Shown piece by piece: positions 1 to 64,000 of a DNA stretch of 64,000 nt. The position numbers and the translations under genes are program-made. The notes under the pieces are model-generated. The model was not told the DNA's origin, did no database searches, and saw only the letters and a list, made by a program, of their open reading frames with translations. Every line of letters begins with the position of its first letter. Positions within the stretch are counted from its first letter, which is position 1. Source of the DNA: Carboxylicivirga sp. M1479 (lineage in GTDB: Bacteria; Bacteroidota; Bacteroidia; Bacteroidales; Marinilabiliaceae); assembly GCF_007097485.1 (NCBI RefSeq), contig NZ_VKDE01000004.1, positions 62,001-126,000 of the forward strand, in the 5' to 3' direction.

Positions 1-2
1 AT

Positions 3-701
3 CGCCATTTTTCGCATCTGCTGGCATTTTATCCTTTAGCCGTATTGGATGTATCTAATAAGAATGAGCATGAACTTTGTCGTCAATCCTTGGAACGCTG
101 GATAACAAGACCTCATAGCGACTGGGGTTTTAAAGGCTATACCTACACTGCTGCCACCGCCATGTACGCCCGATTGGGGGATGCAGAGAAGGCTCTTGAA
201 TCTCTGAACAGATATCTGGATGATTTTGCCACCTATAATACCTTCTATATTGAAACAGGTCCTGTTATCGAAACGCCAATGCATTCTGCATCGGTTACAC
301 TTGAGTTGCTTTTACAATCTTATAAGCTGGATTATGAGCAGGATGAAATCAAGTTATTCCCGGCTTTACCAACAGAGTGGGAAGAAGCATCCTTTTCCAG
401 ACTTCGATCAGAGGGTGGGTTTATTGTCAGTGCAAGCTACGCAAACAAAGCTTTGGAAGGGGCTTGTATCGAAAGTGTGCAGGAACGAAGACTTCGAATC
501 GTTTTACCGGTTAAGCAGGATATCAACTGGAAAACATCAGAGAATTCTTCTTTTGAACTACAACATGAGAATAATAAAACAGTGCTGTCAGGTAATCTAA
601 AAAAGGGAGAAGTGTTATGGATTGGTGAATCTGATTCCCACAGTGACTATGTGAAGATAATTGCTACTGAGAAAACAACATCTTTTTACGGCATTAATTA
701 A
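3..701 (+). CDS. GH95-like glycoside hydrolase, C-terminal part (cut by window edge)
   Basis: The frame is open from base 3, so the start and most of the protein lie to the left of the window. The visible part begins RHFSHLLAFYPL, resembling the RHxSHL..xxP segment late in the (alpha/alpha)6 barrel of GH95. It then has an ETP...SVTLELLLQSY segment and KLFPALPTEW followed by SEGGF, which match the barrel end and C-terminal beta domain of GH95 enzymes (alpha-L-fucosidases and alpha-L-galactosidases). The catalytic residues are upstream and cannot be checked, so the family call rests on pattern similarity alone. The next gene, a sulfatase, starts 29 nt after the stop, so this is the visible beginning of the left operon. 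If GH95 is right, the substrate carries alpha-linked fucose or galactose. Another (alpha/alpha)6-barrel glycosidase remains possible. Confidence 0.6.
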   Translation, partial: RHFSHLLAFYPLAVLDVSNKNEHELCRQSLERWITRPHSDWGFKGYTYTAATAMYARLGDAEKALESLNRYLDDFATYNTFYIETGPVIETPMHSASVTLELLLQSYKLDYEQDEIKLFPALPTEWEEASFSRLRSEGGFIVSASYANKALEGACIESVQERRLRIVLPVKQDINWKTSENSSFELQHENNKTVLSGNLKKGEVLWIGESDSHSDYVKIIATEKTTSFYGIN

Positions 702-730
702 ATCAAGTAGTATAAAACAAAAATAGAATC

Positions 731-2149
731 ATGAAATACACGCTAATCTACTTTCTTTTATTATGTGGAATTATACTCAATGCTCAGGATAAACCCAATA
801 TACTGTTTATATTGGCCGACGACCTGGGAATAAATGCATTGAACTGTTATGGCAACAACATTGTTGAATCGCCCAATATTGACCGTTTGTATTCAGAAGG
901 AATGCATTTCACCAATGGATATTCCAACGATCCAACGTGCGCACCTTCTCGAGCAGCGATAATGACTGGACAACTGGCTCCGCGAACAAATATCTATAGG
1001 GTTGTAGATCGTTACCTAATGGCTAAGAATGCAGAAGAAATGCGCCAAAATATGAAGTACCTGCCGCCAGCAAGTAATCATTTGTATTCAAAGGATAATG
1101 GTTTAAGCCCCGATAAATTAAACATGGCAAAAGTGTTTAAGCAGCATGGCTATCGTACCGCAGCATTTGGTAAATGGCATTTGGGTGTTGGACGCTCAGG
1201 AATGAATAGTCATATGGGATTTGATGAGGCCATTGAAACCAAGAATCATTATGGTTTTAGTACGGTACCAAAGCAAAACGATTATGATGACCTGGTGTAT
1301 AATGCCGACTATTGTACTAAAAAGGGCAATGAGTTTATGAAACGTTGTGTTGAGGATGATCAGCCTTTCTTCTTGTATATGCCATACTACCTGGTGCATG
1401 CTCCATTTGACCCGAAACCGGCTTATGTGACACACTTTAAAAATAAACTACTTGGTACTGAATACGATCATGAACGAGTGATCGACGTACTGGCCATGAT
1501 TCGCTCATTGGATGATAGTGTAGGTGAATTGATGCAAACATTAAAAGAATTGGGAGTTGACGACAATACCATCGTTGTTTTTACTTCCGATAACGGTCAC
1601 TATCAAGTCAAGGGTAACAACATGTTTGCCCAACCATATCGGGGCAATAAAGGCGATGTGTGGGAGGGTGGTATACGCATACCTTATATTTTTAGTTGGC
1701 CCGATCATATCAAACCCGGTTCAAGCTGCTCAACACCAATAGTTCATGTTGATTTACTGCCAACATTAGCTGATCTGGCAAATGTACAAGTGAACCCAAA
1801 CCACCCATTGGATGGGATCTGTTTGAGTAAAGTATTGATGGGAAAAAAAGCACCTGAAAGGGAAATGCCTTTGGTTTGGTTTTATACCAATTACAGTGGT
1901 TTTAATTCCAAAACGAAGCAGTTTAAGTCGAAATGGGTAAATGTGATTCAGTTGAATGATTATAAGCTCATTGAGGATGTAGAAACAGGTCAGTATGAGT
2001 TGTATAGCCTCAAAGAAGACCCGCTGGAAATGAATAATATCTACTCGCTTGATTCTGACAATGCACAACAGTTGCTTGATGAGTTACAAAAAGCCAAAGA
2101 GCAGGCTGGCTTACCACTGCCTACCCCAAACAATGAATACGGAAAATAG
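731..2149 (+). CDS. S1-type sulfatase (arylsulfatase A-like), secreted
   Basis: Formylglycine-dependent sulfatase that hydrolyses sulfate esters from saccharides, probably in the periplasm. Residues 1-19 form a signal peptide ending NAQ. The metal-binding N terminus reads PNILFILADDLG. The maturation signature is CAPSR with Cys70 as the formylglycine precursor, followed by AAIMTGQ. FGKWHLG and VFTSDNGH are the later conserved metal and sulfate-binding motifs. Its 472 aa are typical for family S1. It lies in a run of genes with very short gaps (20 nt to the next sulfatase), so it is probably co-transcribed with the esterases downstream. The exact S1 subfamily and the sulfate position attacked cannot be told from the sequence. 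No sulfatase-maturing enzyme is encoded in this window, so that function must be elsewhere in the genome. Confidence 0.9.
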   Translation: MKYTLIYFLLLCGIILNAQDKPNILFILADDLGINALNCYGNNIVESPNIDRLYSEGMHFTNGYSNDPTCAPSRAAIMTGQLAPRTNIYRVVDRYLMAKNAEEMRQNMKYLPPASNHLYSKDNGLSPDKLNMAKVFKQHGYRTAAFGKWHLGVGRSGMNSHMGFDEAIETKNHYGFSTVPKQNDYDDLVYNADYCTKKGNEFMKRCVEDDQPFFLYMPYYLVHAPFDPKPAYVTHFKNKLLGTEYDHERVIDVLAMIRSLDDSVGELMQTLKELGVDDNTIVVFTSDNGHYQVKGNNMFAQPYRGNKGDVWEGGIRIPYIFSWPDHIKPGSSCSTPIVHVDLLPTLADLANVQVNPNHPLDGICLSKVLMGKKAPEREMPLVWFYTNYSGFNSKTKQFKSKWVNVIQLNDYKLIEDVETGQYELYSLKEDPLEMNNIYSLDSDNAQQLLDELQKAKEQAGLPLPTPNNEYGK

Positions 2150-2168
2150 AAAGTTTTAAAGTGATTGA

Positions 2169-3620
2169 ATGATGAAAATACTGTTACATATTTTAGTTGT
2201 TCTCATTATAGTATTGAATGGTCATCATGCTGATGCGATCGACAACAAGAAAAAGCCTAATATCATATTTATATTTGCTGATGATCAGGCTTATAATACC
2301 ATTAATGCCTTAGGTAATAAGGAAATCAAGACACCCAACTTAGATAAGCTGGTGGAGAGTGGTACCACTTTCACGCATAACTATAACATGGGGGCCTGGG
2401 CAGGAGCAGTTTGTGTTGCTTCACGTACGATGCTTAATACGGGACGCAGTGTGTGGCGGGCCAAAGAATTAAATACCGTATTTCAAAAAGAGGATTCATT
2501 AGCCATCACTCAAACCTGGGGTAATCTGTTAAAACAAGCTGGCTACGATACCTATATGACTGGTAAATGGCACATTCAGGCGGATATCGATAAGTGTTTT
2601 GACTATATCGGAACGAAAAGATACGGGATGCCGAAGCAAACCAAGGCAGGGTATAACAGGCCGGTTGATGAAAACGATAAAAACTGGTTACCCTGGGACA
2701 CTAAACATGGCGGCTATTGGCAAGGCGGCCAACACTGGAGCGAGGTAGTGGGTGATGAATTCATTGATTTTATCGAACAGGCCAAAGGTCGTGAGCATCC
2801 ATTCTTTATGTATGTGGCCTTTAATGCACCCCATGACCCTCGTCAATCGCCTAAAGAATATGTCGATATGTATCCCCTGGATAAGATTTCTGTACCCGAC
2901 AATTATCAGCCTCTTTATCCTGAAAAAGATGACATAGGATGTGGAAAAAATCTGAGAGATGAGAAACTGGCGCCATTTCCGAGAACGGAATATGCGGTTA
3001 AAGTGAATCGTCAGGAGTACTATGCTATTATAACCCACATGGATCATCAGATAGGCCGTATTCTGGATGCCTTAGAGGAAAGTGGACAGAAGGATAATAC
3101 TTACATTTTTTACACGGCCGATCACGGATTGGCCTGTGGCGAACATGGCTTATTGGGTAAGCAAAATATGTATGATCATAGTATGCGTTCACCTCTGATT
3201 GTGATAGGTCCTGATGTGCCCGAAGGTCAAAGAAATGAGGTGGATGTGTATTTACAAGATATCATGCCATCGACGCTTGAAATTGCAGGCCTTGAAAAAC
3301 CCGCCTATGTGGAGTTTAATAGCCTGATGCCACTGATTAAAAACCGTCGTAAAAAAGGGAATTACGATGCCATATATGGTTCCTACAAAGAACTGCAGCG
3401 GATGGTACGGGCCGATGACTATAAGCTCATAGTTTATCCCAAAGCACAGAAGGTGAAGTTGTTTAACCTGAAGAAAGATCCTTTGGAAATTAAAAATCTG
3501 GCAAGCAATCAAAAGTATCAGAAGAAGATAAAAGAATTGTTTGGGCAATTACTTCAATTGCAAGAGGAGATGGATGATGCTTTGGATTTAACAGCTGTGT
3601 TTCCTGAACTGCTCAATTAA
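2169..3620 (+). CDS. S1-type sulfatase with CVASR maturation motif
   Basis: Sulfatase of family S1. A hydrophobic signal segment (residues 2-22) is followed by KPNIIFIFADDQ, the metal-binding start of the fold. The formylglycine site is CVASR at Cys82. Alanine replaces the usual proline, which still satisfies the C-x-(P/A)-x-R rule. The signature continues TMLNTGRSVWRA, seen in a branch of S1 enzymes that includes choline-sulfatase-like proteins. TGKWH, NAPHDPR and TADHGLACGEHGL supply the remaining conserved motifs. It has 483 aa, normal for the family. The gene begins with two ATG codons in a row (2169 and 2172) and either could be used. It sits 19 nt after the preceding sulfatase and 14 nt before the esterase, so they form one operon. 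The substrate is unknown. Confidence 0.88.
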   Translation: MMKILLHILVVLIIVLNGHHADAIDNKKKPNIIFIFADDQAYNTINALGNKEIKTPNLDKLVESGTTFTHNYNMGAWAGAVCVASRTMLNTGRSVWRAKELNTVFQKEDSLAITQTWGNLLKQAGYDTYMTGKWHIQADIDKCFDYIGTKRYGMPKQTKAGYNRPVDENDKNWLPWDTKHGGYWQGGQHWSEVVGDEFIDFIEQAKGREHPFFMYVAFNAPHDPRQSPKEYVDMYPLDKISVPDNYQPLYPEKDDIGCGKNLRDEKLAPFPRTEYAVKVNRQEYYAIITHMDHQIGRILDALEESGQKDNTYIFYTADHGLACGEHGLLGKQNMYDHSMRSPLIVIGPDVPEGQRNEVDVYLQDIMPSTLEIAGLEKPAYVEFNSLMPLIKNRRKKGNYDAIYGSYKELQRMVRADDYKLIVYPKAQKVKLFNLKKDPLEIKNLASNQKYQKKIKELFGQLLQLQEEMDDALDLTAVFPELLN

Positions 3621-3634
3621 AACGTATACAAGAT

Positions 3635-5146
3635 ATGATTAAACGATTAGCCATAGGGCTGTTTTTAGGATTCTTAATGAGTTTGTTTCTTACAACAGGG
3701 GTATTTGCTCAAAAACTTAAATTAGCTTCACCTTTTACAGAGCACATGGTACTGCAAAGGGATCGGCCCATTAATATATGGGGCGAAGCAGAAGCCTATC
3801 AACAGCTTAAGGTGACGCTAGGTGAAGATAGCCTGTCTGTGGTGGCTGATGCCAATGGATACTGGCAAGCCGTATTATCGGCAAGGCCGGCAGGTGGTCC
3901 CTTTGAATTTTCGGTGCAGTGTGTTGATCAGGAAATACGAATGAGGGATGTTTTAATAGGCGAAGTATGGATCTGTTCCGGGCAATCAAATATGCAAATG
4001 GGCTATCAGCAAATACCAGATATAAAAGCATTAGAACCATTAGCATGTAACATTCGAACCTTTAAAGTACAGCAAACTGTAGCTTTCAAAGAACAAAAAT
4101 ACCTTGAAGGCACCTGGGAAACTAAAAATCCCCCAAGTGCTGTGGCCTTCGCATTTGCTTATCACCTTCAGGAGTTTTTGGACGTACCCGTTGGCATCAT
4201 TCTGACTTCCTGGGGTAGTTCATCTATTGAAGGCTGGATGCCCAGGGATATGACAGAAAAACTGCCGCATTTTAAACGCCTCATGAATGACTTTGATAGC
4301 GATAAGGCAAAACATACCCGTATTGACAGTATTTTGTCCAAAAAAGGCAAACGAACAACCAAGGACGACATCTATTTACGTACTCAGCCTAATATTCTTT
4401 ACAATGCCATGTTGCATCCGCTGGCACCTTATTCATGTCGGGGAATCGCCTGGTACCAGGGAGAGGCCAATAGTAAAACAATAGAAGGTATGCAACAGTA
4501 TGGCACTACATTGCCGCTGTGGATAGAGAGAATCAGAACAGAATGGCAAAACAATCAGCTTGAAGTGATGGCTGTGATGTTACCGGGCTTTGAGAACCCC
4601 CTTATTCGGAAGAACAAACAGCCTGATAAGTTAGAGCTACCAGATTTGCCGTCATGGGCCTGGATGAGAGAAGCGCAATGTCAAGTGCTGGAGTTGGATA
4701 GTGCACATATCATCACCACAATAGACCTGGGGGAAACCAGAAATATTCATCCCAAAGACAAGTTACCTATTGGCCAAAGACTGGCTTTGGTGGCCCAACA
4801 AAAAACAGGTAAAAAGAAACAGGTGGCACAAGGACCCATTATTAATAGGGTGACCATCAAGAATAATAATCTGGTGCTTCACTTCGATAATGCCAAAGGA
4901 CTACAGACCATTGATGGCGCTGATCCTAAGGCATTTTGGTTAGCTGATCAGTCAGGTAACTGGTATAAAGCTAACTCAAAAATAAAAGGGGGAAAAGTTG
5001 AATTAGGGTGTCATCAATTAGAACGACCATTATATGTCAGGTATGCTTTTTCAGCCATGCCTGAAGTTAATTTAATCAATGGAGCAGGGCTGCCAGCCCG
5101 TCCATTTAGAACGGATCGGTTTTTACCACCAGCCAACAAGAAATAA
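3635..5146 (+). CDS. SASA-type carbohydrate O-acetylesterase (sialate O-acetylesterase-like)
   Basis: Serine esterase of the SASA/SGNH group expected to remove O-acetyl groups from oligosaccharides in the periplasm. A signal peptide covers residues 1-25. The N-terminal region starts LASPFTEHMVLQRDRPINIW, typical of this family. It has an inserted beta-sandwich, then the nucleophile motif CSGQSNMQ with Ser118, a SWGSSSIEGWMP block and the WYQGEAN block. The likely catalytic His lies in RNIHPKD. Its 503 aa are usual for the family. Family members act on many acetylated sugars besides sialic acid, and nothing nearby suggests sialic acid use. It is probably part of the operon's deacetylation set, since three more esterase genes follow directly. 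Confidence 0.85.
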   Translation: MIKRLAIGLFLGFLMSLFLTTGVFAQKLKLASPFTEHMVLQRDRPINIWGEAEAYQQLKVTLGEDSLSVVADANGYWQAVLSARPAGGPFEFSVQCVDQEIRMRDVLIGEVWICSGQSNMQMGYQQIPDIKALEPLACNIRTFKVQQTVAFKEQKYLEGTWETKNPPSAVAFAFAYHLQEFLDVPVGIILTSWGSSSIEGWMPRDMTEKLPHFKRLMNDFDSDKAKHTRIDSILSKKGKRTTKDDIYLRTQPNILYNAMLHPLAPYSCRGIAWYQGEANSKTIEGMQQYGTTLPLWIERIRTEWQNNQLEVMAVMLPGFENPLIRKNKQPDKLELPDLPSWAWMREAQCQVLELDSAHIITTIDLGETRNIHPKDKLPIGQRLALVAQQKTGKKKQVAQGPIINRVTIKNNNLVLHFDNAKGLQTIDGADPKAFWLADQSGNWYKANSKIKGGKVELGCHQLERPLYVRYAFSAMPEVNLINGAGLPARPFRTDRFLPPANKK

Positions 5147-5161
5147 AATTAATACAACTAT

Positions 5162-6250
5162 ATGCTACACAAAAAAATTCTATTCCTGCTATTGCTTTTA
5201 CCATTGTCTCTGACCAGTGCGGGTCAGAAAAAAAGCTTAGTTATTGACTATACAAATAAAAAACTAAAATACTCAGGCCGCATAGACTATTCATCAGGTA
5301 ACAGTGCCGACTTGCTATGGTCAGGATCATCCATTAAGTTTAATTTTGAGGGCGAAGCCGTCTCTGGCTTATTGAGAGATCATAAAGACCAGAATTATTA
5401 CAATCTGATTTTAGATGATGATAGCATTATAGTCTTTAATCCAGGGACCGAGAAAAAATTCTACACGCTTGTTTCAGGCTTAAGTAAAGGAAGGCATACA
5501 CTTGAAATATTCAAACGAACCGAATGGGGGCGCGGAAAAACATCCTTTTATCAGTTTAAGATTGAAGGTAATGCCAAATTGTTACGAGCACCGGAAGAGA
5601 AAAAACGAAAAATTGAGTTTTATGGCAACTCCATAACAGCGGGTTATGGTAATGAGGATTTAGAGGCCGACAGGCCAGATAGTACCTTTACCAATAACTA
5701 CAAAAGTTATGCGGCCATTACGGCACGACATTTCGATGCGGAGTATTCCTGCATCGCCAAAGGAGGTATTGGCATCATGCTGAGCTGGTTTAACTTTACA
5801 ATGCCACAATTGTATGATCGTTTTGCTCCAAACGATGATTCCGGAGTATGGAACTTCAAACAATACAAACCGCAAGTAGTAGTTATCAACTTGTTTCAGA
5901 ATGACTCGTGGCTGGTAAAAAAGCCGGAACGTAAAGAGTTTAAAGCAACTTTTGGGAGCACTCCCCCTGACGAGCGTTATATTATTAATGCTTATAAAGA
6001 ATTTGTGAGTAGTATTCGTTCAAAATACCCCAAAGCTTCTATTATTTGTGCCCTGGGCAGCATGGATGCCACCAAAGAAGGCTCTCCCTGGCCGGGATAT
6101 GTTCAAGCAGCCGTAGAGGAGATGAATGATCAGAAGCTGTTTACTTTGGTATTTCCCTATAAAAATACCCAAGGACATCCCAAAGTACATGAGCATGAGG
6201 TGATGGCGAAGCACTTAGTTGCTTTTATAGAAGAAAATGTTAAATGGTAG
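5162..6250 (+). CDS. CE2-like SGNH carbohydrate esterase
   Basis: Secreted SGNH hydrolase resembling CE2 acetyl esterases, which deacetylate xylo-, manno- and gluco-oligosaccharides. A signal peptide spans residues 1-21. An N-terminal beta-sandwich (about 30-140, with YSGRIDYSS and WSGSSIKFNFEG) precedes the catalytic domain, which is the CE2 architecture. The nucleophile is Ser157 in GNSITAGYG. An NLFQND block supplies the oxyanion Asn and His339 in GHPKVHEHE is the likely catalytic His. No Asp sits two residues before that His, consistent with reports that some CE2 enzymes use a Ser-His dyad. It has 362 aa, normal for CE2. It lies 15 nt after the SASA esterase and 20 nt before the CE6-like gene. 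Substrate specificity is inferred from family only. Confidence 0.82.
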   Translation: MLHKKILFLLLLLPLSLTSAGQKKSLVIDYTNKKLKYSGRIDYSSGNSADLLWSGSSIKFNFEGEAVSGLLRDHKDQNYYNLILDDDSIIVFNPGTEKKFYTLVSGLSKGRHTLEIFKRTEWGRGKTSFYQFKIEGNAKLLRAPEEKKRKIEFYGNSITAGYGNEDLEADRPDSTFTNNYKSYAAITARHFDAEYSCIAKGGIGIMLSWFNFTMPQLYDRFAPNDDSGVWNFKQYKPQVVVINLFQNDSWLVKKPERKEFKATFGSTPPDERYIINAYKEFVSSIRSKYPKASIICALGSMDATKEGSPWPGYVQAAVEEMNDQKLFTLVFPYKNTQGHPKVHEHEVMAKHLVAFIEENVKW

Positions 6251-6270
6251 ACTTACTTTAAGAAAACGAA

Positions 6271-7128
6271 ATGATGATATTGAGATTACTGAACATCAGG
6301 CTAATGCTTGCAATAGGAGTGCTATTTATAACAAACATTATTTTAGCTCAGGATGCAAATTTTCATATTTACCTCTGCTTTGGTCAGTCCAACATGGAAG
6401 GGCAGGGAGCGATTGAGGAAAAAGACAGAATAGTGGATGCGCGCTTTCAGGTGATGGCAGCACTGGATTGTAAAGAGCTAAATCGACAAAAAGGCGAATG
6501 GTATACGGCTGTTCCGCCTTTAGGATTTTGTAATAAGGGATTGTCGCCAGCTGACTATTTTGGCCGAACAATGGTGGCGAATTTATCAGACAGCATTAAA
6601 GTTGGTGTTATATCAGTGGCAATAGGAGGCTGCGATATCCGTTTATTTGATAAAGACCAATACCGGGATTATGACTCGAAGGACGGTAAAGCCTGGTTTG
6701 AACGAAAAGTAGCGAGTTATGGAGGTCATCCGTATAATTGTTTAATTGAACTGGCCCAAAAAGCACAGCAGGATGGTGTAATCAAGGGTATATTATTGCA
6801 CCAGGGAGAAACCAATACCGGTAATGCTGAATGGCCAATGTATGTGCAAAAGATTTATAATGACATGCTGGAAGATCTTTCGTTAGAAGCCGATGAGGTG
6901 CCGATTCTGGTGGGAGAGATGGTGTCAGAGCCCGATAACTGTTGCGCCACCATGAACCCGATTATTCATACCCTACCAGAAGTGATACCGAATGCCCATG
7001 TTATTTCATCAGCAGCTTGTCCGGCAAAAGACAGAGCACATTTTAATGCCGAAGGTTACCGCATGATTGGTAAGCGTTATGGGGAGAAGATGTTGTCTCT
7101 AATGAAGAATGTTGAACGTAAAAATTAA
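6271..7128 (+). CDS. CE6-like acetyl esterase (SASA/DUF303 fold), secreted
   Basis: Small SGNH esterase of 285 aa. A signal peptide ends at about residue 27 (LAQDA). The nucleophile is Ser40 in FGQSNMEGQG. Gly and Asn oxyanion-hole residues are in VAIGGCDI and in LLHQGETNTG. The catalytic pair is Asp254 and His257 in DRAHFNAEGY. This set of blocks matches the CE6 acetylxylan esterase family. It is the third esterase in a row in the left operon. CE2, CE6 and SASA enzymes differ in regioselectivity, so the run suggests a substrate acetylated at several hydroxyls (inference). The next gene starts a few tens of bases later. Confidence 0.82.
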   Translation: MMILRLLNIRLMLAIGVLFITNIILAQDANFHIYLCFGQSNMEGQGAIEEKDRIVDARFQVMAALDCKELNRQKGEWYTAVPPLGFCNKGLSPADYFGRTMVANLSDSIKVGVISVAIGGCDIRLFDKDQYRDYDSKDGKAWFERKVASYGGHPYNCLIELAQKAQQDGVIKGILLHQGETNTGNAEWPMYVQKIYNDMLEDLSLEADEVPILVGEMVSEPDNCCATMNPIIHTLPEVIPNAHVISSAACPAKDRAHFNAEGYRMIGKRYGEKMLSLMKNVERKN

Positions 7129-7169
7129 GTATAAAACATTAGGAGCCGATGTTTTCTAATACCAATAAA

Positions 7170-9659
7170 ATGAAACCAATCATAATATTAACTGTCATTC
7201 TGCTTGTTCAGGTGCGATTAGCCTACTCACAAAACTTATTGCTCAACCCAGGCTTTGAAACAGCTCTGGTCAGTACAGAATGGAAAAAGGCCTCCCTAAC
7301 GGGAGGGGATGGTAATGTGTCGTTTATTAATGGAGAAAATGTCAATTATGGAAATCAGGCATGCCAACTGACCTGTACACTGTCCAATGCCAACTTTGGT
7401 GCCTTTGGTTTAAAATCACACGATTACGCTACACAATCAAAAGTTTTTACAGCAAAGATGATGGTCAAAACCGATGCCGAAGGTCTGCAAAATAATCTAG
7501 GGTTTAAAATACAGATAGTAGGCACAATAACTGGAGGAGATAAAAAATACTTTGCTTCTCAAGAATTTAAATTAACAGAGGAATATCAGGAATTTACTTA
7601 CACAAAAGATGCGAGTAGTCTGGGTTTTGACTTTAAACAGGTGCGCGTCATGTTACAATGCGCCGGATATAAGGGTAATTACTTTTTTGATGATGCTGTA
7701 TTGGATGATGGTACCACCGAAGAAGAAATCACGATTGTACCTGCTGCTATCAATCCAATCACTAAAATTAGCACCACTGATAAAATTGTAGCATTCACCT
7801 TTGATGATGGCCCTCACTCAACACTTTCACTTCAGCTTGCCGAACTATTTAACCAGTACAATGGTAAAGCTACCTTTTTTAATGTTGGAGACAAATTAAT
7901 GGGAAATGAAGAGATTGTTACTGAGCTGCTGAAGCAAGGTCATGAAATTGGCAACCATTCAATGTCACATGCACGCGTACCTGACTTGGAAGATGATGCA
8001 GCTATCTATAACGAGATTATGGACATGCAGAATCTATATGCATCAACATTTGATTATCATTTTAAATTGTTCAGGGCTCCTTTTTTAGATTATGGACAGC
8101 TGCGCAATAATGATACCGTCACCCCAGAAGAGGATTATCGTGTTGGAGGCGTTCTGGAGAGTAATCAATTAATACCCATTAATGCTAAAGTTTATTCCGG
8201 CGATTCAGGTGCAGATGCAAACGCTTTAGCTGTATTAACAAAAATACACGACGGTATTGTTCCCGGCGCTATCATTTTATGTCATGAACGGAGCCATACG
8301 CTTGAAGCTTTAAGAAGCTTAATGCCAACATTGGTGCAAGAGGGCTATCGTTTTGTTACTGTATCTGATTTGTTACGCTATGAAGAGGGATGGGACAGAA
8401 TTGCGGCAACTCATGAAAAAATCATAATAGAAGGAGCAAATTATATATCGAACAGTAACAGTGAATTAATCTTACACCGTCACTCCGATGCCATATATAA
8501 CAATTCCACTCAGGAGAATCTTTTCAACTCTCTGAAGGCACGTTCATCCTCAGGTATTCTTGTTAAGTTTAAAACATCAAGTCCTCAGATCAATGCCAGG
8601 TTTAGAATTCGCGAAGGCAATGTGTCATCATCAACCTTTGGTGTATTTCAAAATAATGCATTAAGTATAGAGCAAACTTACCCCTATAATACAAACGACG
8701 AAATAATCATTCCGATAACATCACATTATAGTAATGAGGAGGTAGAATACATGATTTCTTTACCCTTATGGACAGATGCGAGCTTTATTGGTCTAGAACT
8801 AGAAACTGACTATGAATTAGTTCAATTAGATGTTGAAAATAAGCCTGTCTATGTGGCTTATGGCAACTCCATAACCCATGGGCGAGGTCAAAATGGAACA
8901 TATGAAACTTACCCCTTTATTGTATCACGTCAGTTTGATTGGACCTTATACAACTTGGCAGTGGGGGGCGGAAAGACATCACAGAAGATGGCTGAGATGA
9001 TACGGGATGATTTTGGAGAAATTGATGTGTTGACCGTACTTATTGGTTTTAATGATTTTAATGGTGAAGGAGTAAGCCCTGAAATATATCAAAATCGATT
9101 AATTAATTTTTTGAGTACAGTACGTGAAAAACACACAGATACCAGAATCTTTTGTATTACCATGACGCACACTACCGTTACCGTTTCTGAAAAGTCAGGT
9201 GCTACGCCGGAGCTGTTCAGAAACGTTATGAAGAATGTCGTTAGTGAGCGAAATGCAAATGGTGATACTCAATTGTATTTGATTGAGGGCGACAAGATAA
9301 CGTCAGAACAAGCACTGAATGATGCAGTGCATTTAAACATAGAAGGAGCAGCTGATTTTGCAGAACAATTATTCCTTCAAATGAAAGCAGTTATAGATAA
9401 TGATGCAACAGCTATAGATAGTAGTGGGAAGGAGGTACTCAGTGTATTTCCTAATCCGTGCTCAGGAAAAGTTCATTTAAGAAATGTTAAAGTAGGCAGC
9501 TTGATCCATTTGCATGATGTTAACGGATACCAGTTAAAAACTATAATGGCAGATAAAAGTAACATGGATATAACTATTTCTGAGTTGACCAGTGGATATT
9601 TATTTGTGAGCTATTCAACAGAAAAAGGGTGGATGACGGAAAAAGTACTGAAGATATGA
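7170..9659 (+). CDS. Bimodular CE4 polysaccharide deacetylase + SGNH esterase with T9SS tail
   Basis: Two different esterase domains in one secreted chain. I chose ATG 7170 because it gives a clean signal peptide (MKPIIILTVILL...SQ); an in-frame ATG at 7149 would add seven polar residues. Order (numbered from 7149): beta-sandwich CBM4/9-like domain (about 35-195); CE4 deacetylase (about 205-420) with TFDDG (Asp219, Asp220), GNHSMSH (His270, His274), RAPF and CHERSH; a linking beta domain (about 440-560); SGNH hydrolase (about 565-745) with GNSITHGRG (Ser574), GFNDFN and NDAVH (Asp725, His728); and a C-terminal T9SS sorting domain beginning VFPNPCSGK. The CE4 half resembles the free enzyme at 43016 and the SGNH half resembles the minus-strand protein at 10730-12592. 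It is the last gene of the left operon. It probably acts at the cell surface or outside the cell. Confidence 0.87.
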   Translation: MKPIIILTVILLVQVRLAYSQNLLLNPGFETALVSTEWKKASLTGGDGNVSFINGENVNYGNQACQLTCTLSNANFGAFGLKSHDYATQSKVFTAKMMVKTDAEGLQNNLGFKIQIVGTITGGDKKYFASQEFKLTEEYQEFTYTKDASSLGFDFKQVRVMLQCAGYKGNYFFDDAVLDDGTTEEEITIVPAAINPITKISTTDKIVAFTFDDGPHSTLSLQLAELFNQYNGKATFFNVGDKLMGNEEIVTELLKQGHEIGNHSMSHARVPDLEDDAAIYNEIMDMQNLYASTFDYHFKLFRAPFLDYGQLRNNDTVTPEEDYRVGGVLESNQLIPINAKVYSGDSGADANALAVLTKIHDGIVPGAIILCHERSHTLEALRSLMPTLVQEGYRFVTVSDLLRYEEGWDRIAATHEKIIIEGANYISNSNSELILHRHSDAIYNNSTQENLFNSLKARSSSGILVKFKTSSPQINARFRIREGNVSSSTFGVFQNNALSIEQTYPYNTNDEIIIPITSHYSNEEVEYMISLPLWTDASFIGLELETDYELVQLDVENKPVYVAYGNSITHGRGQNGTYETYPFIVSRQFDWTLYNLAVGGGKTSQKMAEMIRDDFGEIDVLTVLIGFNDFNGEGVSPEIYQNRLINFLSTVREKHTDTRIFCITMTHTTVTVSEKSGATPELFRNVMKNVVSERNANGDTQLYLIEGDKITSEQALNDAVHLNIEGAADFAEQLFLQMKAVIDNDATAIDSSGKEVLSVFPNPCSGKVHLRNVKVGSLIHLHDVNGYQLKTIMADKSNMDITISELTSGYLFVSYSTEKGWMTEKVLKI

Positions 9660-9706
9660 TTCGTCATTAATGTATTACCGAATAATTGTCAGTAGATTGA
9701 GATCTT

Positions 9707-9816
9707 TTACCGATTACTATTCAAAATGCGCCTTTCGTTCGCTTCACTCCTAAAGGCACTATGAATATGTATCGGCATTATACCAGCGCACTTTAATATT
9801 TAAATGGTATTATTAA
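9707..9816 (-). repeat. Intergenic repeat, family B, copy 1 (inverted relative to copy 2)
   Basis: On the minus strand this stretch aligns with 13600-13733. Shared blocks, read in the copy 1 plus-strand direction, are TACCGATT, AAATG-GCCTTT, CGCT-CACTCC-AAAG and TATCGGCATTA, ending in a TGGTATTA/TGGTATAA block. The two copies therefore lie in opposite orientation. The outer ends of each copy carry an ATACC-(G/A)-ATT type inverted terminus. The ATG of the following T9SS remnant (9804) lies inside the right end of this copy. No ORF is present. It may be a MITE-like or REP-like element. Confidence 0.5.
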
Positions 9817-10247
9817 TATTTGAGTATTATCAATTTACCAATAATATTGACCTGCCAAGTCCAGAAGTTGAAGGTGCCGATTTTAAATATTGGCTATCGT
9901 CAAATTATACCGATGCCTGGTTTGTTGCCAATAATGTTCCTACAACAAAGGCATATGAGGCAATATATAACGAAACAACAACAACAACAGATATTGACCC
10001 AAGTCCTAGTACTGAAGAAAAGCTACTTATTTATCCTAATCCAAGCACCGGGATAATAACAATTCAATGCAATAGAAAAATAACAAACCTTGTACTAACA
10101 GATTTATCGGGTAGGATAGTTGCACAAAAAGCATGCGCTCATCGTGTTAATGACCTTAATATTTCAGCTTACCCTACAGGTGTTTACCTATTGGTAGCGA
10201 AAGATGGCAAGGCTATTGTTGGACAACAAAAAGTAATAAAACCTTAG
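9804..10247 (+). pseudogene. Remnant of a T9SS-secreted protein (C-terminal sorting domain only)
   Basis: Open frame of 147 aa without a signal peptide. Residues about 70-147 form a complete T9SS sorting domain (LLIYPNPSTGII, LTDLSGRIV, YPTGVYLLVAK). The first 65 residues look like the tail of a larger domain (KYWLSSNYTDAWFVANN) followed by a linker rich in Thr. A sorting domain is useless without a signal peptide and a passenger, so I read this as the 3' end of a gene whose 5' part is lost. The apparent start codon lies within the end of the family B repeat, which suggests that the truncation happened at that repeat or by recombination there. It could instead be a short orphan protein, but that is less likely. 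Confidence 0.6.
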
Positions 10248-10305
10248 TTGAAAGAAATGAGAATATTGGTGCTAAACTATTTTGGTTTATGACTCGAGTG
10301 ATTAT

Positions 10306-10572
10306 TAACCCGAGTTCGACATAAAATTTATTGCTCAGATCGCTTATAAATATTGAGTTTCAAGGACTATTTGTGAAGGCATAGCGGGCTATGTCGAATG
10401 AATATGACGCAGAAAATCGATGTTTATAAGTGGATACATTAATCTTTTCATTAAACAATCGATCTACTGCTCTAAATTTAATCGCCATAGTTTACTATGC
10501 CTCAAAAAATTAGATTGTATATCAATCACTTAATGAAATCTGAGCTCTTAAATTTTAATCGAACTCGGGTTA
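10306..10572 (+). repeat. Structured intergenic element, family A, copy 1
   Basis: Non-coding 267-nt element bounded by 14-nt inverted ends: TAACCCGAGTTCGA at 10306-10319 and its complement at 10559-10572, with looser pairing continuing inward to about 35 nt. Inside are two more stems. Arm 1 pairs 10343-10350 (CTTATAAA) with 10423-10430. Arm 2 pairs TTTCATTAA plus 10458-10463 with the 10521-10539 region. Each arm carries an apical hairpin built on CATAG/CTATG. The layout predicts a three-way junction when transcribed or extruded. A diverged second copy lies at 12930-13238 in the same orientation. Bases outside the element (10248-10305 and 10573-10729) show nothing further. Confidence 0.65.
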
Positions 10573-10729
10573 TTATGAAAACATAAGAGGCTAAGCTATA
10601 CAAGTTAACCTCATATATTTTTCTTTTTAACGATACTTCTTAAATAGATTAAGTTACTTATCGTTTATTAGAATGCATTATTTCGAAAATTCATTTTTTT
10701 TTATGGCTAAAATACCATTATGCAACTTG

Positions 10730-12592
10730 CTAATGAGCTATAAATTTACACATTAGCTTGTCGAGTTTTAAAATGTAAATACCTAAAGGAATTGACGATA
10801 AATTGACAGAACCTAAGGAATAGCCAGAGGTGATTAACTGGCCATTTATCGAGTAAATCAGGTAGTCGCCTTCCTTATTTATATCCAGAGTTTTCGTGTT
10901 AGAGTTGTATTTGCAGTTTAATCCTTTTTGTGTTTCTATTTCTTCATTGACGTTTGTAGCTTTATTTTTTAAAATCGCGTCAACAATGCCGTCAGCCAGT
11001 GTTTGTGCCCCATTCGTATTTAAGTGAACAGCATCATTCAGCCCCTCTGCATCTGTGTAGTCCCATGCATCAATAAGTTTCAGGTTTGAATACTGTGACT
11101 GAAGATCTACAATAATATTCTGCATAAGTGATCTTAAGTCCGCTACTGAATTGCTATTGTTTTCATGATTCATAGAAACGGTGGAGGTATAGGATTGCAT
11201 GATAGCATATACTTCCGTATCGGGATAATTAATAAGTATTTGAGTCATCAATCGCTGATACTCCTCCAATTGAGTGGCTAATGCTATATCATCTTTCAGA
11301 TTATTGTAACCCCATAAAACAGTTAACAAGTCCGGTCCGCCTTCAATACCTGCCAGGTTTCTGAATACTTCTTCATTAATGCGGGACCCCGATATTCCTA
11401 AATTATAGACCTTGTAATCAAGTTGCTGACCCACTAAAACAGGGTAAGTGAGGTGTGAGGCATTGTCCTGTCCTACGCCATGTGTAATTGAGTTACCAAT
11501 GGCCATATATGTAGGTCTTGTATCTTCATCTAATAGCGACAATGAAGAGGTTTCATCAATATCCATCCCGATGAATTTCACGCCATGTAAGCTGGGGAGA
11601 TAGACTTTATAATCCGCCAGTGTTTCTTGCTCGTTTGTAATGATAAAATCAAGTGAGCTGATATTGTCCATATAGATTTCGTCATTTTTAAAGACTGTAA
11701 AACGAATCCCATTTTCTAATGAGTGCTCTAATGTTTCAAAATGCATGAACACAAAAGCACTATTGGTAGTAAATTCAATGGAAATACCCGATTGCGTCCT
11801 GGAACCTTTGGCCTGATGAGGTCCATAAAACTGGTCAAGTTTTGTATAAGTCTCACCTGCTATATAATCCTGGGTAAAGCGATACAGTTCGGCAGAGCTG
11901 TTGTTGATATTTTTGAATAAGGCTCCTTGGTATTGGATGTTAGCATCATCGGGAGTAATAAACTGCACAGGGCATAATGAATTGGGCACAATGTTAGTAT
12001 TGCCACCTGCACATATTCCACAATCATCAATAAAAGCAGTCCCATCAGCATCACCATGGCAATCCACATTGGCTGATCCAAAAGTAATTTCATCTATGTA
12101 ATAGGTGCCAACATCAACAAAGGCAATCTTAATTCTAAGTTCTGTTGTTGCTTCAGTGGGGGTGAAAACAACAGAGTGTTTAGTCCATTCAGTATTTGCT
12201 TCCACCGTCTTTAACAGGTCAGTACCTCCACTAGGGTAGTCAAGGGTTACATTCACAGTACCTCTCTCAGGGCCTTTTAACGCAAAAACAACCTTGTAGT
12301 TTTTGTTAGCTTCTACTGTTTGAGGGCAATTGGCACTACTCACCATGCGCATTTGCCATGAGGCTTGTTGTGTGACCTGGGCTTTTAAAGCACCGCTTCC
12401 CAGGTACTTCTCCTCAGTTTCATAAGTGAAAATGCCATAATCGACTCCTCCCGAACCTGCCATTTTGACCCATTGATTATAGTTGGAGGTGTTATCAAAT
12501 GTTCCGTCTCCGCTACTGGAAAGGCATTGTGCCTCAGTATTATAATTGATGAATAGTATTGATATGAGCAAAACACTAAAATAGATCTTCAT
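10730..12592 (-). CDS. T9SS-secreted SGNH esterase with CBM-like and Cys-rich calcium-type spacer
   Basis: Start taken at 12592 (MKIYFSVLLISILF..., good signal peptide); an upstream in-frame ATG at 12625 would add 11 residues. Order: beta-sandwich carbohydrate-binding domain (about 20-170); a short DCHGDADGTAFIDDCG-type spacer with paired Cys and Asp (about 180-205), like thrombospondin type 3 or calcium-binding linkers; a beta domain (about 220-350); an SGNH hydrolase with IGNSITHGVG (Ser368), a GYNNLK block and NDAVH (Asp520, His523); and a short T9SS-type tail (YLIYSINGQL, IPLGIYILKL). The SGNH part is close in motif and order to the second half of the CE4-SGNH fusion at 7170. It is the only esterase on the minus strand and stands alone, bracketed by intergenic repeats. 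Probable role: deacetylation of polysaccharide outside the cell. Confidence 0.8.
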   Translation of the reverse strand: MKIYFSVLLISILFINYNTEAQCLSSSGDGTFDNTSNYNQWVKMAGSGGVDYGIFTYETEEKYLGSGALKAQVTQQASWQMRMVSSANCPQTVEANKNYKVVFALKGPERGTVNVTLDYPSGGTDLLKTVEANTEWTKHSVVFTPTEATTELRIKIAFVDVGTYYIDEITFGSANVDCHGDADGTAFIDDCGICAGGNTNIVPNSLCPVQFITPDDANIQYQGALFKNINNSSAELYRFTQDYIAGETYTKLDQFYGPHQAKGSRTQSGISIEFTTNSAFVFMHFETLEHSLENGIRFTVFKNDEIYMDNISSLDFIITNEQETLADYKVYLPSLHGVKFIGMDIDETSSLSLLDEDTRPTYMAIGNSITHGVGQDNASHLTYPVLVGQQLDYKVYNLGISGSRINEEVFRNLAGIEGGPDLLTVLWGYNNLKDDIALATQLEEYQRLMTQILINYPDTEVYAIMQSYTSTVSMNHENNSNSVADLRSLMQNIIVDLQSQYSNLKLIDAWDYTDAEGLNDAVHLNTNGAQTLADGIVDAILKNKATNVNEEIETQKGLNCKYNSNTKTLDINKEGDYLIYSINGQLITSGYSLGSVNLSSIPLGIYILKLDKLMCKFIAH

Positions 12593-12929
12593 AAACGATT
12601 GAATTGAATTAAAATTTGAAAGCAAAATAATAAATTGGATAGGTCAGAGATGGAATAGGAATCGTTCAAAAAAAGGTAACATATGATTCAGAATGGTCGA
12701 TGAATGTAAGCTTTTTGGTAACAACACAAAAGTGTTCTGTGTGGTATAGATTTTCCAATGAATTTCACCTGTTATGCCGTTTAGTTTAGTCAATAAAATG
12801 AGCTTTACTTTCAACTGTATCTCAATAGTTTTCGTTGTTGATTCTACGGCATTTACCATTGTAAATCCAAATTTCGCTTAAGCTCAATTTGAATAACAAT
12901 TGGTACTAATTGTTGATGGAATTTATTAA
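12593..12929. other. Gene-free leader region upstream of the minus-strand esterase
   Basis: About 340 nt without a convincing gene. It must hold the promoter for the minus-strand esterase, but I could not identify a clear element of the Bacteroidota TTTG/TAnnTTTG kind. A 71-codon open frame on the minus strand (12644-12859) has no recognisable features. Confidence 0.4.
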
Positions 12930-13238
12930 TAACGTGAGTTCGACATAAATTTAATAGCTCAGACCGCTTGTAAATAATTGGTTTCAAGGAATCTTTGCGA
13001 AAGCATAACTAGTCCCGATTTTTCGGGAGCGGGCTTCCGCTTAACGCGGAACAAGTAATGGTAAGTCAATATGACGAAGAAAACAGTTGTTTACAAGTGG
13101 AAAACTATGCTTTTGATTAAATAACAGATCTACTTTTCTAAATTTTATCACCATAGCTAGGAATGCTTCAAAAATTTATATTGTATATCAGTCATTTAAT
13201 GAAATCTGAGCTGTTTAATTTTAATCGAACTGAGCTTA
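12930..13238 (+). repeat. Structured intergenic element, family A, copy 2
   Basis: A 309-nt relative of the element at 10306-10572, same orientation. Inverted ends are TAACGTGAGTTCGA (12930) and TCGAACTGAGCTTA (13225-13238). Arm 1 pairs 12967-12974 (CTTGTAAA) with 13090-13097 (TTTACAAG). Compared with copy 1, the central A-T pair has become G-C on both sides. In arm 2 a T-A pair (10459/10525 in copy 1) is C-G here (13125/13191). About 40 nt are inserted in the tip of arm 1 (about 13008-13060), and this insertion folds into its own hairpins (CCCGA...TCGGG and TTCCGC...GCGGAA). No ORF is present. Confidence 0.65.
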
Positions 13239-13374
13239 ATAAGCGTGTGAAGGTTTATAAAATAGTTTTTCAGTAAATATCAAATAGAACCTGATGTATA
13301 TCATCCTCATAATGCCAATTGTGAGAAATTGAAAGTGTCCTTTAAGCTCTTGTCAGTAAGGTTGCCTGGATTCT

Positions 13375-13397
13375 AAGGTATGTTTACAATATACCTT
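13375..13397. other. Short hairpin AAGGTAT/ATACCTT
   Basis: A 7-bp perfect stem with a 9-nt loop in otherwise featureless sequence (13239-13421). There is no T-tract, so a terminator role is doubtful. It lies just upstream of the 11-bp tandem repeats. Confidence 0.35.
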
Positions 13398-13421
13398 CTC
13401 CGTACCTGCTCAATACCAACT

Positions 13422-13560
13422 TGCCCTTAAAGTCATACTAAACTCATACTAAACTCAAATTAAACTCATACCAAACTCATATTAAATTCGATTTTATATG
13501 AGTTTAATGTGAGTTAAATATGCCTTAGGTATATCTTGAGTATGATTTTAAAGCGAGGCA
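13422..13560. repeat. 11-bp tandem repeats inside a long imperfect palindrome
   Basis: From 13434 to 13490 an 11-bp unit close to ATACTAAACTC is repeated five times with few changes. The following bases (13491-13521) carry the inverted form (ATGAGTTTAAT, GTGAGTTAAAT). Outer arms near 13422-13440 and 13538-13560 are also complementary (TGCC..TTAAA..CATACT against AGTATGA..TTTAAA..GGCA). The whole block could fold into one long hairpin, or offer several protein sites on one helix face because 11 bp is close to one DNA turn. It is non-coding; the short minus-strand frame here (13525-13710) has no protein-like features. Confidence 0.55.
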
Positions 13561-13599
13561 CTTAGGGCCTTGGTAGCTTGTGGTCTCGATTACGACATA

Positions 13600-13733
13600 C
13601 TTATACCAATTGCATTTCAAACTGATCCTTAAGTGAAGCGTTGAAATTGCAATCGTTAATGCCGATAATAAACGAAAAAGTCTTTGGGAGTGAGCGATGC
13701 AAAGGCTCATTTAGATATTAAATCGGTATTATT
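13600..13733 (+). repeat. Intergenic repeat, family B, copy 2
   Basis: Plus-strand relative of the 9707-9816 stretch. It starts TTATACCAATT and ends AAATCGGTATTAT, which are imperfect inverse complements, so it has terminal inverted repeats. The internal blocks TTAATGCCGATAAT and GGGAGTGAGCGATGCAAAGG correspond to those in copy 1. No coding potential. Confidence 0.5.
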
Positions 13734-13845
13734 TCATTGATTATGCCCATGTAGATATGAAAAAACTTAATTATACGCTGTAGCACAGGATGTAAACGAA
13801 TGGCTAAATAGCTGGATGAAACTCTTTAATTACTTGCTTTAATCC

Positions 13846-13963
13846 GCATTATTCATCACAATAAATGTAATCAATTTTATTTGCGGGTTAACCCCGACAT
13901 AGTCCCACCCAATTTTGAGTAACAAAATTGATGGTAAGACTTAGTCGTCATCAAGAATAATGC
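13846..13963. other. Nested stem-loop downstream of the HTCS gene
   Basis: Outer arms GCATTATTC (13846-13854) and GAATAATGC (13955-13963). Inner arms ATCAATTTT (13870-13878) and AAAATTGAT (13924-13932), with a further CGGGTTAACCCCG hairpin between them. It lies just past the stop of the minus-strand regulator gene, so it could end or protect that transcript. It lacks a clean T-tract on the minus strand. The remaining gap sequence (13734-13845) shows nothing. Confidence 0.45.
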
Positions 13964-13984
13964 ATATTTGGTGAATAATTGGGG

Positions 13985-16900
13985 TTAATTTTTTAAATAT
14001 TGACTTGGCGTTACACCAAAGTACTTTTTAAAGGTCTGACTAAAATACTTAGGATCCGAAAAACCAACCATATACGCTGTTTCACTGATGTTACGCCCTT
14101 CTTCTTTCATAATTCGTCCTGCCTCTTTTAGTTTCACAGTCATCAAAAACTGTTGAGGAGATAGGTCGGTTAGAGATTTGATTTTTCGGTAAAGAACCGG
14201 GCGGCTCATTCCCAATTCAGCGGCCATAAACTCTACCGTTAACTTTTCACTGTCAATATTCTTAATAATCATGCCTTTGATGTCGTTTAAAAATACCTGA
14301 TCGGTATTGGTTGGCGACACGTCTTCCACCTGCGAAGTTGGCTCCAGGAATTTGCCTTTTAGTAGTTGTCTGTTTTTAAGCAGGTTGCTTACTTGGGTCT
14401 TAAGTAGTTGAATATCAAATGGCTTTTCCATATAGGCATCGGCACCGTATTCCAAACCTTCACGCTTGTACTCAGGCGAATCAAGAGCTGTTAGTAATAT
14501 GATTGGAATGTGACAGGTTAAAATTTCGTTTTTTAGTCTGGTACAGAGTTGGTGACCATTCATTTTGGGCATCATCACATCTGATATGATAATGTCTGGT
14601 AGTTCTTTCATGGCGATTGATAAACCCATGGCTCCATCTTCAGCGGTATACACCTGGTAGTGGCTTGCTAATTCATGCTGAAGGCTCTCCAATAATTCGG
14701 GATGATCTTCGACGATTAAAAGCTTTGGACCTTCCGTTTCTTCAATTGGAGTTGCCGTATTTGGAGTAACAATAGGAATTAATTCGCTGCTTTCTCCTCG
14801 CTCCTGTTTGATGTGCTCTTCTGAAAAATGAGAATCGCCAAGCGGTAATTTAATAGTAAAGATAGAACCTACCTCTTCAACACTCACAAAAGAAATTATT
14901 CCGCCATGCAGTTCAACCAATTGTTTAGTCAGCATTAGCCCAACGCCACTGCCCACTTCTCTTGAGTTAATGGCGTTTGATGCACGGTAATAGCGTTGGA
15001 ATATATTCTTCTGTTGGTTAGATGGAATGCCTTCTCCTGTATCCTCCACCTCAATGATGGCATATTTATTATCTACTTTGGTTCTAATTTTGATAAAACC
15101 ACCCGGTTCTGTGTATTTAAAGGCATTGGATAAGAGGTTAAACATTATTTTTTCCACCTTAATTCGGTCTATCCACACTTCACATCCATCATCCTGAAAG
15201 CTCATATCAATGCTGATGTTTTTTTCGGATGATAGAGGGGCAAAAGTACTGATGCGATCTTTAATAAAACTTTCAAGAGTAGTTAACTCCACTTGCAGTT
15301 GCATCTTTTGAAGATCAGCCTTTTGAAAATCCAATAACTGATTAACCATGTTGGTTAGTCGATCAATATTTCGTTTAACCAATTTAAGGTTGTAGCCTTC
15401 CAGTTCATTGCTATTCATTTTCTCAAGCATCTTTTCTATGGGTAGCTTAATCAATGAAAGAGGCGTGCGCAGGTCGTGGGCAATGGAAATAAAGAATTGT
15501 TGCTTTTCGGCATAATGTCGATCCTGGACAATGGTATGGTAATAATGCATGTTCAGTAAAATCAATATGATCAGAATGATACCATATAAAACATAGGCTA
15601 GGGGTGTTTTCCAGAATGGTTTATCGATCTTCAGTGTCAGTGTTTTAACTTCATCCTGCCAAACACCATCATCGTTGCTCACCATTACTTTAAAGGTGAA
15701 ATTACCAGGAGGTAATTTGGAGTAGATAGCTTCCCTTGTGTCGGACGGACCATTCCAGTTATCCTCAAATCCTTCCAGTTTCCATTTGTAGCTGACATTC
15801 TGCGGGTTGGTGTAACAAATACTACCAAATTTAAAGCTTAATGAATTTTGGTTGTGCGCCAGATGAATCTTCTCTTGTAAATTTATGTGCTCATTGAGTG
15901 GACCATCGTTGCTGATTTGAACCGTTTGGCCAAACATTTCAAAACTTGTTAATATAGGTTTAACCATCTGTTTTGACTTGGTGATATCCTTTGGATAAAA
16001 CAACGATACACCACGTGAACCGCCAAATATTAATTGGCCGGAAGAGTGTTTGATGGCTGCGTTTTCAGAAAATTCAGTGTTCGGCAGTCCATCACGAATA
16101 TTATACGTATCATAACGCATACTTGAATCGTTGTACAACGACAGTCCACCTGTACTACTCACCCATAATTGTTCTTGATTGTCAAATATGATACTGCGTA
16201 CAAAGTTTGTTGGTAAGCTATTGGCGCTCTTAACTGGTGCTAAACTATTTGTTTCCAGATCCCAGATGTGAAGACCGTGCACATCGGTTCCGACATATAG
16301 GAGTTCTTTTGAAGGATGCTTACATATGCTTATTATTCGACTGGAAAGTAGGGTGTTGTTCGTGGGGCGCGTTATTTTAAGTGTCTGTTTGTCAACCATG
16401 AATAAGCCGAAAAGGGTTCCGATATATATCAATTCATTTTCTTCGTGAAGTGACCTGACATTGGTGATGTCAATTTTATCCACTCGTTGTCGACTTTCAT
16501 CAATGATGGTGACTCCACCCCAGATGCCACCGGACCATATTCGGCCTTCGGCATCTTTTATCACCTGATACAGGTGATTTGTTTGTGTGCGTTTCCAACC
16601 TTTACTGGCTTTGTAAATTTGTTCGCGTTGAAACGTTTGGGGGTTAATTTTAATAAGACCTCGTCCGTAGGTCGCTACCCAAATCGATTCATCTTCGCCA
16701 AGACACATGGACATTACCTGAAATGGCCTTTTAACCGAACGAGATAAGGGTGGTAGATGTTTCCACTTGTCAGTTGAAGGATAATAAATACTTATGCCAT
16801 CTTTTGTGCCAAACCAAATGCTGTTTTTGTACTCAAGAACAGCATTAACAGTATTATTACGAATGCTATTTGAGTTGAAGGGAACTTTTTTGGCGACTTT

Positions 16901-17935
16901 AAATTTCTTCTTATTTGGGTCAGACATAATAATACCACCACCATAGGTCGCTAACCACATTATATTGTCGGAACTATAATGTACCTGATAAAGGCCATTG
17001 GTTGTTAAACTTCCTTCCGTGTTATCGGCAAAGTAAGTATTGGTTTGCTTAAGAAGAAGATCGGTAAAGACCAGGCCGTAACCATCAATGGCAATTGTAT
17101 AGCTCTGTTTATCCGGGCTAAGCTTGATATCGTATATTGGTCTTTGGTTGTCCGAATCCACAAGCGTTTCTTTGGTAATGAATCTGATGGAGTCGGAATC
17201 AATTTTGAATTTATATGCTTCTGAATTTCTTGTTCCCAACAAAAGGTGCTTATCGCTTTTATAAGTAACCATAATGTCTTGTTGGTTGAGTTGACTCAAG
17301 AGCTGTGAACGAATATGGATGTTTTCAATGGCTTTTGTTGTTGTGTTGATTTGATAAAGTCCCGATAGTGTGCCGATTAAAAGTGATTTGTCAGATATGA
17401 AACTAATACTATTGACTCTGGATGAAATACCAGTAACCGGAGTTAGTTCTTGTGTTGTAATATTATAATGAAAGAAACCGGATGTGGCGCCAATCCAGAT
17501 CTCCTTCCTATTCACTGAAAGAATTGAGTTGATGTTATATATTTTCTCATGTTTGGCATTGGGCAATAGTTTCTCGAATTTGTCTTTATTCTTATTGTAT
17601 CCAAAAAGATTACCATTTTTAGTGCCGCATAGGATATGATATACAGGTGATAATTCCAGGCAGTTAACAATGTCATCTTTAATGGTGCGATCTGCTGGAT
17701 AGGATAGTGAGTAGTGTTTAAAGTCAGTGCCATTAAATTTATCCAGACCATCATGGGTTGCAAACCACATAAACCCATCACCGTCTTGTGTGAGATCAAC
17801 TACCCGACTGTTTTTAATACCTTCCTCAACTGATAGTTGTTTAAATTTTAATTTTTCTTGTCCAATTAGATCAGAAAAAGAGGTGAAGAGAAGTAACAGA
17901 ATAACTGCCGGAATGAATAGTTTGTTATTGTGCAT
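13985..17935 (-). CDS. Hybrid two-component system regulator (HTCS)
   Basis: One-chain sensor and transcription regulator of 1316 aa, the usual PUL regulator in Bacteroidota. A signal peptide (1-25) leads into a periplasmic sensor made of two Reg_prop beta-propellers (about 30-690; repeated GDGFMWFATHDGL, IWVATYGRGL and LWVSSTGG motifs) and a Y_Y_Y domain (about 690-770). One membrane helix lies at about 778-800. Then come a HisKA domain with IAHDLRTPLS (His820), HATPase_c with NLLSNAFKYTEPGG, a receiver domain (VEDHPE..., phospho-acceptor Asp1119 in SDVMMPKMNG) and a C-terminal AraC-type DNA-binding domain ending YFGVTPSQYLKN. It is transcribed away from the sulfatase at 18222. Such proteins bind an oligosaccharide released from the target glycan and switch on the neighbouring PUL. 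All phosphorelay residues are present. Confidence 0.95.
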   Translation of the reverse strand: MHNNKLFIPAVILLLLFTSFSDLIGQEKLKFKQLSVEEGIKNSRVVDLTQDGDGFMWFATHDGLDKFNGTDFKHYSLSYPADRTIKDDIVNCLELSPVYHILCGTKNGNLFGYNKNKDKFEKLLPNAKHEKIYNINSILSVNRKEIWIGATSGFFHYNITTQELTPVTGISSRVNSISFISDKSLLIGTLSGLYQINTTTKAIENIHIRSQLLSQLNQQDIMVTYKSDKHLLLGTRNSEAYKFKIDSDSIRFITKETLVDSDNQRPIYDIKLSPDKQSYTIAIDGYGLVFTDLLLKQTNTYFADNTEGSLTTNGLYQVHYSSDNIMWLATYGGGIIMSDPNKKKFKVAKKVPFNSNSIRNNTVNAVLEYKNSIWFGTKDGISIYYPSTDKWKHLPPLSRSVKRPFQVMSMCLGEDESIWVATYGRGLIKINPQTFQREQIYKASKGWKRTQTNHLYQVIKDAEGRIWSGGIWGGVTIIDESRQRVDKIDITNVRSLHEENELIYIGTLFGLFMVDKQTLKITRPTNNTLLSSRIISICKHPSKELLYVGTDVHGLHIWDLETNSLAPVKSANSLPTNFVRSIIFDNQEQLWVSSTGGLSLYNDSSMRYDTYNIRDGLPNTEFSENAAIKHSSGQLIFGGSRGVSLFYPKDITKSKQMVKPILTSFEMFGQTVQISNDGPLNEHINLQEKIHLAHNQNSLSFKFGSICYTNPQNVSYKWKLEGFEDNWNGPSDTREAIYSKLPPGNFTFKVMVSNDDGVWQDEVKTLTLKIDKPFWKTPLAYVLYGIILIILILLNMHYYHTIVQDRHYAEKQQFFISIAHDLRTPLSLIKLPIEKMLEKMNSNELEGYNLKLVKRNIDRLTNMVNQLLDFQKADLQKMQLQVELTTLESFIKDRISTFAPLSSEKNISIDMSFQDDGCEVWIDRIKVEKIMFNLLSNAFKYTEPGGFIKIRTKVDNKYAIIEVEDTGEGIPSNQQKNIFQRYYRASNAINSREVGSGVGLMLTKQLVELHGGIISFVSVEEVGSIFTIKLPLGDSHFSEEHIKQERGESSELIPIVTPNTATPIEETEGPKLLIVEDHPELLESLQHELASHYQVYTAEDGAMGLSIAMKELPDIIISDVMMPKMNGHQLCTRLKNEILTCHIPIILLTALDSPEYKREGLEYGADAYMEKPFDIQLLKTQVSNLLKNRQLLKGKFLEPTSQVEDVSPTNTDQVFLNDIKGMIIKNIDSEKLTVEFMAAELGMSRPVLYRKIKSLTDLSPQQFLMTVKLKEAGRIMKEEGRNISETAYMVGFSDPKYFSQTFKKYFGVTPSQYLKN

Positions 17936-18221
17936 GTAGCATTATTTTTTCAGGTAGCTAAAAATACGTGTTTTTTACTGATTTATGCACTGATTCATCT
18001 GTATTGCAATAGTTTTTTTAGCATTAACAATGCCTTCTTATAAAAAGTGTTGTATGTTACCCTTTAAATATTCTTTGATTGTAATAGTACTCTGACACCT
18101 GCGAATCATTTTTGTACCTTAATAGAACAATTCCTAGCATGCCTTTGATCTTATATCAAACTACATTGAGCCACATGAAATTGAATTTAGTTTGTAACGT
18201 TAATTTAAAATTGATATAGTA
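17936..18221. promoter_or_regulatory. Divergent control region between HTCS and the first core gene
   Basis: A 286-nt AT-rich gap between two genes read outward, so it must contain promoters for both. A CTGACA (18092-18097), 17-nt spacer, TACCTT (18115-18120) arrangement is a weak plus-strand promoter candidate. I could not identify an HTCS binding site from one example. Confidence 0.35.
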
Positions 18222-19691
18222 ATGAAACGCAATATTTTTTTAGCATTGGTTATAACATTGGGGTTATTGTCGTGCACAAATAGTACTAAATCAAAACAAG
18301 CGAAAAAGCCTAACGTCTTATTCTTTCTGGTAGATGATTTAGGGTGGATGGACGTAGGCTATAATGGTTCTCCATTTTATGAAACTCCCAATATTGATCA
18401 ATTAGCTAACGAAGGCGTCCGTTTTAATAACGCTTATGCAACACACCCAAGGTGTGTGCCATCACGCTATTCATTAATAACTGGGCGTTACCCGGCACGC
18501 GCTCAGATGCCTGGTCCGGGTGAAGGCAAATTAAATCCTACGAAAGGTGTTTATCCTGGTGATGAAGCCCGATTAGAAGCCGATGAGGTGACCATTGCCG
18601 ATGCTATGAGAGCTGGTGGTTACACCACCTTCTTTGCGGGTAAATGGCATTTGGCATTTTCAGGAACCATGCCTGAGCATGTTGGCTTTGATATTAATGT
18701 GGCTGGCGGGCATGCCGGATCGCCTATCTCATTTTTTGCACCTTATAATGAGAGTCATCGCAGTACGAAAAAGAAACCCATTGAAGGACTAGATGACGCC
18801 CCCGATGGCGAATACCTGACTGATAGAATTACGGATGAAACAATTCAGTTTTTGAATAATCATCAGGCAACACATCCAGAAAAACCATTTTTTGCGTATG
18901 TTTCACATTATGCCGTTCATGAGCCCATTGAAGCCAAGCAAGAACACGTCGACAAGTTCGAGGCCAAGAAGAAGAGCATGACCTACACCGGTGAGCCTTT
19001 TATTGAAGAGGGAACAGGTACCACAAAGATGCATCAGGATAATGCGACCTATGCTGGTATGGTTTATAGCATGGACGAAAGCTTAGGACGTATAAGCGCA
19101 AAATTGGCGGAGTTGGGACAATTAGATAATACGATCATTGTCTTTTTCTCGGATAATGGTGGATTGTCGAACCGAGGTTTTAATCCCAGAAGAGTGGCAA
19201 CATCCAATTATCCTCTTAGGGCAGGAAAAGGGCATTTGTATGAGGGAGGAGTAAGAGAGCCTTTAATTGTCAAGTGGCCTGGTATTGTTAAGAAAGGGAT
19301 GCAGAGTAATGCATTGGTAACCGGTAATGATTTCTTTCCTACCATCCTTGAGATGGTTGGTTTAGAGCCATTGCCTCTAGCGCATTTAGACGGCGAAAGT
19401 GTTGTGTGGGCATTAAAAGAGCAGCAGAATCCTAATCCGGAACGTGCTGTTTTTTGGCACTCACCAGTTGACCGTCCGCATGCTACGGGCGATTCAAATA
19501 GTACAGCCATCAGAAAGGGGCCGTACAAATTAATTGAGTTTTATGATCAGGATGTTGTGGAACTCTATAATATAGAAGAGGATATTGAAGAAAAGCATGA
19601 TTTGTCGGAACAATTGCCGGAGATCAAAAAGGCTTTATTAGAAGAATTACATCAATGGCGTTTAGATGTTAATGCCTATATTAAAAAGTAA
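18222..19691 (+). CDS. S1-type sulfatase lipoprotein (arylsulfatase A-like)
   Basis: Sulfatase of 489 aa. The lipobox LLSC (about residues 15-18) predicts a lipoprotein anchored in a membrane. PNVLFFLVDDLGWMDVGYNG is the metal-binding start. The maturation motif is CVPSR with Cys78, followed by YSLITGRYPAR. FAGKWHLA, HYAVHEPIEA and FFSDNGGLSNRG complete the active site. It is clearly a paralogue of the sulfatase at 37050, sharing the THPRCVPSRYS and GPG blocks. It is the first gene right of the HTCS on the opposite strand and may have its own promoter. Regiospecificity is unknown. Confidence 0.9.
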   Translation: MKRNIFLALVITLGLLSCTNSTKSKQAKKPNVLFFLVDDLGWMDVGYNGSPFYETPNIDQLANEGVRFNNAYATHPRCVPSRYSLITGRYPARAQMPGPGEGKLNPTKGVYPGDEARLEADEVTIADAMRAGGYTTFFAGKWHLAFSGTMPEHVGFDINVAGGHAGSPISFFAPYNESHRSTKKKPIEGLDDAPDGEYLTDRITDETIQFLNNHQATHPEKPFFAYVSHYAVHEPIEAKQEHVDKFEAKKKSMTYTGEPFIEEGTGTTKMHQDNATYAGMVYSMDESLGRISAKLAELGQLDNTIIVFFSDNGGLSNRGFNPRRVATSNYPLRAGKGHLYEGGVREPLIVKWPGIVKKGMQSNALVTGNDFFPTILEMVGLEPLPLAHLDGESVVWALKEQQNPNPERAVFWHSPVDRPHATGDSNSTAIRKGPYKLIEFYDQDVVELYNIEEDIEEKHDLSEQLPEIKKALLEELHQWRLDVNAYIKK

Positions 19692-19720
19692 ATAAAAGAA
19701 GATTACACAAAAAAATAATT

Positions 19721-19830
19721 TTCTCGCAAAGTACGCAAAGAATCTACAACACAAAGAGCGCAAAGAAGTAAAAATAGCTTGCTCGAATTGGCGAGCTTTG
19801 CGCTTTCCTTGGCGTCCTTTGTGTGAAATT
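19721..19830. repeat. REP-like inverted repeat with CGCAAAG motifs
   Basis: The left arm carries CTCGCAAAGTACGCAAAG and CACAAAGAGCGCAAAG. The right arm carries GCTTTGCGCTTTCC and GGCGTCCTTTGTGTG, broadly complementary, with a tight GCTCG/CGAGC hairpin (19781-19796) near the centre. Repeats built on GCAAAG are common between genes in Bacteroidota (recollection, not a search). It lies between a sulfatase and the GH12-like gene and may end transcription of the first. Confidence 0.5.
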
Positions 19831-19882
19831 GTATTGAGATATTTTTTTACCACTGATAACTACCAAACCATATAATAGATCT

Positions 19883-21070
19883 ATGTTGAAGAATGTAAAG
19901 TTATTTCTGTTGCTTTTACTGACTTATCAGATTGATGCTCAGAATACCTGTAGTGAAAATGAATTAGTGGCAATTAGTGGCAATGTTGCGCCCATATCAT
20001 CCTATTCACTTGGCATGAGTAGTGGTGTTGGTGGCACCATGCTTTATTGTCCTTCAGACTACAATCATGATAATGGCGGACATTATTATTTGCAGTATGT
20101 TGATCTGGGGGGCACCGGGATGGATGGCTACCCCAACATTAGGATTGGAGGTTCTCAATATGGCGGACAATGGCATCCCGGCGATTATAACATCACAGGC
20201 ATGCCCGTTCAAATCAAGGATATTCCTGAAGCTATGGAAATAGAGTGGGTTTGCAGTCAGGCCAATGCCACTGATAGTGATGACAAATGGATGGCTTCTA
20301 TCAATTTTATATTCGACATGTATGGCGATGAAACCAGCAAGCCAGTAAGCGTAGAGCGTGATTATGATCTGGTGATAAAGGCACAAAGTTTTAACTTTAA
20401 TGATAATCTGGAGGATCAGCCAGAGGTGAAGAATGGCATCCTCTATTTTTTTGCCCGTAACGCCGACCATAGTTTAAAGCCATTTGAAATAAGTATCAAT
20501 GGTCGTGTTTATACCTATGCTGTTCGTTATAAGTTTTTTGACGGACAAGGCGACAAGGATGATAAAGCACATATAAAGCTGATACCATATGGTGACAATG
20601 GGGCTCCACCTGCACTGCGGATGAAGGTGAAAGAGCTGATTGCAACCACAAAGGAATTTGTACAATATGCTAATATTCCAGAGCCTTATTTAAGTTTGGC
20701 TTTAAATAACATTGCTCAGGATGACACCTGGATGAAAGCCATCAATGCCGGTTATGAGGTTTATACAGGTCAGTCGCAATTGAATATCACCAAATATAAG
20801 TTGTGGACAGATGGTTTGCCGACTTCAATTGCAAAATATGAAATGGTGAAGCAAGGAATTGGGCCTAATCCTGCCAGGGATATTGTTTATATTTTCGATA
20901 ATGACGTGCCATGTACTGTTCAGTGCTTTTCGATTAGAGGACAAGAGCAGAGTATTCAATTAGTAAATAATTCATTCCGTGTAGCACATATAAAAAATGG
21001 CTTTTACATTATTAGGGTGGTAAATTGTAAAGGAGAAACAAGTCATTACAAATTAATGGTAGACAAATAA
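19883..21070 (+). CDS. Secreted GH12-like beta-jelly-roll protein with T9SS tail
   Basis: Protein of 395 aa. A signal peptide ends at about residue 20 (QIDAQ). The main domain (about 25-310) resembles GH12 endoglucanases and xyloglucanases in order of blocks: YPNIRIGG, PVQIKDIPEAMEIEW, WMASINFIFDMYGD, DYDLVIKAQ, GRVYTYAVRY, and INAGYEVYTGQSQL near the end. The GYEVYTG block fits the GH12 acid/base site (Glu292). At the nucleophile block, where GH12 usually has E-(I/L)-MIW, this protein has D-LVIKA with Asp162. It ends with a T9SS-like domain (IGPNPARDIVYIF, NGFYIIRVV). If the family is right it cuts or binds a beta-glucan at the cell surface. The assignment is by pattern only, and a non-catalytic or new family is possible. 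Confidence 0.5.
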   Translation: MLKNVKLFLLLLLTYQIDAQNTCSENELVAISGNVAPISSYSLGMSSGVGGTMLYCPSDYNHDNGGHYYLQYVDLGGTGMDGYPNIRIGGSQYGGQWHPGDYNITGMPVQIKDIPEAMEIEWVCSQANATDSDDKWMASINFIFDMYGDETSKPVSVERDYDLVIKAQSFNFNDNLEDQPEVKNGILYFFARNADHSLKPFEISINGRVYTYAVRYKFFDGQGDKDDKAHIKLIPYGDNGAPPALRMKVKELIATTKEFVQYANIPEPYLSLALNNIAQDDTWMKAINAGYEVYTGQSQLNITKYKLWTDGLPTSIAKYEMVKQGIGPNPARDIVYIFDNDVPCTVQCFSIRGQEQSIQLVNNSFRVAHIKNGFYIIRVVNCKGETSHYKLMVDK

Positions 21071-21239
21071 GGGTTCTTAATGTGTATTTTATTTAGTGTT
21101 CAGTGGGTCAGGTGTTTGGGATTATGCTTTTTGTGTATTTGAATCAATATTACACCCATACTGAACGATTATTAAAACATATTTTAACATTTTATGCCGT
21201 AATATTGCTCACCAAATTTAATTGTTAATTAAAAGTTTT
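21071..21239 (+). promoter_or_regulatory. Leader of the susC-like gene
   Basis: AT-rich gap before susC holding a 16-nt perfect-arm palindrome TTAAAACATATTTTAA at 21172-21187. A TAATATTG block about 30 nt upstream of the coding start region differs by one base from the TAnnTTTG -7 consensus of Bacteroidota. A promoter here is expected because susC follows a T9SS gene with a 169-nt gap, but the exact site is uncertain. Confidence 0.3.
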
Positions 21240-24200
21240 ATGAAAAAAGCACTGTTAGGATTATTAGTCCTGTTTATTTCCACTTTGAGTTATGCTCAGG
21301 GAGGGAAAACAATAACAGGAAAAGTTACAGATGAATCTGGAGCAAGTCTGCCAGGAGTAACTGTCGCAATAAAAGGAACAACCTCAGGTACTATCACCGA
21401 TATGAATGGTGAATTTACAATGAAAACACAATCAGATAGCGATATCTTAGTGTTTTCGTTTATTGGTTTTACTAGCCAAGAATTTAATACTGCGGGTAAA
21501 TCAACCTTAAAAGTTATTTTGAGAGAGGATATGACTGATTTGGATGAAGTGGTAGTAGTTGGCTATGGTCAAGTACGTAAAAGTGATTTGACAGGTGCGG
21601 TTGCAAGTGTAAAAGCCAGAGAAGAGGTTGCACGGCAGTATCCATCTGTTGATATGTTATTGCAAGGACGTGCTTCAGGTGTTCAGGTTATTGGAGACGG
21701 AGGCCCCGGAGCCGCATTAAGTGTACGTATTCGTGGAGCCAACAGTCTAAATAACAGTAATGAGCCTTTATATGTAGTTGATGGTGTTATTATTAACTCA
21801 GCTACCGAGGATGCTGATATTAATAATGGAGGTGATAGTAATGAGTTACCTGCTGCACAAAATGGTTTGACAGGATTGAATGCCAACGACATTGCCAATG
21901 TAGAGGTATTAAAGGATGCATCGGCGACGGCCATTTACGGTTCGAGAGGGGCTAACGGCGTTGTTATTATTACGACAAAACAAGGTGAATCAGGCAAGGA
22001 TCAGATGCCACGCGTGAATATCTACAGTTCTGTTGATTTCTCTGAAATGACAAAGAAAATTGACCTTTTAGACGGTGTGGGTTATGCGAATTACCAAAAT
22101 GAGTATTCGGCACAACAAGGTAATGAATTAAAGTATCATGTTGAAGAAGGTGTTGTTTATCCTTTGGCAGATGATGGTACTGGTTCATTTGTGCCTGTAT
22201 ATGATGCTCCTTATGTGTCAAAAGATTGGCAAGAGGAAGTATACTCAATGGGAGTAAGTTATAATGCTGGAGCTTCGATAAGTGGTAGTAATGGTAAAAC
22301 AAAATACTACTTTTCAGGAGGATATACTGATCAGACAGGTATTGTAGAAACCAATAATATTAAAAGGGGAGATCTTCGTCTGAATTTAAGCACTCAAATA
22401 AGCAATCGCTTAAAGCTGGATACGCGACTTTCATTAATGTATCAAGATGGTAGTTTTGCCAATGGTGGAAGTAAATCAGGTGGAACAAGAAGCTTTACGA
22501 AACAAGTATTAGGATATCGTCCGTTAGTTGGAACTTATGATCCCGATCAAGATATTGATGATGATTTGGAACAGTCAAATCCTTATTCGTGGTTGACAGA
22601 TTATAAAGATTTAACAGAAGAGGTAAGATCTAATATTGCTACTTCTTTGACTTACGATATCATCAAAGGTTTGAAATATAAACTTGATCTGGGTGTTGAC
22701 TATCGTAATAAAGAACGATCAAGATGGTATGGTACTGAGTTATTTAAAGGAGCACAACAAAATGGTGTTGCTAACTACTCTTTCTTAAAACGTTATTCTT
22801 ATTCAATCAACAACCTGTTGATGTATAACCGCAAGTTTAATAAGGTACACAATATTAATGCAACGGCAGGTGTGACTTATGACACCAACCAAACACGATC
22901 GCAATTATACGAAGTATCAGACTTCCTTATTAAAACCTTAGAAGAAGAAGTACCACAGAATGGTGCTTTTGCAGAGGTTCCTTTTGCATTCAAATATAAA
23001 GATGAAACGATATTCTCAGTTTTAGGTCGCGCTATTTACTCATACAAAGATCGTTATATTGTAACAGCAACTTTCCGTTCTGATAAATCATCCAAATTTG
23101 CCCCAGGTAATCAGGTTGGTAACTTCCCATCGGCGTCTGTGGCATGGAGAGCCATGGAAGAATCTTTTATTAGAGACTTGAATGTATTTGATAACTTGAA
23201 ATTACGTGCAGGGTGGGGATTAACAGGTAACCAGGGAATGCCACCATACCAAACATTAGGTACTTATGCCAATGTTTATTATGTGCAAGGTGGTAATACG
23301 GTAAATGGTTACGTGCCTGAGCGTATTCCAAATCCAGATTTAACATGGGAAACAACAGAGCAGTATAACCTTGGGGTTGATATGGCCTTTTTTAATAACC
23401 GTTTACGTTCTACCGTTGATGTTTATTATAAGGATACTAAAGACCTGTTGAATCAAACACCAATCGGGCCATCAAATGGTTTTAAATCAATATGGCAGAA
23501 TAGAGGTGGATTAGAGAATAAAGGTTTTGAAGTCGCAATTGATGGAACTGTTTACGATAAGAATGGTTGGAGTATCGATCTTGGAGGTCATATCTCAATG
23601 AACAAAGGTAAAATTAAAGATTTGGGCTTAGCTCCGGAAACCATTTATAAGAATGGTGAAGCCATTGAAGCCGTTTATTATTTAGGTAACAATGTGTCAT
23701 CGGGTACTTATTTTAAATTTCCAGCCAACATTTTTATGGAAGGCGAAGAGATTGGTGTGTTCTGGGGACATGAAACTAGAGGAGTATATGCTCCATCCAT
23801 TGTTGATTATGCTGCTTTATATGGACAAGAAGTAGCTGACAAATATGCTACTATGTTTGAGCCCGGTGAAACAATTATTGTTGATCACAATGATGATGGT
23901 GAGATTAGTGATGCTGATAAAACAGTTATTGGTAACCCAAACCCTGATTTTACTTATGGTTTGAGCTTAAATGTATCGTATAAGAACTTCAGCTTATCGG
24001 CTCTTTTCGATGGTGTTTACGGTAACGAAATTATCAATGGTTATAATATGGAATTGGCTTATCCAGAAGGGCAACCAAAAAATATTCTAACTGAAGCATA
24101 TGATCAGGCATGGCGTTCAGATGCACCGTCTACGACATACAATGCACTTGGATATAGAGGTAACCAAACAACCTTACCTGATAATTTGGTTGAAGATGGT

Positions 24201-24437
24201 AGTTACTTCCGTATGAATAACATTACTCTTTCATACAACTTTAAAGTCAAAGACTTTGCGGGTATCGACAATGTAAATATTTACGCAACCGGACGAAATT
24301 TATTTACTGTAACTAACTATAGTGGTTATAATCCTCAGATTACAAGTTTCCTATACGATGGAATGATCAATGGAGTAGATTGGTCAGGAACACCAAACGT
24401 GAAAACTTATTTGATGGGAATTAACGTAGCATTTTAA
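21240..24437 (+). CDS. susC-like: SusC-like TonB-dependent outer membrane transporter
   Basis: Outer membrane importer that takes up oligosaccharides with energy from TonB, working as a pair with the SusD-like lipoprotein encoded next. ATG 21240 opens a good signal peptide (MKKALLGLLVLFIST...AQ); an upstream in-frame TTG at 21222 is not needed. Order: carboxypeptidase-regulatory-like domain (about 25-100, GKVTDESGASLPGVTV), a TonB-box-like DLDEVVVVGYG, the plug domain (about 110-230, ending IYGSRGANGVVIITTK) and a long beta-barrel up to the terminal aromatic residue (MGINVAF). About 1065 aa is typical. It stands 39 nt before susD. The pair is the marker of the PUL and is expected to be under control of the HTCS at 13985. 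Confidence 0.96.
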   Translation: MKKALLGLLVLFISTLSYAQGGKTITGKVTDESGASLPGVTVAIKGTTSGTITDMNGEFTMKTQSDSDILVFSFIGFTSQEFNTAGKSTLKVILREDMTDLDEVVVVGYGQVRKSDLTGAVASVKAREEVARQYPSVDMLLQGRASGVQVIGDGGPGAALSVRIRGANSLNNSNEPLYVVDGVIINSATEDADINNGGDSNELPAAQNGLTGLNANDIANVEVLKDASATAIYGSRGANGVVIITTKQGESGKDQMPRVNIYSSVDFSEMTKKIDLLDGVGYANYQNEYSAQQGNELKYHVEEGVVYPLADDGTGSFVPVYDAPYVSKDWQEEVYSMGVSYNAGASISGSNGKTKYYFSGGYTDQTGIVETNNIKRGDLRLNLSTQISNRLKLDTRLSLMYQDGSFANGGSKSGGTRSFTKQVLGYRPLVGTYDPDQDIDDDLEQSNPYSWLTDYKDLTEEVRSNIATSLTYDIIKGLKYKLDLGVDYRNKERSRWYGTELFKGAQQNGVANYSFLKRYSYSINNLLMYNRKFNKVHNINATAGVTYDTNQTRSQLYEVSDFLIKTLEEEVPQNGAFAEVPFAFKYKDETIFSVLGRAIYSYKDRYIVTATFRSDKSSKFAPGNQVGNFPSASVAWRAMEESFIRDLNVFDNLKLRAGWGLTGNQGMPPYQTLGTYANVYYVQGGNTVNGYVPERIPNPDLTWETTEQYNLGVDMAFFNNRLRSTVDVYYKDTKDLLNQTPIGPSNGFKSIWQNRGGLENKGFEVAIDGTVYDKNGWSIDLGGHISMNKGKIKDLGLAPETIYKNGEAIEAVYYLGNNVSSGTYFKFPANIFMEGEEIGVFWGHETRGVYAPSIVDYAALYGQEVADKYATMFEPGETIIVDHNDDGEISDADKTVIGNPNPDFTYGLSLNVSYKNFSLSALFDGVYGNEIINGYNMELAYPEGQPKNILTEAYDQAWRSDAPSTTYNALGYRGNQTTLPDNLVEDGSYFRMNNITLSYNFKVKDFAGIDNVNIYATGRNLFTVTNYSGYNPQITSFLYDGMINGVDWSGTPNVKTYLMGINVAF

Positions 24438-24476
24438 TAAGTGCTTACTATGAATGTTATGATAAAAATAGAAAAG

Positions 24477-26060
24477 ATGAAGAATACATTTAAAAATATA
24501 GGAGTATTTCTAGGCATGCTACTTTTATTGGCAGCCTGTACCGTGGAGGAGCATCCGAAATTTATCGGGGCTGATGTATTATTTGATAATACGGATAACT
24601 CACAAACGGCTCTTTATGGTGTTTATAATGGTTATGCTGGTTATCATTATTATGGCTCTACATTTATGCATGTAACCAATTATGCATCGGGTATGATTAA
24701 TGGTCCTCGCCAACAAGATTTGGATGGTTCCATTGCTTTAAATCCACAAGCCACCAACAATGACATTAACAAAACGTGGGTTGATATGTATAAGATGATA
24801 GGTCGTGCGAACGATTTTATCACGAACATGCGTGCTGCTGACATGGAGAATGTTGTGGAACAGAATGATCAATTAGGACAGGCTTTGTTTTTAAGAGCAT
24901 TTACATATTTTAATCTTGTACGTATTTGGGGAGAGGTGCCCCTAGTGCTTGAAACAGCAACGAGTACGAGTCTGAATTTCCCTAAGTCAAGCAAAGAAGA
25001 AATTGTTGCCCAAATTGTAATTGATCTGGAAGAGGCAGCTTCTTTGATGAAAGGTGATGAAACAGCAAACGTACAAATGTCAGGCCGTCCGGTTAAATTT
25101 GCGGCTAACATGGTGCTAGCTCATGTGTATATGTACATGGCAGGCAATAAAACTGCAGGTGAAACAGAATACTGGCAGAAAGCCTACGATGAGGCTATGA
25201 AAGCCTATGGTCGTTATAGCTTGGTGAATGATTTTAGAGACTTATGGCATCCACAAACTTGTAATTACACAAGCGAGGCGGTGTTCGAATTACAAGGAAA
25301 TATCGAAAATACGTTCCGTTTAATTCAAACACATATACCAAACAAAACCATTGCAGCCAATACATGGGGCCGTTTTAGAGCTAACCTGGAAGTTTACACT
25401 GAGCATGCTGAAGCATACAATGGTTTAGACCCAAGGTACGCAGCAACCTACATTACAGAGTGGACTGATAGAAATGGAAAGCCTAAAGTGGGCTATTCAA
25501 CATCAAAAACCAATGTTAATCGAGCAAGTAACTTATTAGCATTCCCTTGGACCTATAAATATTGGGCTAAAGGGGACGAAACAACTGCTGGTACGTATAA
25601 TACTGATCGTAACATGGTTGTTTACCGTTATGCTCATTTACTAATAATGCTGGCCGAGATTGAAAATGAATTAAATGGTCCTGCTAATGCCTATGCTTAT
25701 ATCAATGAGTTAATGGGACGTGCTCGTAACTCTAGCGACACTCCAGGACCAGATCCAGCTGATTGGGCCGGAATGACACAAGATCAATTTCGTGAGGCTA
25801 TTATGTTAGAATATCAATTTGAGTTATTTACTGAAGGGCATGATTTCTTTTATAACCGTCGCCGTGGAATCGAGTTTTTTGGTGCCAATGTAATTGATAA
25901 GCATAATAACTTTCCACATTACGACTTTACTAAAAAATACGATAAGCTGTTTCCAACACCAGGAACAACAGAGGCAAATCGTGTTATGCTTTTACCAATT
26001 CCAAGTGATGAATTGATTGGTAATCCAAACGTTAACGAACAAAATCCAGGTTATTTATAA
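24477..26060 (+). CDS. susD-like: SusD-like glycan-binding lipoprotein
   Basis: Cell-surface lid for the SusC transporter that captures oligosaccharides. I placed the start at ATG 24477, which gives a lipoprotein signal (MKNTFKNIGVFLGMLLLLAAC). The GTG at 24441 and ATG at 24453 lie upstream in frame but would put 8-12 polar residues before the signal. The helical TPR-like body shows QALFLRAFTYFNLVRIWGEVPLV, typical of SusD N-terminal domains, and the RagB/SusD C-terminal region ends LLPIPSDELIGNPNVNEQNPGY, a hallmark closing motif. About 527 aa, usual length. A strong hairpin follows the stop, so the susCD transcript may be partly ended there. Confidence 0.96.
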   Translation: MKNTFKNIGVFLGMLLLLAACTVEEHPKFIGADVLFDNTDNSQTALYGVYNGYAGYHYYGSTFMHVTNYASGMINGPRQQDLDGSIALNPQATNNDINKTWVDMYKMIGRANDFITNMRAADMENVVEQNDQLGQALFLRAFTYFNLVRIWGEVPLVLETATSTSLNFPKSSKEEIVAQIVIDLEEAASLMKGDETANVQMSGRPVKFAANMVLAHVYMYMAGNKTAGETEYWQKAYDEAMKAYGRYSLVNDFRDLWHPQTCNYTSEAVFELQGNIENTFRLIQTHIPNKTIAANTWGRFRANLEVYTEHAEAYNGLDPRYAATYITEWTDRNGKPKVGYSTSKTNVNRASNLLAFPWTYKYWAKGDETTAGTYNTDRNMVVYRYAHLLIMLAEIENELNGPANAYAYINELMGRARNSSDTPGPDPADWAGMTQDQFREAIMLEYQFELFTEGHDFFYNRRRGIEFFGANVIDKHNNFPHYDFTKKYDKLFPTPGTTEANRVMLLPIPSDELIGNPNVNEQNPGYL

Positions 26061-26083
26061 GCCTGAACCAGAAATATAATAAT

Positions 26084-26112
26084 GGTCCTCCGAATATTGG
26101 AGGACCCTTTTT
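26084..26112 (+). terminator. Terminator-like hairpin after susD
   Basis: Perfect 8-bp stem GGTCCTCC (26084-26091) / GGAGGACC (26099-26106), 7-nt loop, followed by CTTTTT. It sits 24 nt past the susD stop and upstream of the GH3 coding start. It argues against the long ORF start at 26082, which would run through the hairpin. Partial termination here would raise susCD transcript relative to the enzymes. Confidence 0.8.
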
Positions 26113-26141
26113 ACCGTCTTTACACTATAATAAACATTTCC

Positions 26142-28463
26142 ATGTTATACGCACGATATTTCCTATTGCTGGGAATAATACTACTTACATTTGGGTGTCA
26201 ATCATCGCATGAAATTAACGATAAACCTATTTATCTAAATGCTTCTAATCCAATAGATACTAGGGTAGATGATCTGTTGTCTCGCATGACTTTAGAGGAA
26301 AAGGTCGCTCAAATGTGTCAGTATGTTGGTTTAGACCACATGAAGCAAGCCGAACAAAACCTCAGCAAAGAGGAGATGGAGAGTAGTGATGCACATGGCT
26401 TTTATCCCAACTTGCATTCAAGCGATGTTGTAAAGTTGGTTGAACAAGGGAAAATAGGCTCTTTCTTACATGTTGTTGATGTAAAAGAGGCTAATTACCT
26501 GCAATCTTTGGCTCAAAAAAGCCGTTTAAAAATTCCTTTATTAATTGGCATCGATGCCATACACGGTACAGCATTAGTACATGGTGCAACTGTTTATCCA
26601 ACACCCATTGGTATGGCTAGTACCTGGGATACCGAATTGGTAAAAAAGATGTCGGTTGAAACAGCACTGGAAATGCGTGCAACAGGGGCCGCCTGGACCT
26701 TTACTCCTAATATTGATGTTGCTCGAGATGCCCGTTGGGGACGCGTGGGAGAAACCTTTGGCGAAGATCCATTTTTAGTTTCAGAAATGGGCGTGGCCAT
26801 GATCGAAGGCCTGCAAAATACCAACTACCCCGATAGTTTTAATGTTATTGCCTGCGCCAAGCATTTAATTGCTGGCAGTGAATCCATTAATGGATTAAAT
26901 GGCGCACCTACCGACCTATCTGAAAGAACGATACGAGAGATACATTTACCATCTTACCAGGCAGCTGTTGATGCTGGTGTTTTCTCTGTAATGACAGCTC
27001 ACAACGAATTAAATGGTGTGGCTTGCCATGCTGATAAATGGATGATGACCGAAGTGCTCAGAAATGAAATGGGTTTTGATGGCTTTATCGTTAGCGATTG
27101 GATGGATATTGAGCGTTTAGCGACTCGTCATTTTGTGGCCGAAGACCAAACAGAAGCTTGCTTTCAAACCATTGATGCAGGTATGGATATGCACATGCAT
27201 GGACCAGATTTTCTTGAGCCTGTAATGGAATTAGTTCGTGCTGGTCGTTTAAGTGAGGAACGTATTAATGAAAGTGTTCGTCGCCTTTTGGAGGCCAAGT
27301 TTAAGCTTGGCTTGTTTGAGAATGCATTTGTGGATCTTGAAAAAACGAAAGCAATGGTGTTTAACGAGCAACACCGTCAAACAGCTTTGGAAGCTGCCCA
27401 AAAATCCATTATCCTACTAAAAAATGAAAATGATTTACTCCCTTTGAAAAAAGGGAAGCATAAAAAAATATTTGTAACTGGACCAAATGCCAATAATGAA
27501 ACAATATTAGGCGATTGGACCTGGGAGCAACCACAGGATAATTTTGTGACTATTCTTGAGGGGTTAAAGAATGCCAATTCAGGAAGCGAAATTGATTTTA
27601 TGGATGTTGGTAGCGATTTACGCAATATGTCGCAAAAGGATGTTGATGCGGCTTTGGGCCGAGCTAAAAAAGCAGATTTAGCCATCGTTGTAGTGGGTGA
27701 AAATTCATTTCGATGGGATTGGAAAAATAAAACCTGTGGTGAGAACTCAGGCCGTTCGAGTATTGAGTTATTTGGCTTGCAGCAACAGTTGGTAGAGCAA
27801 GTAGTCAAATCTGGTACGCCAACAATTGTTGTGTTAGTTAACGGTCGTCCGCTTGGAGTTGAGTGGATAGCTGAAAATGTACCTGCTGTTATCGAAGCAT
27901 GGGAACCTGGTTGTTTTGGTGGTGATGCCCTGGCACAAATTTTATATGGCGAAGTGAATCCCTCAGCCAAATTACCAATTACCATTCCGCGAAGTGTAGG
28001 TCATCAGTTATCGATTTACAACCACAAGCCAACGCATCATTTTCATAAATATGTCGATGCCGAATCAACACCATTGTACCCCTTTGGTCATGGTTTGAGC
28101 TATTCAACATATGAATATAAAAACCTTGTTTTATCAAAGGAAACAATTGCCAAAAACGAAGCTCAATCCATTAGCATTGATGTCAGCAATACATCTAATA
28201 GAGATGGTGAAGAGATTGTGCAATTATACCTGAACGATAAACATTGCAGATTTACACGACCTGTTAAGGAATTAAAAGCTTTTCAACGAATATCGTTAAA
28301 GGCTGGCGAAACCAAAACACTTGAATTCTCTATTACACCCGATATGCTTCAATACCTTGATCATAATTTCAATCCAAGGATTGATGCAGGTGAGTTTGTA
28401 GCCATGGTAGGCTGTTCATCAGCAGATAAGGATTTGTTGAAAGCTTCATTTTTTGTTAAGTAA
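26142..28463 (+). CDS. GH3 beta-glucosidase-like lipoprotein
   Basis: Exo-acting glycoside hydrolase that removes beta-linked glucose (or a similar sugar) from the non-reducing ends of oligosaccharides, in the periplasm or on a membrane. The chosen start gives a lipoprotein signal (MLYARYFLLLGIILLTFGC). The GH3 N-terminal barrel shows SRMTLEEKVAQM, IGIDAIHG and GWGxxGExFGEDP-like blocks. The nucleophile is Asp319 in GFIVSDWMDI. The second alpha/beta sandwich domain includes KSIILLKNENDLLPL and VVVGENSFRWDWKNKTCGENSGRS. A fibronectin III-like C-terminal domain carries RPVKELKAFQRI. About 773 aa, standard for multidomain GH3. It starts downstream of the hairpin after susD and lies 11 nt before the GH9 gene. 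Confidence 0.92.
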   Translation: MLYARYFLLLGIILLTFGCQSSHEINDKPIYLNASNPIDTRVDDLLSRMTLEEKVAQMCQYVGLDHMKQAEQNLSKEEMESSDAHGFYPNLHSSDVVKLVEQGKIGSFLHVVDVKEANYLQSLAQKSRLKIPLLIGIDAIHGTALVHGATVYPTPIGMASTWDTELVKKMSVETALEMRATGAAWTFTPNIDVARDARWGRVGETFGEDPFLVSEMGVAMIEGLQNTNYPDSFNVIACAKHLIAGSESINGLNGAPTDLSERTIREIHLPSYQAAVDAGVFSVMTAHNELNGVACHADKWMMTEVLRNEMGFDGFIVSDWMDIERLATRHFVAEDQTEACFQTIDAGMDMHMHGPDFLEPVMELVRAGRLSEERINESVRRLLEAKFKLGLFENAFVDLEKTKAMVFNEQHRQTALEAAQKSIILLKNENDLLPLKKGKHKKIFVTGPNANNETILGDWTWEQPQDNFVTILEGLKNANSGSEIDFMDVGSDLRNMSQKDVDAALGRAKKADLAIVVVGENSFRWDWKNKTCGENSGRSSIELFGLQQQLVEQVVKSGTPTIVVLVNGRPLGVEWIAENVPAVIEAWEPGCFGGDALAQILYGEVNPSAKLPITIPRSVGHQLSIYNHKPTHHFHKYVDAESTPLYPFGHGLSYSTYEYKNLVLSKETIAKNEAQSISIDVSNTSNRDGEEIVQLYLNDKHCRFTRPVKELKAFQRISLKAGETKTLEFSITPDMLQYLDHNFNPRIDAGEFVAMVGCSSADKDLLKASFFVK

Positions 28464-28474
28464 TACCAGTTGAT

Positions 28475-30184
28475 ATGAAAGTTAAAATTGCGAATTATAG
28501 CCAGATATTATTCATCGTTATTTGTACATTTTTAAGTGGAGTTGCAACAGCACAGCATATGAATCAGTATGCTTTTCATTCCGCTTCGGTTAAAAGAGTG
28601 TTTTTACCTGAAGTTAATGCAGGGCAGTCATTTAAAGTATTAGATGCAAAAGGTAATGAGCTTGTGAGTGCAATGGTTACTGAAGCTAAACTTTGGGAAT
28701 ATTCTAACACAAGCGTTGCCGTAGCCGATTTTTCATCACTAGTTGACGAGGGGAGCTACGAGGTAATTATAGACGGCAGTGATTCTAGCATAACCTTTTC
28801 AATTACCGATAATGCCTATCGCGAGCCTGGCACATCGCTGATAAAGTCGTATTACATGGCACGTGCTACTGAGCCAATTCTAGAAAAGCATGCTGGAGAA
28901 TACGCTCGCTTGGCTGGTCACCCAGATGATAAAGTAGTTATACATCCATCGGCAGCCAGCAAAGAGCGCCCGGCAGGTAGTACTATTGCATCGCCTGGAG
29001 GTTGGTACGATGCTGGCGATTACGGCAAGTACATTGTTAACTCAAGTATTAGCACTTTTACTTTATTGCACTTGTATGAGCTATTTCCTCAATACCTAAA
29101 AGGTTTGGAATTGAACATACCTGAGTCAGGCGACAAAGTGGCCGATTTATTAGACGAAACACTGGTGAACCTAAGGTGGATGATGACCATGCAGGATCCG
29201 CATGATGGAGGAGTTTACCATAAATTGACGACTAAGAAATTTTGTGGTATGGTAATGCCTCATAAAGATATTAAGGATCGTTTTGTGGTGATGAAAACAA
29301 CCGCTGCAACATTGGATTTTGCCGCAACCATGGCAAAAGCATCACGCATCCTTAAAAACGAAAATAAACACTTACAGCAATTAGGTACAGAGTGTTTCGC
29401 AGCCGCTGAAAAGGCGTGGGCTTGGTGTAAAGCTCATCCTGATTTGCTATATGTACAACCAAAGGATATAAGCACTGGGCAGTACGATGATAAAGAGATT
29501 TCTGACGAGTGGTTTTGGGCGGCAACTGAACTGTACTTAGCCAGCGGTAATAAAAAATATAAAAAGGATATTCGATTTGACGAGCAGAAGTTTTCGCAAC
29601 CTGAGTGGCGCCGTGTTAACTCCTTAGGCCTTTATAGTATTCTTAGCAATGAGAAAAATGCTAAAGGATTAAACATTACTGCTTCTAAGAAAAAAGTACT
29701 GAAGATGGCTGACAAGCTATACAAACAATATACCGAGTCGGCTTATCGTGTTTCTATTGATAAATTTCCGTGGGGAAGTAATGGTGAGGTAATGAATGAT
29801 GGTATGCTTCTTATTAATGCCTACTTACTTTCAAATGACCAACGCTATTTAGAAGCAGCAGATGCTTGTGTTGCTTATGTAATGGGTGCTAATCCATTGA
29901 ATAAAGCATTTGTGACAGGCTATGGAAAAAATACACCCATGTTTGTGCATGACAGACGGTGCGCCGCAGATGGAATAGAAGCTCCTATTCCTGGTCTTTT
30001 GGCCGGTGGACCAACGAATTCGGTTCAGTCAGATTGTGGAGAGACAGCATATGGAACCAAGATTCCGGCAATGAGCTATGTGGATATGGAGTGCAGTTAC
30101 TCGACCAATGAAGTGGCCATTAACTGGAATGCGCCAGCCGTCTTTGTTTTCCTTGGTTTAGATGCTATTTACTCATCTAAATAA
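28475..30184 (+). CDS. GH9 endo-beta-1,4-glucanase
   Basis: Inverting cellulase-family enzyme expected to cut beta-1,4-glucan or xyloglucan chains. A signal peptide ends at about residue 26 (ATAQH). An N-terminal Ig-like CelD_N domain (about 30-115) precedes the (alpha/alpha)6 barrel. The base motif is GGWYDAGDYGKY with Asp179 and Asp182. A GANPLNKAFVTGYG block and a DRR-containing segment follow, and the catalytic acid is Glu546 in TNEVAINWNAP. All canonical catalytic residues are therefore present. The KKFCGMVMPHKD block and ATLDFAATMAKASRI resemble Bacteroidota GH9 enzymes found in xyloglucan and beta-glucan PULs (family recollection). 569 aa. It follows the GH3 gene by 11 nt, so they are co-transcribed. 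Confidence 0.93.
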   Translation: MKVKIANYSQILFIVICTFLSGVATAQHMNQYAFHSASVKRVFLPEVNAGQSFKVLDAKGNELVSAMVTEAKLWEYSNTSVAVADFSSLVDEGSYEVIIDGSDSSITFSITDNAYREPGTSLIKSYYMARATEPILEKHAGEYARLAGHPDDKVVIHPSAASKERPAGSTIASPGGWYDAGDYGKYIVNSSISTFTLLHLYELFPQYLKGLELNIPESGDKVADLLDETLVNLRWMMTMQDPHDGGVYHKLTTKKFCGMVMPHKDIKDRFVVMKTTAATLDFAATMAKASRILKNENKHLQQLGTECFAAAEKAWAWCKAHPDLLYVQPKDISTGQYDDKEISDEWFWAATELYLASGNKKYKKDIRFDEQKFSQPEWRRVNSLGLYSILSNEKNAKGLNITASKKKVLKMADKLYKQYTESAYRVSIDKFPWGSNGEVMNDGMLLINAYLLSNDQRYLEAADACVAYVMGANPLNKAFVTGYGKNTPMFVHDRRCAADGIEAPIPGLLAGGPTNSVQSDCGETAYGTKIPAMSYVDMECSYSTNEVAINWNAPAVFVFLGLDAIYSSK

Positions 30185-30270
30185 AGTAAACAATTTGATG
30201 AGCTTAGGTGCTGTGCTGCTAAGAAATGAATGAATTAAGCACCCAAAGGTGACTTGTAAAGAAATTAAGT

Positions 30271-31872
30271 ATGACTAGATTTATAATGTGGTGTTTGGTG
30301 TTGTTAAACTACATGACAGTAGGCTGTACAACTCAAGCAAAAGATAAGGAACAACCCAATATTATTTTCTTTATAGCGGATGACATGACCCGCGATATGT
30401 TTAATTTTTTACCTGAAAGTAAGGGAAAGAATTTGACACCCAATCTTGATAAATTGGCTAACGAAGGAACCATAATGATGGGACAGCATGTGAGTGCCAC
30501 CGTTTGTACGCCTAGCCGTTTTAACGTGTTAACCGGTAAGTATGCAAGCAGGGCGAATAATCCCAAGGTATTGAACCAGATAAAGAAGAACGAAGGCCAA
30601 CGCATTGTTGAATGGAACACACATATCATGCCTGGTGAGCCTAACCTGGCGAACCTATTAAAGAAGGCAGGTTATACAACCGGCGCTGTTGGTAAAAACC
30701 ACGTGTACGAAGTAGCGGAATGGGAAGGCATACCATTAACCGCTGATGCCAATGATCCCGAGGTGATGAAACAGCAAGTAGCTAATTATTATGCTACTCA
30801 AGCCGCTTATAAACAATGCGGATACGATTATGCAGACGGTTTATTTTATGAAAACCCCGATTTTAATGGTCCTCGTGCTTTGGCAGTTCATAACCTTGAC
30901 TGGTCGACTGAAGCTGCAGTCAACTTTATTGAAGGAACAGACAAAAAGCCATTCTTCTTATACTTTGCAACTACCTTACCACATGGGCCCCTAAAAGCAG
31001 AAAGGGCTTGGAATGCCGATAGAACGATTACTCCCTTGGGTAAGATAGATAAGGCACCAGAAGTATTGCCTCATCAGTCAACGATTCCCACTCGTTTAGA
31101 GAAAGCTGGTTTGCCAGTTAACGATCGCAAAGCCAATTTGTTATGGATGGATGATGCTTTAGGCGCTCTCATCAAGTCCTTGAAAGAGAATGGTCAGTAT
31201 GAAAACACTATTATCTTTTTCTTTAACGACCATGGTCAGTTTGCAAAGGGTACGGTTTATCAAGGTGCTACCGCTAATCCTAGTGTTGTGTGGAGCCATA
31301 AAGGTTTTAAAGCGGGCCACACCAATAACAACTTAGTGTCAAACGTCGATTTTGCGCCCACTATTTTAGATCTTGCAAATGCTACATACAATGATGAATC
31401 GTTTGATGGAAGAAGTTTTGCACCCATTTTGAATGGCGAGAAGGTAAAGAAACGCGAGTCTTTGTATTTTGAGATTGGGCATTCTCGTGGTGTTCGCAAA
31501 GGAAACTATAAATATTTAGCTGTTCGTTATCCACAATGGGTAGATAAGTTATCGGCTGATGAGCGTGAAGAGATATTAGAAGCTTATAATAAAAAGTTAG
31601 CCATACGAGGAAAAGGGCCAAATAATACCGATGCTACCAAGCCATTCGGGCACGTTCAAATAGTGCCAGGTGGTGGTGATGCCGAGTTTCCTGCAACACA
31701 ACGTTACCCTGATTATACAGCGCTCGATCAGTTATATGATTTAAAGAATGACCCGCATGAGCAAAATAATTTATTTAACCATCCTGATTATCAAGAGGTG
31801 GTAAAAGAGATGAAAGCAGAGCTTTTGAAGCACATGGAGTCCATACCGGGTAGTTTTGGTGAGTTTAAATAG
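30271..31872 (+). CDS. S1-type sulfatase, probable lipoprotein
   Basis: Sulfatase of 533 aa. The N terminus has a hydrophobic segment ending VGC, a plausible lipobox. QPNIIFFIADDMTRDMF gives the metal-binding start. Maturation motif CTPSR with Cys79, then FNVLTGKYASR. VGKNHVYE replaces the common GKWH block (Lys kept, His shifted), and FFFNDHGQFAKG is the later metal motif. The long segment PQWVDKLSADEREEI near the C terminus is not typical of the other sulfatases here, so this belongs to a different subfamily. First of six consecutive sulfatase genes, 86 nt after the GH9 stop. Confidence 0.88.
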   Translation: MTRFIMWCLVLLNYMTVGCTTQAKDKEQPNIIFFIADDMTRDMFNFLPESKGKNLTPNLDKLANEGTIMMGQHVSATVCTPSRFNVLTGKYASRANNPKVLNQIKKNEGQRIVEWNTHIMPGEPNLANLLKKAGYTTGAVGKNHVYEVAEWEGIPLTADANDPEVMKQQVANYYATQAAYKQCGYDYADGLFYENPDFNGPRALAVHNLDWSTEAAVNFIEGTDKKPFFLYFATTLPHGPLKAERAWNADRTITPLGKIDKAPEVLPHQSTIPTRLEKAGLPVNDRKANLLWMDDALGALIKSLKENGQYENTIIFFFNDHGQFAKGTVYQGATANPSVVWSHKGFKAGHTNNNLVSNVDFAPTILDLANATYNDESFDGRSFAPILNGEKVKKRESLYFEIGHSRGVRKGNYKYLAVRYPQWVDKLSADEREEILEAYNKKLAIRGKGPNNTDATKPFGHVQIVPGGGDAEFPATQRYPDYTALDQLYDLKNDPHEQNNLFNHPDYQEVVKEMKAELLKHMESIPGSFGEFK

Positions 31873-31900
31873 ATATACATTGTAATTGAGATTAAAAGAG

Positions 31901-33379
31901 ATGATTAGAGTGGTATATAGAATGGGCATATTTGGTTTTTTAGTTACGATGTTGCTATCCTGTAACAAGGTGGCTGAAAAACCAAATGTCTTGCTTTTGT
32001 ACATGGATGACTTAAGGCCTGAGTTGGCTTGTTATGGACAAGAGCATATTCAATCACCTAATATTGATGCCCTGGCAGCCAAAGGTGTACAGTTTAACAA
32101 TGCCTATTGTAATGTAGCCGTGTGTGGTGCCTCACGTGCTAGTATGCTTACTGGTTTGCGGCCAACTCAACATCGGTTTCGAGATTATAAAACATTCGTT
32201 CAGAATGATGCAGCCGGGGTAATAACATTGCCTCAATTATTTAAGCAAAATGGCTATACAACCATCTCTAATGGTAAAATATATCATCATCTGGATGATC
32301 GCATGGGTGATTGGGATGAAGTGTGGCGCCCTTATGCTTTTGATGAAAACCCTGAAGGACTAAAGCCTACTGATTGGTGGGAATCATTATGGCGCGATTA
32401 CCTCAATGCTGATAATGCCGGAATATATAAAGCTACCAATCGTGGCCCTGCATTTGAAAAAGCTGATGTGCCTGATTCAGCATATATTGATGGCTTGATG
32501 ACACAAAAAGTACTTAAGGATTTAGAAAAGTTAAAGGATACTCGTCAACCATTTTTATTAACTGCAGGATTTATAAGTCCCCATTTACCTTTCAATGCCC
32601 CGGCACGTCATTGGGCAAATTATAAGCGGACAGAGGTAAATCAACCGCTAAATAATAAGGCAGCTGCTTCTGAACCTGAGGCTTTGCGTTTTGCATCACA
32701 TGAGCTGAGGCAGTATACAGGTATTCCTCCACTAGATGAGAGACTGAATGATGAAATGGCTATCTCACTAATTCATGGGTATTATGCCACTGTTAGTTAT
32801 GTTGATGCATTAATTGGTCAAATACTACTTAAACTCGAGGAGTTAGAGTTGGATAAAAATACCATTGTTGTGTTGGTAGCCGACCATGGCTTTAATTTGC
32901 AGGAGCACGGGCAGTGGGGGAAATGGACCTACCATTTAACATCAACACAAGTGCCATTGATTATTGCATCGCCAACAATTAACGGCAATGGCAATACACA
33001 GGCTTTGGTTGAGTTGGTTGATCTGTATCCAACTCTGGTAGAACTCTGCCAATTAGATAATGCACCTGAGCAATTGGATGGAACCAGTATGCTTCCCTTG
33101 CTTAAAGATCACGGTTTGGAAGGGAAGGATTATGTTTTGATTAATAACCGAAATGCCTTTACAATTAAAACATTACAGTATAGTTATACCGAACTTCTGA
33201 GTGTCAATAACAATGAGGTAATTGCCCGAGCTTTATACGATCATTCGCAGGATAGTAAAGAAGAAGTGAATGTGGCAGAGCAGGCTGCATATACCCATGT
33301 TGTTGATCGTTTACATGCAATATTGCATAGTGAGTTTCAATACAATATAGCATTGGAGCACGACGGCTTAGAGGATTAA
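31901..33379 (+). CDS. S1-type sulfatase, iduronate-2-sulfatase-like, CGASR motif
   Basis: Start placed at ATG 31901; an in-frame TTG at 31886 only extends it, and ATG 31922 is also possible. A signal with lipobox LLSC makes it a likely lipoprotein. PNVLLLYMDDLRPELACYG and the CGASR maturation motif (Cys75), followed by ASMLTGLRPTQHRF, place it in the iduronate-2-sulfatase-like branch of S1 (often called S1_7). The proline of the motif is replaced by alanine, which maturation enzymes accept. VVLVADHGFNLQEHGQWGKWTYH provides the later motif, in which the usual CKH is replaced by TYH. It follows the preceding sulfatase by 28 nt. Sulfate position is unknown. Confidence 0.88.
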   Translation: MIRVVYRMGIFGFLVTMLLSCNKVAEKPNVLLLYMDDLRPELACYGQEHIQSPNIDALAAKGVQFNNAYCNVAVCGASRASMLTGLRPTQHRFRDYKTFVQNDAAGVITLPQLFKQNGYTTISNGKIYHHLDDRMGDWDEVWRPYAFDENPEGLKPTDWWESLWRDYLNADNAGIYKATNRGPAFEKADVPDSAYIDGLMTQKVLKDLEKLKDTRQPFLLTAGFISPHLPFNAPARHWANYKRTEVNQPLNNKAAASEPEALRFASHELRQYTGIPPLDERLNDEMAISLIHGYYATVSYVDALIGQILLKLEELELDKNTIVVLVADHGFNLQEHGQWGKWTYHLTSTQVPLIIASPTINGNGNTQALVELVDLYPTLVELCQLDNAPEQLDGTSMLPLLKDHGLEGKDYVLINNRNAFTIKTLQYSYTELLSVNNNEVIARALYDHSQDSKEEVNVAEQAAYTHVVDRLHAILHSEFQYNIALEHDGLED

Positions 33380-33409
33380 AAAAATAGAATAACAGAAATA
33401 TACAACGAT

Positions 33410-35404
33410 ATGAAGAAATGGATTTCCTTAATTGTTCTAACGATTGCGTTTAATTTAAATGCACAAGAGCGCCCCAATGTATTGTTTATCGCTATTGACG
33501 ACATGAAACCTTTAACAGGTAGTTATGGAGCTGATTTTATGGTGACGCCGCACATGGATGAATTAGCAAACTCAGGCGTAATATTTACCAATGCACATTG
33601 TCAGCAAGCGGTGTGTGGACCATCACGAGCCAGCATAATGACCGGGATGCGACCTGACTATACGGGTGTATGGGATTTAAAAACACGCATGCGCGATGTC
33701 AATCCTGATATATTGGCCATGCCCGAATTTTTTAAAAATAACGGTTATGAAACGGTAGCGGTTGGTAAAATCTATGATCCTCGTTGTGTTGATAAGGAAT
33801 ACGATAAGCCATCCTGGAGTATCCCTTATAAAGAAAGTTCGAAATATATTTACCCTGCAGAATATGGCGAACCTGGCTTGTCGTATTATGCCTTAAAAGA
33901 CCGTAAAGAAAAGGTACACGCTTTGGAAGCCGAGGCTCGTAAGAAAGGTGTTAACGTGCACAAATACGTATCAGATCGTTTTAAACCATCGGTAGAAATG
34001 GCTGATGTGCCCGATGAGGCCTATATTGATGGGCAGATCGCCAACAATGCGATTAAATACATTGATCAGTTTTCAAAGGAAAAGAGCAAGCCCTTCTTTT
34101 TAGGAGTAGGTTTTAAACGACCTCATTTACCATTTGCTGCCCCTACCAAGTATTGGGAGTTATATAAGCGCGATGAAATAGAATTAGCGAAGTATCCATA
34201 TCCGGTTAAGGATGGAGTTAATATGGCGTATCACAATTCAGGTGAGCTACAGAGCTATACCGATATTCCTCCATTGAGTTCGTTTACTGATATAAATACA
34301 ATGGAGTTGCCTGATGATAAGCAGAAGGAACTAATCCATGGGTACTATGCAGCTATCTCCTACATTGATGCGCAAGTGGGTAAAGTGATGGCCAAGTTAA
34401 AAGAAACAGGTCTGGATAAGAATACAGTGGTGGTGCTTTGGGGTGATCATGGCTGGCATTTGGGCGATCATTCAATGTGGTGCAAGCACTCTAATTTTGA
34501 GCAGGCAACGCGCGTGCCTTTAATTATAACTGCGCCAGGTTTTGAGGCCGGTACTTATGCCCACCCTGCTGAGTTTATTGATGTTTTCCCAACCTTATGC
34601 GAATTATCAGGCCTTAAAACACCTAGTCAATTACAAGGGCTTAGTTTGGTTCCTGCCTTTAAGGATAATGATGAAATGGTAAAACCAGTAGCGGTAAGTC
34701 AATTCAACCGAGGTAAGAAAAAAGGATATTCCATACGAAGCGATCGTTTTCGATTAACCCTATGGATGAAGGATGGTTGGAATACCTCTAAACCATTAAT
34801 AGGTGATGAAATTGTTGCCGGTGAATTATATGATTACCAGATGGATGAATTGGAGACAACTAATTTATACAACAAGGCTAAATATGAAAAAGTCAAGAAG
34901 CAATTGGTACAGGTATTTATTGATTTTGTGATACAGCAAAATAGCGAATTAAAAACTTCTTCTACCTCATCAGCAACAGAAAATAAGCCGAAGGTGGAAA
35001 ATAAACCCACTATTGAAATAGGAACTACTTTTGACGATAACTGGGGAACGATTGAGCGTAAAGGAGCCAAAGCTGATTTCACCATCAAGAATGAGGTTTT
35101 AGTAGCCAATGTTGAGGCGCTGGGAGAAAATTCATGGGACTTACAGATGAAGTACAAAAAGGATTTGGAATTAAAGGCAGGCACCACATTGGTGTTGAAG
35201 CTGTATAGTAAAGGGCCGGAGATGAAAATCAACCTTGGTCCCGTAGACAACTATCGCATCACAAGAAAACTACCTGCCAGCAACGGCAAAAAGGAGCAAA
35301 TAATAAGGTTTACAGTCGAGAAGGATGGCACCTATCCAGTAAAATTATCATTTACAGGCACAGGAGAGTATCACATATGGGGACTAAGAACTGAGATTAA
35401 ATAA
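33410..35404 (+). CDS. S1-type sulfatase, iduronate-2-sulfatase-like, with extra C-terminal beta domain
   Basis: 664 aa, about 160 longer than its relatives. A signal peptide (1-19, ending NAQ) is followed by PNVLFIAIDDMKPLTGSYG. Maturation motif CGPSR with Cys69, then ASIMTGMRPDYTGVWDLKT. LWGDHGWHLGDHSMWCKHSN is the full iduronate-2-sulfatase-type metal and substrate block. The sulfatase domain ends near residue 515. A Ser/Thr/Lys-rich linker (KTSSTSSATENKPKVENK) leads to a roughly 120-aa beta-rich domain (about 540-664) that looks like a CBM-type sandwich. The extra domain might hold the enzyme on the polysaccharide (inference). It is a paralogue of the sulfatase at 38590, which lacks this domain. 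Confidence 0.88.
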   Translation: MKKWISLIVLTIAFNLNAQERPNVLFIAIDDMKPLTGSYGADFMVTPHMDELANSGVIFTNAHCQQAVCGPSRASIMTGMRPDYTGVWDLKTRMRDVNPDILAMPEFFKNNGYETVAVGKIYDPRCVDKEYDKPSWSIPYKESSKYIYPAEYGEPGLSYYALKDRKEKVHALEAEARKKGVNVHKYVSDRFKPSVEMADVPDEAYIDGQIANNAIKYIDQFSKEKSKPFFLGVGFKRPHLPFAAPTKYWELYKRDEIELAKYPYPVKDGVNMAYHNSGELQSYTDIPPLSSFTDINTMELPDDKQKELIHGYYAAISYIDAQVGKVMAKLKETGLDKNTVVVLWGDHGWHLGDHSMWCKHSNFEQATRVPLIITAPGFEAGTYAHPAEFIDVFPTLCELSGLKTPSQLQGLSLVPAFKDNDEMVKPVAVSQFNRGKKKGYSIRSDRFRLTLWMKDGWNTSKPLIGDEIVAGELYDYQMDELETTNLYNKAKYEKVKKQLVQVFIDFVIQQNSELKTSSTSSATENKPKVENKPTIEIGTTFDDNWGTIERKGAKADFTIKNEVLVANVEALGENSWDLQMKYKKDLELKAGTTLVLKLYSKGPEMKINLGPVDNYRITRKLPASNGKKEQIIRFTVEKDGTYPVKLSFTGTGEYHIWGLRTEIK

Positions 35405-35431
35405 ATATAAACCTCGCATAAAAAGATAAGC

Positions 35432-36949
35432 ATGAGACAATATTTCTATCCCATATTGCTGCTAGCAGTTGCCATATTGAGTAGTTGCAAACCTAATTGT
35501 TCGAAAGAAGATACTAGTGAAACCAATCTTCAATTAGAAACACTTAAAGATGTCAAGCAAAAGCGGAATGTCATTTTTATCCTAACCGACGACCATCGTT
35601 ATGATTATATGGGATTTACCGGTAAAGTACCTTGGTTAGAAACGCCAGAAATGGATAAATTGGCCAGTGAAGGGGCTTATATGAAAAATGCCTTCGTCAC
35701 TACTTCTTTATGTTCTCCTAGTAGAGCAAGTATCCTTACCGGTCAATACTCACATGTACACACATTGGTTGATAACCATGCACCCGATCCTGGAAATCTT
35801 ATTTATTTTCCACAATATCTGCAGAAAGCCGGTTACCAGACAGGTTTCTTTGGGAAATGGCACATGGGTGATGAGCATGATGATCCACGTCCGGGATTTG
35901 ACCATTGGGAAAGCTTTAAGGGACAAGGCGATTACTATGCGCCTAATTTAAATATTAATGGTGAACGAGTTCAGTACGATGAGGATACCTATGTCACTGA
36001 CTTATTGACCGAACACGCCTTAGAGTGGTTGGATGAGCGTGATCAAGAAAAACCATTTTTCATGTATTTGTCGCATAAGGCGGTGCATGCCTTATTTAAG
36101 CCAGCCAAACGACACGATGGAGTTTATGATGGAAAAACGATTGAAAAGCCTTCAACCTATACACAGACCATTGGTGAAGAGTATAAAGACCTGAAATGGC
36201 CTGAGTGGGTGAAACAGCAACGTCATAGCTGGCACGGAGTTGATTATATGTACCATGGTACGAATGGCACTTTCGATGGCAATCTTCAGAAATATTGTGA
36301 GACACTGTTGGGTGTTGACGAAAGTATTGGTTCGGTGATGGGTTGGTTAAGAGAAAATGGATTAGACGAATCAACCTTAGTGATTTATATGGGTGATAAT
36401 GGCTTTAGTTGGGGTGAACATGGCTTGATCGATAAACGTCACTTCTACGAGGAATCAGTTAAAGTGCCAATGTTGGTGCGTTGTCCTGAAATTTTTAAAG
36501 GGGGAGAAAACATAGAGCGTATGGTGCAAAATGTGGACGTGGCACCAACGATTCTTGAAGTAGCCGGATTAAAGAAACCGGATTATATGCCTGGAAAGTC
36601 ATTTGTTCAGTTGCTTCAGGGGGATGAAACCGATTGGAGAACACGTGTTTATTATGAGTATTTCTGGGAGTATGATTTCCCAATGACACCAACCGTATTT
36701 GGTGTTCGTACCGACCAGTATAAGTACATGCGTTACCAGGGCATCTGGGATCAGAACGAATTATATGATATTATTAACGATCCTGAGGAGAAATACAATC
36801 TGATGGGTAATCCGGAGTATGCTGAGGTAGCTAAACAGTTGGCCTCTGATTTATATGGTTGGTTGGAAGAAACCCAGGGAATGAATATTCCATTAAAACG
36901 TACCGTGAAGAACCCTTATGGCGATTACCGTCATTCAGATCAGTATTAA
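35432..36949 (+). CDS. S1-type sulfatase, N-acetylglucosamine-6-sulfatase-like lipoprotein
   Basis: 505 aa. Signal with lipobox LSSC, then a polar spacer (about 20-45) before RNVIFILTDDHRYDYMGF. Maturation motif CSPSR with Cys94, followed by ASILTGQY. FFGKWHMGDEHDDPRPGFDHW and YMGDNGFSWGEHGLIDKRHFYEES resemble S1 enzymes that include N-acetylglucosamine-6-sulfatases and mucin or heparan desulfating enzymes (often called S1_11). By analogy a 6-O-sulfate on a hexose is a reasonable guess for the target, but this is inference. It is 27 nt after the previous sulfatase. A strong hairpin follows at 37002. Confidence 0.88.
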   Translation: MRQYFYPILLLAVAILSSCKPNCSKEDTSETNLQLETLKDVKQKRNVIFILTDDHRYDYMGFTGKVPWLETPEMDKLASEGAYMKNAFVTTSLCSPSRASILTGQYSHVHTLVDNHAPDPGNLIYFPQYLQKAGYQTGFFGKWHMGDEHDDPRPGFDHWESFKGQGDYYAPNLNINGERVQYDEDTYVTDLLTEHALEWLDERDQEKPFFMYLSHKAVHALFKPAKRHDGVYDGKTIEKPSTYTQTIGEEYKDLKWPEWVKQQRHSWHGVDYMYHGTNGTFDGNLQKYCETLLGVDESIGSVMGWLRENGLDESTLVIYMGDNGFSWGEHGLIDKRHFYEESVKVPMLVRCPEIFKGGENIERMVQNVDVAPTILEVAGLKKPDYMPGKSFVQLLQGDETDWRTRVYYEYFWEYDFPMTPTVFGVRTDQYKYMRYQGIWDQNELYDIINDPEEKYNLMGNPEYAEVAKQLASDLYGWLEETQGMNIPLKRTVKNPYGDYRHSDQY

Positions 36950-37001
36950 TGAAAATCATGCTGCATTGATACAATGCAATTTTAAGATAATAATGTTGGA
37001 A

Positions 37002-37033
37002 GTGGGGGTGGAGGTTGCTTCATCCCCATTTTT
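37002..37033 (+). terminator. Rho-independent terminator between two sulfatase genes
   Basis: A 12-bp stem with a few G-T pairs: GTGGGGGTGGAG (37002-37013) with CTTCATCCCCAT (37018-37029), 4-nt loop GTTG, followed by a T-tract. It lies 52 nt after the preceding stop and 17 nt before the chosen start of the next sulfatase, so the six-sulfatase run may not be one transcript. Confidence 0.75.
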
Positions 37034-37049
37034 GTAAATGAAAGACTCT

Positions 37050-38501
37050 ATGAACAAGCCCATTTTATTTTTTCTGGTAAGCTGCCTCTTATTAATAACA
37101 GAAATAACAGCGAACACTCCTGAGTCTCAAGAAAAACAACCAAATATATTATTTTTTCTGGTGGATGATATGGGTTGGATGGATGTGGCCTATAATGGTT
37201 CATCAGTCTACGAAACACCGAATATTGACAAATTGGCGACTGAGAGTATCGAATTTACCAATGCCTATGTTACTCATCCTCGTTGCGTGCCTTCGCGTTA
37301 CTCCATATTAACAGGCAAGTACCCCGCTCGTATTAAAAGGCCAGGGCCGGGTAAAATGAAGCTGGAGGAATTCACCATTGCTGAAGCGCTAAAAGAGACG
37401 GGATATGCTACTTTCTTTACCGGTAAATGGCATTTAAGTATGGGAGGAGCCAGCATGCCCGATAACCAAGGGTTTGATGTAAACATAGGAGGGGGTAAAG
37501 CAGGTGCTCCTATTTCCTATTTTTATCCTTATAATGAACCGCCGCATCACCAGTTTAAAGTACCTATTTTAGGTCTCGAAGAGGGAGAAGAAGGCGAGTA
37601 TTTGAGTGATCGTTTAACCCGCGAAACCATAAACTGTATTGAAAAGCACGTAGATGCTATGCCAGATGTGCCTTTTTTTGCCATGCTGTCTCATTATGCT
37701 GTGCATGAGCCAATCGAAGCAAAGGAGGAAGATGTGAACTACTATCAGCGCAAGATTGAGAAACATACATTTGAACATCCTGAATACCTAAAGGAAAGCC
37801 ATGGCTTAAGCAAAATGCGTCAGGATAATGCGACATATGCCGGCATGGTCAAGAGTGTTGATGAGAGTCTTCAGCAAGTCATGCTTGCATTGGAGGAAAT
37901 GAATATTGCTGATAATACCATTATCGTTTTCTTTTCGGATAATGGAGGCTTGTCCAATACAGGCACTGAAGAGCGATTGTTGGCCACATCGAATTATCCC
38001 TTACGAGCAGGTAAGGGGCATTTATATGAAGGAGGAGTACGTGTGCCATTGTTGATAAAATGGCCCCAAAAACAGAAACGGGGAACAAGCAGTGATGCGG
38101 TAATTACCGGTGCTGATTTATACCCGACTTTGTTGGAAATGGTTGGCGTCGACCTTCTGCCTCAGCAACATTTGGATGGAGTTAGCTTTAAATGCTTATT
38201 TGATAACCAATCTAACCCGGCACCTGATCGTTCAATTTTTTGGCATAATGCCATGGCACGACCAGTACGTACTGGCGATTACTACAGCTCTGCCGTGCGT
38301 AAGGGTCCTTACAAACTTATCGACTTTTATAAAAAAGGGTACATGGAATTGTATAACCTGGAAAACGATCCCAAGGAAGAAAATAACCTGATTGAGACGC
38401 ACGCATATATTGCCGATTCATTAAAAAAAGAAATTATTGACTGGCGGGTGTCCGTAGATGCTTATTTCAAGCCAGATAATAAAAAGAGCAAATGGGATTA
38501 G
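37050..38501 (+). CDS. S1-type sulfatase (arylsulfatase A-like)
   Basis: About 483 aa from ATG 37050 (an ATG 12 nt upstream, at 37038, is right after the terminator T-tract and adds four residues). The signal peptide covers about 1-21. PNILFFLVDDMGWMDVAYNG, CVPSR with Cys79, YSILTGKYPARIKRPGPG, FTGKWHLSMGG, HYAVHEPIEAKEED and FFSDNGGLSNTG give the full sulfatase set. These blocks match the sulfatase at 18222 almost position by position, so the two are duplicates or same-subfamily paralogues. The 18222 protein is a lipoprotein while this one appears soluble, so they may act in different places. Confidence 0.9.
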   Translation: MNKPILFFLVSCLLLITEITANTPESQEKQPNILFFLVDDMGWMDVAYNGSSVYETPNIDKLATESIEFTNAYVTHPRCVPSRYSILTGKYPARIKRPGPGKMKLEEFTIAEALKETGYATFFTGKWHLSMGGASMPDNQGFDVNIGGGKAGAPISYFYPYNEPPHHQFKVPILGLEEGEEGEYLSDRLTRETINCIEKHVDAMPDVPFFAMLSHYAVHEPIEAKEEDVNYYQRKIEKHTFEHPEYLKESHGLSKMRQDNATYAGMVKSVDESLQQVMLALEEMNIADNTIIVFFSDNGGLSNTGTEERLLATSNYPLRAGKGHLYEGGVRVPLLIKWPQKQKRGTSSDAVITGADLYPTLLEMVGVDLLPQQHLDGVSFKCLFDNQSNPAPDRSIFWHNAMARPVRTGDYYSSAVRKGPYKLIDFYKKGYMELYNLENDPKEENNLIETHAYIADSLKKEIIDWRVSVDAYFKPDNKKSKWD

Positions 38502-38589
38502 CTGTGAAATGAATGTTTATAGGCTGCTTCAGAGTAGATATTTATAATCCATTGAGCAAAGGAATTGGGCATTGAAAAAATGTAAAAGT

Positions 38590-40047
38590 ATGAGAATGAA
38601 AAATATTAAAGTAGTATTGCTTTTGCTTGTTTTTGGCATTAGTATGCCATCACAAGCAGGTGTATTATCGAAGAAACGAAACGTCCTATTTATTGCGGTA
38701 GATGATTTAAAACCCATCGGTGGATTGTATGGGGATAATACAATTTATACTCCCCATCTTGATAAACTGGCTCAAACAGGATTTGTTTTCGATAATAACC
38801 ATTGTCAGCAAGCTGTTTGTGCGCCAACGCGTGCTAGTATTTTAACTGGTAAACGCCCGGATTATACCCAGATTTGGGACTTAAAAACATTTATTCGCGA
38901 TAAGCAACCAGACATTGTGACTTTACCACAGTATTTTCATTCCAAAGGCTATCAGACAGCTGCTATTGGAAAAGTGTTTGATAAACGATCGGTGGATGAG
39001 AAGCATGATTCCTTATCATGGTCAATACCCTATTTGGAAGCGGAAGGCTCAAGTGTAGTTGGAGGGGGATACATGAAAGAAACAAGAAGGGTATCAACTG
39101 AGTGTGCTGATGTGGCTGATTCCACAACTATGGACGGTCGAATGGCACTGGATGGAATTGAGTTAATGCGACAACTGGCTTCTGATGATGAACCTTTTTT
39201 TCTGGCTGTGGGCTTTCATAAACCTCATTTGCCTTTTGCTGCACCTAAAAAATATTGGGACTTATATGACCGCAGCAAAATAAAAACAGCTTCATTTATA
39301 GAAAAAGCAGAAGGTTCACCGGACTATGCTTATCAACCAGGCTGGGAAGTACGCAGCCAGTATGAAGATGTGCCAAAGGACTTTGATGTGCCAATTTCCA
39401 TTGAAAAGCAAAAGGAATTAATTCATGGATACTATGCCTGTGTGTCTTTTATCGATCAGCAGATTGGTTTGGTCATTGACGAATTGGATAAACTGGGTTT
39501 ACGTGAGAATACCCTTATTGTCTTGTGGGGTGATCACGGCTGGCACCTGGGCGATCACAATATGTGGTGCAAACATACCAACTTTGAACAAGCGACACGC
39601 TCACCACTCGTTATAGCTTTAGATGATAAATACATTGGAAGAACAAATGCACCAACTGAATTTGTGGATGTGTTTCCGACCATTTGTGATTTAACACGCG
39701 TGAAAGCACCGGAATATATTGATGGATTAAGTTTAGGACCAATCATGAAGGGGAAAAGGTCTGAAGTAAAACCTGTAGCTGTTAGTCAATTTACCAGATG
39801 GCCGGATAGAATGGGTTATACCTTCAGGGATTTCCGTTATCGCTATACTGTTTGGATGTCTAAGGATTTTCGCTCAGGACAAGCATATGATGCGTCGCTG
39901 GTTGATGATGAAGAGCTTTATGACTATCAGGAGGATCCTTTGGAAACGAAAAACCTGATTGAAAAAGCAGAATATAGTGAAGTGAGAAGGATGATGGTGG
40001 AGAAGTCAAAAGTATTTTTTAAAAAAGCTGTAGAGAAAAATAAATAG
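38590..40047 (+). CDS. S1-type sulfatase, iduronate-2-sulfatase-like, CAPTR motif
   Basis: Start at ATG 38590 (MRMKNIKVVLLLLVFG..., signal peptide); an upstream in-frame TTG at 38572 adds only six residues. RNVLFIAVDDLKPIGGLYG, CAPTR (Cys77) and ASILTGKRPDYTQIWDLKT are followed by LWGDHGWHLGDHNMWCKHTN, the same block as in the 33410 protein. Threonine replaces serine in the maturation motif, which is allowed (C-x-P-x-R). 485 aa. Its stop codon is immediately followed by the ATG of the GH9-like gene, so translation of the two is probably coupled. Target sulfate unknown. Confidence 0.9.
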   Translation: MRMKNIKVVLLLLVFGISMPSQAGVLSKKRNVLFIAVDDLKPIGGLYGDNTIYTPHLDKLAQTGFVFDNNHCQQAVCAPTRASILTGKRPDYTQIWDLKTFIRDKQPDIVTLPQYFHSKGYQTAAIGKVFDKRSVDEKHDSLSWSIPYLEAEGSSVVGGGYMKETRRVSTECADVADSTTMDGRMALDGIELMRQLASDDEPFFLAVGFHKPHLPFAAPKKYWDLYDRSKIKTASFIEKAEGSPDYAYQPGWEVRSQYEDVPKDFDVPISIEKQKELIHGYYACVSFIDQQIGLVIDELDKLGLRENTLIVLWGDHGWHLGDHNMWCKHTNFEQATRSPLVIALDDKYIGRTNAPTEFVDVFPTICDLTRVKAPEYIDGLSLGPIMKGKRSEVKPVAVSQFTRWPDRMGYTFRDFRYRYTVWMSKDFRSGQAYDASLVDDEELYDYQEDPLETKNLIEKAEYSEVRRMMVEKSKVFFKKAVEKNK

Positions 40048-42903
40048 ATGAATAAAAAGATATACATTTTTGTACTAGGATTAGTTTGTTCCATTTCAAT
40101 GTTGGGGCAATTTCAATCCACGCAGCCTTATTCGATTGAAACCCGAAGCACCGGAAGGTATTTGAATGCCAATGCTTCTGCAAATTCTAAATTTGTTTAC
40201 AGCAGAGCTAAAAGTGAGTGGCAAATTATCAATAATGGAGATAATACATTCCGAATTTTAAATACTGCAAGCAATGAAGTTTTAGCAGTTAAAAATGCGT
40301 CACTTCTTGTAGATGAGAAGGTTTTAACAGAATCTTGGAGTTCGCAGGATCATCAAAAATGGTTGTTGAATACATCAGAAGGGTTTTTCACCATTGTCAA
40401 TGTGAAGTCGCAATTAGCTTTAACGGCAATTGATGAAATACCAACGGTGATTGACCCTAATCCTGATGTTGCTTATTATAATTTTTACAGTTCAGTAGGA
40501 GCGGGAGTGCAGCAAAGTTATGTAGCTAAGGAAGCACAGCAATTCCATATTGCCCCCATCAAAGATAGTTATCAGGAGGCATTAGTAGTACCTCAGTTAG
40601 GTTGGAAGCCACATCACAAAAAAGAAGCTTTGCTTATATCCAATACAGAACTGGGTGTGCCCACTTTTAATGTTGTTGATGCACTTTCTCAAACATCGGT
40701 ACTGACCGGTACCATGACCAAATGGACGGCTACCTCTACCTGGGGGCAATACTACTATGTGGCCGATTTAAGTACATTAAGCACCGAAGGTCATTATCAA
40801 ATTCAGGCCAATGGTTTGGTCACCAATATGCTTATAGGGAATGATATTTATTCCGAGATTAAGTATAATAAAGGCGGAATGCTGAGTTATAGCGATTTTT
40901 TTAATGGATTTTGGAAATACAATCGCTTTTACCCGGAAATACAAACCATCAAGAAAGCAACTGTTTCTGATAACAATGGCACTGAGGAATTTACGGTGAC
41001 AGGCACGTATGATGTACCTCCATATGGATGGTTTGATGCCCATTCACGGGATTCAAAGATGGGTCGAACCGCCAAGGCCATTGCCGATATGTGCCTGGGG
41101 CATTTCCATACAACTAATTTGGATGATAAACTGGCACTTGAGGATGAGATTAAATATGGTTTAGAGCATATTTTTCGCACAAAAAATAATGATGGTAGTT
41201 GGCCTGCCGGAAGGATTCGAGAAACGACGCCTCCTCGCATTCATTATTATTGGGTTACCAATGTGGATGCCTATAACTCAGCCCGTATTGCTAAGGCTTT
41301 GGCGCTGGCCTATCAGATCTTTAAAGATTCTGAACCCGACATAGCGGCAGAGGCTTTGTCAACAGCTGAGCTAGCCTGGGGTTTTGTCATTAACAATGAA
41401 CTTTTGGTAGACGAAAATATCGGTAAAAGCTTTAAAGGACAATCCGTTGATTTATTGGGAGCAGCCGTTGAGATGGCTTATGCAACCGGAGAAACGAAGT
41501 ACTTTAATAAGGCCGATGAGATGTTTAATGCGGCTAAATTTAAGAATGGTATTTTTACAAAAGAAGACGGCACAAAATGGCCTTCAGAAACAGGGAATAC
41601 CTATGCAGAGCTGGATAATGGCTCTATCCCTTCATTATGCCGCTATTACAACATTGCGCGCACCCAAGGTATGCGTGAGCGTGTGACCTGGGTGATGGAA
41701 ACCTTTTTGGATTTCTGGTCTGCCAAACCTATGAGTCCGTTTGGTTTCCCGCAACACCCAATTGACAGAACAACTGATTTTGGCAATACCATTCAAGTGG
41801 CACGTTTGGCCTATAACATGCTTGGCTATGCCGATTATTTGAATAATGAAGATGCTTATGAAATGGCACTTGCAGCTTTTTATCATTTAACGGGTTATAA
41901 TCCTTATGCGACTTCATACATTGTTGGTTTAGGCGATGAAGAAATCACCCCATCGGTTAACTTCTTTAAGCGCTCATATGAAGATGGAATCGGAGCCATA
42001 CTTCCTGGATTTACCAATGACGGAACAAGTTTTATTCAGAGCTTCGAAAAGTACCAGACGGGTGAAAGTGTTGTACCCATTTCAAGTACTTTGTTTTACA
42101 TCTTGAGCAGCTTAAATAGTCGTTCAGATATTTCCGCAGAGCCTGAGGCTCCTGTTCTAGGTGATTTAAAAATTAATGAAGTGAACAGCCATGCCACACC
42201 CAATGCCTCTTTTGTAGAGATTTACAATACAAGCAATAAAACCATCAGTCTTGAAAATATTTATTTGGAGCATTATAATACAAGTGCTAGTTATCCTGGT
42301 TATAATGGACGCAAGCTAATGAGCGGAACGATCGAGCCATATGGTTATGTAATTGTCACCCGTGATTTGACTGACTTTGAAGATGCACATGGCATATCAG
42401 CCGATTTTAGCCATGGAGGTATACATCTTAATGCTAATACTATCGGTTTGGTCTTACGACATGGTAGTTTAGGTACACTCGATCAATTTAGTGATGTGAC
42501 TACGTCGACTACTGCTTTTGGGGATGATCACCTTTATGTTCGTAATGGCTATAATAATGATGGGACCGATTTGTCGCTTCATTGGATAGACAAAGGTACG
42601 CAACAAAGCGGAACACCTAAGGCTTATAATGGAGATATTCCTACATTCATAAAACAAGATGAATCGTTGCAGAAGATACGTGTGTATCCCAATCCATTTT
42701 TGAGTTCTTTTCGTATTGATATAGGGAGGGATAATGTAAGAGCAGATGTAAATATCCGCACCATTGGTGGAAAATTGTTAAGTCAATTCAGAAGCGTAAA
42801 TGACCGTGCAATAGAATTTGGCAAGGATTTAAATCAAGGTGTATATTTGGTAGAGGTGATAAAAGGGAACGAGAGAAAGGTTTTAAAGCTGATCAAACGC
42901 TGA
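40048..42903 (+). CDS. GH9-like multidomain enzyme with ricin-type lectin, lamin-tail domain and T9SS tail
   Basis: 951-aa secreted protein. Order: signal peptide (1-21); a ricin/beta-trefoil-like domain (about 25-170, YSIETRSTGRYL, QKWLL); a CelD_N-like Ig domain (about 180-275); a GH9-type (alpha/alpha)6 barrel (about 290-700); a lamin-tail domain (about 705-860, LGDLKINEVNSHATPNASF); and a T9SS sorting domain (IRVYPNPFLSS). The base motif of GH9, normally DAGD, is here DAHSRD (Asp330, Asp335). The late block TGYNPYATSYIVG matches the GxNPxxxSFVTG site. The C-terminal acid block reads TGESVVPISS (Glu673) instead of TNEVAINWNAP. It is therefore a divergent GH9 relative whose activity is not certain. 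The start codon directly follows the sulfatase stop. Confidence 0.75.
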   Translation: MNKKIYIFVLGLVCSISMLGQFQSTQPYSIETRSTGRYLNANASANSKFVYSRAKSEWQIINNGDNTFRILNTASNEVLAVKNASLLVDEKVLTESWSSQDHQKWLLNTSEGFFTIVNVKSQLALTAIDEIPTVIDPNPDVAYYNFYSSVGAGVQQSYVAKEAQQFHIAPIKDSYQEALVVPQLGWKPHHKKEALLISNTELGVPTFNVVDALSQTSVLTGTMTKWTATSTWGQYYYVADLSTLSTEGHYQIQANGLVTNMLIGNDIYSEIKYNKGGMLSYSDFFNGFWKYNRFYPEIQTIKKATVSDNNGTEEFTVTGTYDVPPYGWFDAHSRDSKMGRTAKAIADMCLGHFHTTNLDDKLALEDEIKYGLEHIFRTKNNDGSWPAGRIRETTPPRIHYYWVTNVDAYNSARIAKALALAYQIFKDSEPDIAAEALSTAELAWGFVINNELLVDENIGKSFKGQSVDLLGAAVEMAYATGETKYFNKADEMFNAAKFKNGIFTKEDGTKWPSETGNTYAELDNGSIPSLCRYYNIARTQGMRERVTWVMETFLDFWSAKPMSPFGFPQHPIDRTTDFGNTIQVARLAYNMLGYADYLNNEDAYEMALAAFYHLTGYNPYATSYIVGLGDEEITPSVNFFKRSYEDGIGAILPGFTNDGTSFIQSFEKYQTGESVVPISSTLFYILSSLNSRSDISAEPEAPVLGDLKINEVNSHATPNASFVEIYNTSNKTISLENIYLEHYNTSASYPGYNGRKLMSGTIEPYGYVIVTRDLTDFEDAHGISADFSHGGIHLNANTIGLVLRHGSLGTLDQFSDVTTSTTAFGDDHLYVRNGYNNDGTDLSLHWIDKGTQQSGTPKAYNGDIPTFIKQDESLQKIRVYPNPFLSSFRIDIGRDNVRADVNIRTIGGKLLSQFRSVNDRAIEFGKDLNQGVYLVEVIKGNERKVLKLIKR

Positions 42904-42910
42904 TGATAAG

Positions 42911-42965
42911 TTGATTAGGGATAGTAAAGAATTTTTATGGCTTCATGCTGAAAAAACCTAATCAA
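42911..42965. other. Stem-loop downstream of the GH9-like gene
   Basis: A 9-bp perfect stem TTGATTAGG (42911-42919) / CCTAATCAA (42957-42965) encloses a 37-nt loop. It may be a weak terminator or an RNA-stability element. No T-tract follows. Confidence 0.4.
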
Positions 42966-43015
42966 ACTATTGGTAACTAATATGAAGGATAAAGAAAATT
43001 GAAGAATTTCATTCT

Positions 43016-43654
43016 ATGTATAGAACAATTATATTAGCACTAGGACTATTTATGTATGCACAGCTTGGTGTGGCGCAATTGCAAATCAATAAGCCAAAGA
43101 CCATATACCTGACACTTGATGACGGACCGTCCGGATCTTTAACAGAGCAATTTCTGGATTTGTTTGACCAATATGCTGTGAAGGCTACTTTCTATCATAT
43201 GGGTAAGAAGGCTACACATCAAATATCACTTTGCAAAAAGATTATCAGCAAAGGGCATGAAATCGGGAATCACAGCTGGACGCATAGGAAGCTAACGGAA
43301 TTATCTGAAGCAGAGGTGAGGGAAGAATTAATATCTTTTCAGGATTTGTATATGCAGCAACTCAATTACCAACCTGCCACTTTTAGAGCTCCATTCTTAA
43401 AAACCAATGCCTTTATTGATGGTTTGGTGGATAGTTTGGGCATGACAAACCATAAAATAAATGCTTATGCCAGGGATGCAAAACCTAAGGTTGAGGTAGA
43501 AATAGTCGTTAACCATTTAAGTGATCTGAATGGCGAAAAGGTAGTGATATTATGTCACGAACGTCCTCATACCTTAAATGCATTAAAGAGCTTACTGCCA
43601 ATGTGGAAGGATATGGGCTATGAGTTTAAAGCATTGGGAGATGATAGACAATAG
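43016..43654 (+). CDS. CE4 polysaccharide deacetylase, stand-alone
   Basis: 212-aa metal-dependent deacetylase of the NodB/CE4 fold. The signal peptide covers about 1-21. LTLDDGPSG carries Asp35 (base) and Asp36 (metal), GNHSWTH carries the metal ligands His86 and His90, TFRAPFLKT matches motif 3, and LCHERPHT near the end holds the catalytic His. These motifs resemble the CE4 half of the fusion protein at 7170, including the CHERxHT block. It has no T9SS tail, so it likely works in the periplasm while the fusion works outside. The substrate could be O-acetylated sugar or N-acetylglucosamine. Neighbours favour a plant- or algal-type polysaccharide. Confidence 0.88.
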   Translation: MYRTIILALGLFMYAQLGVAQLQINKPKTIYLTLDDGPSGSLTEQFLDLFDQYAVKATFYHMGKKATHQISLCKKIISKGHEIGNHSWTHRKLTELSEAEVREELISFQDLYMQQLNYQPATFRAPFLKTNAFIDGLVDSLGMTNHKINAYARDAKPKVEVEIVVNHLSDLNGEKVVILCHERPHTLNALKSLLPMWKDMGYEFKALGDDRQ

Positions 43655-43696
43655 AAAGTGAATAGGCAGGTAAGCATAAAAAAGCAGATAACGAAA

Positions 43697-45937
43697 ATGA
43701 ACAGATTGGCAACAAGATTAATATTGGTGGCAGCATGCTTTTTAATGGTGTGTTGTGCTACTCAGGAAATTACCAAAGAAGAGAAGCAGATTGAAGAGCT
43801 GTTGGCTCAAATGTCTATTGACGACAAAATTGGACAAACCGCTTTAAGAGGTACTTCCAGTCGAGTAAAAGGGGCATTGTCTGAGGAATTTAAACAAGCC
43901 GTTCGTGATGGACAGGTAGGCAGCGTACTCAATGTGATGAATGTTGAATATGTCAAGGAGTTGCAAGGTATCGCTGTTGAAGAGAGTCGATTGGGTATTC
44001 CACTTATTTTTGCCCGTGATGTGATTCACGGTTTTAAAACCATCTTCCCCATTCCTATTGGTTTAGCAGCCAGTTGGGATGAGCAAACAGCTTATGACTG
44101 TGCTCGTGTTTCGGCCCTTGAAGCTTCGTCTCAAGGTATTCGCTGGACTTTTGCTCCCATGCTAGATATTGCTCGTGATAGCCGTTGGGGAAGAGTGGCC
44201 GAGTCGCCGGGGGAAGATCCATATTTAGCATCGATTTTGGCCAAAGCATACATCAGAGGTTTCCAAGGGGATAGTTTATCAGACCCAAGCTCTATGGCAG
44301 CTTGTGCCAAGCACTTTTTGGGGTATGGAGCGGCCATTGGTGGGCGTGATTATAATTCGGTAGTTATCCATAACGCGGAAATGCAAAACATATATCTACC
44401 TCCGTTTAAGGCAGCTATAGATGCAGGATCGGCCACCATTATGTCTTCATTCAATGATATAAACGGTATTCCTGCCACAGGCAATCGATTTATTCTGCGC
44501 GATATATTACGCGACCAGCTGGGTTTTAATGGCTTTGTAGTGAGTGACTGGAATTCGGTAACAGAAATGATACCACATGGCTTTGCAGCTGATGAAAAGG
44601 AAGCCGGCAAACTATCCGCCATTGCAGGTTTAGACATGGAAATGACTAGTGCCGCATACCAGAAGCATTTAAAACAACTCATTGAATCGGGGGAAGTGAG
44701 CATGGATGTGCTAGATGACATGGTACGAAACATCCTAAGGGTAAAAATACAACTGGGGCTTTTCGAATCGCCATACATACCTGATCATCATCCAGGACAG
44801 ATGTACGCAGATGAAAGTTTGGCATCGGCATATGATGCTGCAGTTAATAGCTTTGTGTTGCTTAAAAACAACAAAGTATTGCCATTAAATACAAGCGACA
44901 AGATTTTTTTAACCGGGCCTTTGTCCGATGCACCACATGATCAATTAGGTACCTGGTCGTTTGATGGTGATAAGGCGCACACCGTAACGGTAAAAGATGC
45001 CTTTGAAAGTAATTCATCCACACAGTTTATTAATGGTTTGAATTATAGTCGTGATACATCAAAGAAACAGTTTAGAGCCACGCTAGCTAAGGCTCAAAAA
45101 GCCGATGTGATAGTTTTTGTTGGTGGAGAAGAGGCTATCCTCTCAGGCGAGGCACACAGTCGTGCCGATATCCGTTTACCCGGTATTCAAGAAGAATTAC
45201 TTCTTGAACTCAGTCAAACGGGTAAGCCAATTGTATTGGTAATAATGGCGGGACGACCAATAAATATTATGGCTGTATTGCCACATGTAGATGCTGTTTT
45301 GATGGCCTGGCATCCAGGTACGAATGGAGGGCCGGCCTTGTATGATGTATTGACCGGCAGTAGAGAGCCAGGGGGCAGATTACCTATCACCTGGCCCAAA
45401 AGTGCAGGGCAGTCGCCTATCTATTATAATCAAAAGAATACTGGCCGTCCGGCCGATAAGGAATCGTTCGTTCATATGGATGATATCCCGGTTGGCGCCT
45501 GGCAAAGTTCACTTGGGAATAAAAGCCATTATCTGGATGCTGGATTTTTACCAGCCTTTCCTTTTGGTTATGGACTGACCTATACTAGTTTTGATTATTC
45601 CAATTTGCAGCTTTCGGATACGACAATGAATGATGCGGGTAATATAAAGATGATTGTTACCCTAACCAATACAGGCAGCCGAAAAGGAACAGAAATAGTG
45701 CAACTGTATTTGCAAGATCAAACAGCCAGTATTACTCGTCCGGTAAAAGAGTTGAAGGATTATCAAAAGGTAACTTTGTTAGCCGGTGAGTCTCGCGAAA
45801 TTGAATTTATTATTAACGCTTCGCAGCTCACATTTTATAATAATGATAATAAAATGGTGTTGGAACCTGGTGTTTTTAATGTTTTTGTTGGAGGTAACTC
45901 TCAGCATGTACTCTCTAACTCCTTTCGTTTTGAATAG
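43697..45937 (+). CDS. GH3 beta-glucosidase-like lipoprotein (second copy)
   Basis: Start at ATG 43697, giving a lipoprotein signal (MNRLATRLILVAACFLMVCC); the GTG at 43658 is upstream in the same frame. The GH3 barrel shows IDDKIGQTALRG, FARDVIHGFKTIFPIPIGLAASWD and WGRVAESPGEDP. The nucleophile is Asp284 in GFVVSDWNSV. The second domain has NSFVLLKNNKVLPL and FVGGEEAILSGEAHSRADI. A fibronectin III-like C-terminal domain has TRPVKELKDYQKV. About 746 aa. The residues after the nucleophile differ from the 26142 enzyme, so the two GH3 enzymes probably cut different linkages or side chains. It lies just after the CE4 gene. Confidence 0.92.
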   Translation: MNRLATRLILVAACFLMVCCATQEITKEEKQIEELLAQMSIDDKIGQTALRGTSSRVKGALSEEFKQAVRDGQVGSVLNVMNVEYVKELQGIAVEESRLGIPLIFARDVIHGFKTIFPIPIGLAASWDEQTAYDCARVSALEASSQGIRWTFAPMLDIARDSRWGRVAESPGEDPYLASILAKAYIRGFQGDSLSDPSSMAACAKHFLGYGAAIGGRDYNSVVIHNAEMQNIYLPPFKAAIDAGSATIMSSFNDINGIPATGNRFILRDILRDQLGFNGFVVSDWNSVTEMIPHGFAADEKEAGKLSAIAGLDMEMTSAAYQKHLKQLIESGEVSMDVLDDMVRNILRVKIQLGLFESPYIPDHHPGQMYADESLASAYDAAVNSFVLLKNNKVLPLNTSDKIFLTGPLSDAPHDQLGTWSFDGDKAHTVTVKDAFESNSSTQFINGLNYSRDTSKKQFRATLAKAQKADVIVFVGGEEAILSGEAHSRADIRLPGIQEELLLELSQTGKPIVLVIMAGRPINIMAVLPHVDAVLMAWHPGTNGGPALYDVLTGSREPGGRLPITWPKSAGQSPIYYNQKNTGRPADKESFVHMDDIPVGAWQSSLGNKSHYLDAGFLPAFPFGYGLTYTSFDYSNLQLSDTTMNDAGNIKMIVTLTNTGSRKGTEIVQLYLQDQTASITRPVKELKDYQKVTLLAGESREIEFIINASQLTFYNNDNKMVLEPGVFNVFVGGNSQHVLSNSFRFE

Positions 45938-45973
45938 GAAATAGAGGTCTTGAAAAGAAATAAAAAATGATTA

Positions 45974-47446
45974 ATGATGAGAAATAGTTATTTATTGACC
46001 CTGCTAATTACCGTATTACTGCTAAATGTCGGGGAAGCATCGGGCAAGAAACGTCCGAATATATTGTTTATCGAATGCGACGATTTAATGCCGCGATTTA
46101 TGAATAAAGTGGGCGATGGTTTTGGCATCACACCCAACCTGGATCAGTTGGCCACAGATGGGGTTTATTTTAAAAACTCGGTGTGTCAGGCACCCATGTG
46201 TGCACCGTCGCGAAATGGGTTATTAACCAACCTGTATCCGCACGAATTGGGCTTTTACCGTAACGGACATCGCAAGTTACTACCTAATGATGTATGGACA
46301 TTTCCACAAGAACTGCAAAAACATGGCTACACAACAGCGTATATCGGAAAAACTCATATGCGCCCAAAATCCTTTAAGCAGTCAAAAGAAGAGGCCTTGT
46401 TGAGTTATGGTTTTGATTATGCCAAGGCTACAGGTGAACGTTACCAGCTGTGGAAAAAGCTAAACGTCAAAAAACCATATGGAAAACAAGATGTGTTTAT
46501 TAAGTTTCTAAAGGACGAAGGGAAATATGAGCAGTTTCTGGAGGATAATAAACATGGTGCCTGGTCGTGGTACAGTCATAGCACCATGGATGATGATGTG
46601 CATTATCTGGATGGTTACACCACCATGGTAGGTAAAAACTGGCTAGAGACGCAAAGAGATGCTGAAAAACCATTCTTTTTGTGGTTTAACTTCTGTTTGC
46701 CACACGATCCGTATGATGCACCTAGTCAATATCAACAAGCCGCCAAAGCCATTGATATTCCTGCTGCTAAAACCGCTAACTTTGGTCATGAAGTGCCCGA
46801 ATTGTTAACCAAGGACTCGCATGGTAAATTACCGAATGCTGAAAACCTGGCTCGCAGACGAGAAGGGGAAGTTGCTAATGTGATGTTTATGGATAAGATG
46901 ATTGGAAACCTGGTAGAACAGCTAAAAGAAAGTGGCTTGTATGACAATACCGTGATCGTTTTCTTTTCTGATCATTCCATTTTTCTTGGCAACCATGGCA
47001 TCGACGGTAAAGGTTCTTTGTTTGAAGAGTCTCTGCTGGCATCATTAATTGTAAGTTATCCAAAATATTTTCAAAAAGATGTGGTATCGGACATGCCAGT
47101 TGAGTTGATGGATTTAGTGCCGACAGCCTTTGAATTAGCGGGGATTAAAAAGCCTGAGAAAACGGCGCAGAATGGCAAAAGTATTGTGCCTGTATTATCA
47201 GGTAAAATCGAATCGGTTCGTAAGTATGCTATTTCAGAAATATGGCAGGCACAGGCAGTGAGTGGATCGCGCTTTCGCTTAATCGCAACGGAATTAGGCC
47301 ATGAGTTTTTGTACGATCATGATATTGATCCATATGAAATGAATAATGTGGCAGAACAACACCCTGAAGTAGTGAATGAGATGAAGGACTATCTTGAGCG
47401 ATGGAAAGCATCAACAGGTGAGTTTATTAAACCAAATACCTACTAA
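45974..47446 (+). CDS. S1-type sulfatase, secreted
   Basis: 490 aa. Starts MMRNSYLLTLLITVLLLNVGEASG, a signal peptide. PNILFIECDDLMPRFMNKVG has Cys instead of the small residue before the first metal Asp. Maturation motif CAPSR with Cys76, followed by NGLLTNLYPHELGFYRNGHR. IGKTHMRP replaces GKWH. FFSDHSIFLGNHGIDGKGSLFEES is the later metal block. The sequence is unlike the other nine sulfatases, so it represents another subfamily and probably another sulfate position. It follows the GH3 gene by 36 nt and precedes the GH5 gene by 24 nt. Confidence 0.88.
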   Translation: MMRNSYLLTLLITVLLLNVGEASGKKRPNILFIECDDLMPRFMNKVGDGFGITPNLDQLATDGVYFKNSVCQAPMCAPSRNGLLTNLYPHELGFYRNGHRKLLPNDVWTFPQELQKHGYTTAYIGKTHMRPKSFKQSKEEALLSYGFDYAKATGERYQLWKKLNVKKPYGKQDVFIKFLKDEGKYEQFLEDNKHGAWSWYSHSTMDDDVHYLDGYTTMVGKNWLETQRDAEKPFFLWFNFCLPHDPYDAPSQYQQAAKAIDIPAAKTANFGHEVPELLTKDSHGKLPNAENLARRREGEVANVMFMDKMIGNLVEQLKESGLYDNTVIVFFSDHSIFLGNHGIDGKGSLFEESLLASLIVSYPKYFQKDVVSDMPVELMDLVPTAFELAGIKKPEKTAQNGKSIVPVLSGKIESVRKYAISEIWQAQAVSGSRFRLIATELGHEFLYDHDIDPYEMNNVAEQHPEVVNEMKDYLERWKASTGEFIKPNTY

Positions 47447-47470
47447 CGATATTCTTAGAATCTATTTCCC

Positions 47471-48565
47471 ATGAAAACATTAAGCTTATCATTAATTTTA
47501 GTTCTTAGTTTTTTATTGTCCAATGCTCAGGAAAATACCTTAGCAGGATTTGAAATTCAGAATAACAAACAATTGCGGTTTGTACGAGATATGGGCGTAG
47601 GCTGGAATCTTGGAAATACACTTGATTCTAAAGGGAAGGATGAAACAGCATGGGCCAATCCTAAAGCCACCAAGGAGCTTGTTAATGTTATAAAAGAAAA
47701 GGGTTTTAATACGCTAAGAGTGCCGGTGACCTGGCAATACCATATTGGAGCTGGTCCTCACTATCAAATAGAGTCGGCTTGGTTAAATCGAGTGGAAGAG
47801 GTTGTAAATTATGGTTTGGACAATAAAATGTACGTGATTATTAATATTCATCATGATGAAGAATGGGTAATCGCAACCTATAAGGAGTGTGAGAGAGTGA
47901 AGCAACAACTGAGCAAGGTGTGGACTCAAATTGCTGAACATTTTAAAAACTACCCCGATAAACTAATATTTGAAACCTTAAATGAAGTGCGATTAAAAGA
48001 TACACCTGAGGAATGGAATGGGGGTAGTGCTGAAAGTCGTGACTGCCTCAATCAGTTTCACCAAGTGTGTGTCGATGCTATCAGAGCCACTGGGAATCGA
48101 AATAAGCAACGTTATCTGATGATATCACCTTATGCTGCATCATCGATACCAAATGCTCTAAATGATTTTTATTTGCCCGACGATAAAAACCTTATTGTAT
48201 CGATCCATAATTATTACCCTTGGAAGTTGTGCCTTGAAAAGACACGCAAAAACTGGGGGACTGAAAAGGATAAGATGGAACTAGACAAAGAGTTTGACCG
48301 CTTAGTAGCAAAATATTTATCCAAGGGTATACCGGTTGTTATGGGAGAATGGGGGACCATGAATAATGAAAATACCCAGGATCGTATCAGGCATGCCGAA
48401 TATTACTCGGCAGCATGCTTGAAAAGAGGAATCTGTCCTATTTGGTGGGACAATGGTTATCCTCACGAGTTTGCTATTATTGATCGCAAAAATAACGAAT
48501 GGCTATTTCCCGAAATAGCAGATGCTATCATACAGTCGCAAATAATTTTTTCTACGACTAAATAG
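47471..48565 (+). CDS. GH5 endo-beta-glucanase (GH5_4-like)
   Basis: 364-aa retaining endo-glycanase with a TIM barrel. The signal peptide is 1-19 (ending NAQ). GVGWNLGNTLDSKGKDETAW, GFNTLRVPVTWQYHIG and YVIINIHHDEEW are the conserved GH5 blocks and closely resemble GH5 subfamily 4, which includes endoglucanases and xyloglucanases. Acid/base Glu172 in FETLNEVR and nucleophile Glu293 in VVMGEWGT are both present. No lipobox and no T9SS tail are seen, so it may act in the periplasm. In this context it points to a beta-1,4-glucan or xyloglucan-type main chain. It is the last gene of the core cluster; a stem-loop follows its stop. Confidence 0.92.
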   Translation: MKTLSLSLILVLSFLLSNAQENTLAGFEIQNNKQLRFVRDMGVGWNLGNTLDSKGKDETAWANPKATKELVNVIKEKGFNTLRVPVTWQYHIGAGPHYQIESAWLNRVEEVVNYGLDNKMYVIINIHHDEEWVIATYKECERVKQQLSKVWTQIAEHFKNYPDKLIFETLNEVRLKDTPEEWNGGSAESRDCLNQFHQVCVDAIRATGNRNKQRYLMISPYAASSIPNALNDFYLPDDKNLIVSIHNYYPWKLCLEKTRKNWGTEKDKMELDKEFDRLVAKYLSKGIPVVMGEWGTMNNENTQDRIRHAEYYSAACLKRGICPIWWDNGYPHEFAIIDRKNNEWLFPEIADAIIQSQIIFSTTK

Positions 48566-48585
48566 CAGTAATATAGAACCTGAAT

Positions 48586-48626
48586 GGGATAGGTTAAAAG
48601 TGCTCATTGCCATTTTGAACTATCCC
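48586..48626 (+). terminator. Stem-loop after the GH5 gene, possible terminator
   Basis: Outer stem GGGATAG (48586-48592) / CTATCCC (48620-48626), extended inward by imperfect pairing of GTTAAAAGTG with CATTTTGAA. It is close behind the last gene of the core cluster. There is no T-tract, so the role is uncertain. The rest of the 48566-48981 gap holds only the small minus-strand ORF described next. Confidence 0.45.
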
Positions 48627-48710
48627 CACACTCCATTATAAATGCACTGCATAGCGTATGACATTCTTTAGTAGAGAGTATAGATAGGGAAAACAACCTA
48701 ATGGCATTCT

Positions 48711-48809
48711 TTATTTTTTAAATTGAGTAATTGTATCAGCAATAGCTAAAATAATGGCTGTACTTACGGTTGTTATAACGGCGATTAAAAAGATCTTAAA
48801 TATTAGCAT
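48711..48809 (-). CDS. Possible 32-aa single-pass membrane peptide
   Basis: Small open frame below usual gene-calling length. Translation starts MLIFKIFLIAVITTVSTAII and ends in a short polar tail with two lysines (TQFKK). The middle 20 residues are hydrophobic enough for one membrane helix, and the charged end would stay on one side. It lies alone in a 416-nt gap, on the minus strand, downstream of the TPR/LuxR gene on the same strand. I do not recognise a family. It could be a chance frame; conservation in relatives would decide. Confidence 0.35.
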   Translation of the reverse strand: MLIFKIFLIAVITTVSTAIILAIADTITQFKK

Positions 48810-48981
48810 AATTTTCAGTTTTAAAGTGATTGTTAGTACAAGCAATTATGCAATGCTTATGCCAAAGCGAGATGTTAACTTACCCTTTAACGTCTTTTAA
48901 TATTCGGAAGCAAATTTATGAACGTGCCCCCCGTAAATATTAATGGTGTTTTGCAATATGGAATATTTGGTTTAAGAAATG

Positions 48982-50625
48982 CTAAAACCCTTCAAGATAG
49001 GTGATCAAATTCGTGTCCTTTCCTGTCAATTCGAGACGTTTACGAAGACGTCCGCGTGCAACCTCAACTCCTCTTACTGTTTGGTGTGTTATAGCTGCAA
49101 TTTCTTTCGAGGTCATATTCAATCTTAAAAGTGCGCACAGCCTTTCTTCCGAAGGGGTTATTTCTGAATGCTTAGCCCTTATTTGTTCGTAAAAGTCTTT
49201 ATGTACCTGATTGAAACGCAGCTCAAATTCTTGCCATACTTCATTATCCGATTGCGACTGCAGGTTATAAATAATTCGCTGTAATGGTTTCTTGTTTTCC
49301 TCTTTGAGTTTTTCTTTTAGACTTATAAGGTTTTTAGCCACATTATTTAAAAGTTCATTCTTCTGAACTAAATACATCACATTGGTTGTTAATTCTCTAT
49401 TTTTGGTTTCTACCTCAACTTCAAGCTTCGAGTTTTCAAGTTGCACTTTTTTCTTTTGCATTCGAAGCAGAAAAAGTACCAAAATTGCTATTAAGAGTAT
49501 GGCTAATAATACAATTATTAAAATAGTATAGAACGACTTTATTTTGGCTTTTTCTAGCTTGTTGCTCTCTTCGATTTTATCAACCTCAAATGAAATTTGT
49601 AATTGCGAAAGCTGATTAACCTTTTGCTCGTTAATCAGGCTGTCACTAAGTGATTTGTATAGCTTGTGCTGTTCAAGTGCTTCCTTATATAACCCTTTTG
49701 ATTCGTATATCTCATACAAGAACATATGCGATATTTTCTGTGGTTCTAATATATTAACACTCTGAGCAATTGCTAAGGATTTTTTTGCGGCCCACTCAGC
49801 GCTGTCTACTTTATTAGTTGTGGAGTAGTAATTTGATAAAAAATAGTACGATTTGGCCAAGCCCTCCAATTCTTCATCTTCCTGCCTAATCGTAATGGCT
49901 TTCATAAGATGCTCCCTAGCTATATCGAAATTACCATTTGATATTTCAATTTTCCCCAGGTTATTGTTGATTGAACCAATTATGTGTCTGAAATTTATTT
50001 CTTTTGCTACCTGTAATGCCCGTTGGTAATAAATAATGGCATCTTCACTTTTACCAATGCTTTCGTAAGCACTGGCTATGTTATTATATATTTGCGGCAG
50101 AAAGCGTTTGAATTTTTCGTTTTCCTCTTCGTTAAGTTGATAAAAGTAATCGATTGCCTGTTTGTAAAATTCAATTGCATTGGTGAAATTTTCCAGGCGA
50201 TCGTAGATCATACCCGTATTATTGTAGGTACGTACGAGTCCAACACTGTTGTTTAGTTCCTTAAAGCCATTAATAGCACTTAGGTAATCTTCTAAGGCAT
50301 CGTCATAATCACCCAAGTAATAGTGGGTAGCCCCATTTTCCAATTGAAATTCCGCCAGCCATCGTTTATCCTTATTATCGCTGGCTAATGTTTGTCCCTG
50401 ATTTCCAAATAAAATAGATTTTTTAAGATCATACCTGCGCGTTAGTTTAACAAGTTGCATTAATAGGGTATACTTCTTACCTATATCCTGTTCGTTTTTC
50501 AGTCGATAAGATAAACTATCCTCCTGAACAACATCATTGGCTTGTGCGCATATGGTGTTACTTAACAGGATTAAGCTCCATAATACTACTAATAAAGATG
50601 TCCTATTTCGTTTTTTATTCACCAT
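48982..50625 (-). CDS. TPR-containing membrane regulator with LuxR-type C-terminal HTH
   Basis: Start chosen at 50625 (MVNKKRNRTSLLVVLWSLI..., signal-like segment); an ATG at 50709 adds 28 residues ahead of it. Tetratricopeptide repeats fill about 60-330 (GATHYYLGDYDDALEDY, YNNTGMIYDRLENFTNAIEFY). One membrane helix lies at about 364-388. A coiled-coil stretch (about 390-450) follows, then a LuxR/GerE-like HTH (about 490-545: ITPSEERLCALLRLNMTSKEIA, RGVEVARGRLRKRL). Proteins of this layout sit in the inner membrane with TPRs in the periplasm and bind DNA in the cytoplasm. Genes for T9SS surface proteins are read away from it, so it may control them. Ligand unknown. Confidence 0.82.
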   Translation of the reverse strand: MVNKKRNRTSLLVVLWSLILLSNTICAQANDVVQEDSLSYRLKNEQDIGKKYTLLMQLVKLTRRYDLKKSILFGNQGQTLASDNKDKRWLAEFQLENGATHYYLGDYDDALEDYLSAINGFKELNNSVGLVRTYNNTGMIYDRLENFTNAIEFYKQAIDYFYQLNEEENEKFKRFLPQIYNNIASAYESIGKSEDAIIYYQRALQVAKEINFRHIIGSINNNLGKIEISNGNFDIAREHLMKAITIRQEDEELEGLAKSYYFLSNYYSTTNKVDSAEWAAKKSLAIAQSVNILEPQKISHMFLYEIYESKGLYKEALEQHKLYKSLSDSLINEQKVNQLSQLQISFEVDKIEESNKLEKAKIKSFYTILIIVLLAILLIAILVLFLLRMQKKKVQLENSKLEVEVETKNRELTTNVMYLVQKNELLNNVAKNLISLKEKLKEENKKPLQRIIYNLQSQSDNEVWQEFELRFNQVHKDFYEQIRAKHSEITPSEERLCALLRLNMTSKEIAAITHQTVRGVEVARGRLRKRLELTGKDTNLITYLEGF

Positions 50626-50934
50626 ACACCTGCTTTGAATCCCGAGTAATAAAGCTCTAAAATACTCAATTAATTTCAATAAACAGGATCTGAGTTTTTG
50701 TGCTCTCAATCGTTGAATTGTAGCTTGAGAGGTGTTAATGGGCAGTTATTCAGCAGGATGTAGTTTTTTGTGAGAGGTGATTTTTTATGAAATACTTAAC
50801 TCAAAAACGTTATGCTGAGGTTTTGTGACAGGTATGAGATGTTGTGAGATGCCACATTTTTTGAAGTACGCATCAAAAATTAGCTGATTTGCATTGATCC
50901 TTAAAATGTATAACCCAAAATAACAATCTGAGGG
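50626..50934. promoter_or_regulatory. Divergent intergenic region between the TPR/LuxR gene and the surface-protein genes
   Basis: About 310 nt. It must carry promoters in both directions. No convincing Bacteroidota -33/-7 pair was found. A 13-codon frame at 50787 is too short to count. Confidence 0.35.
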
Positions 50935-51072
50935 ATGAAAAGCGAGATAAGTGATAAAGACATCTACCGACTGATAAAAAAACGAGAAGAAGAGAATAAG
51001 GTCTTCAAAAAACTCCTTCAGGAATTAGACAAGACAAAATCAAAAAAGACACATAAGAAGAAAGTACGTTAG
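50935..51072 (+). CDS. Possible 45-aa basic coiled-coil protein
   Basis: ATG 50935 to TAG 51070-51072. The product begins MKSEISDKDIYRLIKKREEE and ends in a run rich in Lys and His (KKTHKKKVR). Nearly every residue is charged or helix-forming, with heptad-like Leu/Ile/Phe spacing, so it may be a small helical, nucleic-acid-binding or partner-binding protein. It ends 14 nt before the giant subtilase gene, fitting a shared transcript. I do not recognise a family. The length is too short for confident gene calling. Confidence 0.4.
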   Translation: MKSEISDKDIYRLIKKREEENKVFKKLLQELDKTKSKKTHKKKVR

Positions 51073-51086
51073 TTAAAAGCAACAAA

Positions 51087-54000
51087 ATGAATAGATCTAC
51101 TCAGTTAATAAAATGGTTTTTTATGCTGTTTGGCGTGTTACTAATAAGTACCGTAAACGCACAAAGCATTCAAAAGTATGAAAACGGACAACTCAAGGGA
51201 GCTTTTAAAATTAAGCTGAAGCCCGAATTAGTTGTTTCTCCCTCAGGTTTAGAATCAAGCAATGTCAGCGGATACTCTACTGTTGGTATTGAAAAGCTTG
51301 ATCAATTAAATATTCAATATCAGGCAGTGAAAATGGAACGCCTGTTTCCATATTCTCCAAAGCACTATTTAAAACACCAAAAGCATGGGCTTCACTTATG
51401 GTATAAAGTTAATGTTGAGTCAGAGGCCGAATTGGAGCAAGTAATTAAGGCTTATGGTAATTTGATTGAAGTTGAACAGGCAGAACCCTTTTATGAGAAA
51501 AGCTTGGTACCGCATACCATCGTAGAAGCACCTGCTAATATGTCAAATACCAAAGGCTTAAAAAGTACATCGCCATATAGCGACCCACGTTTTGATGAGC
51601 AGTGGCATTACCATAACACTAGTGATAATGTGGGTACGCCAGGTGCTGATATCAACTTGCTTAAAGCTTGGGAGAAACAAGTAGGTCATCCTGATGTGAT
51701 TGTGGCAGTAATTGACCAAGGTGTTGATTATTCACACGAAGATTTGGCGGCCAACATGTGGGTGAATGAAGCTGAATTAAACGGAACGCCGGGCGAAGAT
51801 AGTGATGGAAATGGCTATATCGATGATATTTATGGTTTCGACTTTGTGAATATGGATGGCGATGTGAAACCATTAAATCATGGAACGCATGTGGCAGGAA
51901 CGGTAGCTGCTGTAAACAATAACGGTATTGGTGTTGCCGGTGTAGCCGGAGGTTCAGGTAATGGCGATGGCGTGCGCATTATGTCGTGCATGATAATGTC
52001 GGATAGTGGAGCTGGTAGCGCTGAGGCGGCTTTTGTATATGCGGCCGATAACGGTGCTGTAATAGCGCAGAATAGCTGGGGATGGAACGAGCCTGGTATT
52101 TATGAGCAATCGATTTTAGATGCCATTGATTATTTTATTGAGGAGGCTGGTCAATATGAGAATAGCCCAATGAAGGGTGGTCTTGTGCTTTTCGCATCGG
52201 GTAATAATGGCGATGAAGGTGAATACTGGCCAGGTTGTTACGATAAAGTAATAGCTGTTTCATCAACCGGAAAAGACAATGAGGTAGCACCCTATTCAAA
52301 CTACGGTGAGTGGGTTGATATTACCGCGCCAGGTGGTAATGTTGACAATGGCCAAAATAATGGTGTATTAAGTACTATGCCAGGCGATAGCTATGGGTTT
52401 TACGATGGTACATCAATGGCTTGTCCGCATGTGTCTGGTGTTGCAGCTCTCATAGTTTCAGAGTATAAAGGAGCTAATTTCGATAATGAAATGTTAGCAA
52501 CACGTTTGTTGGGTGGCGTTAATGTACTAGATACCATGCCGATTAATGAGCGTTATGTTGGTAAAGTTGGTCTTGGCGGTATTGATGCCTATTTGGCTTT
52601 ACAACAGGATAATGGTATTGCACCAGAGCCAATTGACGATTTCAAAAGCGAAGGAGTATCTAGTACCTTTGCCTTTTTTTTATGGACAGTACCTGTTGAT
52701 GAGGACGATGATGCACCGCGTTATTTCAAATTATATTACTCCGAAGAATCTTTCGATAACACAAGCCTTGATGGCGTTGACAACAAACGATTTAATACGA
52801 ATTTGTCGGCTGGCGAATTAATCAATTATGAGTTAAAAGGTTTACAAGCAAATACACGGTATTATGCAGCAGTTACTGCAATCGACCGTTGGGGAAATGA
52901 ATCGCCGTTATCATCAATACTTGAAATAGAAACGAACAAAGGCCCTGTTATTGAATTAGACAAAGAGCTTTTGGACTTTGATGTCGATGTGAGTGTTGAT
53001 ACACTTTCTCAACAGCAGTTTAATATTACCAATACAGGCGAGGGGCTGTTAAAGTGGGATGTGAAAGCGCATCATGTTAAAAACATTGACACTTATTCAA
53101 CGCTTGAACCGCGTAAGTTGTATGCTGTAAATCCATCTTCAATTACCCAAGCTGAAGTGACAGATTTTAAGGTCAGCAATAGTAATTTAATATCTCCATA
53201 TGCTCAGAAACCTGAGGACAGGTATATGCATTATTTTGATGCATCGCTTTTAACAGAAACACTGACGGCTATTGGAGAATCAAACAAAGACATACCTAAT
53301 TCATCAGCCATTCATTTTGAAATATTTAACCCTGCGGGATGGAATTTGACTGGTGCTGAAATAGGACTGTTTTTTGATGAAGCACCAAAGGAGCATTTAT
53401 ATGTGGAGGTGTATGAGGGGGGAGATATCTCCACCGCACGTTTAATTCACACTCAAACATTTACAGTTGATGGTTCTGGTCCATTTTTTAAGGCGATTGA
53501 TTTCGACAAGCAAATGTTCTTTAAGCAAGGCGATGAGTTTTTCTTGGTATTTCATGTGCCACCAGGATATAAATATCCATTTTTGGGATCCCAGGGTCTA
53601 ACTTTAGGGTCTACCGATCATCAATATTTTAGCACTGATCAGGGGGAAACATGGGACCTGTTGCGCGATGTGTACTACGACTATACTAAGGTGTGGGATG
53701 TGATTGCCTTGAACGAATTGGTTGAATTAGATACTTACTTTAAGATGTCGCCAAGCTCGGGTTATTTAAATCCCAACGAAAGTGCTTCTGTTGATGTTAC
53801 AGTTAATGCCAGTCAATTAATCAACGGTAATTATACGGCCAATATTGATGTGTTTGGCGATGGGTATGAGAACAACTGGAAAACACTTCAGGTTGAGTTT
53901 GATGTACTAGGTCAAAAGCACCAGCTGGAAAGCTCGGATATCGTCAATTTTGGAAATATTTTCATAGGCGAAAATGCAACTGAAAGCATCACTATCAGTA

Positions 54001-57000
54001 ATGTTGGATTGGGGGCTTTTGGCGATGATAGCGGGCCGCTTGATATTACAATTGAAGATGCAGATTTTAGCTTGTTAGGGAGTATGCCTCGTGTGATTTC
54101 AGGTGAACGTTCTATTGAGTTATCTTTTTATTTCGCACCTAGCAAGGAAGGAGCCATCAATTCTAAAGTTACCCTATACAACACTAATGGCGATAAGCAT
54201 GTTTTTTACCTTTATGGTGCAGGTACGCTTCCTGCAAAAGCTGTTTTAAACCCCGCTACTAGTTTAATTGAAGGTTTGGCATTGGGAGAAGCCTATGCCG
54301 GCGAGTTCTATTTAGCTAACGAAGGCGATTATCCCTTGCGTTACTTTATACCAAAATATGCCGATGGTTCTAACATGCCTGATTTTGATCCCAATTCCAT
54401 CCATAATTTTGGCTACGTGGCTGGTGAAAATGTGTCTGAACTAGGTAATGATGCTTTTGATTGGATTGATATCCAATATACAGGTATAGATATTAGTGAC
54501 AATTTCCGTTTTGACGGTAGTGTTATTTTAGAAGACGCCTTGTTAGGCTTTAGCTTTCCTTATTTTGGTAACGAGTACGATACTTGTTACATATCCAACC
54601 AAGGGGCACTTTCACTGGCGAATAATGGTTGGTTCAACGCCAAACCTGCTGGATATAATAGTTATGTACAGCCTAGTAAACTAATTTCTGCCTGGGGCAT
54701 GCCATTCGACCTGTCCAAAGGAGGGAAAATTCTATACCAGCAAATGCCAGGTAAATTTATTCTGCAGTATCAGGATGTTGTACACGGCAGTTATATTTGG
54801 GATGACTCTGTTTTTGGTGGTGTTGGTTGGTTAGACGAAAAGATAACTTTTCAGATTGTTTTGCACCAAAATGGTGATATCGACTTTAATTATAAAGATT
54901 TAGGTGATGTACTAGGAACTCGTTCACTTGGATTCAATAGGGCGAGTACACTCATCATGATTGAGGATTATGATTTAGGTGATAACCTGGTATTGAATGG
55001 TTATGGAACAAGTAGAAGCGATCCGTTTATACTTGGGACTTATCCTGCCACAGGTAATCAAATATATTTCAAAAACCCTGGATATGGTTCATTGCAAAAT
55101 GTAACGAATGCCTTTGGAACCATACAGGTTGGTGATTCAGTACTGATAGAATATGCAGGTACTACCGAAGAGTTATATGTGGCCGATTTCGAAGAGCGCA
55201 TCAATATTGTTAGCAACGATCCAATTAACAATCCTGTTACCCATACAATTAATCTGAACATTACAACGGGAGGAGAGGCGAACTACACGTTTGAACCAGG
55301 TACGATTGATTTTGGTAATGTGTTTGAAGGAGCTGTTCAAACTCTGAAATTTGTTGTGGGTAATGATGGTAGAGCCGTTGGCCGATTAAGCGCTATGTCT
55401 TTCGAAAATGGTTTGTTTGAAATTGAAGGTTATATGCCAGCAGAGTTGAGGCCAAATACTATTTCGGAATACACCATAGCTGTTACAGCCGATGCGATTG
55501 GCCTAAAAGAAGACGTTTTACTCCTTAGCAAAGAGGATGGAGAAATCATCCGCATTCATACCAAATGCAATGTGGTGGAAGCGCCTTTTATCTCATCTGA
55601 TAAAACAGAAATAGTTGAGACATTAAATTACGGTGCATCGAAGACTGTGGATGTAACAATCGAAAACACAGGATTAAATGCCATGAAGGTAACGCCAAGT
55701 GCCAATGAGTGGCTGAATGTATTGCCATCCAATGCCGATGTATATCAACGAGATGTGGATTACATGTATACAATAGAGCACAATGTTGAATCTGCCTTAT
55801 ACATTCCGAGTGATGTTGTAACAACTGGCGATAAGTTAAAAACACCCGAAGATATACTAGATTCTGATAGCTTTTGGATGACTGTGCCTATGCCATTTGA
55901 GGTTAATTTTTATGGTCAGCAGTACGATACACTTTATGTTGGCATAACGGGTATCATCACGTTTGTGCCCGATCAGGAAACCAAGGAGTGGGGGCCAAGT
56001 CATTACATTCCTAATGAAGCTGATGTTAATGCATTTTTAGCACCGTTATTTGGATTTAACGGTTCATCTGATCCACGCGTTTACCCGAATACTGGTATTT
56101 ACACCAAGGCCTATACTGATAAGTTTGTAATTCGCTACCAGGATTTAGGATCCAATGGTGGAGGTAAGCCTGCGTCTGTTGAGGTGTGGATATATAAAAA
56201 TGGCATCATCAAATACATGTATGAGCTGGAAGATGAAGAATTGAGTTATATTCTTTTTAATGGCTCTTTGGTGGGCATCGAAAACCAGGATGGTACAAAA
56301 GGTTTTCAGGTTTCGGCCAAAACCAATGGTATAATAAAAAATGGTACCATCATCACATTTTTACCCGAAGAAACATATACAGTAGATGCACAGAGTACCA
56401 GTGATTTTAAAGTGTTCCTAAATGCACAGTCGTTATACCACGGGCAATATACCGATGATTTAATCTTTCGTAATAACACGCCTGATGCACCAGATTATAG
56501 TATTCCGGTAAGCTTGGATATTATCGGTAAGGATAGCGTTGTGGTGGAAGATACTTTAAGCCTTGGGCAGCTCATGATGATTGATCATGACAATGAAGTT
56601 TACACTTCTCCGTACAAACGATACGATTATCAATTTACACTTTCCAATAATGGAACGCGGTCATTATTTATCAAAAATATAAAGCTGATGTCTGGCTTTA
56701 ATAGTGGCCTGGTAATGGGCGATGATAAAAAGTTTGGCACCAATTCAGCAGAAGATGGTTGGGTAGATATCTCGCGCAAGCGTATTAATTATAATCTAAA
56801 ACCGCTCGACAGTGAGGCATTTAATTTACGAGTGACTCCAATGCAAGAAGGTTTGGTAGAAGATACCATATTGGTTTATTGTGATTTGGATAACAGTCCT
56901 CTTAAAATTCCTGTTTCAGCGGTATTTACAATGCCTCCGGCTATTAATATTCAATCCGATGGTGTTCACGTTTACGCCGATACCAATGAGCATGAAGAAG

Positions 57001-58721
57001 TGAGAAGCTTTATAATCGATAATAACAATGGATCAATGGCATTGGATTACGAAGTGAGCGTGGTATTTGAGCGTAATATTAACCCATTCGTTAATACCTC
57101 ACCAAGGGCATCGGCACAAATAATGCCGACAGCTAACATTACAAAGTTAGAGCACTTTGCCCTTAGTTCTGTAAAATCTGTCAACACCTACGAAATGGAA
57201 GAATTTAACAGAGTACTGCAGTACGAAGAAGCCAATTCGTCAAGTGGTAATGTTGGATTTGGTAGCAATAGCATGAGTTTTACATCGGCTACAGGTTTTT
57301 ATGCTCCTCAAGATGGTTTCAACCTTACGCATGCAATGACCTGGTATGCATGGGGCGAAATGTTAGATTCATACGTTGATATTACTATACTTGGTGGTTC
57401 TGAAGATTATTTCGAATGTGAGGTACTTCATTCACAACGCTATCATCATACGGCAAGCCTGGCCTCATCAACCGGAGAGTTGATAACGGTTGAACTGGAC
57501 GAAAGCCTGTACTTTTTCTCGGGCGAGAAGTTCTATATCCAATTTACCTATGATGAGTTTATTGGTTTTCCTCAAGGAACCAGCCATGGCGATGCCGAGG
57601 TTTACCAACGCTATTATTTTGGGAATGCCGACGATATGTTTGAAACAACCGAAAGTGGCTATGGTACACTGGGATGGATAACCCGTGCGGCCGAAATGGA
57701 AGCAGGAGGTAATGTGTGGAGCGTATTAAATGCTGAAGAAGCAGGAAATGTGGCAGCCGGTAATGAGCTCAGTTTGGAGTTGGCTTTTAATTCGGCCTAT
57801 GCCAAGCAAGGTGTAAATGTTGGATCGGTAATATTTAAAAGCAATGATCCGTATGTGCCCGAAACCAAGTTGCCAATCTCGTTAACCCGTAATAAAGGGC
57901 CACAATATTCCGATGGCTTCGAATTAAGTTACTCCATTTTTGAAAGCGATACATTGGAATATCAGCTAATAGCTGCAGATGAAGAGGGTGATGAATTTAG
58001 TCTTACAGTATTAGAAGATAAAGAGCATTTTACTTATGAAGTAAATGGCAATGTGATTGATATTGTATTTATGCCGGATTATAATGCTGCCGGTAAGCAT
58101 GGTTTTGTTGTTGAGGGTATTGATACACATGGGAATACCACGCAATTTAACTTAAATATAAACGTAGCAGATGTAAACCGGGCGCCAATAAAACACACTG
58201 AAATAGGCGAGCAAGTGTATGCAATTGAAACAGATGACGCTTACACCTTAGATTTGAGCGATTATATAAGTGATCCTGATGGTGATGAGGTGGTATATAA
58301 AATCAGTTTTGAAGAGTCAGATGCCCTTAAGATTTTATCGACCAACTCTACCATTGCTTTTTCACCTGTATCGCCAGGGTATGTGTATGTAAATGTGCTT
58401 GCCGAAGACGAGCATGGAGCTAAGTTAGAAACAGGCTTTCCAGTTTTTATTAAACATCGTACCGGTATTGATGATGAATTTGAAAACGCTGTGAGTATTT
58501 ATCCTAATCCGGTGAGAGACGTCCTTAATGTTTCACTTGGTGCCTTGCATTTAGAGCAATTTCAGATAGTTGATGTGAAAGGTAGTGTGGTGCAAATGCA
58601 AAGCTTTACCAACGACTCTTTTTTACAAACAATTAATGTTGCCAAGCTGGAGTCTGGCGTTTACATGCTAAAGCTCTACACTAAGCAAAGTGTGATCATC
58701 CGAAAATTTACGAAACAATAA
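51087..58721 (+). CDS. Giant T9SS-secreted subtilisin-like protease with many Ig-like repeats
   Basis: 2544 aa. Signal peptide 1-25 (ending NAQ), then a propeptide-like region (about 30-150). The S8 catalytic domain spans about 170-510 with the full triad: Asp210 in VAVIDQGVD, His265 in NHGTHVAGT and Ser443 in GTSMACPHVSG. An FN3-like domain (about 525-620) comes next. The remaining roughly 1800 residues are beta-rich modules: ASH/SPD-2-Hydin-like repeats (FGNIFIGENATESITISNVG, FGNVFEGAVQTLKFVVGNDG) alternating with domains containing LGFSFPYFGNEYDT or MPFEVNFYGQQYDT blocks. A cadherin-like region (about 2330-2460) and a T9SS sorting domain (VSIYPNPVRDVLNV) end it. Expected at the cell surface or released. 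Target protein unknown; adhesion is possible. Confidence 0.9.
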   Translation: MNRSTQLIKWFFMLFGVLLISTVNAQSIQKYENGQLKGAFKIKLKPELVVSPSGLESSNVSGYSTVGIEKLDQLNIQYQAVKMERLFPYSPKHYLKHQKHGLHLWYKVNVESEAELEQVIKAYGNLIEVEQAEPFYEKSLVPHTIVEAPANMSNTKGLKSTSPYSDPRFDEQWHYHNTSDNVGTPGADINLLKAWEKQVGHPDVIVAVIDQGVDYSHEDLAANMWVNEAELNGTPGEDSDGNGYIDDIYGFDFVNMDGDVKPLNHGTHVAGTVAAVNNNGIGVAGVAGGSGNGDGVRIMSCMIMSDSGAGSAEAAFVYAADNGAVIAQNSWGWNEPGIYEQSILDAIDYFIEEAGQYENSPMKGGLVLFASGNNGDEGEYWPGCYDKVIAVSSTGKDNEVAPYSNYGEWVDITAPGGNVDNGQNNGVLSTMPGDSYGFYDGTSMACPHVSGVAALIVSEYKGANFDNEMLATRLLGGVNVLDTMPINERYVGKVGLGGIDAYLALQQDNGIAPEPIDDFKSEGVSSTFAFFLWTVPVDEDDDAPRYFKLYYSEESFDNTSLDGVDNKRFNTNLSAGELINYELKGLQANTRYYAAVTAIDRWGNESPLSSILEIETNKGPVIELDKELLDFDVDVSVDTLSQQQFNITNTGEGLLKWDVKAHHVKNIDTYSTLEPRKLYAVNPSSITQAEVTDFKVSNSNLISPYAQKPEDRYMHYFDASLLTETLTAIGESNKDIPNSSAIHFEIFNPAGWNLTGAEIGLFFDEAPKEHLYVEVYEGGDISTARLIHTQTFTVDGSGPFFKAIDFDKQMFFKQGDEFFLVFHVPPGYKYPFLGSQGLTLGSTDHQYFSTDQGETWDLLRDVYYDYTKVWDVIALNELVELDTYFKMSPSSGYLNPNESASVDVTVNASQLINGNYTANIDVFGDGYENNWKTLQVEFDVLGQKHQLESSDIVNFGNIFIGENATESITISNVGLGAFGDDSGPLDITIEDADFSLLGSMPRVISGERSIELSFYFAPSKEGAINSKVTLYNTNGDKHVFYLYGAGTLPAKAVLNPATSLIEGLALGEAYAGEFYLANEGDYPLRYFIPKYADGSNMPDFDPNSIHNFGYVAGENVSELGNDAFDWIDIQYTGIDISDNFRFDGSVILEDALLGFSFPYFGNEYDTCYISNQGALSLANNGWFNAKPAGYNSYVQPSKLISAWGMPFDLSKGGKILYQQMPGKFILQYQDVVHGSYIWDDSVFGGVGWLDEKITFQIVLHQNGDIDFNYKDLGDVLGTRSLGFNRASTLIMIEDYDLGDNLVLNGYGTSRSDPFILGTYPATGNQIYFKNPGYGSLQNVTNAFGTIQVGDSVLIEYAGTTEELYVADFEERINIVSNDPINNPVTHTINLNITTGGEANYTFEPGTIDFGNVFEGAVQTLKFVVGNDGRAVGRLSAMSFENGLFEIEGYMPAELRPNTISEYTIAVTADAIGLKEDVLLLSKEDGEIIRIHTKCNVVEAPFISSDKTEIVETLNYGASKTVDVTIENTGLNAMKVTPSANEWLNVLPSNADVYQRDVDYMYTIEHNVESALYIPSDVVTTGDKLKTPEDILDSDSFWMTVPMPFEVNFYGQQYDTLYVGITGIITFVPDQETKEWGPSHYIPNEADVNAFLAPLFGFNGSSDPRVYPNTGIYTKAYTDKFVIRYQDLGSNGGGKPASVEVWIYKNGIIKYMYELEDEELSYILFNGSLVGIENQDGTKGFQVSAKTNGIIKNGTIITFLPEETYTVDAQSTSDFKVFLNAQSLYHGQYTDDLIFRNNTPDAPDYSIPVSLDIIGKDSVVVEDTLSLGQLMMIDHDNEVYTSPYKRYDYQFTLSNNGTRSLFIKNIKLMSGFNSGLVMGDDKKFGTNSAEDGWVDISRKRINYNLKPLDSEAFNLRVTPMQEGLVEDTILVYCDLDNSPLKIPVSAVFTMPPAINIQSDGVHVYADTNEHEEVRSFIIDNNNGSMALDYEVSVVFERNINPFVNTSPRASAQIMPTANITKLEHFALSSVKSVNTYEMEEFNRVLQYEEANSSSGNVGFGSNSMSFTSATGFYAPQDGFNLTHAMTWYAWGEMLDSYVDITILGGSEDYFECEVLHSQRYHHTASLASSTGELITVELDESLYFFSGEKFYIQFTYDEFIGFPQGTSHGDAEVYQRYYFGNADDMFETTESGYGTLGWITRAAEMEAGGNVWSVLNAEEAGNVAAGNELSLELAFNSAYAKQGVNVGSVIFKSNDPYVPETKLPISLTRNKGPQYSDGFELSYSIFESDTLEYQLIAADEEGDEFSLTVLEDKEHFTYEVNGNVIDIVFMPDYNAAGKHGFVVEGIDTHGNTTQFNLNINVADVNRAPIKHTEIGEQVYAIETDDAYTLDLSDYISDPDGDEVVYKISFEESDALKILSTNSTIAFSPVSPGYVYVNVLAEDEHGAKLETGFPVFIKHRTGIDDEFENAVSIYPNPVRDVLNVSLGALHLEQFQIVDVKGSVVQMQSFTNDSFLQTINVAKLESGVYMLKLYTKQSVIIRKFTKQ

Positions 58722-58729
58722 ACCAATAT

Positions 58730-58755
58730 CTCCTCCCTGCAAAGGGAGGAGCTTT
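58730..58755 (+). terminator. Terminator hairpin after the giant subtilase gene
   Basis: Perfect 9-bp stem CTCCTCCCT (58730-58738) / AGGGAGGAG (58743-58751) with a GCAA tetraloop, followed by CTTTATT. Stable and short, it probably ends or attenuates the long transcript. Confidence 0.75.
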
Positions 58756-58777
58756 ATTCACCGTTAATATCTTTAAT

Positions 58778-60727
58778 ATGAAAAAACGTTTATTCTTTTG
58801 GCTTCTTAGCCTTAGTTTGTATCAAGTGGCTTACTCGCAGGGAGGAGTTGTAACCCCGAGCCAAAATGTTAATCTGATTGAAACCTTTACAGGATCATTG
58901 TCGGAGCTTAAAGCGTATTCCAATGGAGTCCTTTACATTGCCAATGATGGAACCGATGATTTTGTGACATACTCCTTGGATGGAAGTGCTTTTGCAACAT
59001 CAGAATCCCTCGTATTGAGCAGTGGAAATCGTTTATCATCCTGGGCAGGAGATTCACAAGCTTTTTATTATGGAAACAATGTGTCAGATGGTGTTGGTGA
59101 TAAACTTCGTTCTTTAACATCTGGGGCATCGTCATTATTGCTTGATTCATCGGATCCAACGGTTGCTGTTACAGAGGTTTTTCGTGTTGACTACGGCTCT
59201 GGCGATGTTAAGTATTACTTTATGGCTGAGGGCCCAACAGATGGATTTGGTAATATTGAAGCAATCATAAATGAGTCCAATGGTATTGATGAAACATGGG
59301 AAGTTGACCCTGAACTTGATCCAGATTCTTTCGTGCCCGGTACTCGTATGCAAATTAAAATGAGTTACGCGAATAGTGCAGGCCAAATGAGTGGCACTGT
59401 CAGCAATGGGGCTTTTTATTTTTTAGCCGATTCTCCTGGCGGTAATGGCAATTATTCGTCAATTTTTAAAGTGAACTATGATCCAAATTATAGTGAAGTT
59501 GAATTAGTTGTTAATAGTGGAAGCGAAGTGGCCGATTGGGATAATCTAATTGTAACCGACGATTATTACTATGTATGCATGACATCTAGTTCAGGAGAAG
59601 CATTGTCGATGAATTACATTGACAAGCTAAATACAGATGTGATTAATGAAGTGACAGATATTCTTTTCCATTCTGATAAACCCTTACAAAGTAATAATCG
59701 CATTTATGGAGTTGGAGAAGAGTGGATCAATGGGGCAAAGAATAAATTCCGCAAACTGGTTATTGTTGATGAGCAAAATGTGGCAACCCTAATTCATTTA
59801 AATGCTGTAACAGAAGATGATCAAGTTTCTAACCTGGTTTTGAGTGGGAATAAAATATTTTTCACAGCAACACCTACAGGTGGTAGTCAGGGGATTTATG
59901 CCGTTCGAACAGACGTAAGCAATCCTGTACCGGTGCTTGTTGAAGATTTGGCAGGCAAAGAGTTTAAAGGTATGGTTGAGGTGCCCGATGGTGTTGCATA
60001 TGCTATGTGGGATGGTTTATCGGGTAATGTTGTTATTTCACAAGGTTTTAAAGATGCCGATTACTGGTTACACAGAGGTGCCGATAATGGTAATTACGCT
60101 TGGGGTGAAATAACGGATCTAGTGGTGAATGGCAATACGCTATTTGTCGCTGAGAAAGCAAGTAATGGCACAGATGTTAATATTTGGAGCAATGATTTAA
60201 CAGCTACCGAATTTAGTATTGCTAATGCACGTTTTACCATTACCGATAGTGAATCGCAGGCTGTTATTGAGGGTGCTAGCTTATCATTAGATAACGGTTT
60301 AGAAACGTATGTTTTAAGTACAGATGCGGCTGGACAAGATGTTGTTTTAAACATTCCTAGCGGTTGGTACAATTACATTTTAAGTGCCAATGGATACAAA
60401 ACGGTTAGTGATGGTCGTGTTTGGATTGGAGCAGGTTCAAGTGAAAAAAGCTTAACAATGGAAGTAGATAACAGTACAAATATATCTGATAAAGATTTGG
60501 ATGAGGTGATGGTATATCCAAACCCGGCACATGACATAATCAATATTAAAGCAATAAAAACAGTAGTTGCGGTGCGAATTTACAGTTTAACAGGTCAGTG
60601 TGTTAAAACAGTTGAAGCATCAGATATTAATACAATTAATGTCTCTGATCTGCAAAATGGCATGTATGTTATGGTCATTAATTATTTCGATTCTGGAAGC
60701 TCGACATTCAAAATCACGAAGAAATAG
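58778..60727 (+). CDS. T9SS-secreted propeller-like surface protein
   Basis: 649 aa. Signal peptide 1-20 (VAYSQ). Residues about 30-480 contain repeated strands with a G-x-(L/I)-Y/F-(F/I)-A pattern (NGVLYIANDGTDDF, GAFYFLADSPGG, GNKIFFTATPTGG, GNTLFVAEKASNG), which suggests a beta-propeller of the DUF5050 type, though I cannot be sure. A carboxypeptidase-regulatory-like domain (about 490-570, with PSGWYNYILSANGYK) follows, then a T9SS sorting domain (VMVYPNPAHDIINI). The regulatory-like domain has the same plan as the repeats in the next gene. No catalytic motif was seen. Likely a binding or structural protein on the cell surface. Confidence 0.78.
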   Translation: MKKRLFFWLLSLSLYQVAYSQGGVVTPSQNVNLIETFTGSLSELKAYSNGVLYIANDGTDDFVTYSLDGSAFATSESLVLSSGNRLSSWAGDSQAFYYGNNVSDGVGDKLRSLTSGASSLLLDSSDPTVAVTEVFRVDYGSGDVKYYFMAEGPTDGFGNIEAIINESNGIDETWEVDPELDPDSFVPGTRMQIKMSYANSAGQMSGTVSNGAFYFLADSPGGNGNYSSIFKVNYDPNYSEVELVVNSGSEVADWDNLIVTDDYYYVCMTSSSGEALSMNYIDKLNTDVINEVTDILFHSDKPLQSNNRIYGVGEEWINGAKNKFRKLVIVDEQNVATLIHLNAVTEDDQVSNLVLSGNKIFFTATPTGGSQGIYAVRTDVSNPVPVLVEDLAGKEFKGMVEVPDGVAYAMWDGLSGNVVISQGFKDADYWLHRGADNGNYAWGEITDLVVNGNTLFVAEKASNGTDVNIWSNDLTATEFSIANARFTITDSESQAVIEGASLSLDNGLETYVLSTDAAGQDVVLNIPSGWYNYILSANGYKTVSDGRVWIGAGSSEKSLTMEVDNSTNISDKDLDEVMVYPNPAHDIINIKAIKTVVAVRIYSLTGQCVKTVEASDINTINVSDLQNGMYVMVINYFDSGSSTFKITKK

Positions 60728-60747
60728 ATTATAGGTTTGATGGTGAA

Positions 60748-60795
60748 AAAGTGAGGAGAGATGGAGTGACATGCCCTCTGTCTCATCCTTACTTT
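60748..60795 (+). terminator. Imperfect stem-loop after the propeller-like gene
   Basis: AAAGTGAGGA (60748-60757) pairs with TCCTTACTTT (60786-60795), including one G-T pair, and pairing continues less well inward (GAGA/TCTC). No strong T-tract. Probable terminator, weaker than the hairpin at 58730. Confidence 0.45.
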
Positions 60796-60841
60796 CTAAG
60801 TCACCAACCTTATCATCATTTATTAATTTAAAATAAACTCT

Positions 60842-63064
60842 ATGAAAAGATTTACAATGTTTTTAATGGCTGCCATAATGGCTATTGGTAGTGTAATTGG
60901 TCAAACAGAAAACCTGCCAGTCATCGTTAAAGATGCATCGGTAACACCACCTATTGGACCATCCATTGGAATTGACCCAACATTATTGGGCGGCGCCAGT
61001 GTATCGGTTACCGACGGCGTTGATACCTGGACTGGAACAACAGGCAACGATGCTGTTGCTGATGAGTTTGGCTTTGGTATTGCTACTATTATGGACTTGC
61101 CTTTAGGTACCTACGACATTACTGTTTCGATGGATGGTTTTGTTACTCAAACAATACCATTTGACTTAACAAGCGATGTAACAACTCAAGGAGGCCCAAC
61201 GGTTTCATTGGTGCCTGTTCCTACAGAAAACCTGCCAGTCATCGTTAAAGATGCATCGGTAACACCACCTATTGGACCATCTATAGGTATTGACCCAACA
61301 TTATTGGGCGGCGCTAGCGTATCGGTTACCGACGGCGTTGATACCTGGGCCGGGACAACCGGCAACGATGCTGTGGCTGATGAATTTGGCTTTGGCATTG
61401 CTACAATTATGGACTTGCCTTTAGGTATCTACGACATTACTGTTTCGATGGATGGTTTTGTTACTCAAACAATATCATTTGACTTAACAAGTGATGTAAC
61501 AACTCAAGGAGGCCCAACAGTTTCATTGGTGCCTGTTCCAACCGAAAATCTGCCAATCATCGTTAAAGACGCATCGGTAACACCACCTATTGGACCATCC
61601 ATTGGAATTGACCCAACATTATTGGGCGGCGCCAGCGTATCGGTTACCGATGGTGTTGATAACTGGACCGGAACAACCGGCAACGATGCTATGGCTGATG
61701 AATTTGGCTTTGGTATTGCTACTATTATGGACTTGCCTTTAGGTACCTACGACATAACCGTTTCAATGGATGGTTTTGTTACTCAAACAATATCATTTGA
61801 CTTAACAAGCGATGTAACAACTCAAGGAGGCCCAACAGTTTCATTGGTGCCTGTTCCAACAGAAAACCTGCCAGTCATCGTTAAAGATGCATCTGTAACA
61901 CCACCTATTGGACCTTCTATAGGAATTGATCCAACATTATTGGGCGGCGCCAGCGTATCGGTTACCGACGGTGTTGATACCTGGACAGGGACAACCGGCA
62001 ACGATGCTGTTGCTGATGAGTTTGGCTTTGGTATTGCTACTATTATGGATCTTCCTTTAGGTACCTACGACATTACTGTTTCAATGGATGGTTTTGTTAC
62101 TCAAACAATATCATTTGACTTAACCAGTGATGTAACAACTCAAGGAGTCCCAACAGTTTCATTGGTGCCTGTTCCAACAGAAAATCTGCCAGTCATCGTT
62201 AAAGATGCATCGGTAACACCACCTATTGGACCATCTATTGGAATTGATCCAACATTATTAGGAGGTGCTACTGTATCGGTTACCGACGGTGTTGATACCT
62301 GGACCGGAACAACCGGCAACGATGCTATGGCTGATGAGTTTGGATTTGGTATTGCTACTATTATGGACTTGCCATTAGGTACCTACGACATTACTGTTTC
62401 AATGGATGGTTTTGTTACTCAAACAATATCATTTGACTTAACCAGTGATGTAACAACTCAAGGAGGCCCAACGGTTTCATTGGTTCCTGTTCCAACTGAA
62501 AACCTGCCAGTCATCGTTAAAGATGCATCGGTAACACCACCTATTGGACCATCTATTGGAATTGATCCAACATTATTAGGAGGTGCTACTGTATCGGTTA
62601 CCGACGGTGTTGATACCTGGACCGGAACAACCGGCAACGATGCTATGGCTGATGAGTTTGGATTTGGCATTGCTACTATTATGGATCTTCCTTTAGGTAC
62701 TTACGACATTACTGTTTCAATGACAGGTTATGTATCTCAAACAATATCATTTGATTTAACAAGTGATGTGACAACACAAGGAGGCCCAACGGTTTCATTG
62801 GTGCCTGTTCCTACTTCAATTGATAAAAACGAAAGTAGCACCTTGTCAGTGTATCCTAATCCAACTGCAGATTTTGTTAATATTCAATCAGAAGTGGCAA
62901 TTCGTTCGGTAGAAGTGTTCTCAACAGGAGGTGCACTAATTAAACGATTCGATGGAGAAGCAATTTCTCAAATAAACATAGCTGAGTTAGTGAATGGTAT
63001 CTACATCATTAAAACCACTGATAGAAATAGAAATCAACAGATAACAAAGATTAATAAACATTAA
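60842..63064 (+). CDS. T9SS-secreted protein made of six near-identical 106-aa repeats
   Basis: 740 aa: signal peptide (1-20), six tandem copies of a 106-residue module (about 22-657), and a T9SS sorting domain (LSVYPNPTADFVNI). Each module runs from ENLPVIVKDASVTPPIGPS through GTTGNDAVADEFGFG and LPLGTYDITVSMDGF to GGPTVSLVPVP. The LPLGTYDITVSMDGF part is the PEGA or carboxypeptidase-regulatory-like beta fold. The last copy differs most (MTGYVSQ). Copies are almost identical at the DNA level too. No catalytic motif; a stalk or adhesin role is likely. The number of modules may vary between strains. Confidence 0.85.
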   Translation: MKRFTMFLMAAIMAIGSVIGQTENLPVIVKDASVTPPIGPSIGIDPTLLGGASVSVTDGVDTWTGTTGNDAVADEFGFGIATIMDLPLGTYDITVSMDGFVTQTIPFDLTSDVTTQGGPTVSLVPVPTENLPVIVKDASVTPPIGPSIGIDPTLLGGASVSVTDGVDTWAGTTGNDAVADEFGFGIATIMDLPLGIYDITVSMDGFVTQTISFDLTSDVTTQGGPTVSLVPVPTENLPIIVKDASVTPPIGPSIGIDPTLLGGASVSVTDGVDNWTGTTGNDAMADEFGFGIATIMDLPLGTYDITVSMDGFVTQTISFDLTSDVTTQGGPTVSLVPVPTENLPVIVKDASVTPPIGPSIGIDPTLLGGASVSVTDGVDTWTGTTGNDAVADEFGFGIATIMDLPLGTYDITVSMDGFVTQTISFDLTSDVTTQGVPTVSLVPVPTENLPVIVKDASVTPPIGPSIGIDPTLLGGATVSVTDGVDTWTGTTGNDAMADEFGFGIATIMDLPLGTYDITVSMDGFVTQTISFDLTSDVTTQGGPTVSLVPVPTENLPVIVKDASVTPPIGPSIGIDPTLLGGATVSVTDGVDTWTGTTGNDAMADEFGFGIATIMDLPLGTYDITVSMTGYVSQTISFDLTSDVTTQGGPTVSLVPVPTSIDKNESSTLSVYPNPTADFVNIQSEVAIRSVEVFSTGGALIKRFDGEAISQINIAELVNGIYIIKTTDRNRNQQITKINKH
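60905..62812 (+). repeat. Six tandem 318-bp direct repeats inside a coding region
   Basis: Unit starts at 60905, 61223, 61541, 61859, 62177 and 62495, an exact 318-nt period (106 codons) with no frame slip. Differences between copies are scattered and mainly synonymous or conservative, so the array is young or kept alike by gene conversion. Confidence 0.92.
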
Positions 63065-63076
63065 TCATTGCCCATG

Positions 63077-63102
63077 ACTACCCTCTCAACGGGGAGGGTA
63101 GT
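63077..63102 (+). terminator. Terminator hairpin after the repeat-protein gene
   Basis: Perfect 9-bp stem ACTACCCTC (63077-63085) / GAGGGTAGT (63094-63102), 8-nt loop, followed by TATT. It lies 13 nt past the stop. Confidence 0.7.
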
Positions 63103-63199
63103 TATTAATGAATGCTAATGGTCGATTTATGCAAGCTCTTTATTCTGCTTAGCAGTGTTTGCATCATCATACCCACGCAACAAACTAAAAACAATAAGC

Positions 63200-63622
63200 A
63201 TGAAAAATAAGTATTTGATAGTATGTCTATTCCTTATGCCTATATGGCTGGCATGTCAAAAAGATGAAGTTGAAGATACCACTCCTCCGGTAGCTAGGGT
63301 TGAATTGCCAACAAATAATACGATGTACTATCGTGGTAACACCCTTATGTTCACCGGATACTTCACTGATGATGTAGAATTAAAAGAGTGCACCTTTTAT
63401 TTGAGTCAGGGTCTAAAAGCAGCCCGTGGTTGGGATGAGGTTTGGGAGCCAGATGCTCAAACATTTCCTCTATCCGGATTGGAAGATGAGTTGATTGAAC
63501 AGTATTTATTCGAGTTGATGATACCTAACGAAATTAAATCGGGTGACTATGTGCTCAAGGTACTGACTGTAGATAAAGCCCTAAACTATAGTACGACAGA
63601 GATACCTATTCAGATAAAATAA
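63200..63622 (+). CDS. DUF4625-like lipoprotein
   Basis: Start at ATG 63200 (MKNKYLIVCLFLMPIWLAC, a lipobox); an upstream in-frame ATG at 63155 would bury the signal. 140 aa. After the lipid-anchor Cys comes a polar spacer and a beta-sandwich domain beginning TTPPVARVELPTNNTMYYRG, with FTGYFTDDVELKECTFYL and GDYVLKVLTVDKALNYS blocks. The pattern fits DUF4625, a family often found beside SusC-type receptors. Function unknown; probably a surface accessory binding protein. It sits 71 nt before the SusC-like gene at 63694. Confidence 0.7.
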   Translation: MKNKYLIVCLFLMPIWLACQKDEVEDTTPPVARVELPTNNTMYYRGNTLMFTGYFTDDVELKECTFYLSQGLKAARGWDEVWEPDAQTFPLSGLEDELIEQYLFELMIPNEIKSGDYVLKVLTVDKALNYSTTEIPIQIK

Positions 63623-63693
63623 TTCACACTTAAATAAGTGTAATATAATATAGATCAGAGATTAACTAAATAAAGAACTACAAAAATATCGAC

Positions 63694-64000
63694 ATGAAGC
63701 ATGTATTTTATTATCTGCTCTTGCTTTGTATTGCCTTTTCTGAACCACTATTTGCTCAAAATAGCACAATACGTGGTACAGTTAAAGACAAAAGCAATGG
63801 CGAAGCAATGATTGGCGTCACTATCGTAGTGAAAGGAACAACAATAGGGACCGTGACTGATTTTGAAGGGAATTATAATTTGCAGGTGCCACAAGAAGCA
63901 AATGCACTTTTATATTCATTTATTGGCTATGAACAACAAGAAGTAGCCTTAACGGGTCAGCAAGTAATTAACATCTTGTTAGAGTCGGATTCAGAGTCAA
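63694..64000 (+). CDS. SusC-like TonB-dependent receptor, N-terminal part (cut by window edge)
   Basis: The frame starts MKHVFYYLLLLCIAFSEPLF, a signal peptide, and continues into a carboxypeptidase-regulatory-like domain (IRGTVKDKSNGEAMIGVTIV, GTTIGTVTDFEGNYNLQVP, LLYSFIGYEQQEVAL) as in SusC proteins. It is still open at the window end, before the plug domain would begin. Only about 102 residues are visible, so a classical TonB receptor with the same N-terminal domain cannot be excluded. It starts a second transport locus that the DUF4625-like lipoprotein probably serves. Confidence 0.85.
   Translation, partial: MKHVFYYLLLLCIAFSEPLFAQNSTIRGTVKDKSNGEAMIGVTIVVKGTTIGTVTDFEGNYNLQVPQEANALLYSFIGYEQQEVALTGQQVINILLESDSES

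What the first reader, a model, noticed from the sequence alone, without database searches (positions are those of the whole stretch)
1..48565. PUL pairing a beta-glucan backbone toolkit with ten sulfatases and six esterases
Seen: one SusCD pair, an HTCS, GH5, GH9, GH9-like, GH12-like, two GH3, a GH95-like end, ten S1 sulfatases of several subfamilies, and CE2, CE6, SASA, CE4 and SGNH esterases. Known: GH5_4, GH9, GH12 and GH3 act on beta-glucan or xyloglucan, while sulfatase-rich PULs usually carry fucoidan, carrageenan, ulvan or glycosaminoglycan enzymes, none of which are recognised here. Inference: the substrate is a sulfated, acetylated, maybe fucosylated beta-glucan-like polymer, for which I know no described PUL.
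Basis: partly seen in the sequence, partly recalled or inferred. Interest (0 to 1): 0.75.

Follow-up and report, generated by a model that had tools for sequence, protein, structure and literature searches.

The report
Sulfated beta-glucan digestion gene cluster
A marine bacterium and its relatives share a gene cluster in which sulfate-removing enzymes are tied to enzymes that cut cellulose-like sugar chains, which points to a way of eating sulfated beta-glucans such as those reported from seaweed walls.

Summary
In detail: 10 S1 sulfatases, 6 esterase genes, one SusCD pair, an HTCS, GH5, GH9, GH9-like, two GH3 and a GH95 end lie at window 1-48565; 'GH12-like' has only weak profile support. 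The right border is real; the left is the window edge: the locus runs about 25 kb further (five sulfatases, two GH10, two GH29, the rest of GH95, esterases). Eleven family relatives (Carboxylicivirga and four other genera) separate core from accessories: GH3, GH9 and sulfatases S1c, S1d, S1f, S1g are in 11 of 11, behind HTCS-SusCD where contigs allow. This GH9 is one clade (100/99); 13 of 13 members have sulfatases within 10 kb, against 1 of 20 distant GH9 loci examined. Two relatives insert a cellobiose phosphorylase and transporter into the core; a third has its tail. So sulfatases and beta-glucanases likely serve one substrate, most likely a sulfated beta-1,4- or mixed-linkage glucan. Fucosidases are accessory; some esterases recur. 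Xyloglucan is disfavoured (no GH31 in the locus), xylan not excluded. The polymer is unproven; red-algal sulfated mixed-linkage glucan is a candidate. No described PUL for it turned up in the papers searched.

The parts
3..701 (+). C-terminal end of GH95 (full gene G000:C65:60407-62701, 764 aa)
   Evidence: PF22124/PF21307
731..2149 (+). S1 sulfatase S1a; 0 of 11 relatives; paralogue (67%) in the C50 cluster of the same genome
   Evidence: PF00884
2169..3620 (+). S1 sulfatase S1b (CVASR motif); 0 of 11 relatives
   Evidence: PF00884
3635..5146 (+). SASA-type esterase (SASA1)
   Evidence: PF03629
5162..6250 (+). CE2-type acetyl esterase; 70% homologue in Labilibacter sediminis (L067)
   Evidence: PF17996 + SGNH; NF042969 below its cut-off
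6271..7128 (+). SASA/CE6-type esterase (SASA2); 74% homologue in G742
   Evidence: PF03629
7149..9659 (+). CE4 deacetylase fused to SGNH esterase, T9SS tail; 50% homologue in L067
   Evidence: PF01522, PF13472, PF18962
10730..12625 (-). CBM4_9 + SGNH esterase
   Evidence: PF02018, PF13472
13985..17935 (-). HTCS (hybrid two-component sensor); 51-94% in 9 of 11 relatives, not fetched or cut off in the other two
   Evidence: Reg_prop, Y_Y_Y, HisKA, HATPase, response regulator, HTH_18
18222..19691 (+). S1 sulfatase S1c; CORE, 64-96% in 11 of 11 relatives
   Evidence: PF00884
19883..21070 (+). GH12-like protein with T9SS tail (GH12L); 3 of 11 relatives; 7 loci in the genome-contig scan
21222..24437 (+). 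SusC
   Evidence: TIGR04056 844 bits
24441..26060 (+). SusD
   Evidence: PF07980, PF14322
26082..28463 (+). GH3 (GH3a); CORE, 65-80% in 11 of 11
   Evidence: PF00933
28475..30184 (+). GH9; CORE, 52-68% in 11 of 11; nearest solved structure BoGH9A
   Evidence: PF00759
30271..31872 (+). S1 sulfatase S1d, next to GH9; CORE, 65-77% in 11 of 11
   Evidence: PF00884
31886..33379 (+). S1 sulfatase S1e; 4 of 11
   Evidence: PF00884
33410..35404 (+). S1 sulfatase S1f; CORE, 57-98% in 11 of 11
   Evidence: PF00884
35432..36949 (+). S1 sulfatase S1g, GlcNAc-6-sulfatase-like; CORE, 78-99% in 11 of 11
   Evidence: PF00884
37038..38501 (+). S1 sulfatase S1h; 2 of 11
   Evidence: PF00884
38572..40047 (+). 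S1 sulfatase S1i; 4 of 11
   Evidence: PF00884
40048..42903 (+). GH9-like (GH9L): ricin lectin + CelD_N + GH9 + LTD + T9SS tail; 1 of 11 relatives, also in G637 (55%) and L067 (79%); DAHSRD in place of the usual GH9 DAGD motif
43016..43654 (+). CE4 deacetylase; 3 of 11
   Evidence: PF01522
43658..45937 (+). GH3 (GH3b); 2 of 11
   Evidence: PF00933
45974..47446 (+). S1 sulfatase S1j; 2 of 11 (40-41%)
   Evidence: PF00884
47471..48565 (+). GH5 (GH5_4-like) endo-glucanase, end of the locus; 0 of 11
   Evidence: PF00150

Best explanation
A polysaccharide utilization locus for a sulfated beta-glucan: a beta-1,4-linked (possibly mixed beta-1,3/1,4) glucose backbone carrying sulfate esters. Shown by sequence: the gene content, the conserved core, and that this GH9 clade is linked to sulfatases. 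Inferred: the HTCS senses an oligosaccharide and switches the genes on; secreted and surface enzymes (among GH5, GH9, GH9-like, GH12-like, esterases, some sulfatases; location not tested) open the chain; SusCD imports sulfated oligosaccharides; the core sulfatases (S1c, S1d, S1f, and S1g, which resembles GlcNAc-6-sulfatases and so may take 6-sulfated glucose) strip sulfate so that GH3, or cellobiose phosphorylase in some relatives, can finish the backbone. In this genome the locus is enlarged by GH29, GH95, GH10 and more esterases, so its version of the polymer is probably also fucosylated and acylated, as in brown-algal sulfated xylofucoglucans.
For: GH3a, GH9, S1c, S1d, S1f and S1g are in 11 of 11 family relatives whose GH9 loci were read, seven of the own genus and four of other genera, in the order GH3-GH9-S1d-S1f-S1g with S1c after S1g in 10 of 11 (in G693, as here, S1c stands next to HTCS). 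S1g orthologues (80-99%) are in 13 of 71 family genomes, own included, and the close GH9 in 12 of 71, all 12 among the 13; on one contig less than 8 kb apart in 11 of 12, on two contig ends in the twelfth. Sulfatases within 10 kb of GH9: 13 of 13 close loci, 1 of 20 distant ones examined out of 41 distant rows; five of the 20 lie in genomes that also have the core, and all five lack sulfatases. The 13 close GH9s form one clade, 100/99. GH94 in the core of G701 is a cellobiose phosphorylase by nearest structure (1340 bits, against 488 for chitobiose and 51.5 for laminaribiose phosphorylase); G709 has it at 85% and G686 a 74% tail next to S1f. GH9 nearest BoGH9A xyloglucanase (1e-114); GH5 nearest a GH5 endoglucanase (6gl2, 1e-130; recalled as Zobellia ZgEngA, which PMC9296495 cites for a mixed-linked glucan PUL, passages). 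S1g nearest a mucin-desulfating and a GlcNAc-6-sulfatase. Sulfated mixed-linkage glucan is reported from the red alga Kappaphycus (PMC5460208, PMC7997180, passages), and sulfated mixed-linked glucans from red algae in general (PMC8307928, passages).
Against: No activity, expression or growth data. GH9, GH3 and GH5 are polyspecific, and GH3a's best solved match is a 'beta-xylosidase' (7zb3, 2e-152), ahead of the best named beta-glucosidase (9urf, 1e-132). The upstream GH10 pair fits a xylan. The own genome's only GH94 lies on another contig. GH5 is in 0 of 11 relatives. The genomes with the core are one bacterial family, so the conservation is partly common descent. The Melioribacteraceae MAG that shares GH12L, GH9L and GH10 lacks S1f, S1g, GH3a and the close GH9 in the stretch read, and carries a rhamnosidase and a GH95-sulfatase fusion. 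Only two of the ten window sulfatases were compared with solved structures.
Confidence: 0.6

Rival explanations
1. A sulfated, fucosylated xyloglucan or xylofucoglucan locus (brown-algal hemicellulose) in which GH9 and GH5 cut the glucan backbone and GH29/GH95 remove fucose.
For: GH9 nearest BoGH9A; GH29 x2 and GH95; a second own-genome cluster pairs GH9 and S1d paralogues with GH29 (69%) and S1a (67%) paralogues. Sulfated xylofucoglucans are named as marine algal polymers in PMC4454575 (passages), sulfated xyloglucans as likely PUL substrates in PMC6298971 (passages).
Against: No GH31 alpha-xylosidase among the scanned window and upstream genes; in BoXyGUL its deletion abolishes growth on xyloglucan (PMC4967831, passages); this genome's GH31 genes are on other contigs. 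No GH29 homologue in the 11 relatives' fetched stretches; their other unmatched genes were mostly not scanned.
Confidence: 0.17
2. A sulfated beta-xylan locus: GH10 cuts the backbone, GH3 finishes it, sulfatases and esterases strip it.
For: Two GH10 upstream, one GH10 also in G727 and G742 (73-75%) and the Melioribacteraceae MAG (46%) beside the same genes; GH3a nearest a beta-xylosidase; sulfated beta-xylan PULs have been predicted (PMC6298971, passages).
Against: No GH43, GH30, GH67 or GH115 found by Pfam in the scanned genes; GH10 in 2 of 11 relatives' stretches while GH9 is in 11 of 11; cellobiose phosphorylase in relatives; the one GH10 compared is only 1e-19 to known xylanases.
Confidence: 0.12
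3. A mosaic: a neutral beta-glucan PUL and a fucose-containing sulfated polysaccharide (FCSP) locus that happen to abut, each induced by its own substrate.
For: GH29/GH95 are characteristic of predicted FCSP PULs (PMC6298971, passages), and these lie in the left part that relatives lack; in Leeuwenhoekiella GH12L stands near a GH29 (36%) and two sulfatases.
Against: The core sulfatases follow GH3 and GH9 in one co-directional run and are conserved with them in 11 of 11 relatives; the GH9 clade is sulfatase-linked as a clade.
Confidence: 0.11

Closest known systems
Bacteroides ovatus xyloglucan locus (BoXyGUL; PMC4967831, passages)
   Same: SusCD-type transport, endo-glucanases of GH5 and GH9 (nearest GH9 structure is BoGH9A), GH3
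   Different: 10-15 S1 sulfatases and many esterases here; no GH31, GH2 or GH43 among the scanned genes
Predicted sulfated beta-xylan and FCSP PULs of North Sea Flavobacteriia (PMC6298971, passages)
   Same: SusCD with sulfatases; GH10 or GH29/GH95 present
   Different: Backbone enzymes of the core here are GH9 and GH3 and, in some relatives, GH94; no GH43/GH30/GH115 among the scanned genes
Zobellia mixed-linked glucan degradation by ZgEngA GH5_4 (title seen in the reference list of PMC9296495)
   Same: The GH5 gene here is nearest to 6gl2/6gl0 (that these are ZgEngA is recalled)
   Different: Here GH5 sits in a sulfatase locus; the ZgEngA paper itself was not read

Membership tests
SusCD-type polysaccharide utilization locus | Adjacent SusC and SusD genes with co-oriented CAZymes and a sensor/regulator | tested here: met
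SusCD-type polysaccharide utilization locus | Induced by and needed for growth on one glycan | not testable with these tools
   needs expression and knock-out work
S1 sulfatase (formylglycine sulfatases) | PF00884 domain and C-x-[PA]-x-R motif (motif recalled) | tested here: met
   10 of 10 window genes: (9 of 10), and S1i read
S1 sulfatase (formylglycine sulfatases) | A maturation enzyme in the genome | tested here: inconclusive
   FGE family PF03781 present (178 bits); anaerobic type TIGR03942 not over its cut-off (50.5 bits)
Xyloglucan PUL | Endo-glucanases of GH9/GH5 type and GH3 | tested here: met
Xyloglucan PUL | GH31 alpha-xylosidase in the locus | tested here: not met
   in the genome only on contigs C40 and C41
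Sulfated beta-xylan PUL | GH10 with GH43 and/or GH30, GH67, GH115 | tested here: not met
   GH10 present upstream, the others not among the scanned genes
FCSP/fucoidan PUL | GH29/GH95 fucosidases with sulfatases | tested here: met
   GH29 x2, GH95; but not in the 11 relatives at 40% or more
FCSP/fucoidan PUL | A known fucan-cutting backbone enzyme | tested here: inconclusive
   None named by Pfam in the scanned genes; CAZy models were not at hand
GH12 | PF01670 over its cut-off | tested here: not met
   window gene; no PF01670 match in the own genome
GH12 | Remote profile homology over the catalytic domain | tested here: inconclusive
   hhalign probability 23%, score 31.3, co-linear over 176 columns, above all 60 shuffles; AlphaFold model poor (pLDDT 54.6) and no Foldseek match at E 0.001
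GH9 (gene 40048) | PF00759 over its cut-off | tested here: met
   72.8 bits against 27.7
GH9 (gene 40048) | DAGD catalytic-base motif (recalled) | tested here: not met
   DAHSRD in its place in the window gene and in L046; the L067 fragment does not cover it

The most novel reading that the evidence does not exclude
This is the dedicated pathway for sulfated (mixed-linkage) beta-glucan of seaweed walls, such as the red-algal sulfated mixed-linkage glucan, with glucose-sulfate-specific S1 sulfatases (S1d as the partner of GH9, S1g for 6-sulfate), a GH9 clade that needs or tolerates sulfate, and two new backbone-cutting families (GH12-like with Asp for the GH12 nucleophile Glu; GH9-like with DAHSRD).
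Probability: 0.25. Interest if true: 0.78.

Novelty: new variant of a known kind. Interest (0 to 1): 0.55.

Why it matters
Sulfated beta-glucans are known chemically in red algae, but I found no described degradation locus in an open-licence paper library (searches; listings and passages only). If right, the locus gives sulfatases for sulfated glucose, a GH9 clade adapted to a sulfated backbone, and a marker (the GH9-S1d-S1g core) to track this polymer's turnover in sediments and on seaweeds.

Tried and rejected
Ordinary neutral glucan PUL with stray sulfatases: rejected by the conserved core and by the 13 of 13 against 1 of 20 control. The one control locus with sulfatases (L101, two of them) is not in the clade. 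The 20 control loci were picked by me from 41, mostly the higher-scoring ones, not at random.

GH12L structure: AlphaFold with 7 homologues was poor; Foldseek gave no match at E 0.001 and its listing was not used. A first hhalign run gave 98% but had aligned signal peptides and T9SS tails, so it was dropped for the trimmed run (23%). The first GH12L search in the order (295 genomes) gave, besides the own gene, only matches to the C-terminal tail (query residue 237 or later).

Sulfatase subfamilies: NCBIfam gave no hit over a cut-off for any of the 10 window sulfatases; only S1g and S1d were compared with solved structures, so no S1_n labels are claimed. S1d's best match is an unnamed sulfatase (9fvt), uninformative.

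Papers: only passages or search listings were seen; the searches covered the open-licence library only. One search asked for two narrow phrases together and returned nothing, so it is weak evidence of absence.

A SusC/SusD comparison printed nothing and was redone.
Full report
What is there. The window is contig C65:62001-126000 of a 5.44 Mb genome. The right end is exact: the TPR gene, the 2544-aa subtilase and the DUF4625 gene that follow have 71%, 60% and 75% identical counterparts in the same order after the core of G731 (between subtilase and DUF4625 the window has two genes, G731 one). The left end is the window edge. Upstream lie, in order, S1 (minus), a GH51-like/S1/T9SS fusion (minus; GH51-like only by PDB match of 5e-9), a CBM4_9 protein, S1, BD-FAE esterase, S1-SGNH fusion, SGNH, GH10 twice, S1, GH29 twice, and the bulk of GH95.

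What is conserved. The SusD search in 60 family genomes led to loci with the same order. Reading 11 relatives (tabulated; 40% identity or more) gives: GH3a, GH9, S1c, S1d, S1f, S1g in 11 of 11; HTCS in 9; SusC and SusD of the same type in 8, with those of G690 at the end of another contig and a different type in G693 and G735 (SusC 41% and 37%, SusD 30%); S1e and S1i in 4; CE4 and GH12L in 3; S1h, S1j, GH3b in 2; GH9L and SASA2 in 1; GH5, GH29, GH95, CE2, CE4-SGNH, CBM-SGNH, SASA1, S1a and S1b in none. These counts are lower bounds, since only stretches were fetched. Of the upstream block, S1-SGNH is in 6, the GH51-like fusion and S1b of that block in 5, SGNH in 4, GH10 in 2. In G727 and G742 that block runs straight into GH12L, HTCS and SusCD, so it belongs to the same locus; the GH29/GH95/S1c part next to the window was not seen in the 11.

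Outside these. A Melioribacteraceae MAG (G637) has GH12L beside GH9L, with GH10, BD-FAE and many sulfatases at 40-62% identity, but no close GH9, GH3a, S1f or S1g in the 75.7 kb contig read, and a rhamnosidase and a GH95-sulfatase fusion instead. Labilibacter sediminis has GH12L near GH9L (79%), CE2 (70%), CE4-SGNH (50%) and the GH51-like fusion (61%); Leeuwenhoekiella nanhaiensis has it near two sulfatases and a distant GH29.

Controls. Among 71 family genomes, S1g (80-99%, own included) is in 13 and close GH9 (53% or more) in 12, all among the 13. The thirteenth, G737, has an S1g fragment near a contig end and only a distant GH9. Thirty-five genomes have only distant GH9 (47% or less, E 1e-60). 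Of 41 distant GH9 rows I read the surroundings of 20: sulfatases in the fetched 10-20 kb in 1 of 20, against 13 of 13 for close GH9 loci, the own C50 paralogue included (sulfatase model built from this locus's own S1 genes). The tree puts the 13 in one clade (100/99), separate from the rest. The relatives share ancestry, so this is linkage kept in a clade, not 13 independent events.

Why a glucan. GH9 is nearest to the xyloglucanase BoGH9A, GH5 to a GH5 endoglucanase. G701 and G709 hold, between S1d and S1f, a sugar transporter (MFS_2 in G701) and a GH94 that in G701 is clearly a cellobiose phosphorylase; G709's is 85% identical, and G686 has a 74% tail next to S1f. Cellobiose as a product implies beta-1,4-linked glucose. 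The own genome keeps its only GH94 on another contig. Against this, GH3a's best solved match is a beta-xylosidase. Xyloglucan is disfavoured because the GH31 alpha-xylosidase, essential in BoXyGUL (PMC4967831, passages), is not among the scanned genes of the locus. Xylan is disfavoured, not excluded: GH43, GH30, GH67 and GH115 are missing and GH10 is not in the fixed core. S1g resembles GlcNAc-6-sulfatases, which would suit 6-sulfated glucose; that is inference.

What the polymer may be. A sulfated mixed-linkage glucan, 64% sulfated on the 1,4-linked residues, is reported from Kappaphycus alvarezii (PMC7997180, passages; also PMC5460208), and sulfated mixed-linked glucans from red algae (PMC8307928, passages). 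Algal sulfated xylofucoglucan (PMC4454575, passages) would suit the GH29/GH95 additions of this genome. A survey of 2,154 PULs in 79 Marinilabiliales genomes (PMC12325347, passages) names laminarin, alpha-glucans, alginate, mannans and fucans; the passages I saw name no sulfated beta-glucan. It gives 106 sulfatases for C. marina.

Verdict. Function remains a prediction.

Noticed in passing
window 19697 to about 31900 against G693:C128 (L074, L075): Cassette exchange: own genome and C. marina are about 90-91% identical in DNA over HTCS-S1c and again from about S1e on, but GH12L, GH3a and GH9 between them drop to 71-75%, S1d is only 68% identical as protein, and SusCD is a different type (41%/30%); the C. 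marina type is 85-88% identical to that of G735, another genus.
   Followed up: partly
G000:C50:53392-67477 (L072, L073): A second sulfatase-rich cluster in the same genome, without SusC in the 33.6 kb read, repeats GH9 (66%), S1d (66%), S1a (67%) and GH29 (69%); its GH9 groups with C. marina's locus GH9, not with the own one.
   Followed up: partly
window 19883-21070: GH12L: a rare family (7 loci in the genome-contig scan by two peptide patterns; 2 of 395 phylum genomes, own included), with an Asp invariant in 7 of 7 near where the GH12 nucleophile Glu (recalled) would fall and an invariant Glu in GYEVY. In Wenyingzhuangia gilva only 188 aa of it lie in one open frame.
   Followed up: partly
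window 9804-10247: 147-aa ORF of which the recognisable part is a T9SS sorting tail: perhaps the remnant of a larger secreted protein.
   Followed up: no
window 12626-13984: 1.36 kb of low-GC (33%) DNA without an ORF of 120 aa and without a tblastn match to the relatives' proteins used.
   Followed up: no
L046:9752-13660 and G000:C65:38806-42621: Single proteins joining a glycosidase to a sulfatase: GH95-S1 in the Melioribacteraceae MAG and GH51-like-S1-T9SS upstream of the window.
   Followed up: no
window 51087-58721 and G000:C65:27947-35563: Two giant proteins (2544 aa, subtilase with T9SS tail, and 2538 aa, not scanned; 27% identical) flank the locus on both sides, each near a SusC gene of another locus.
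   Followed up: no
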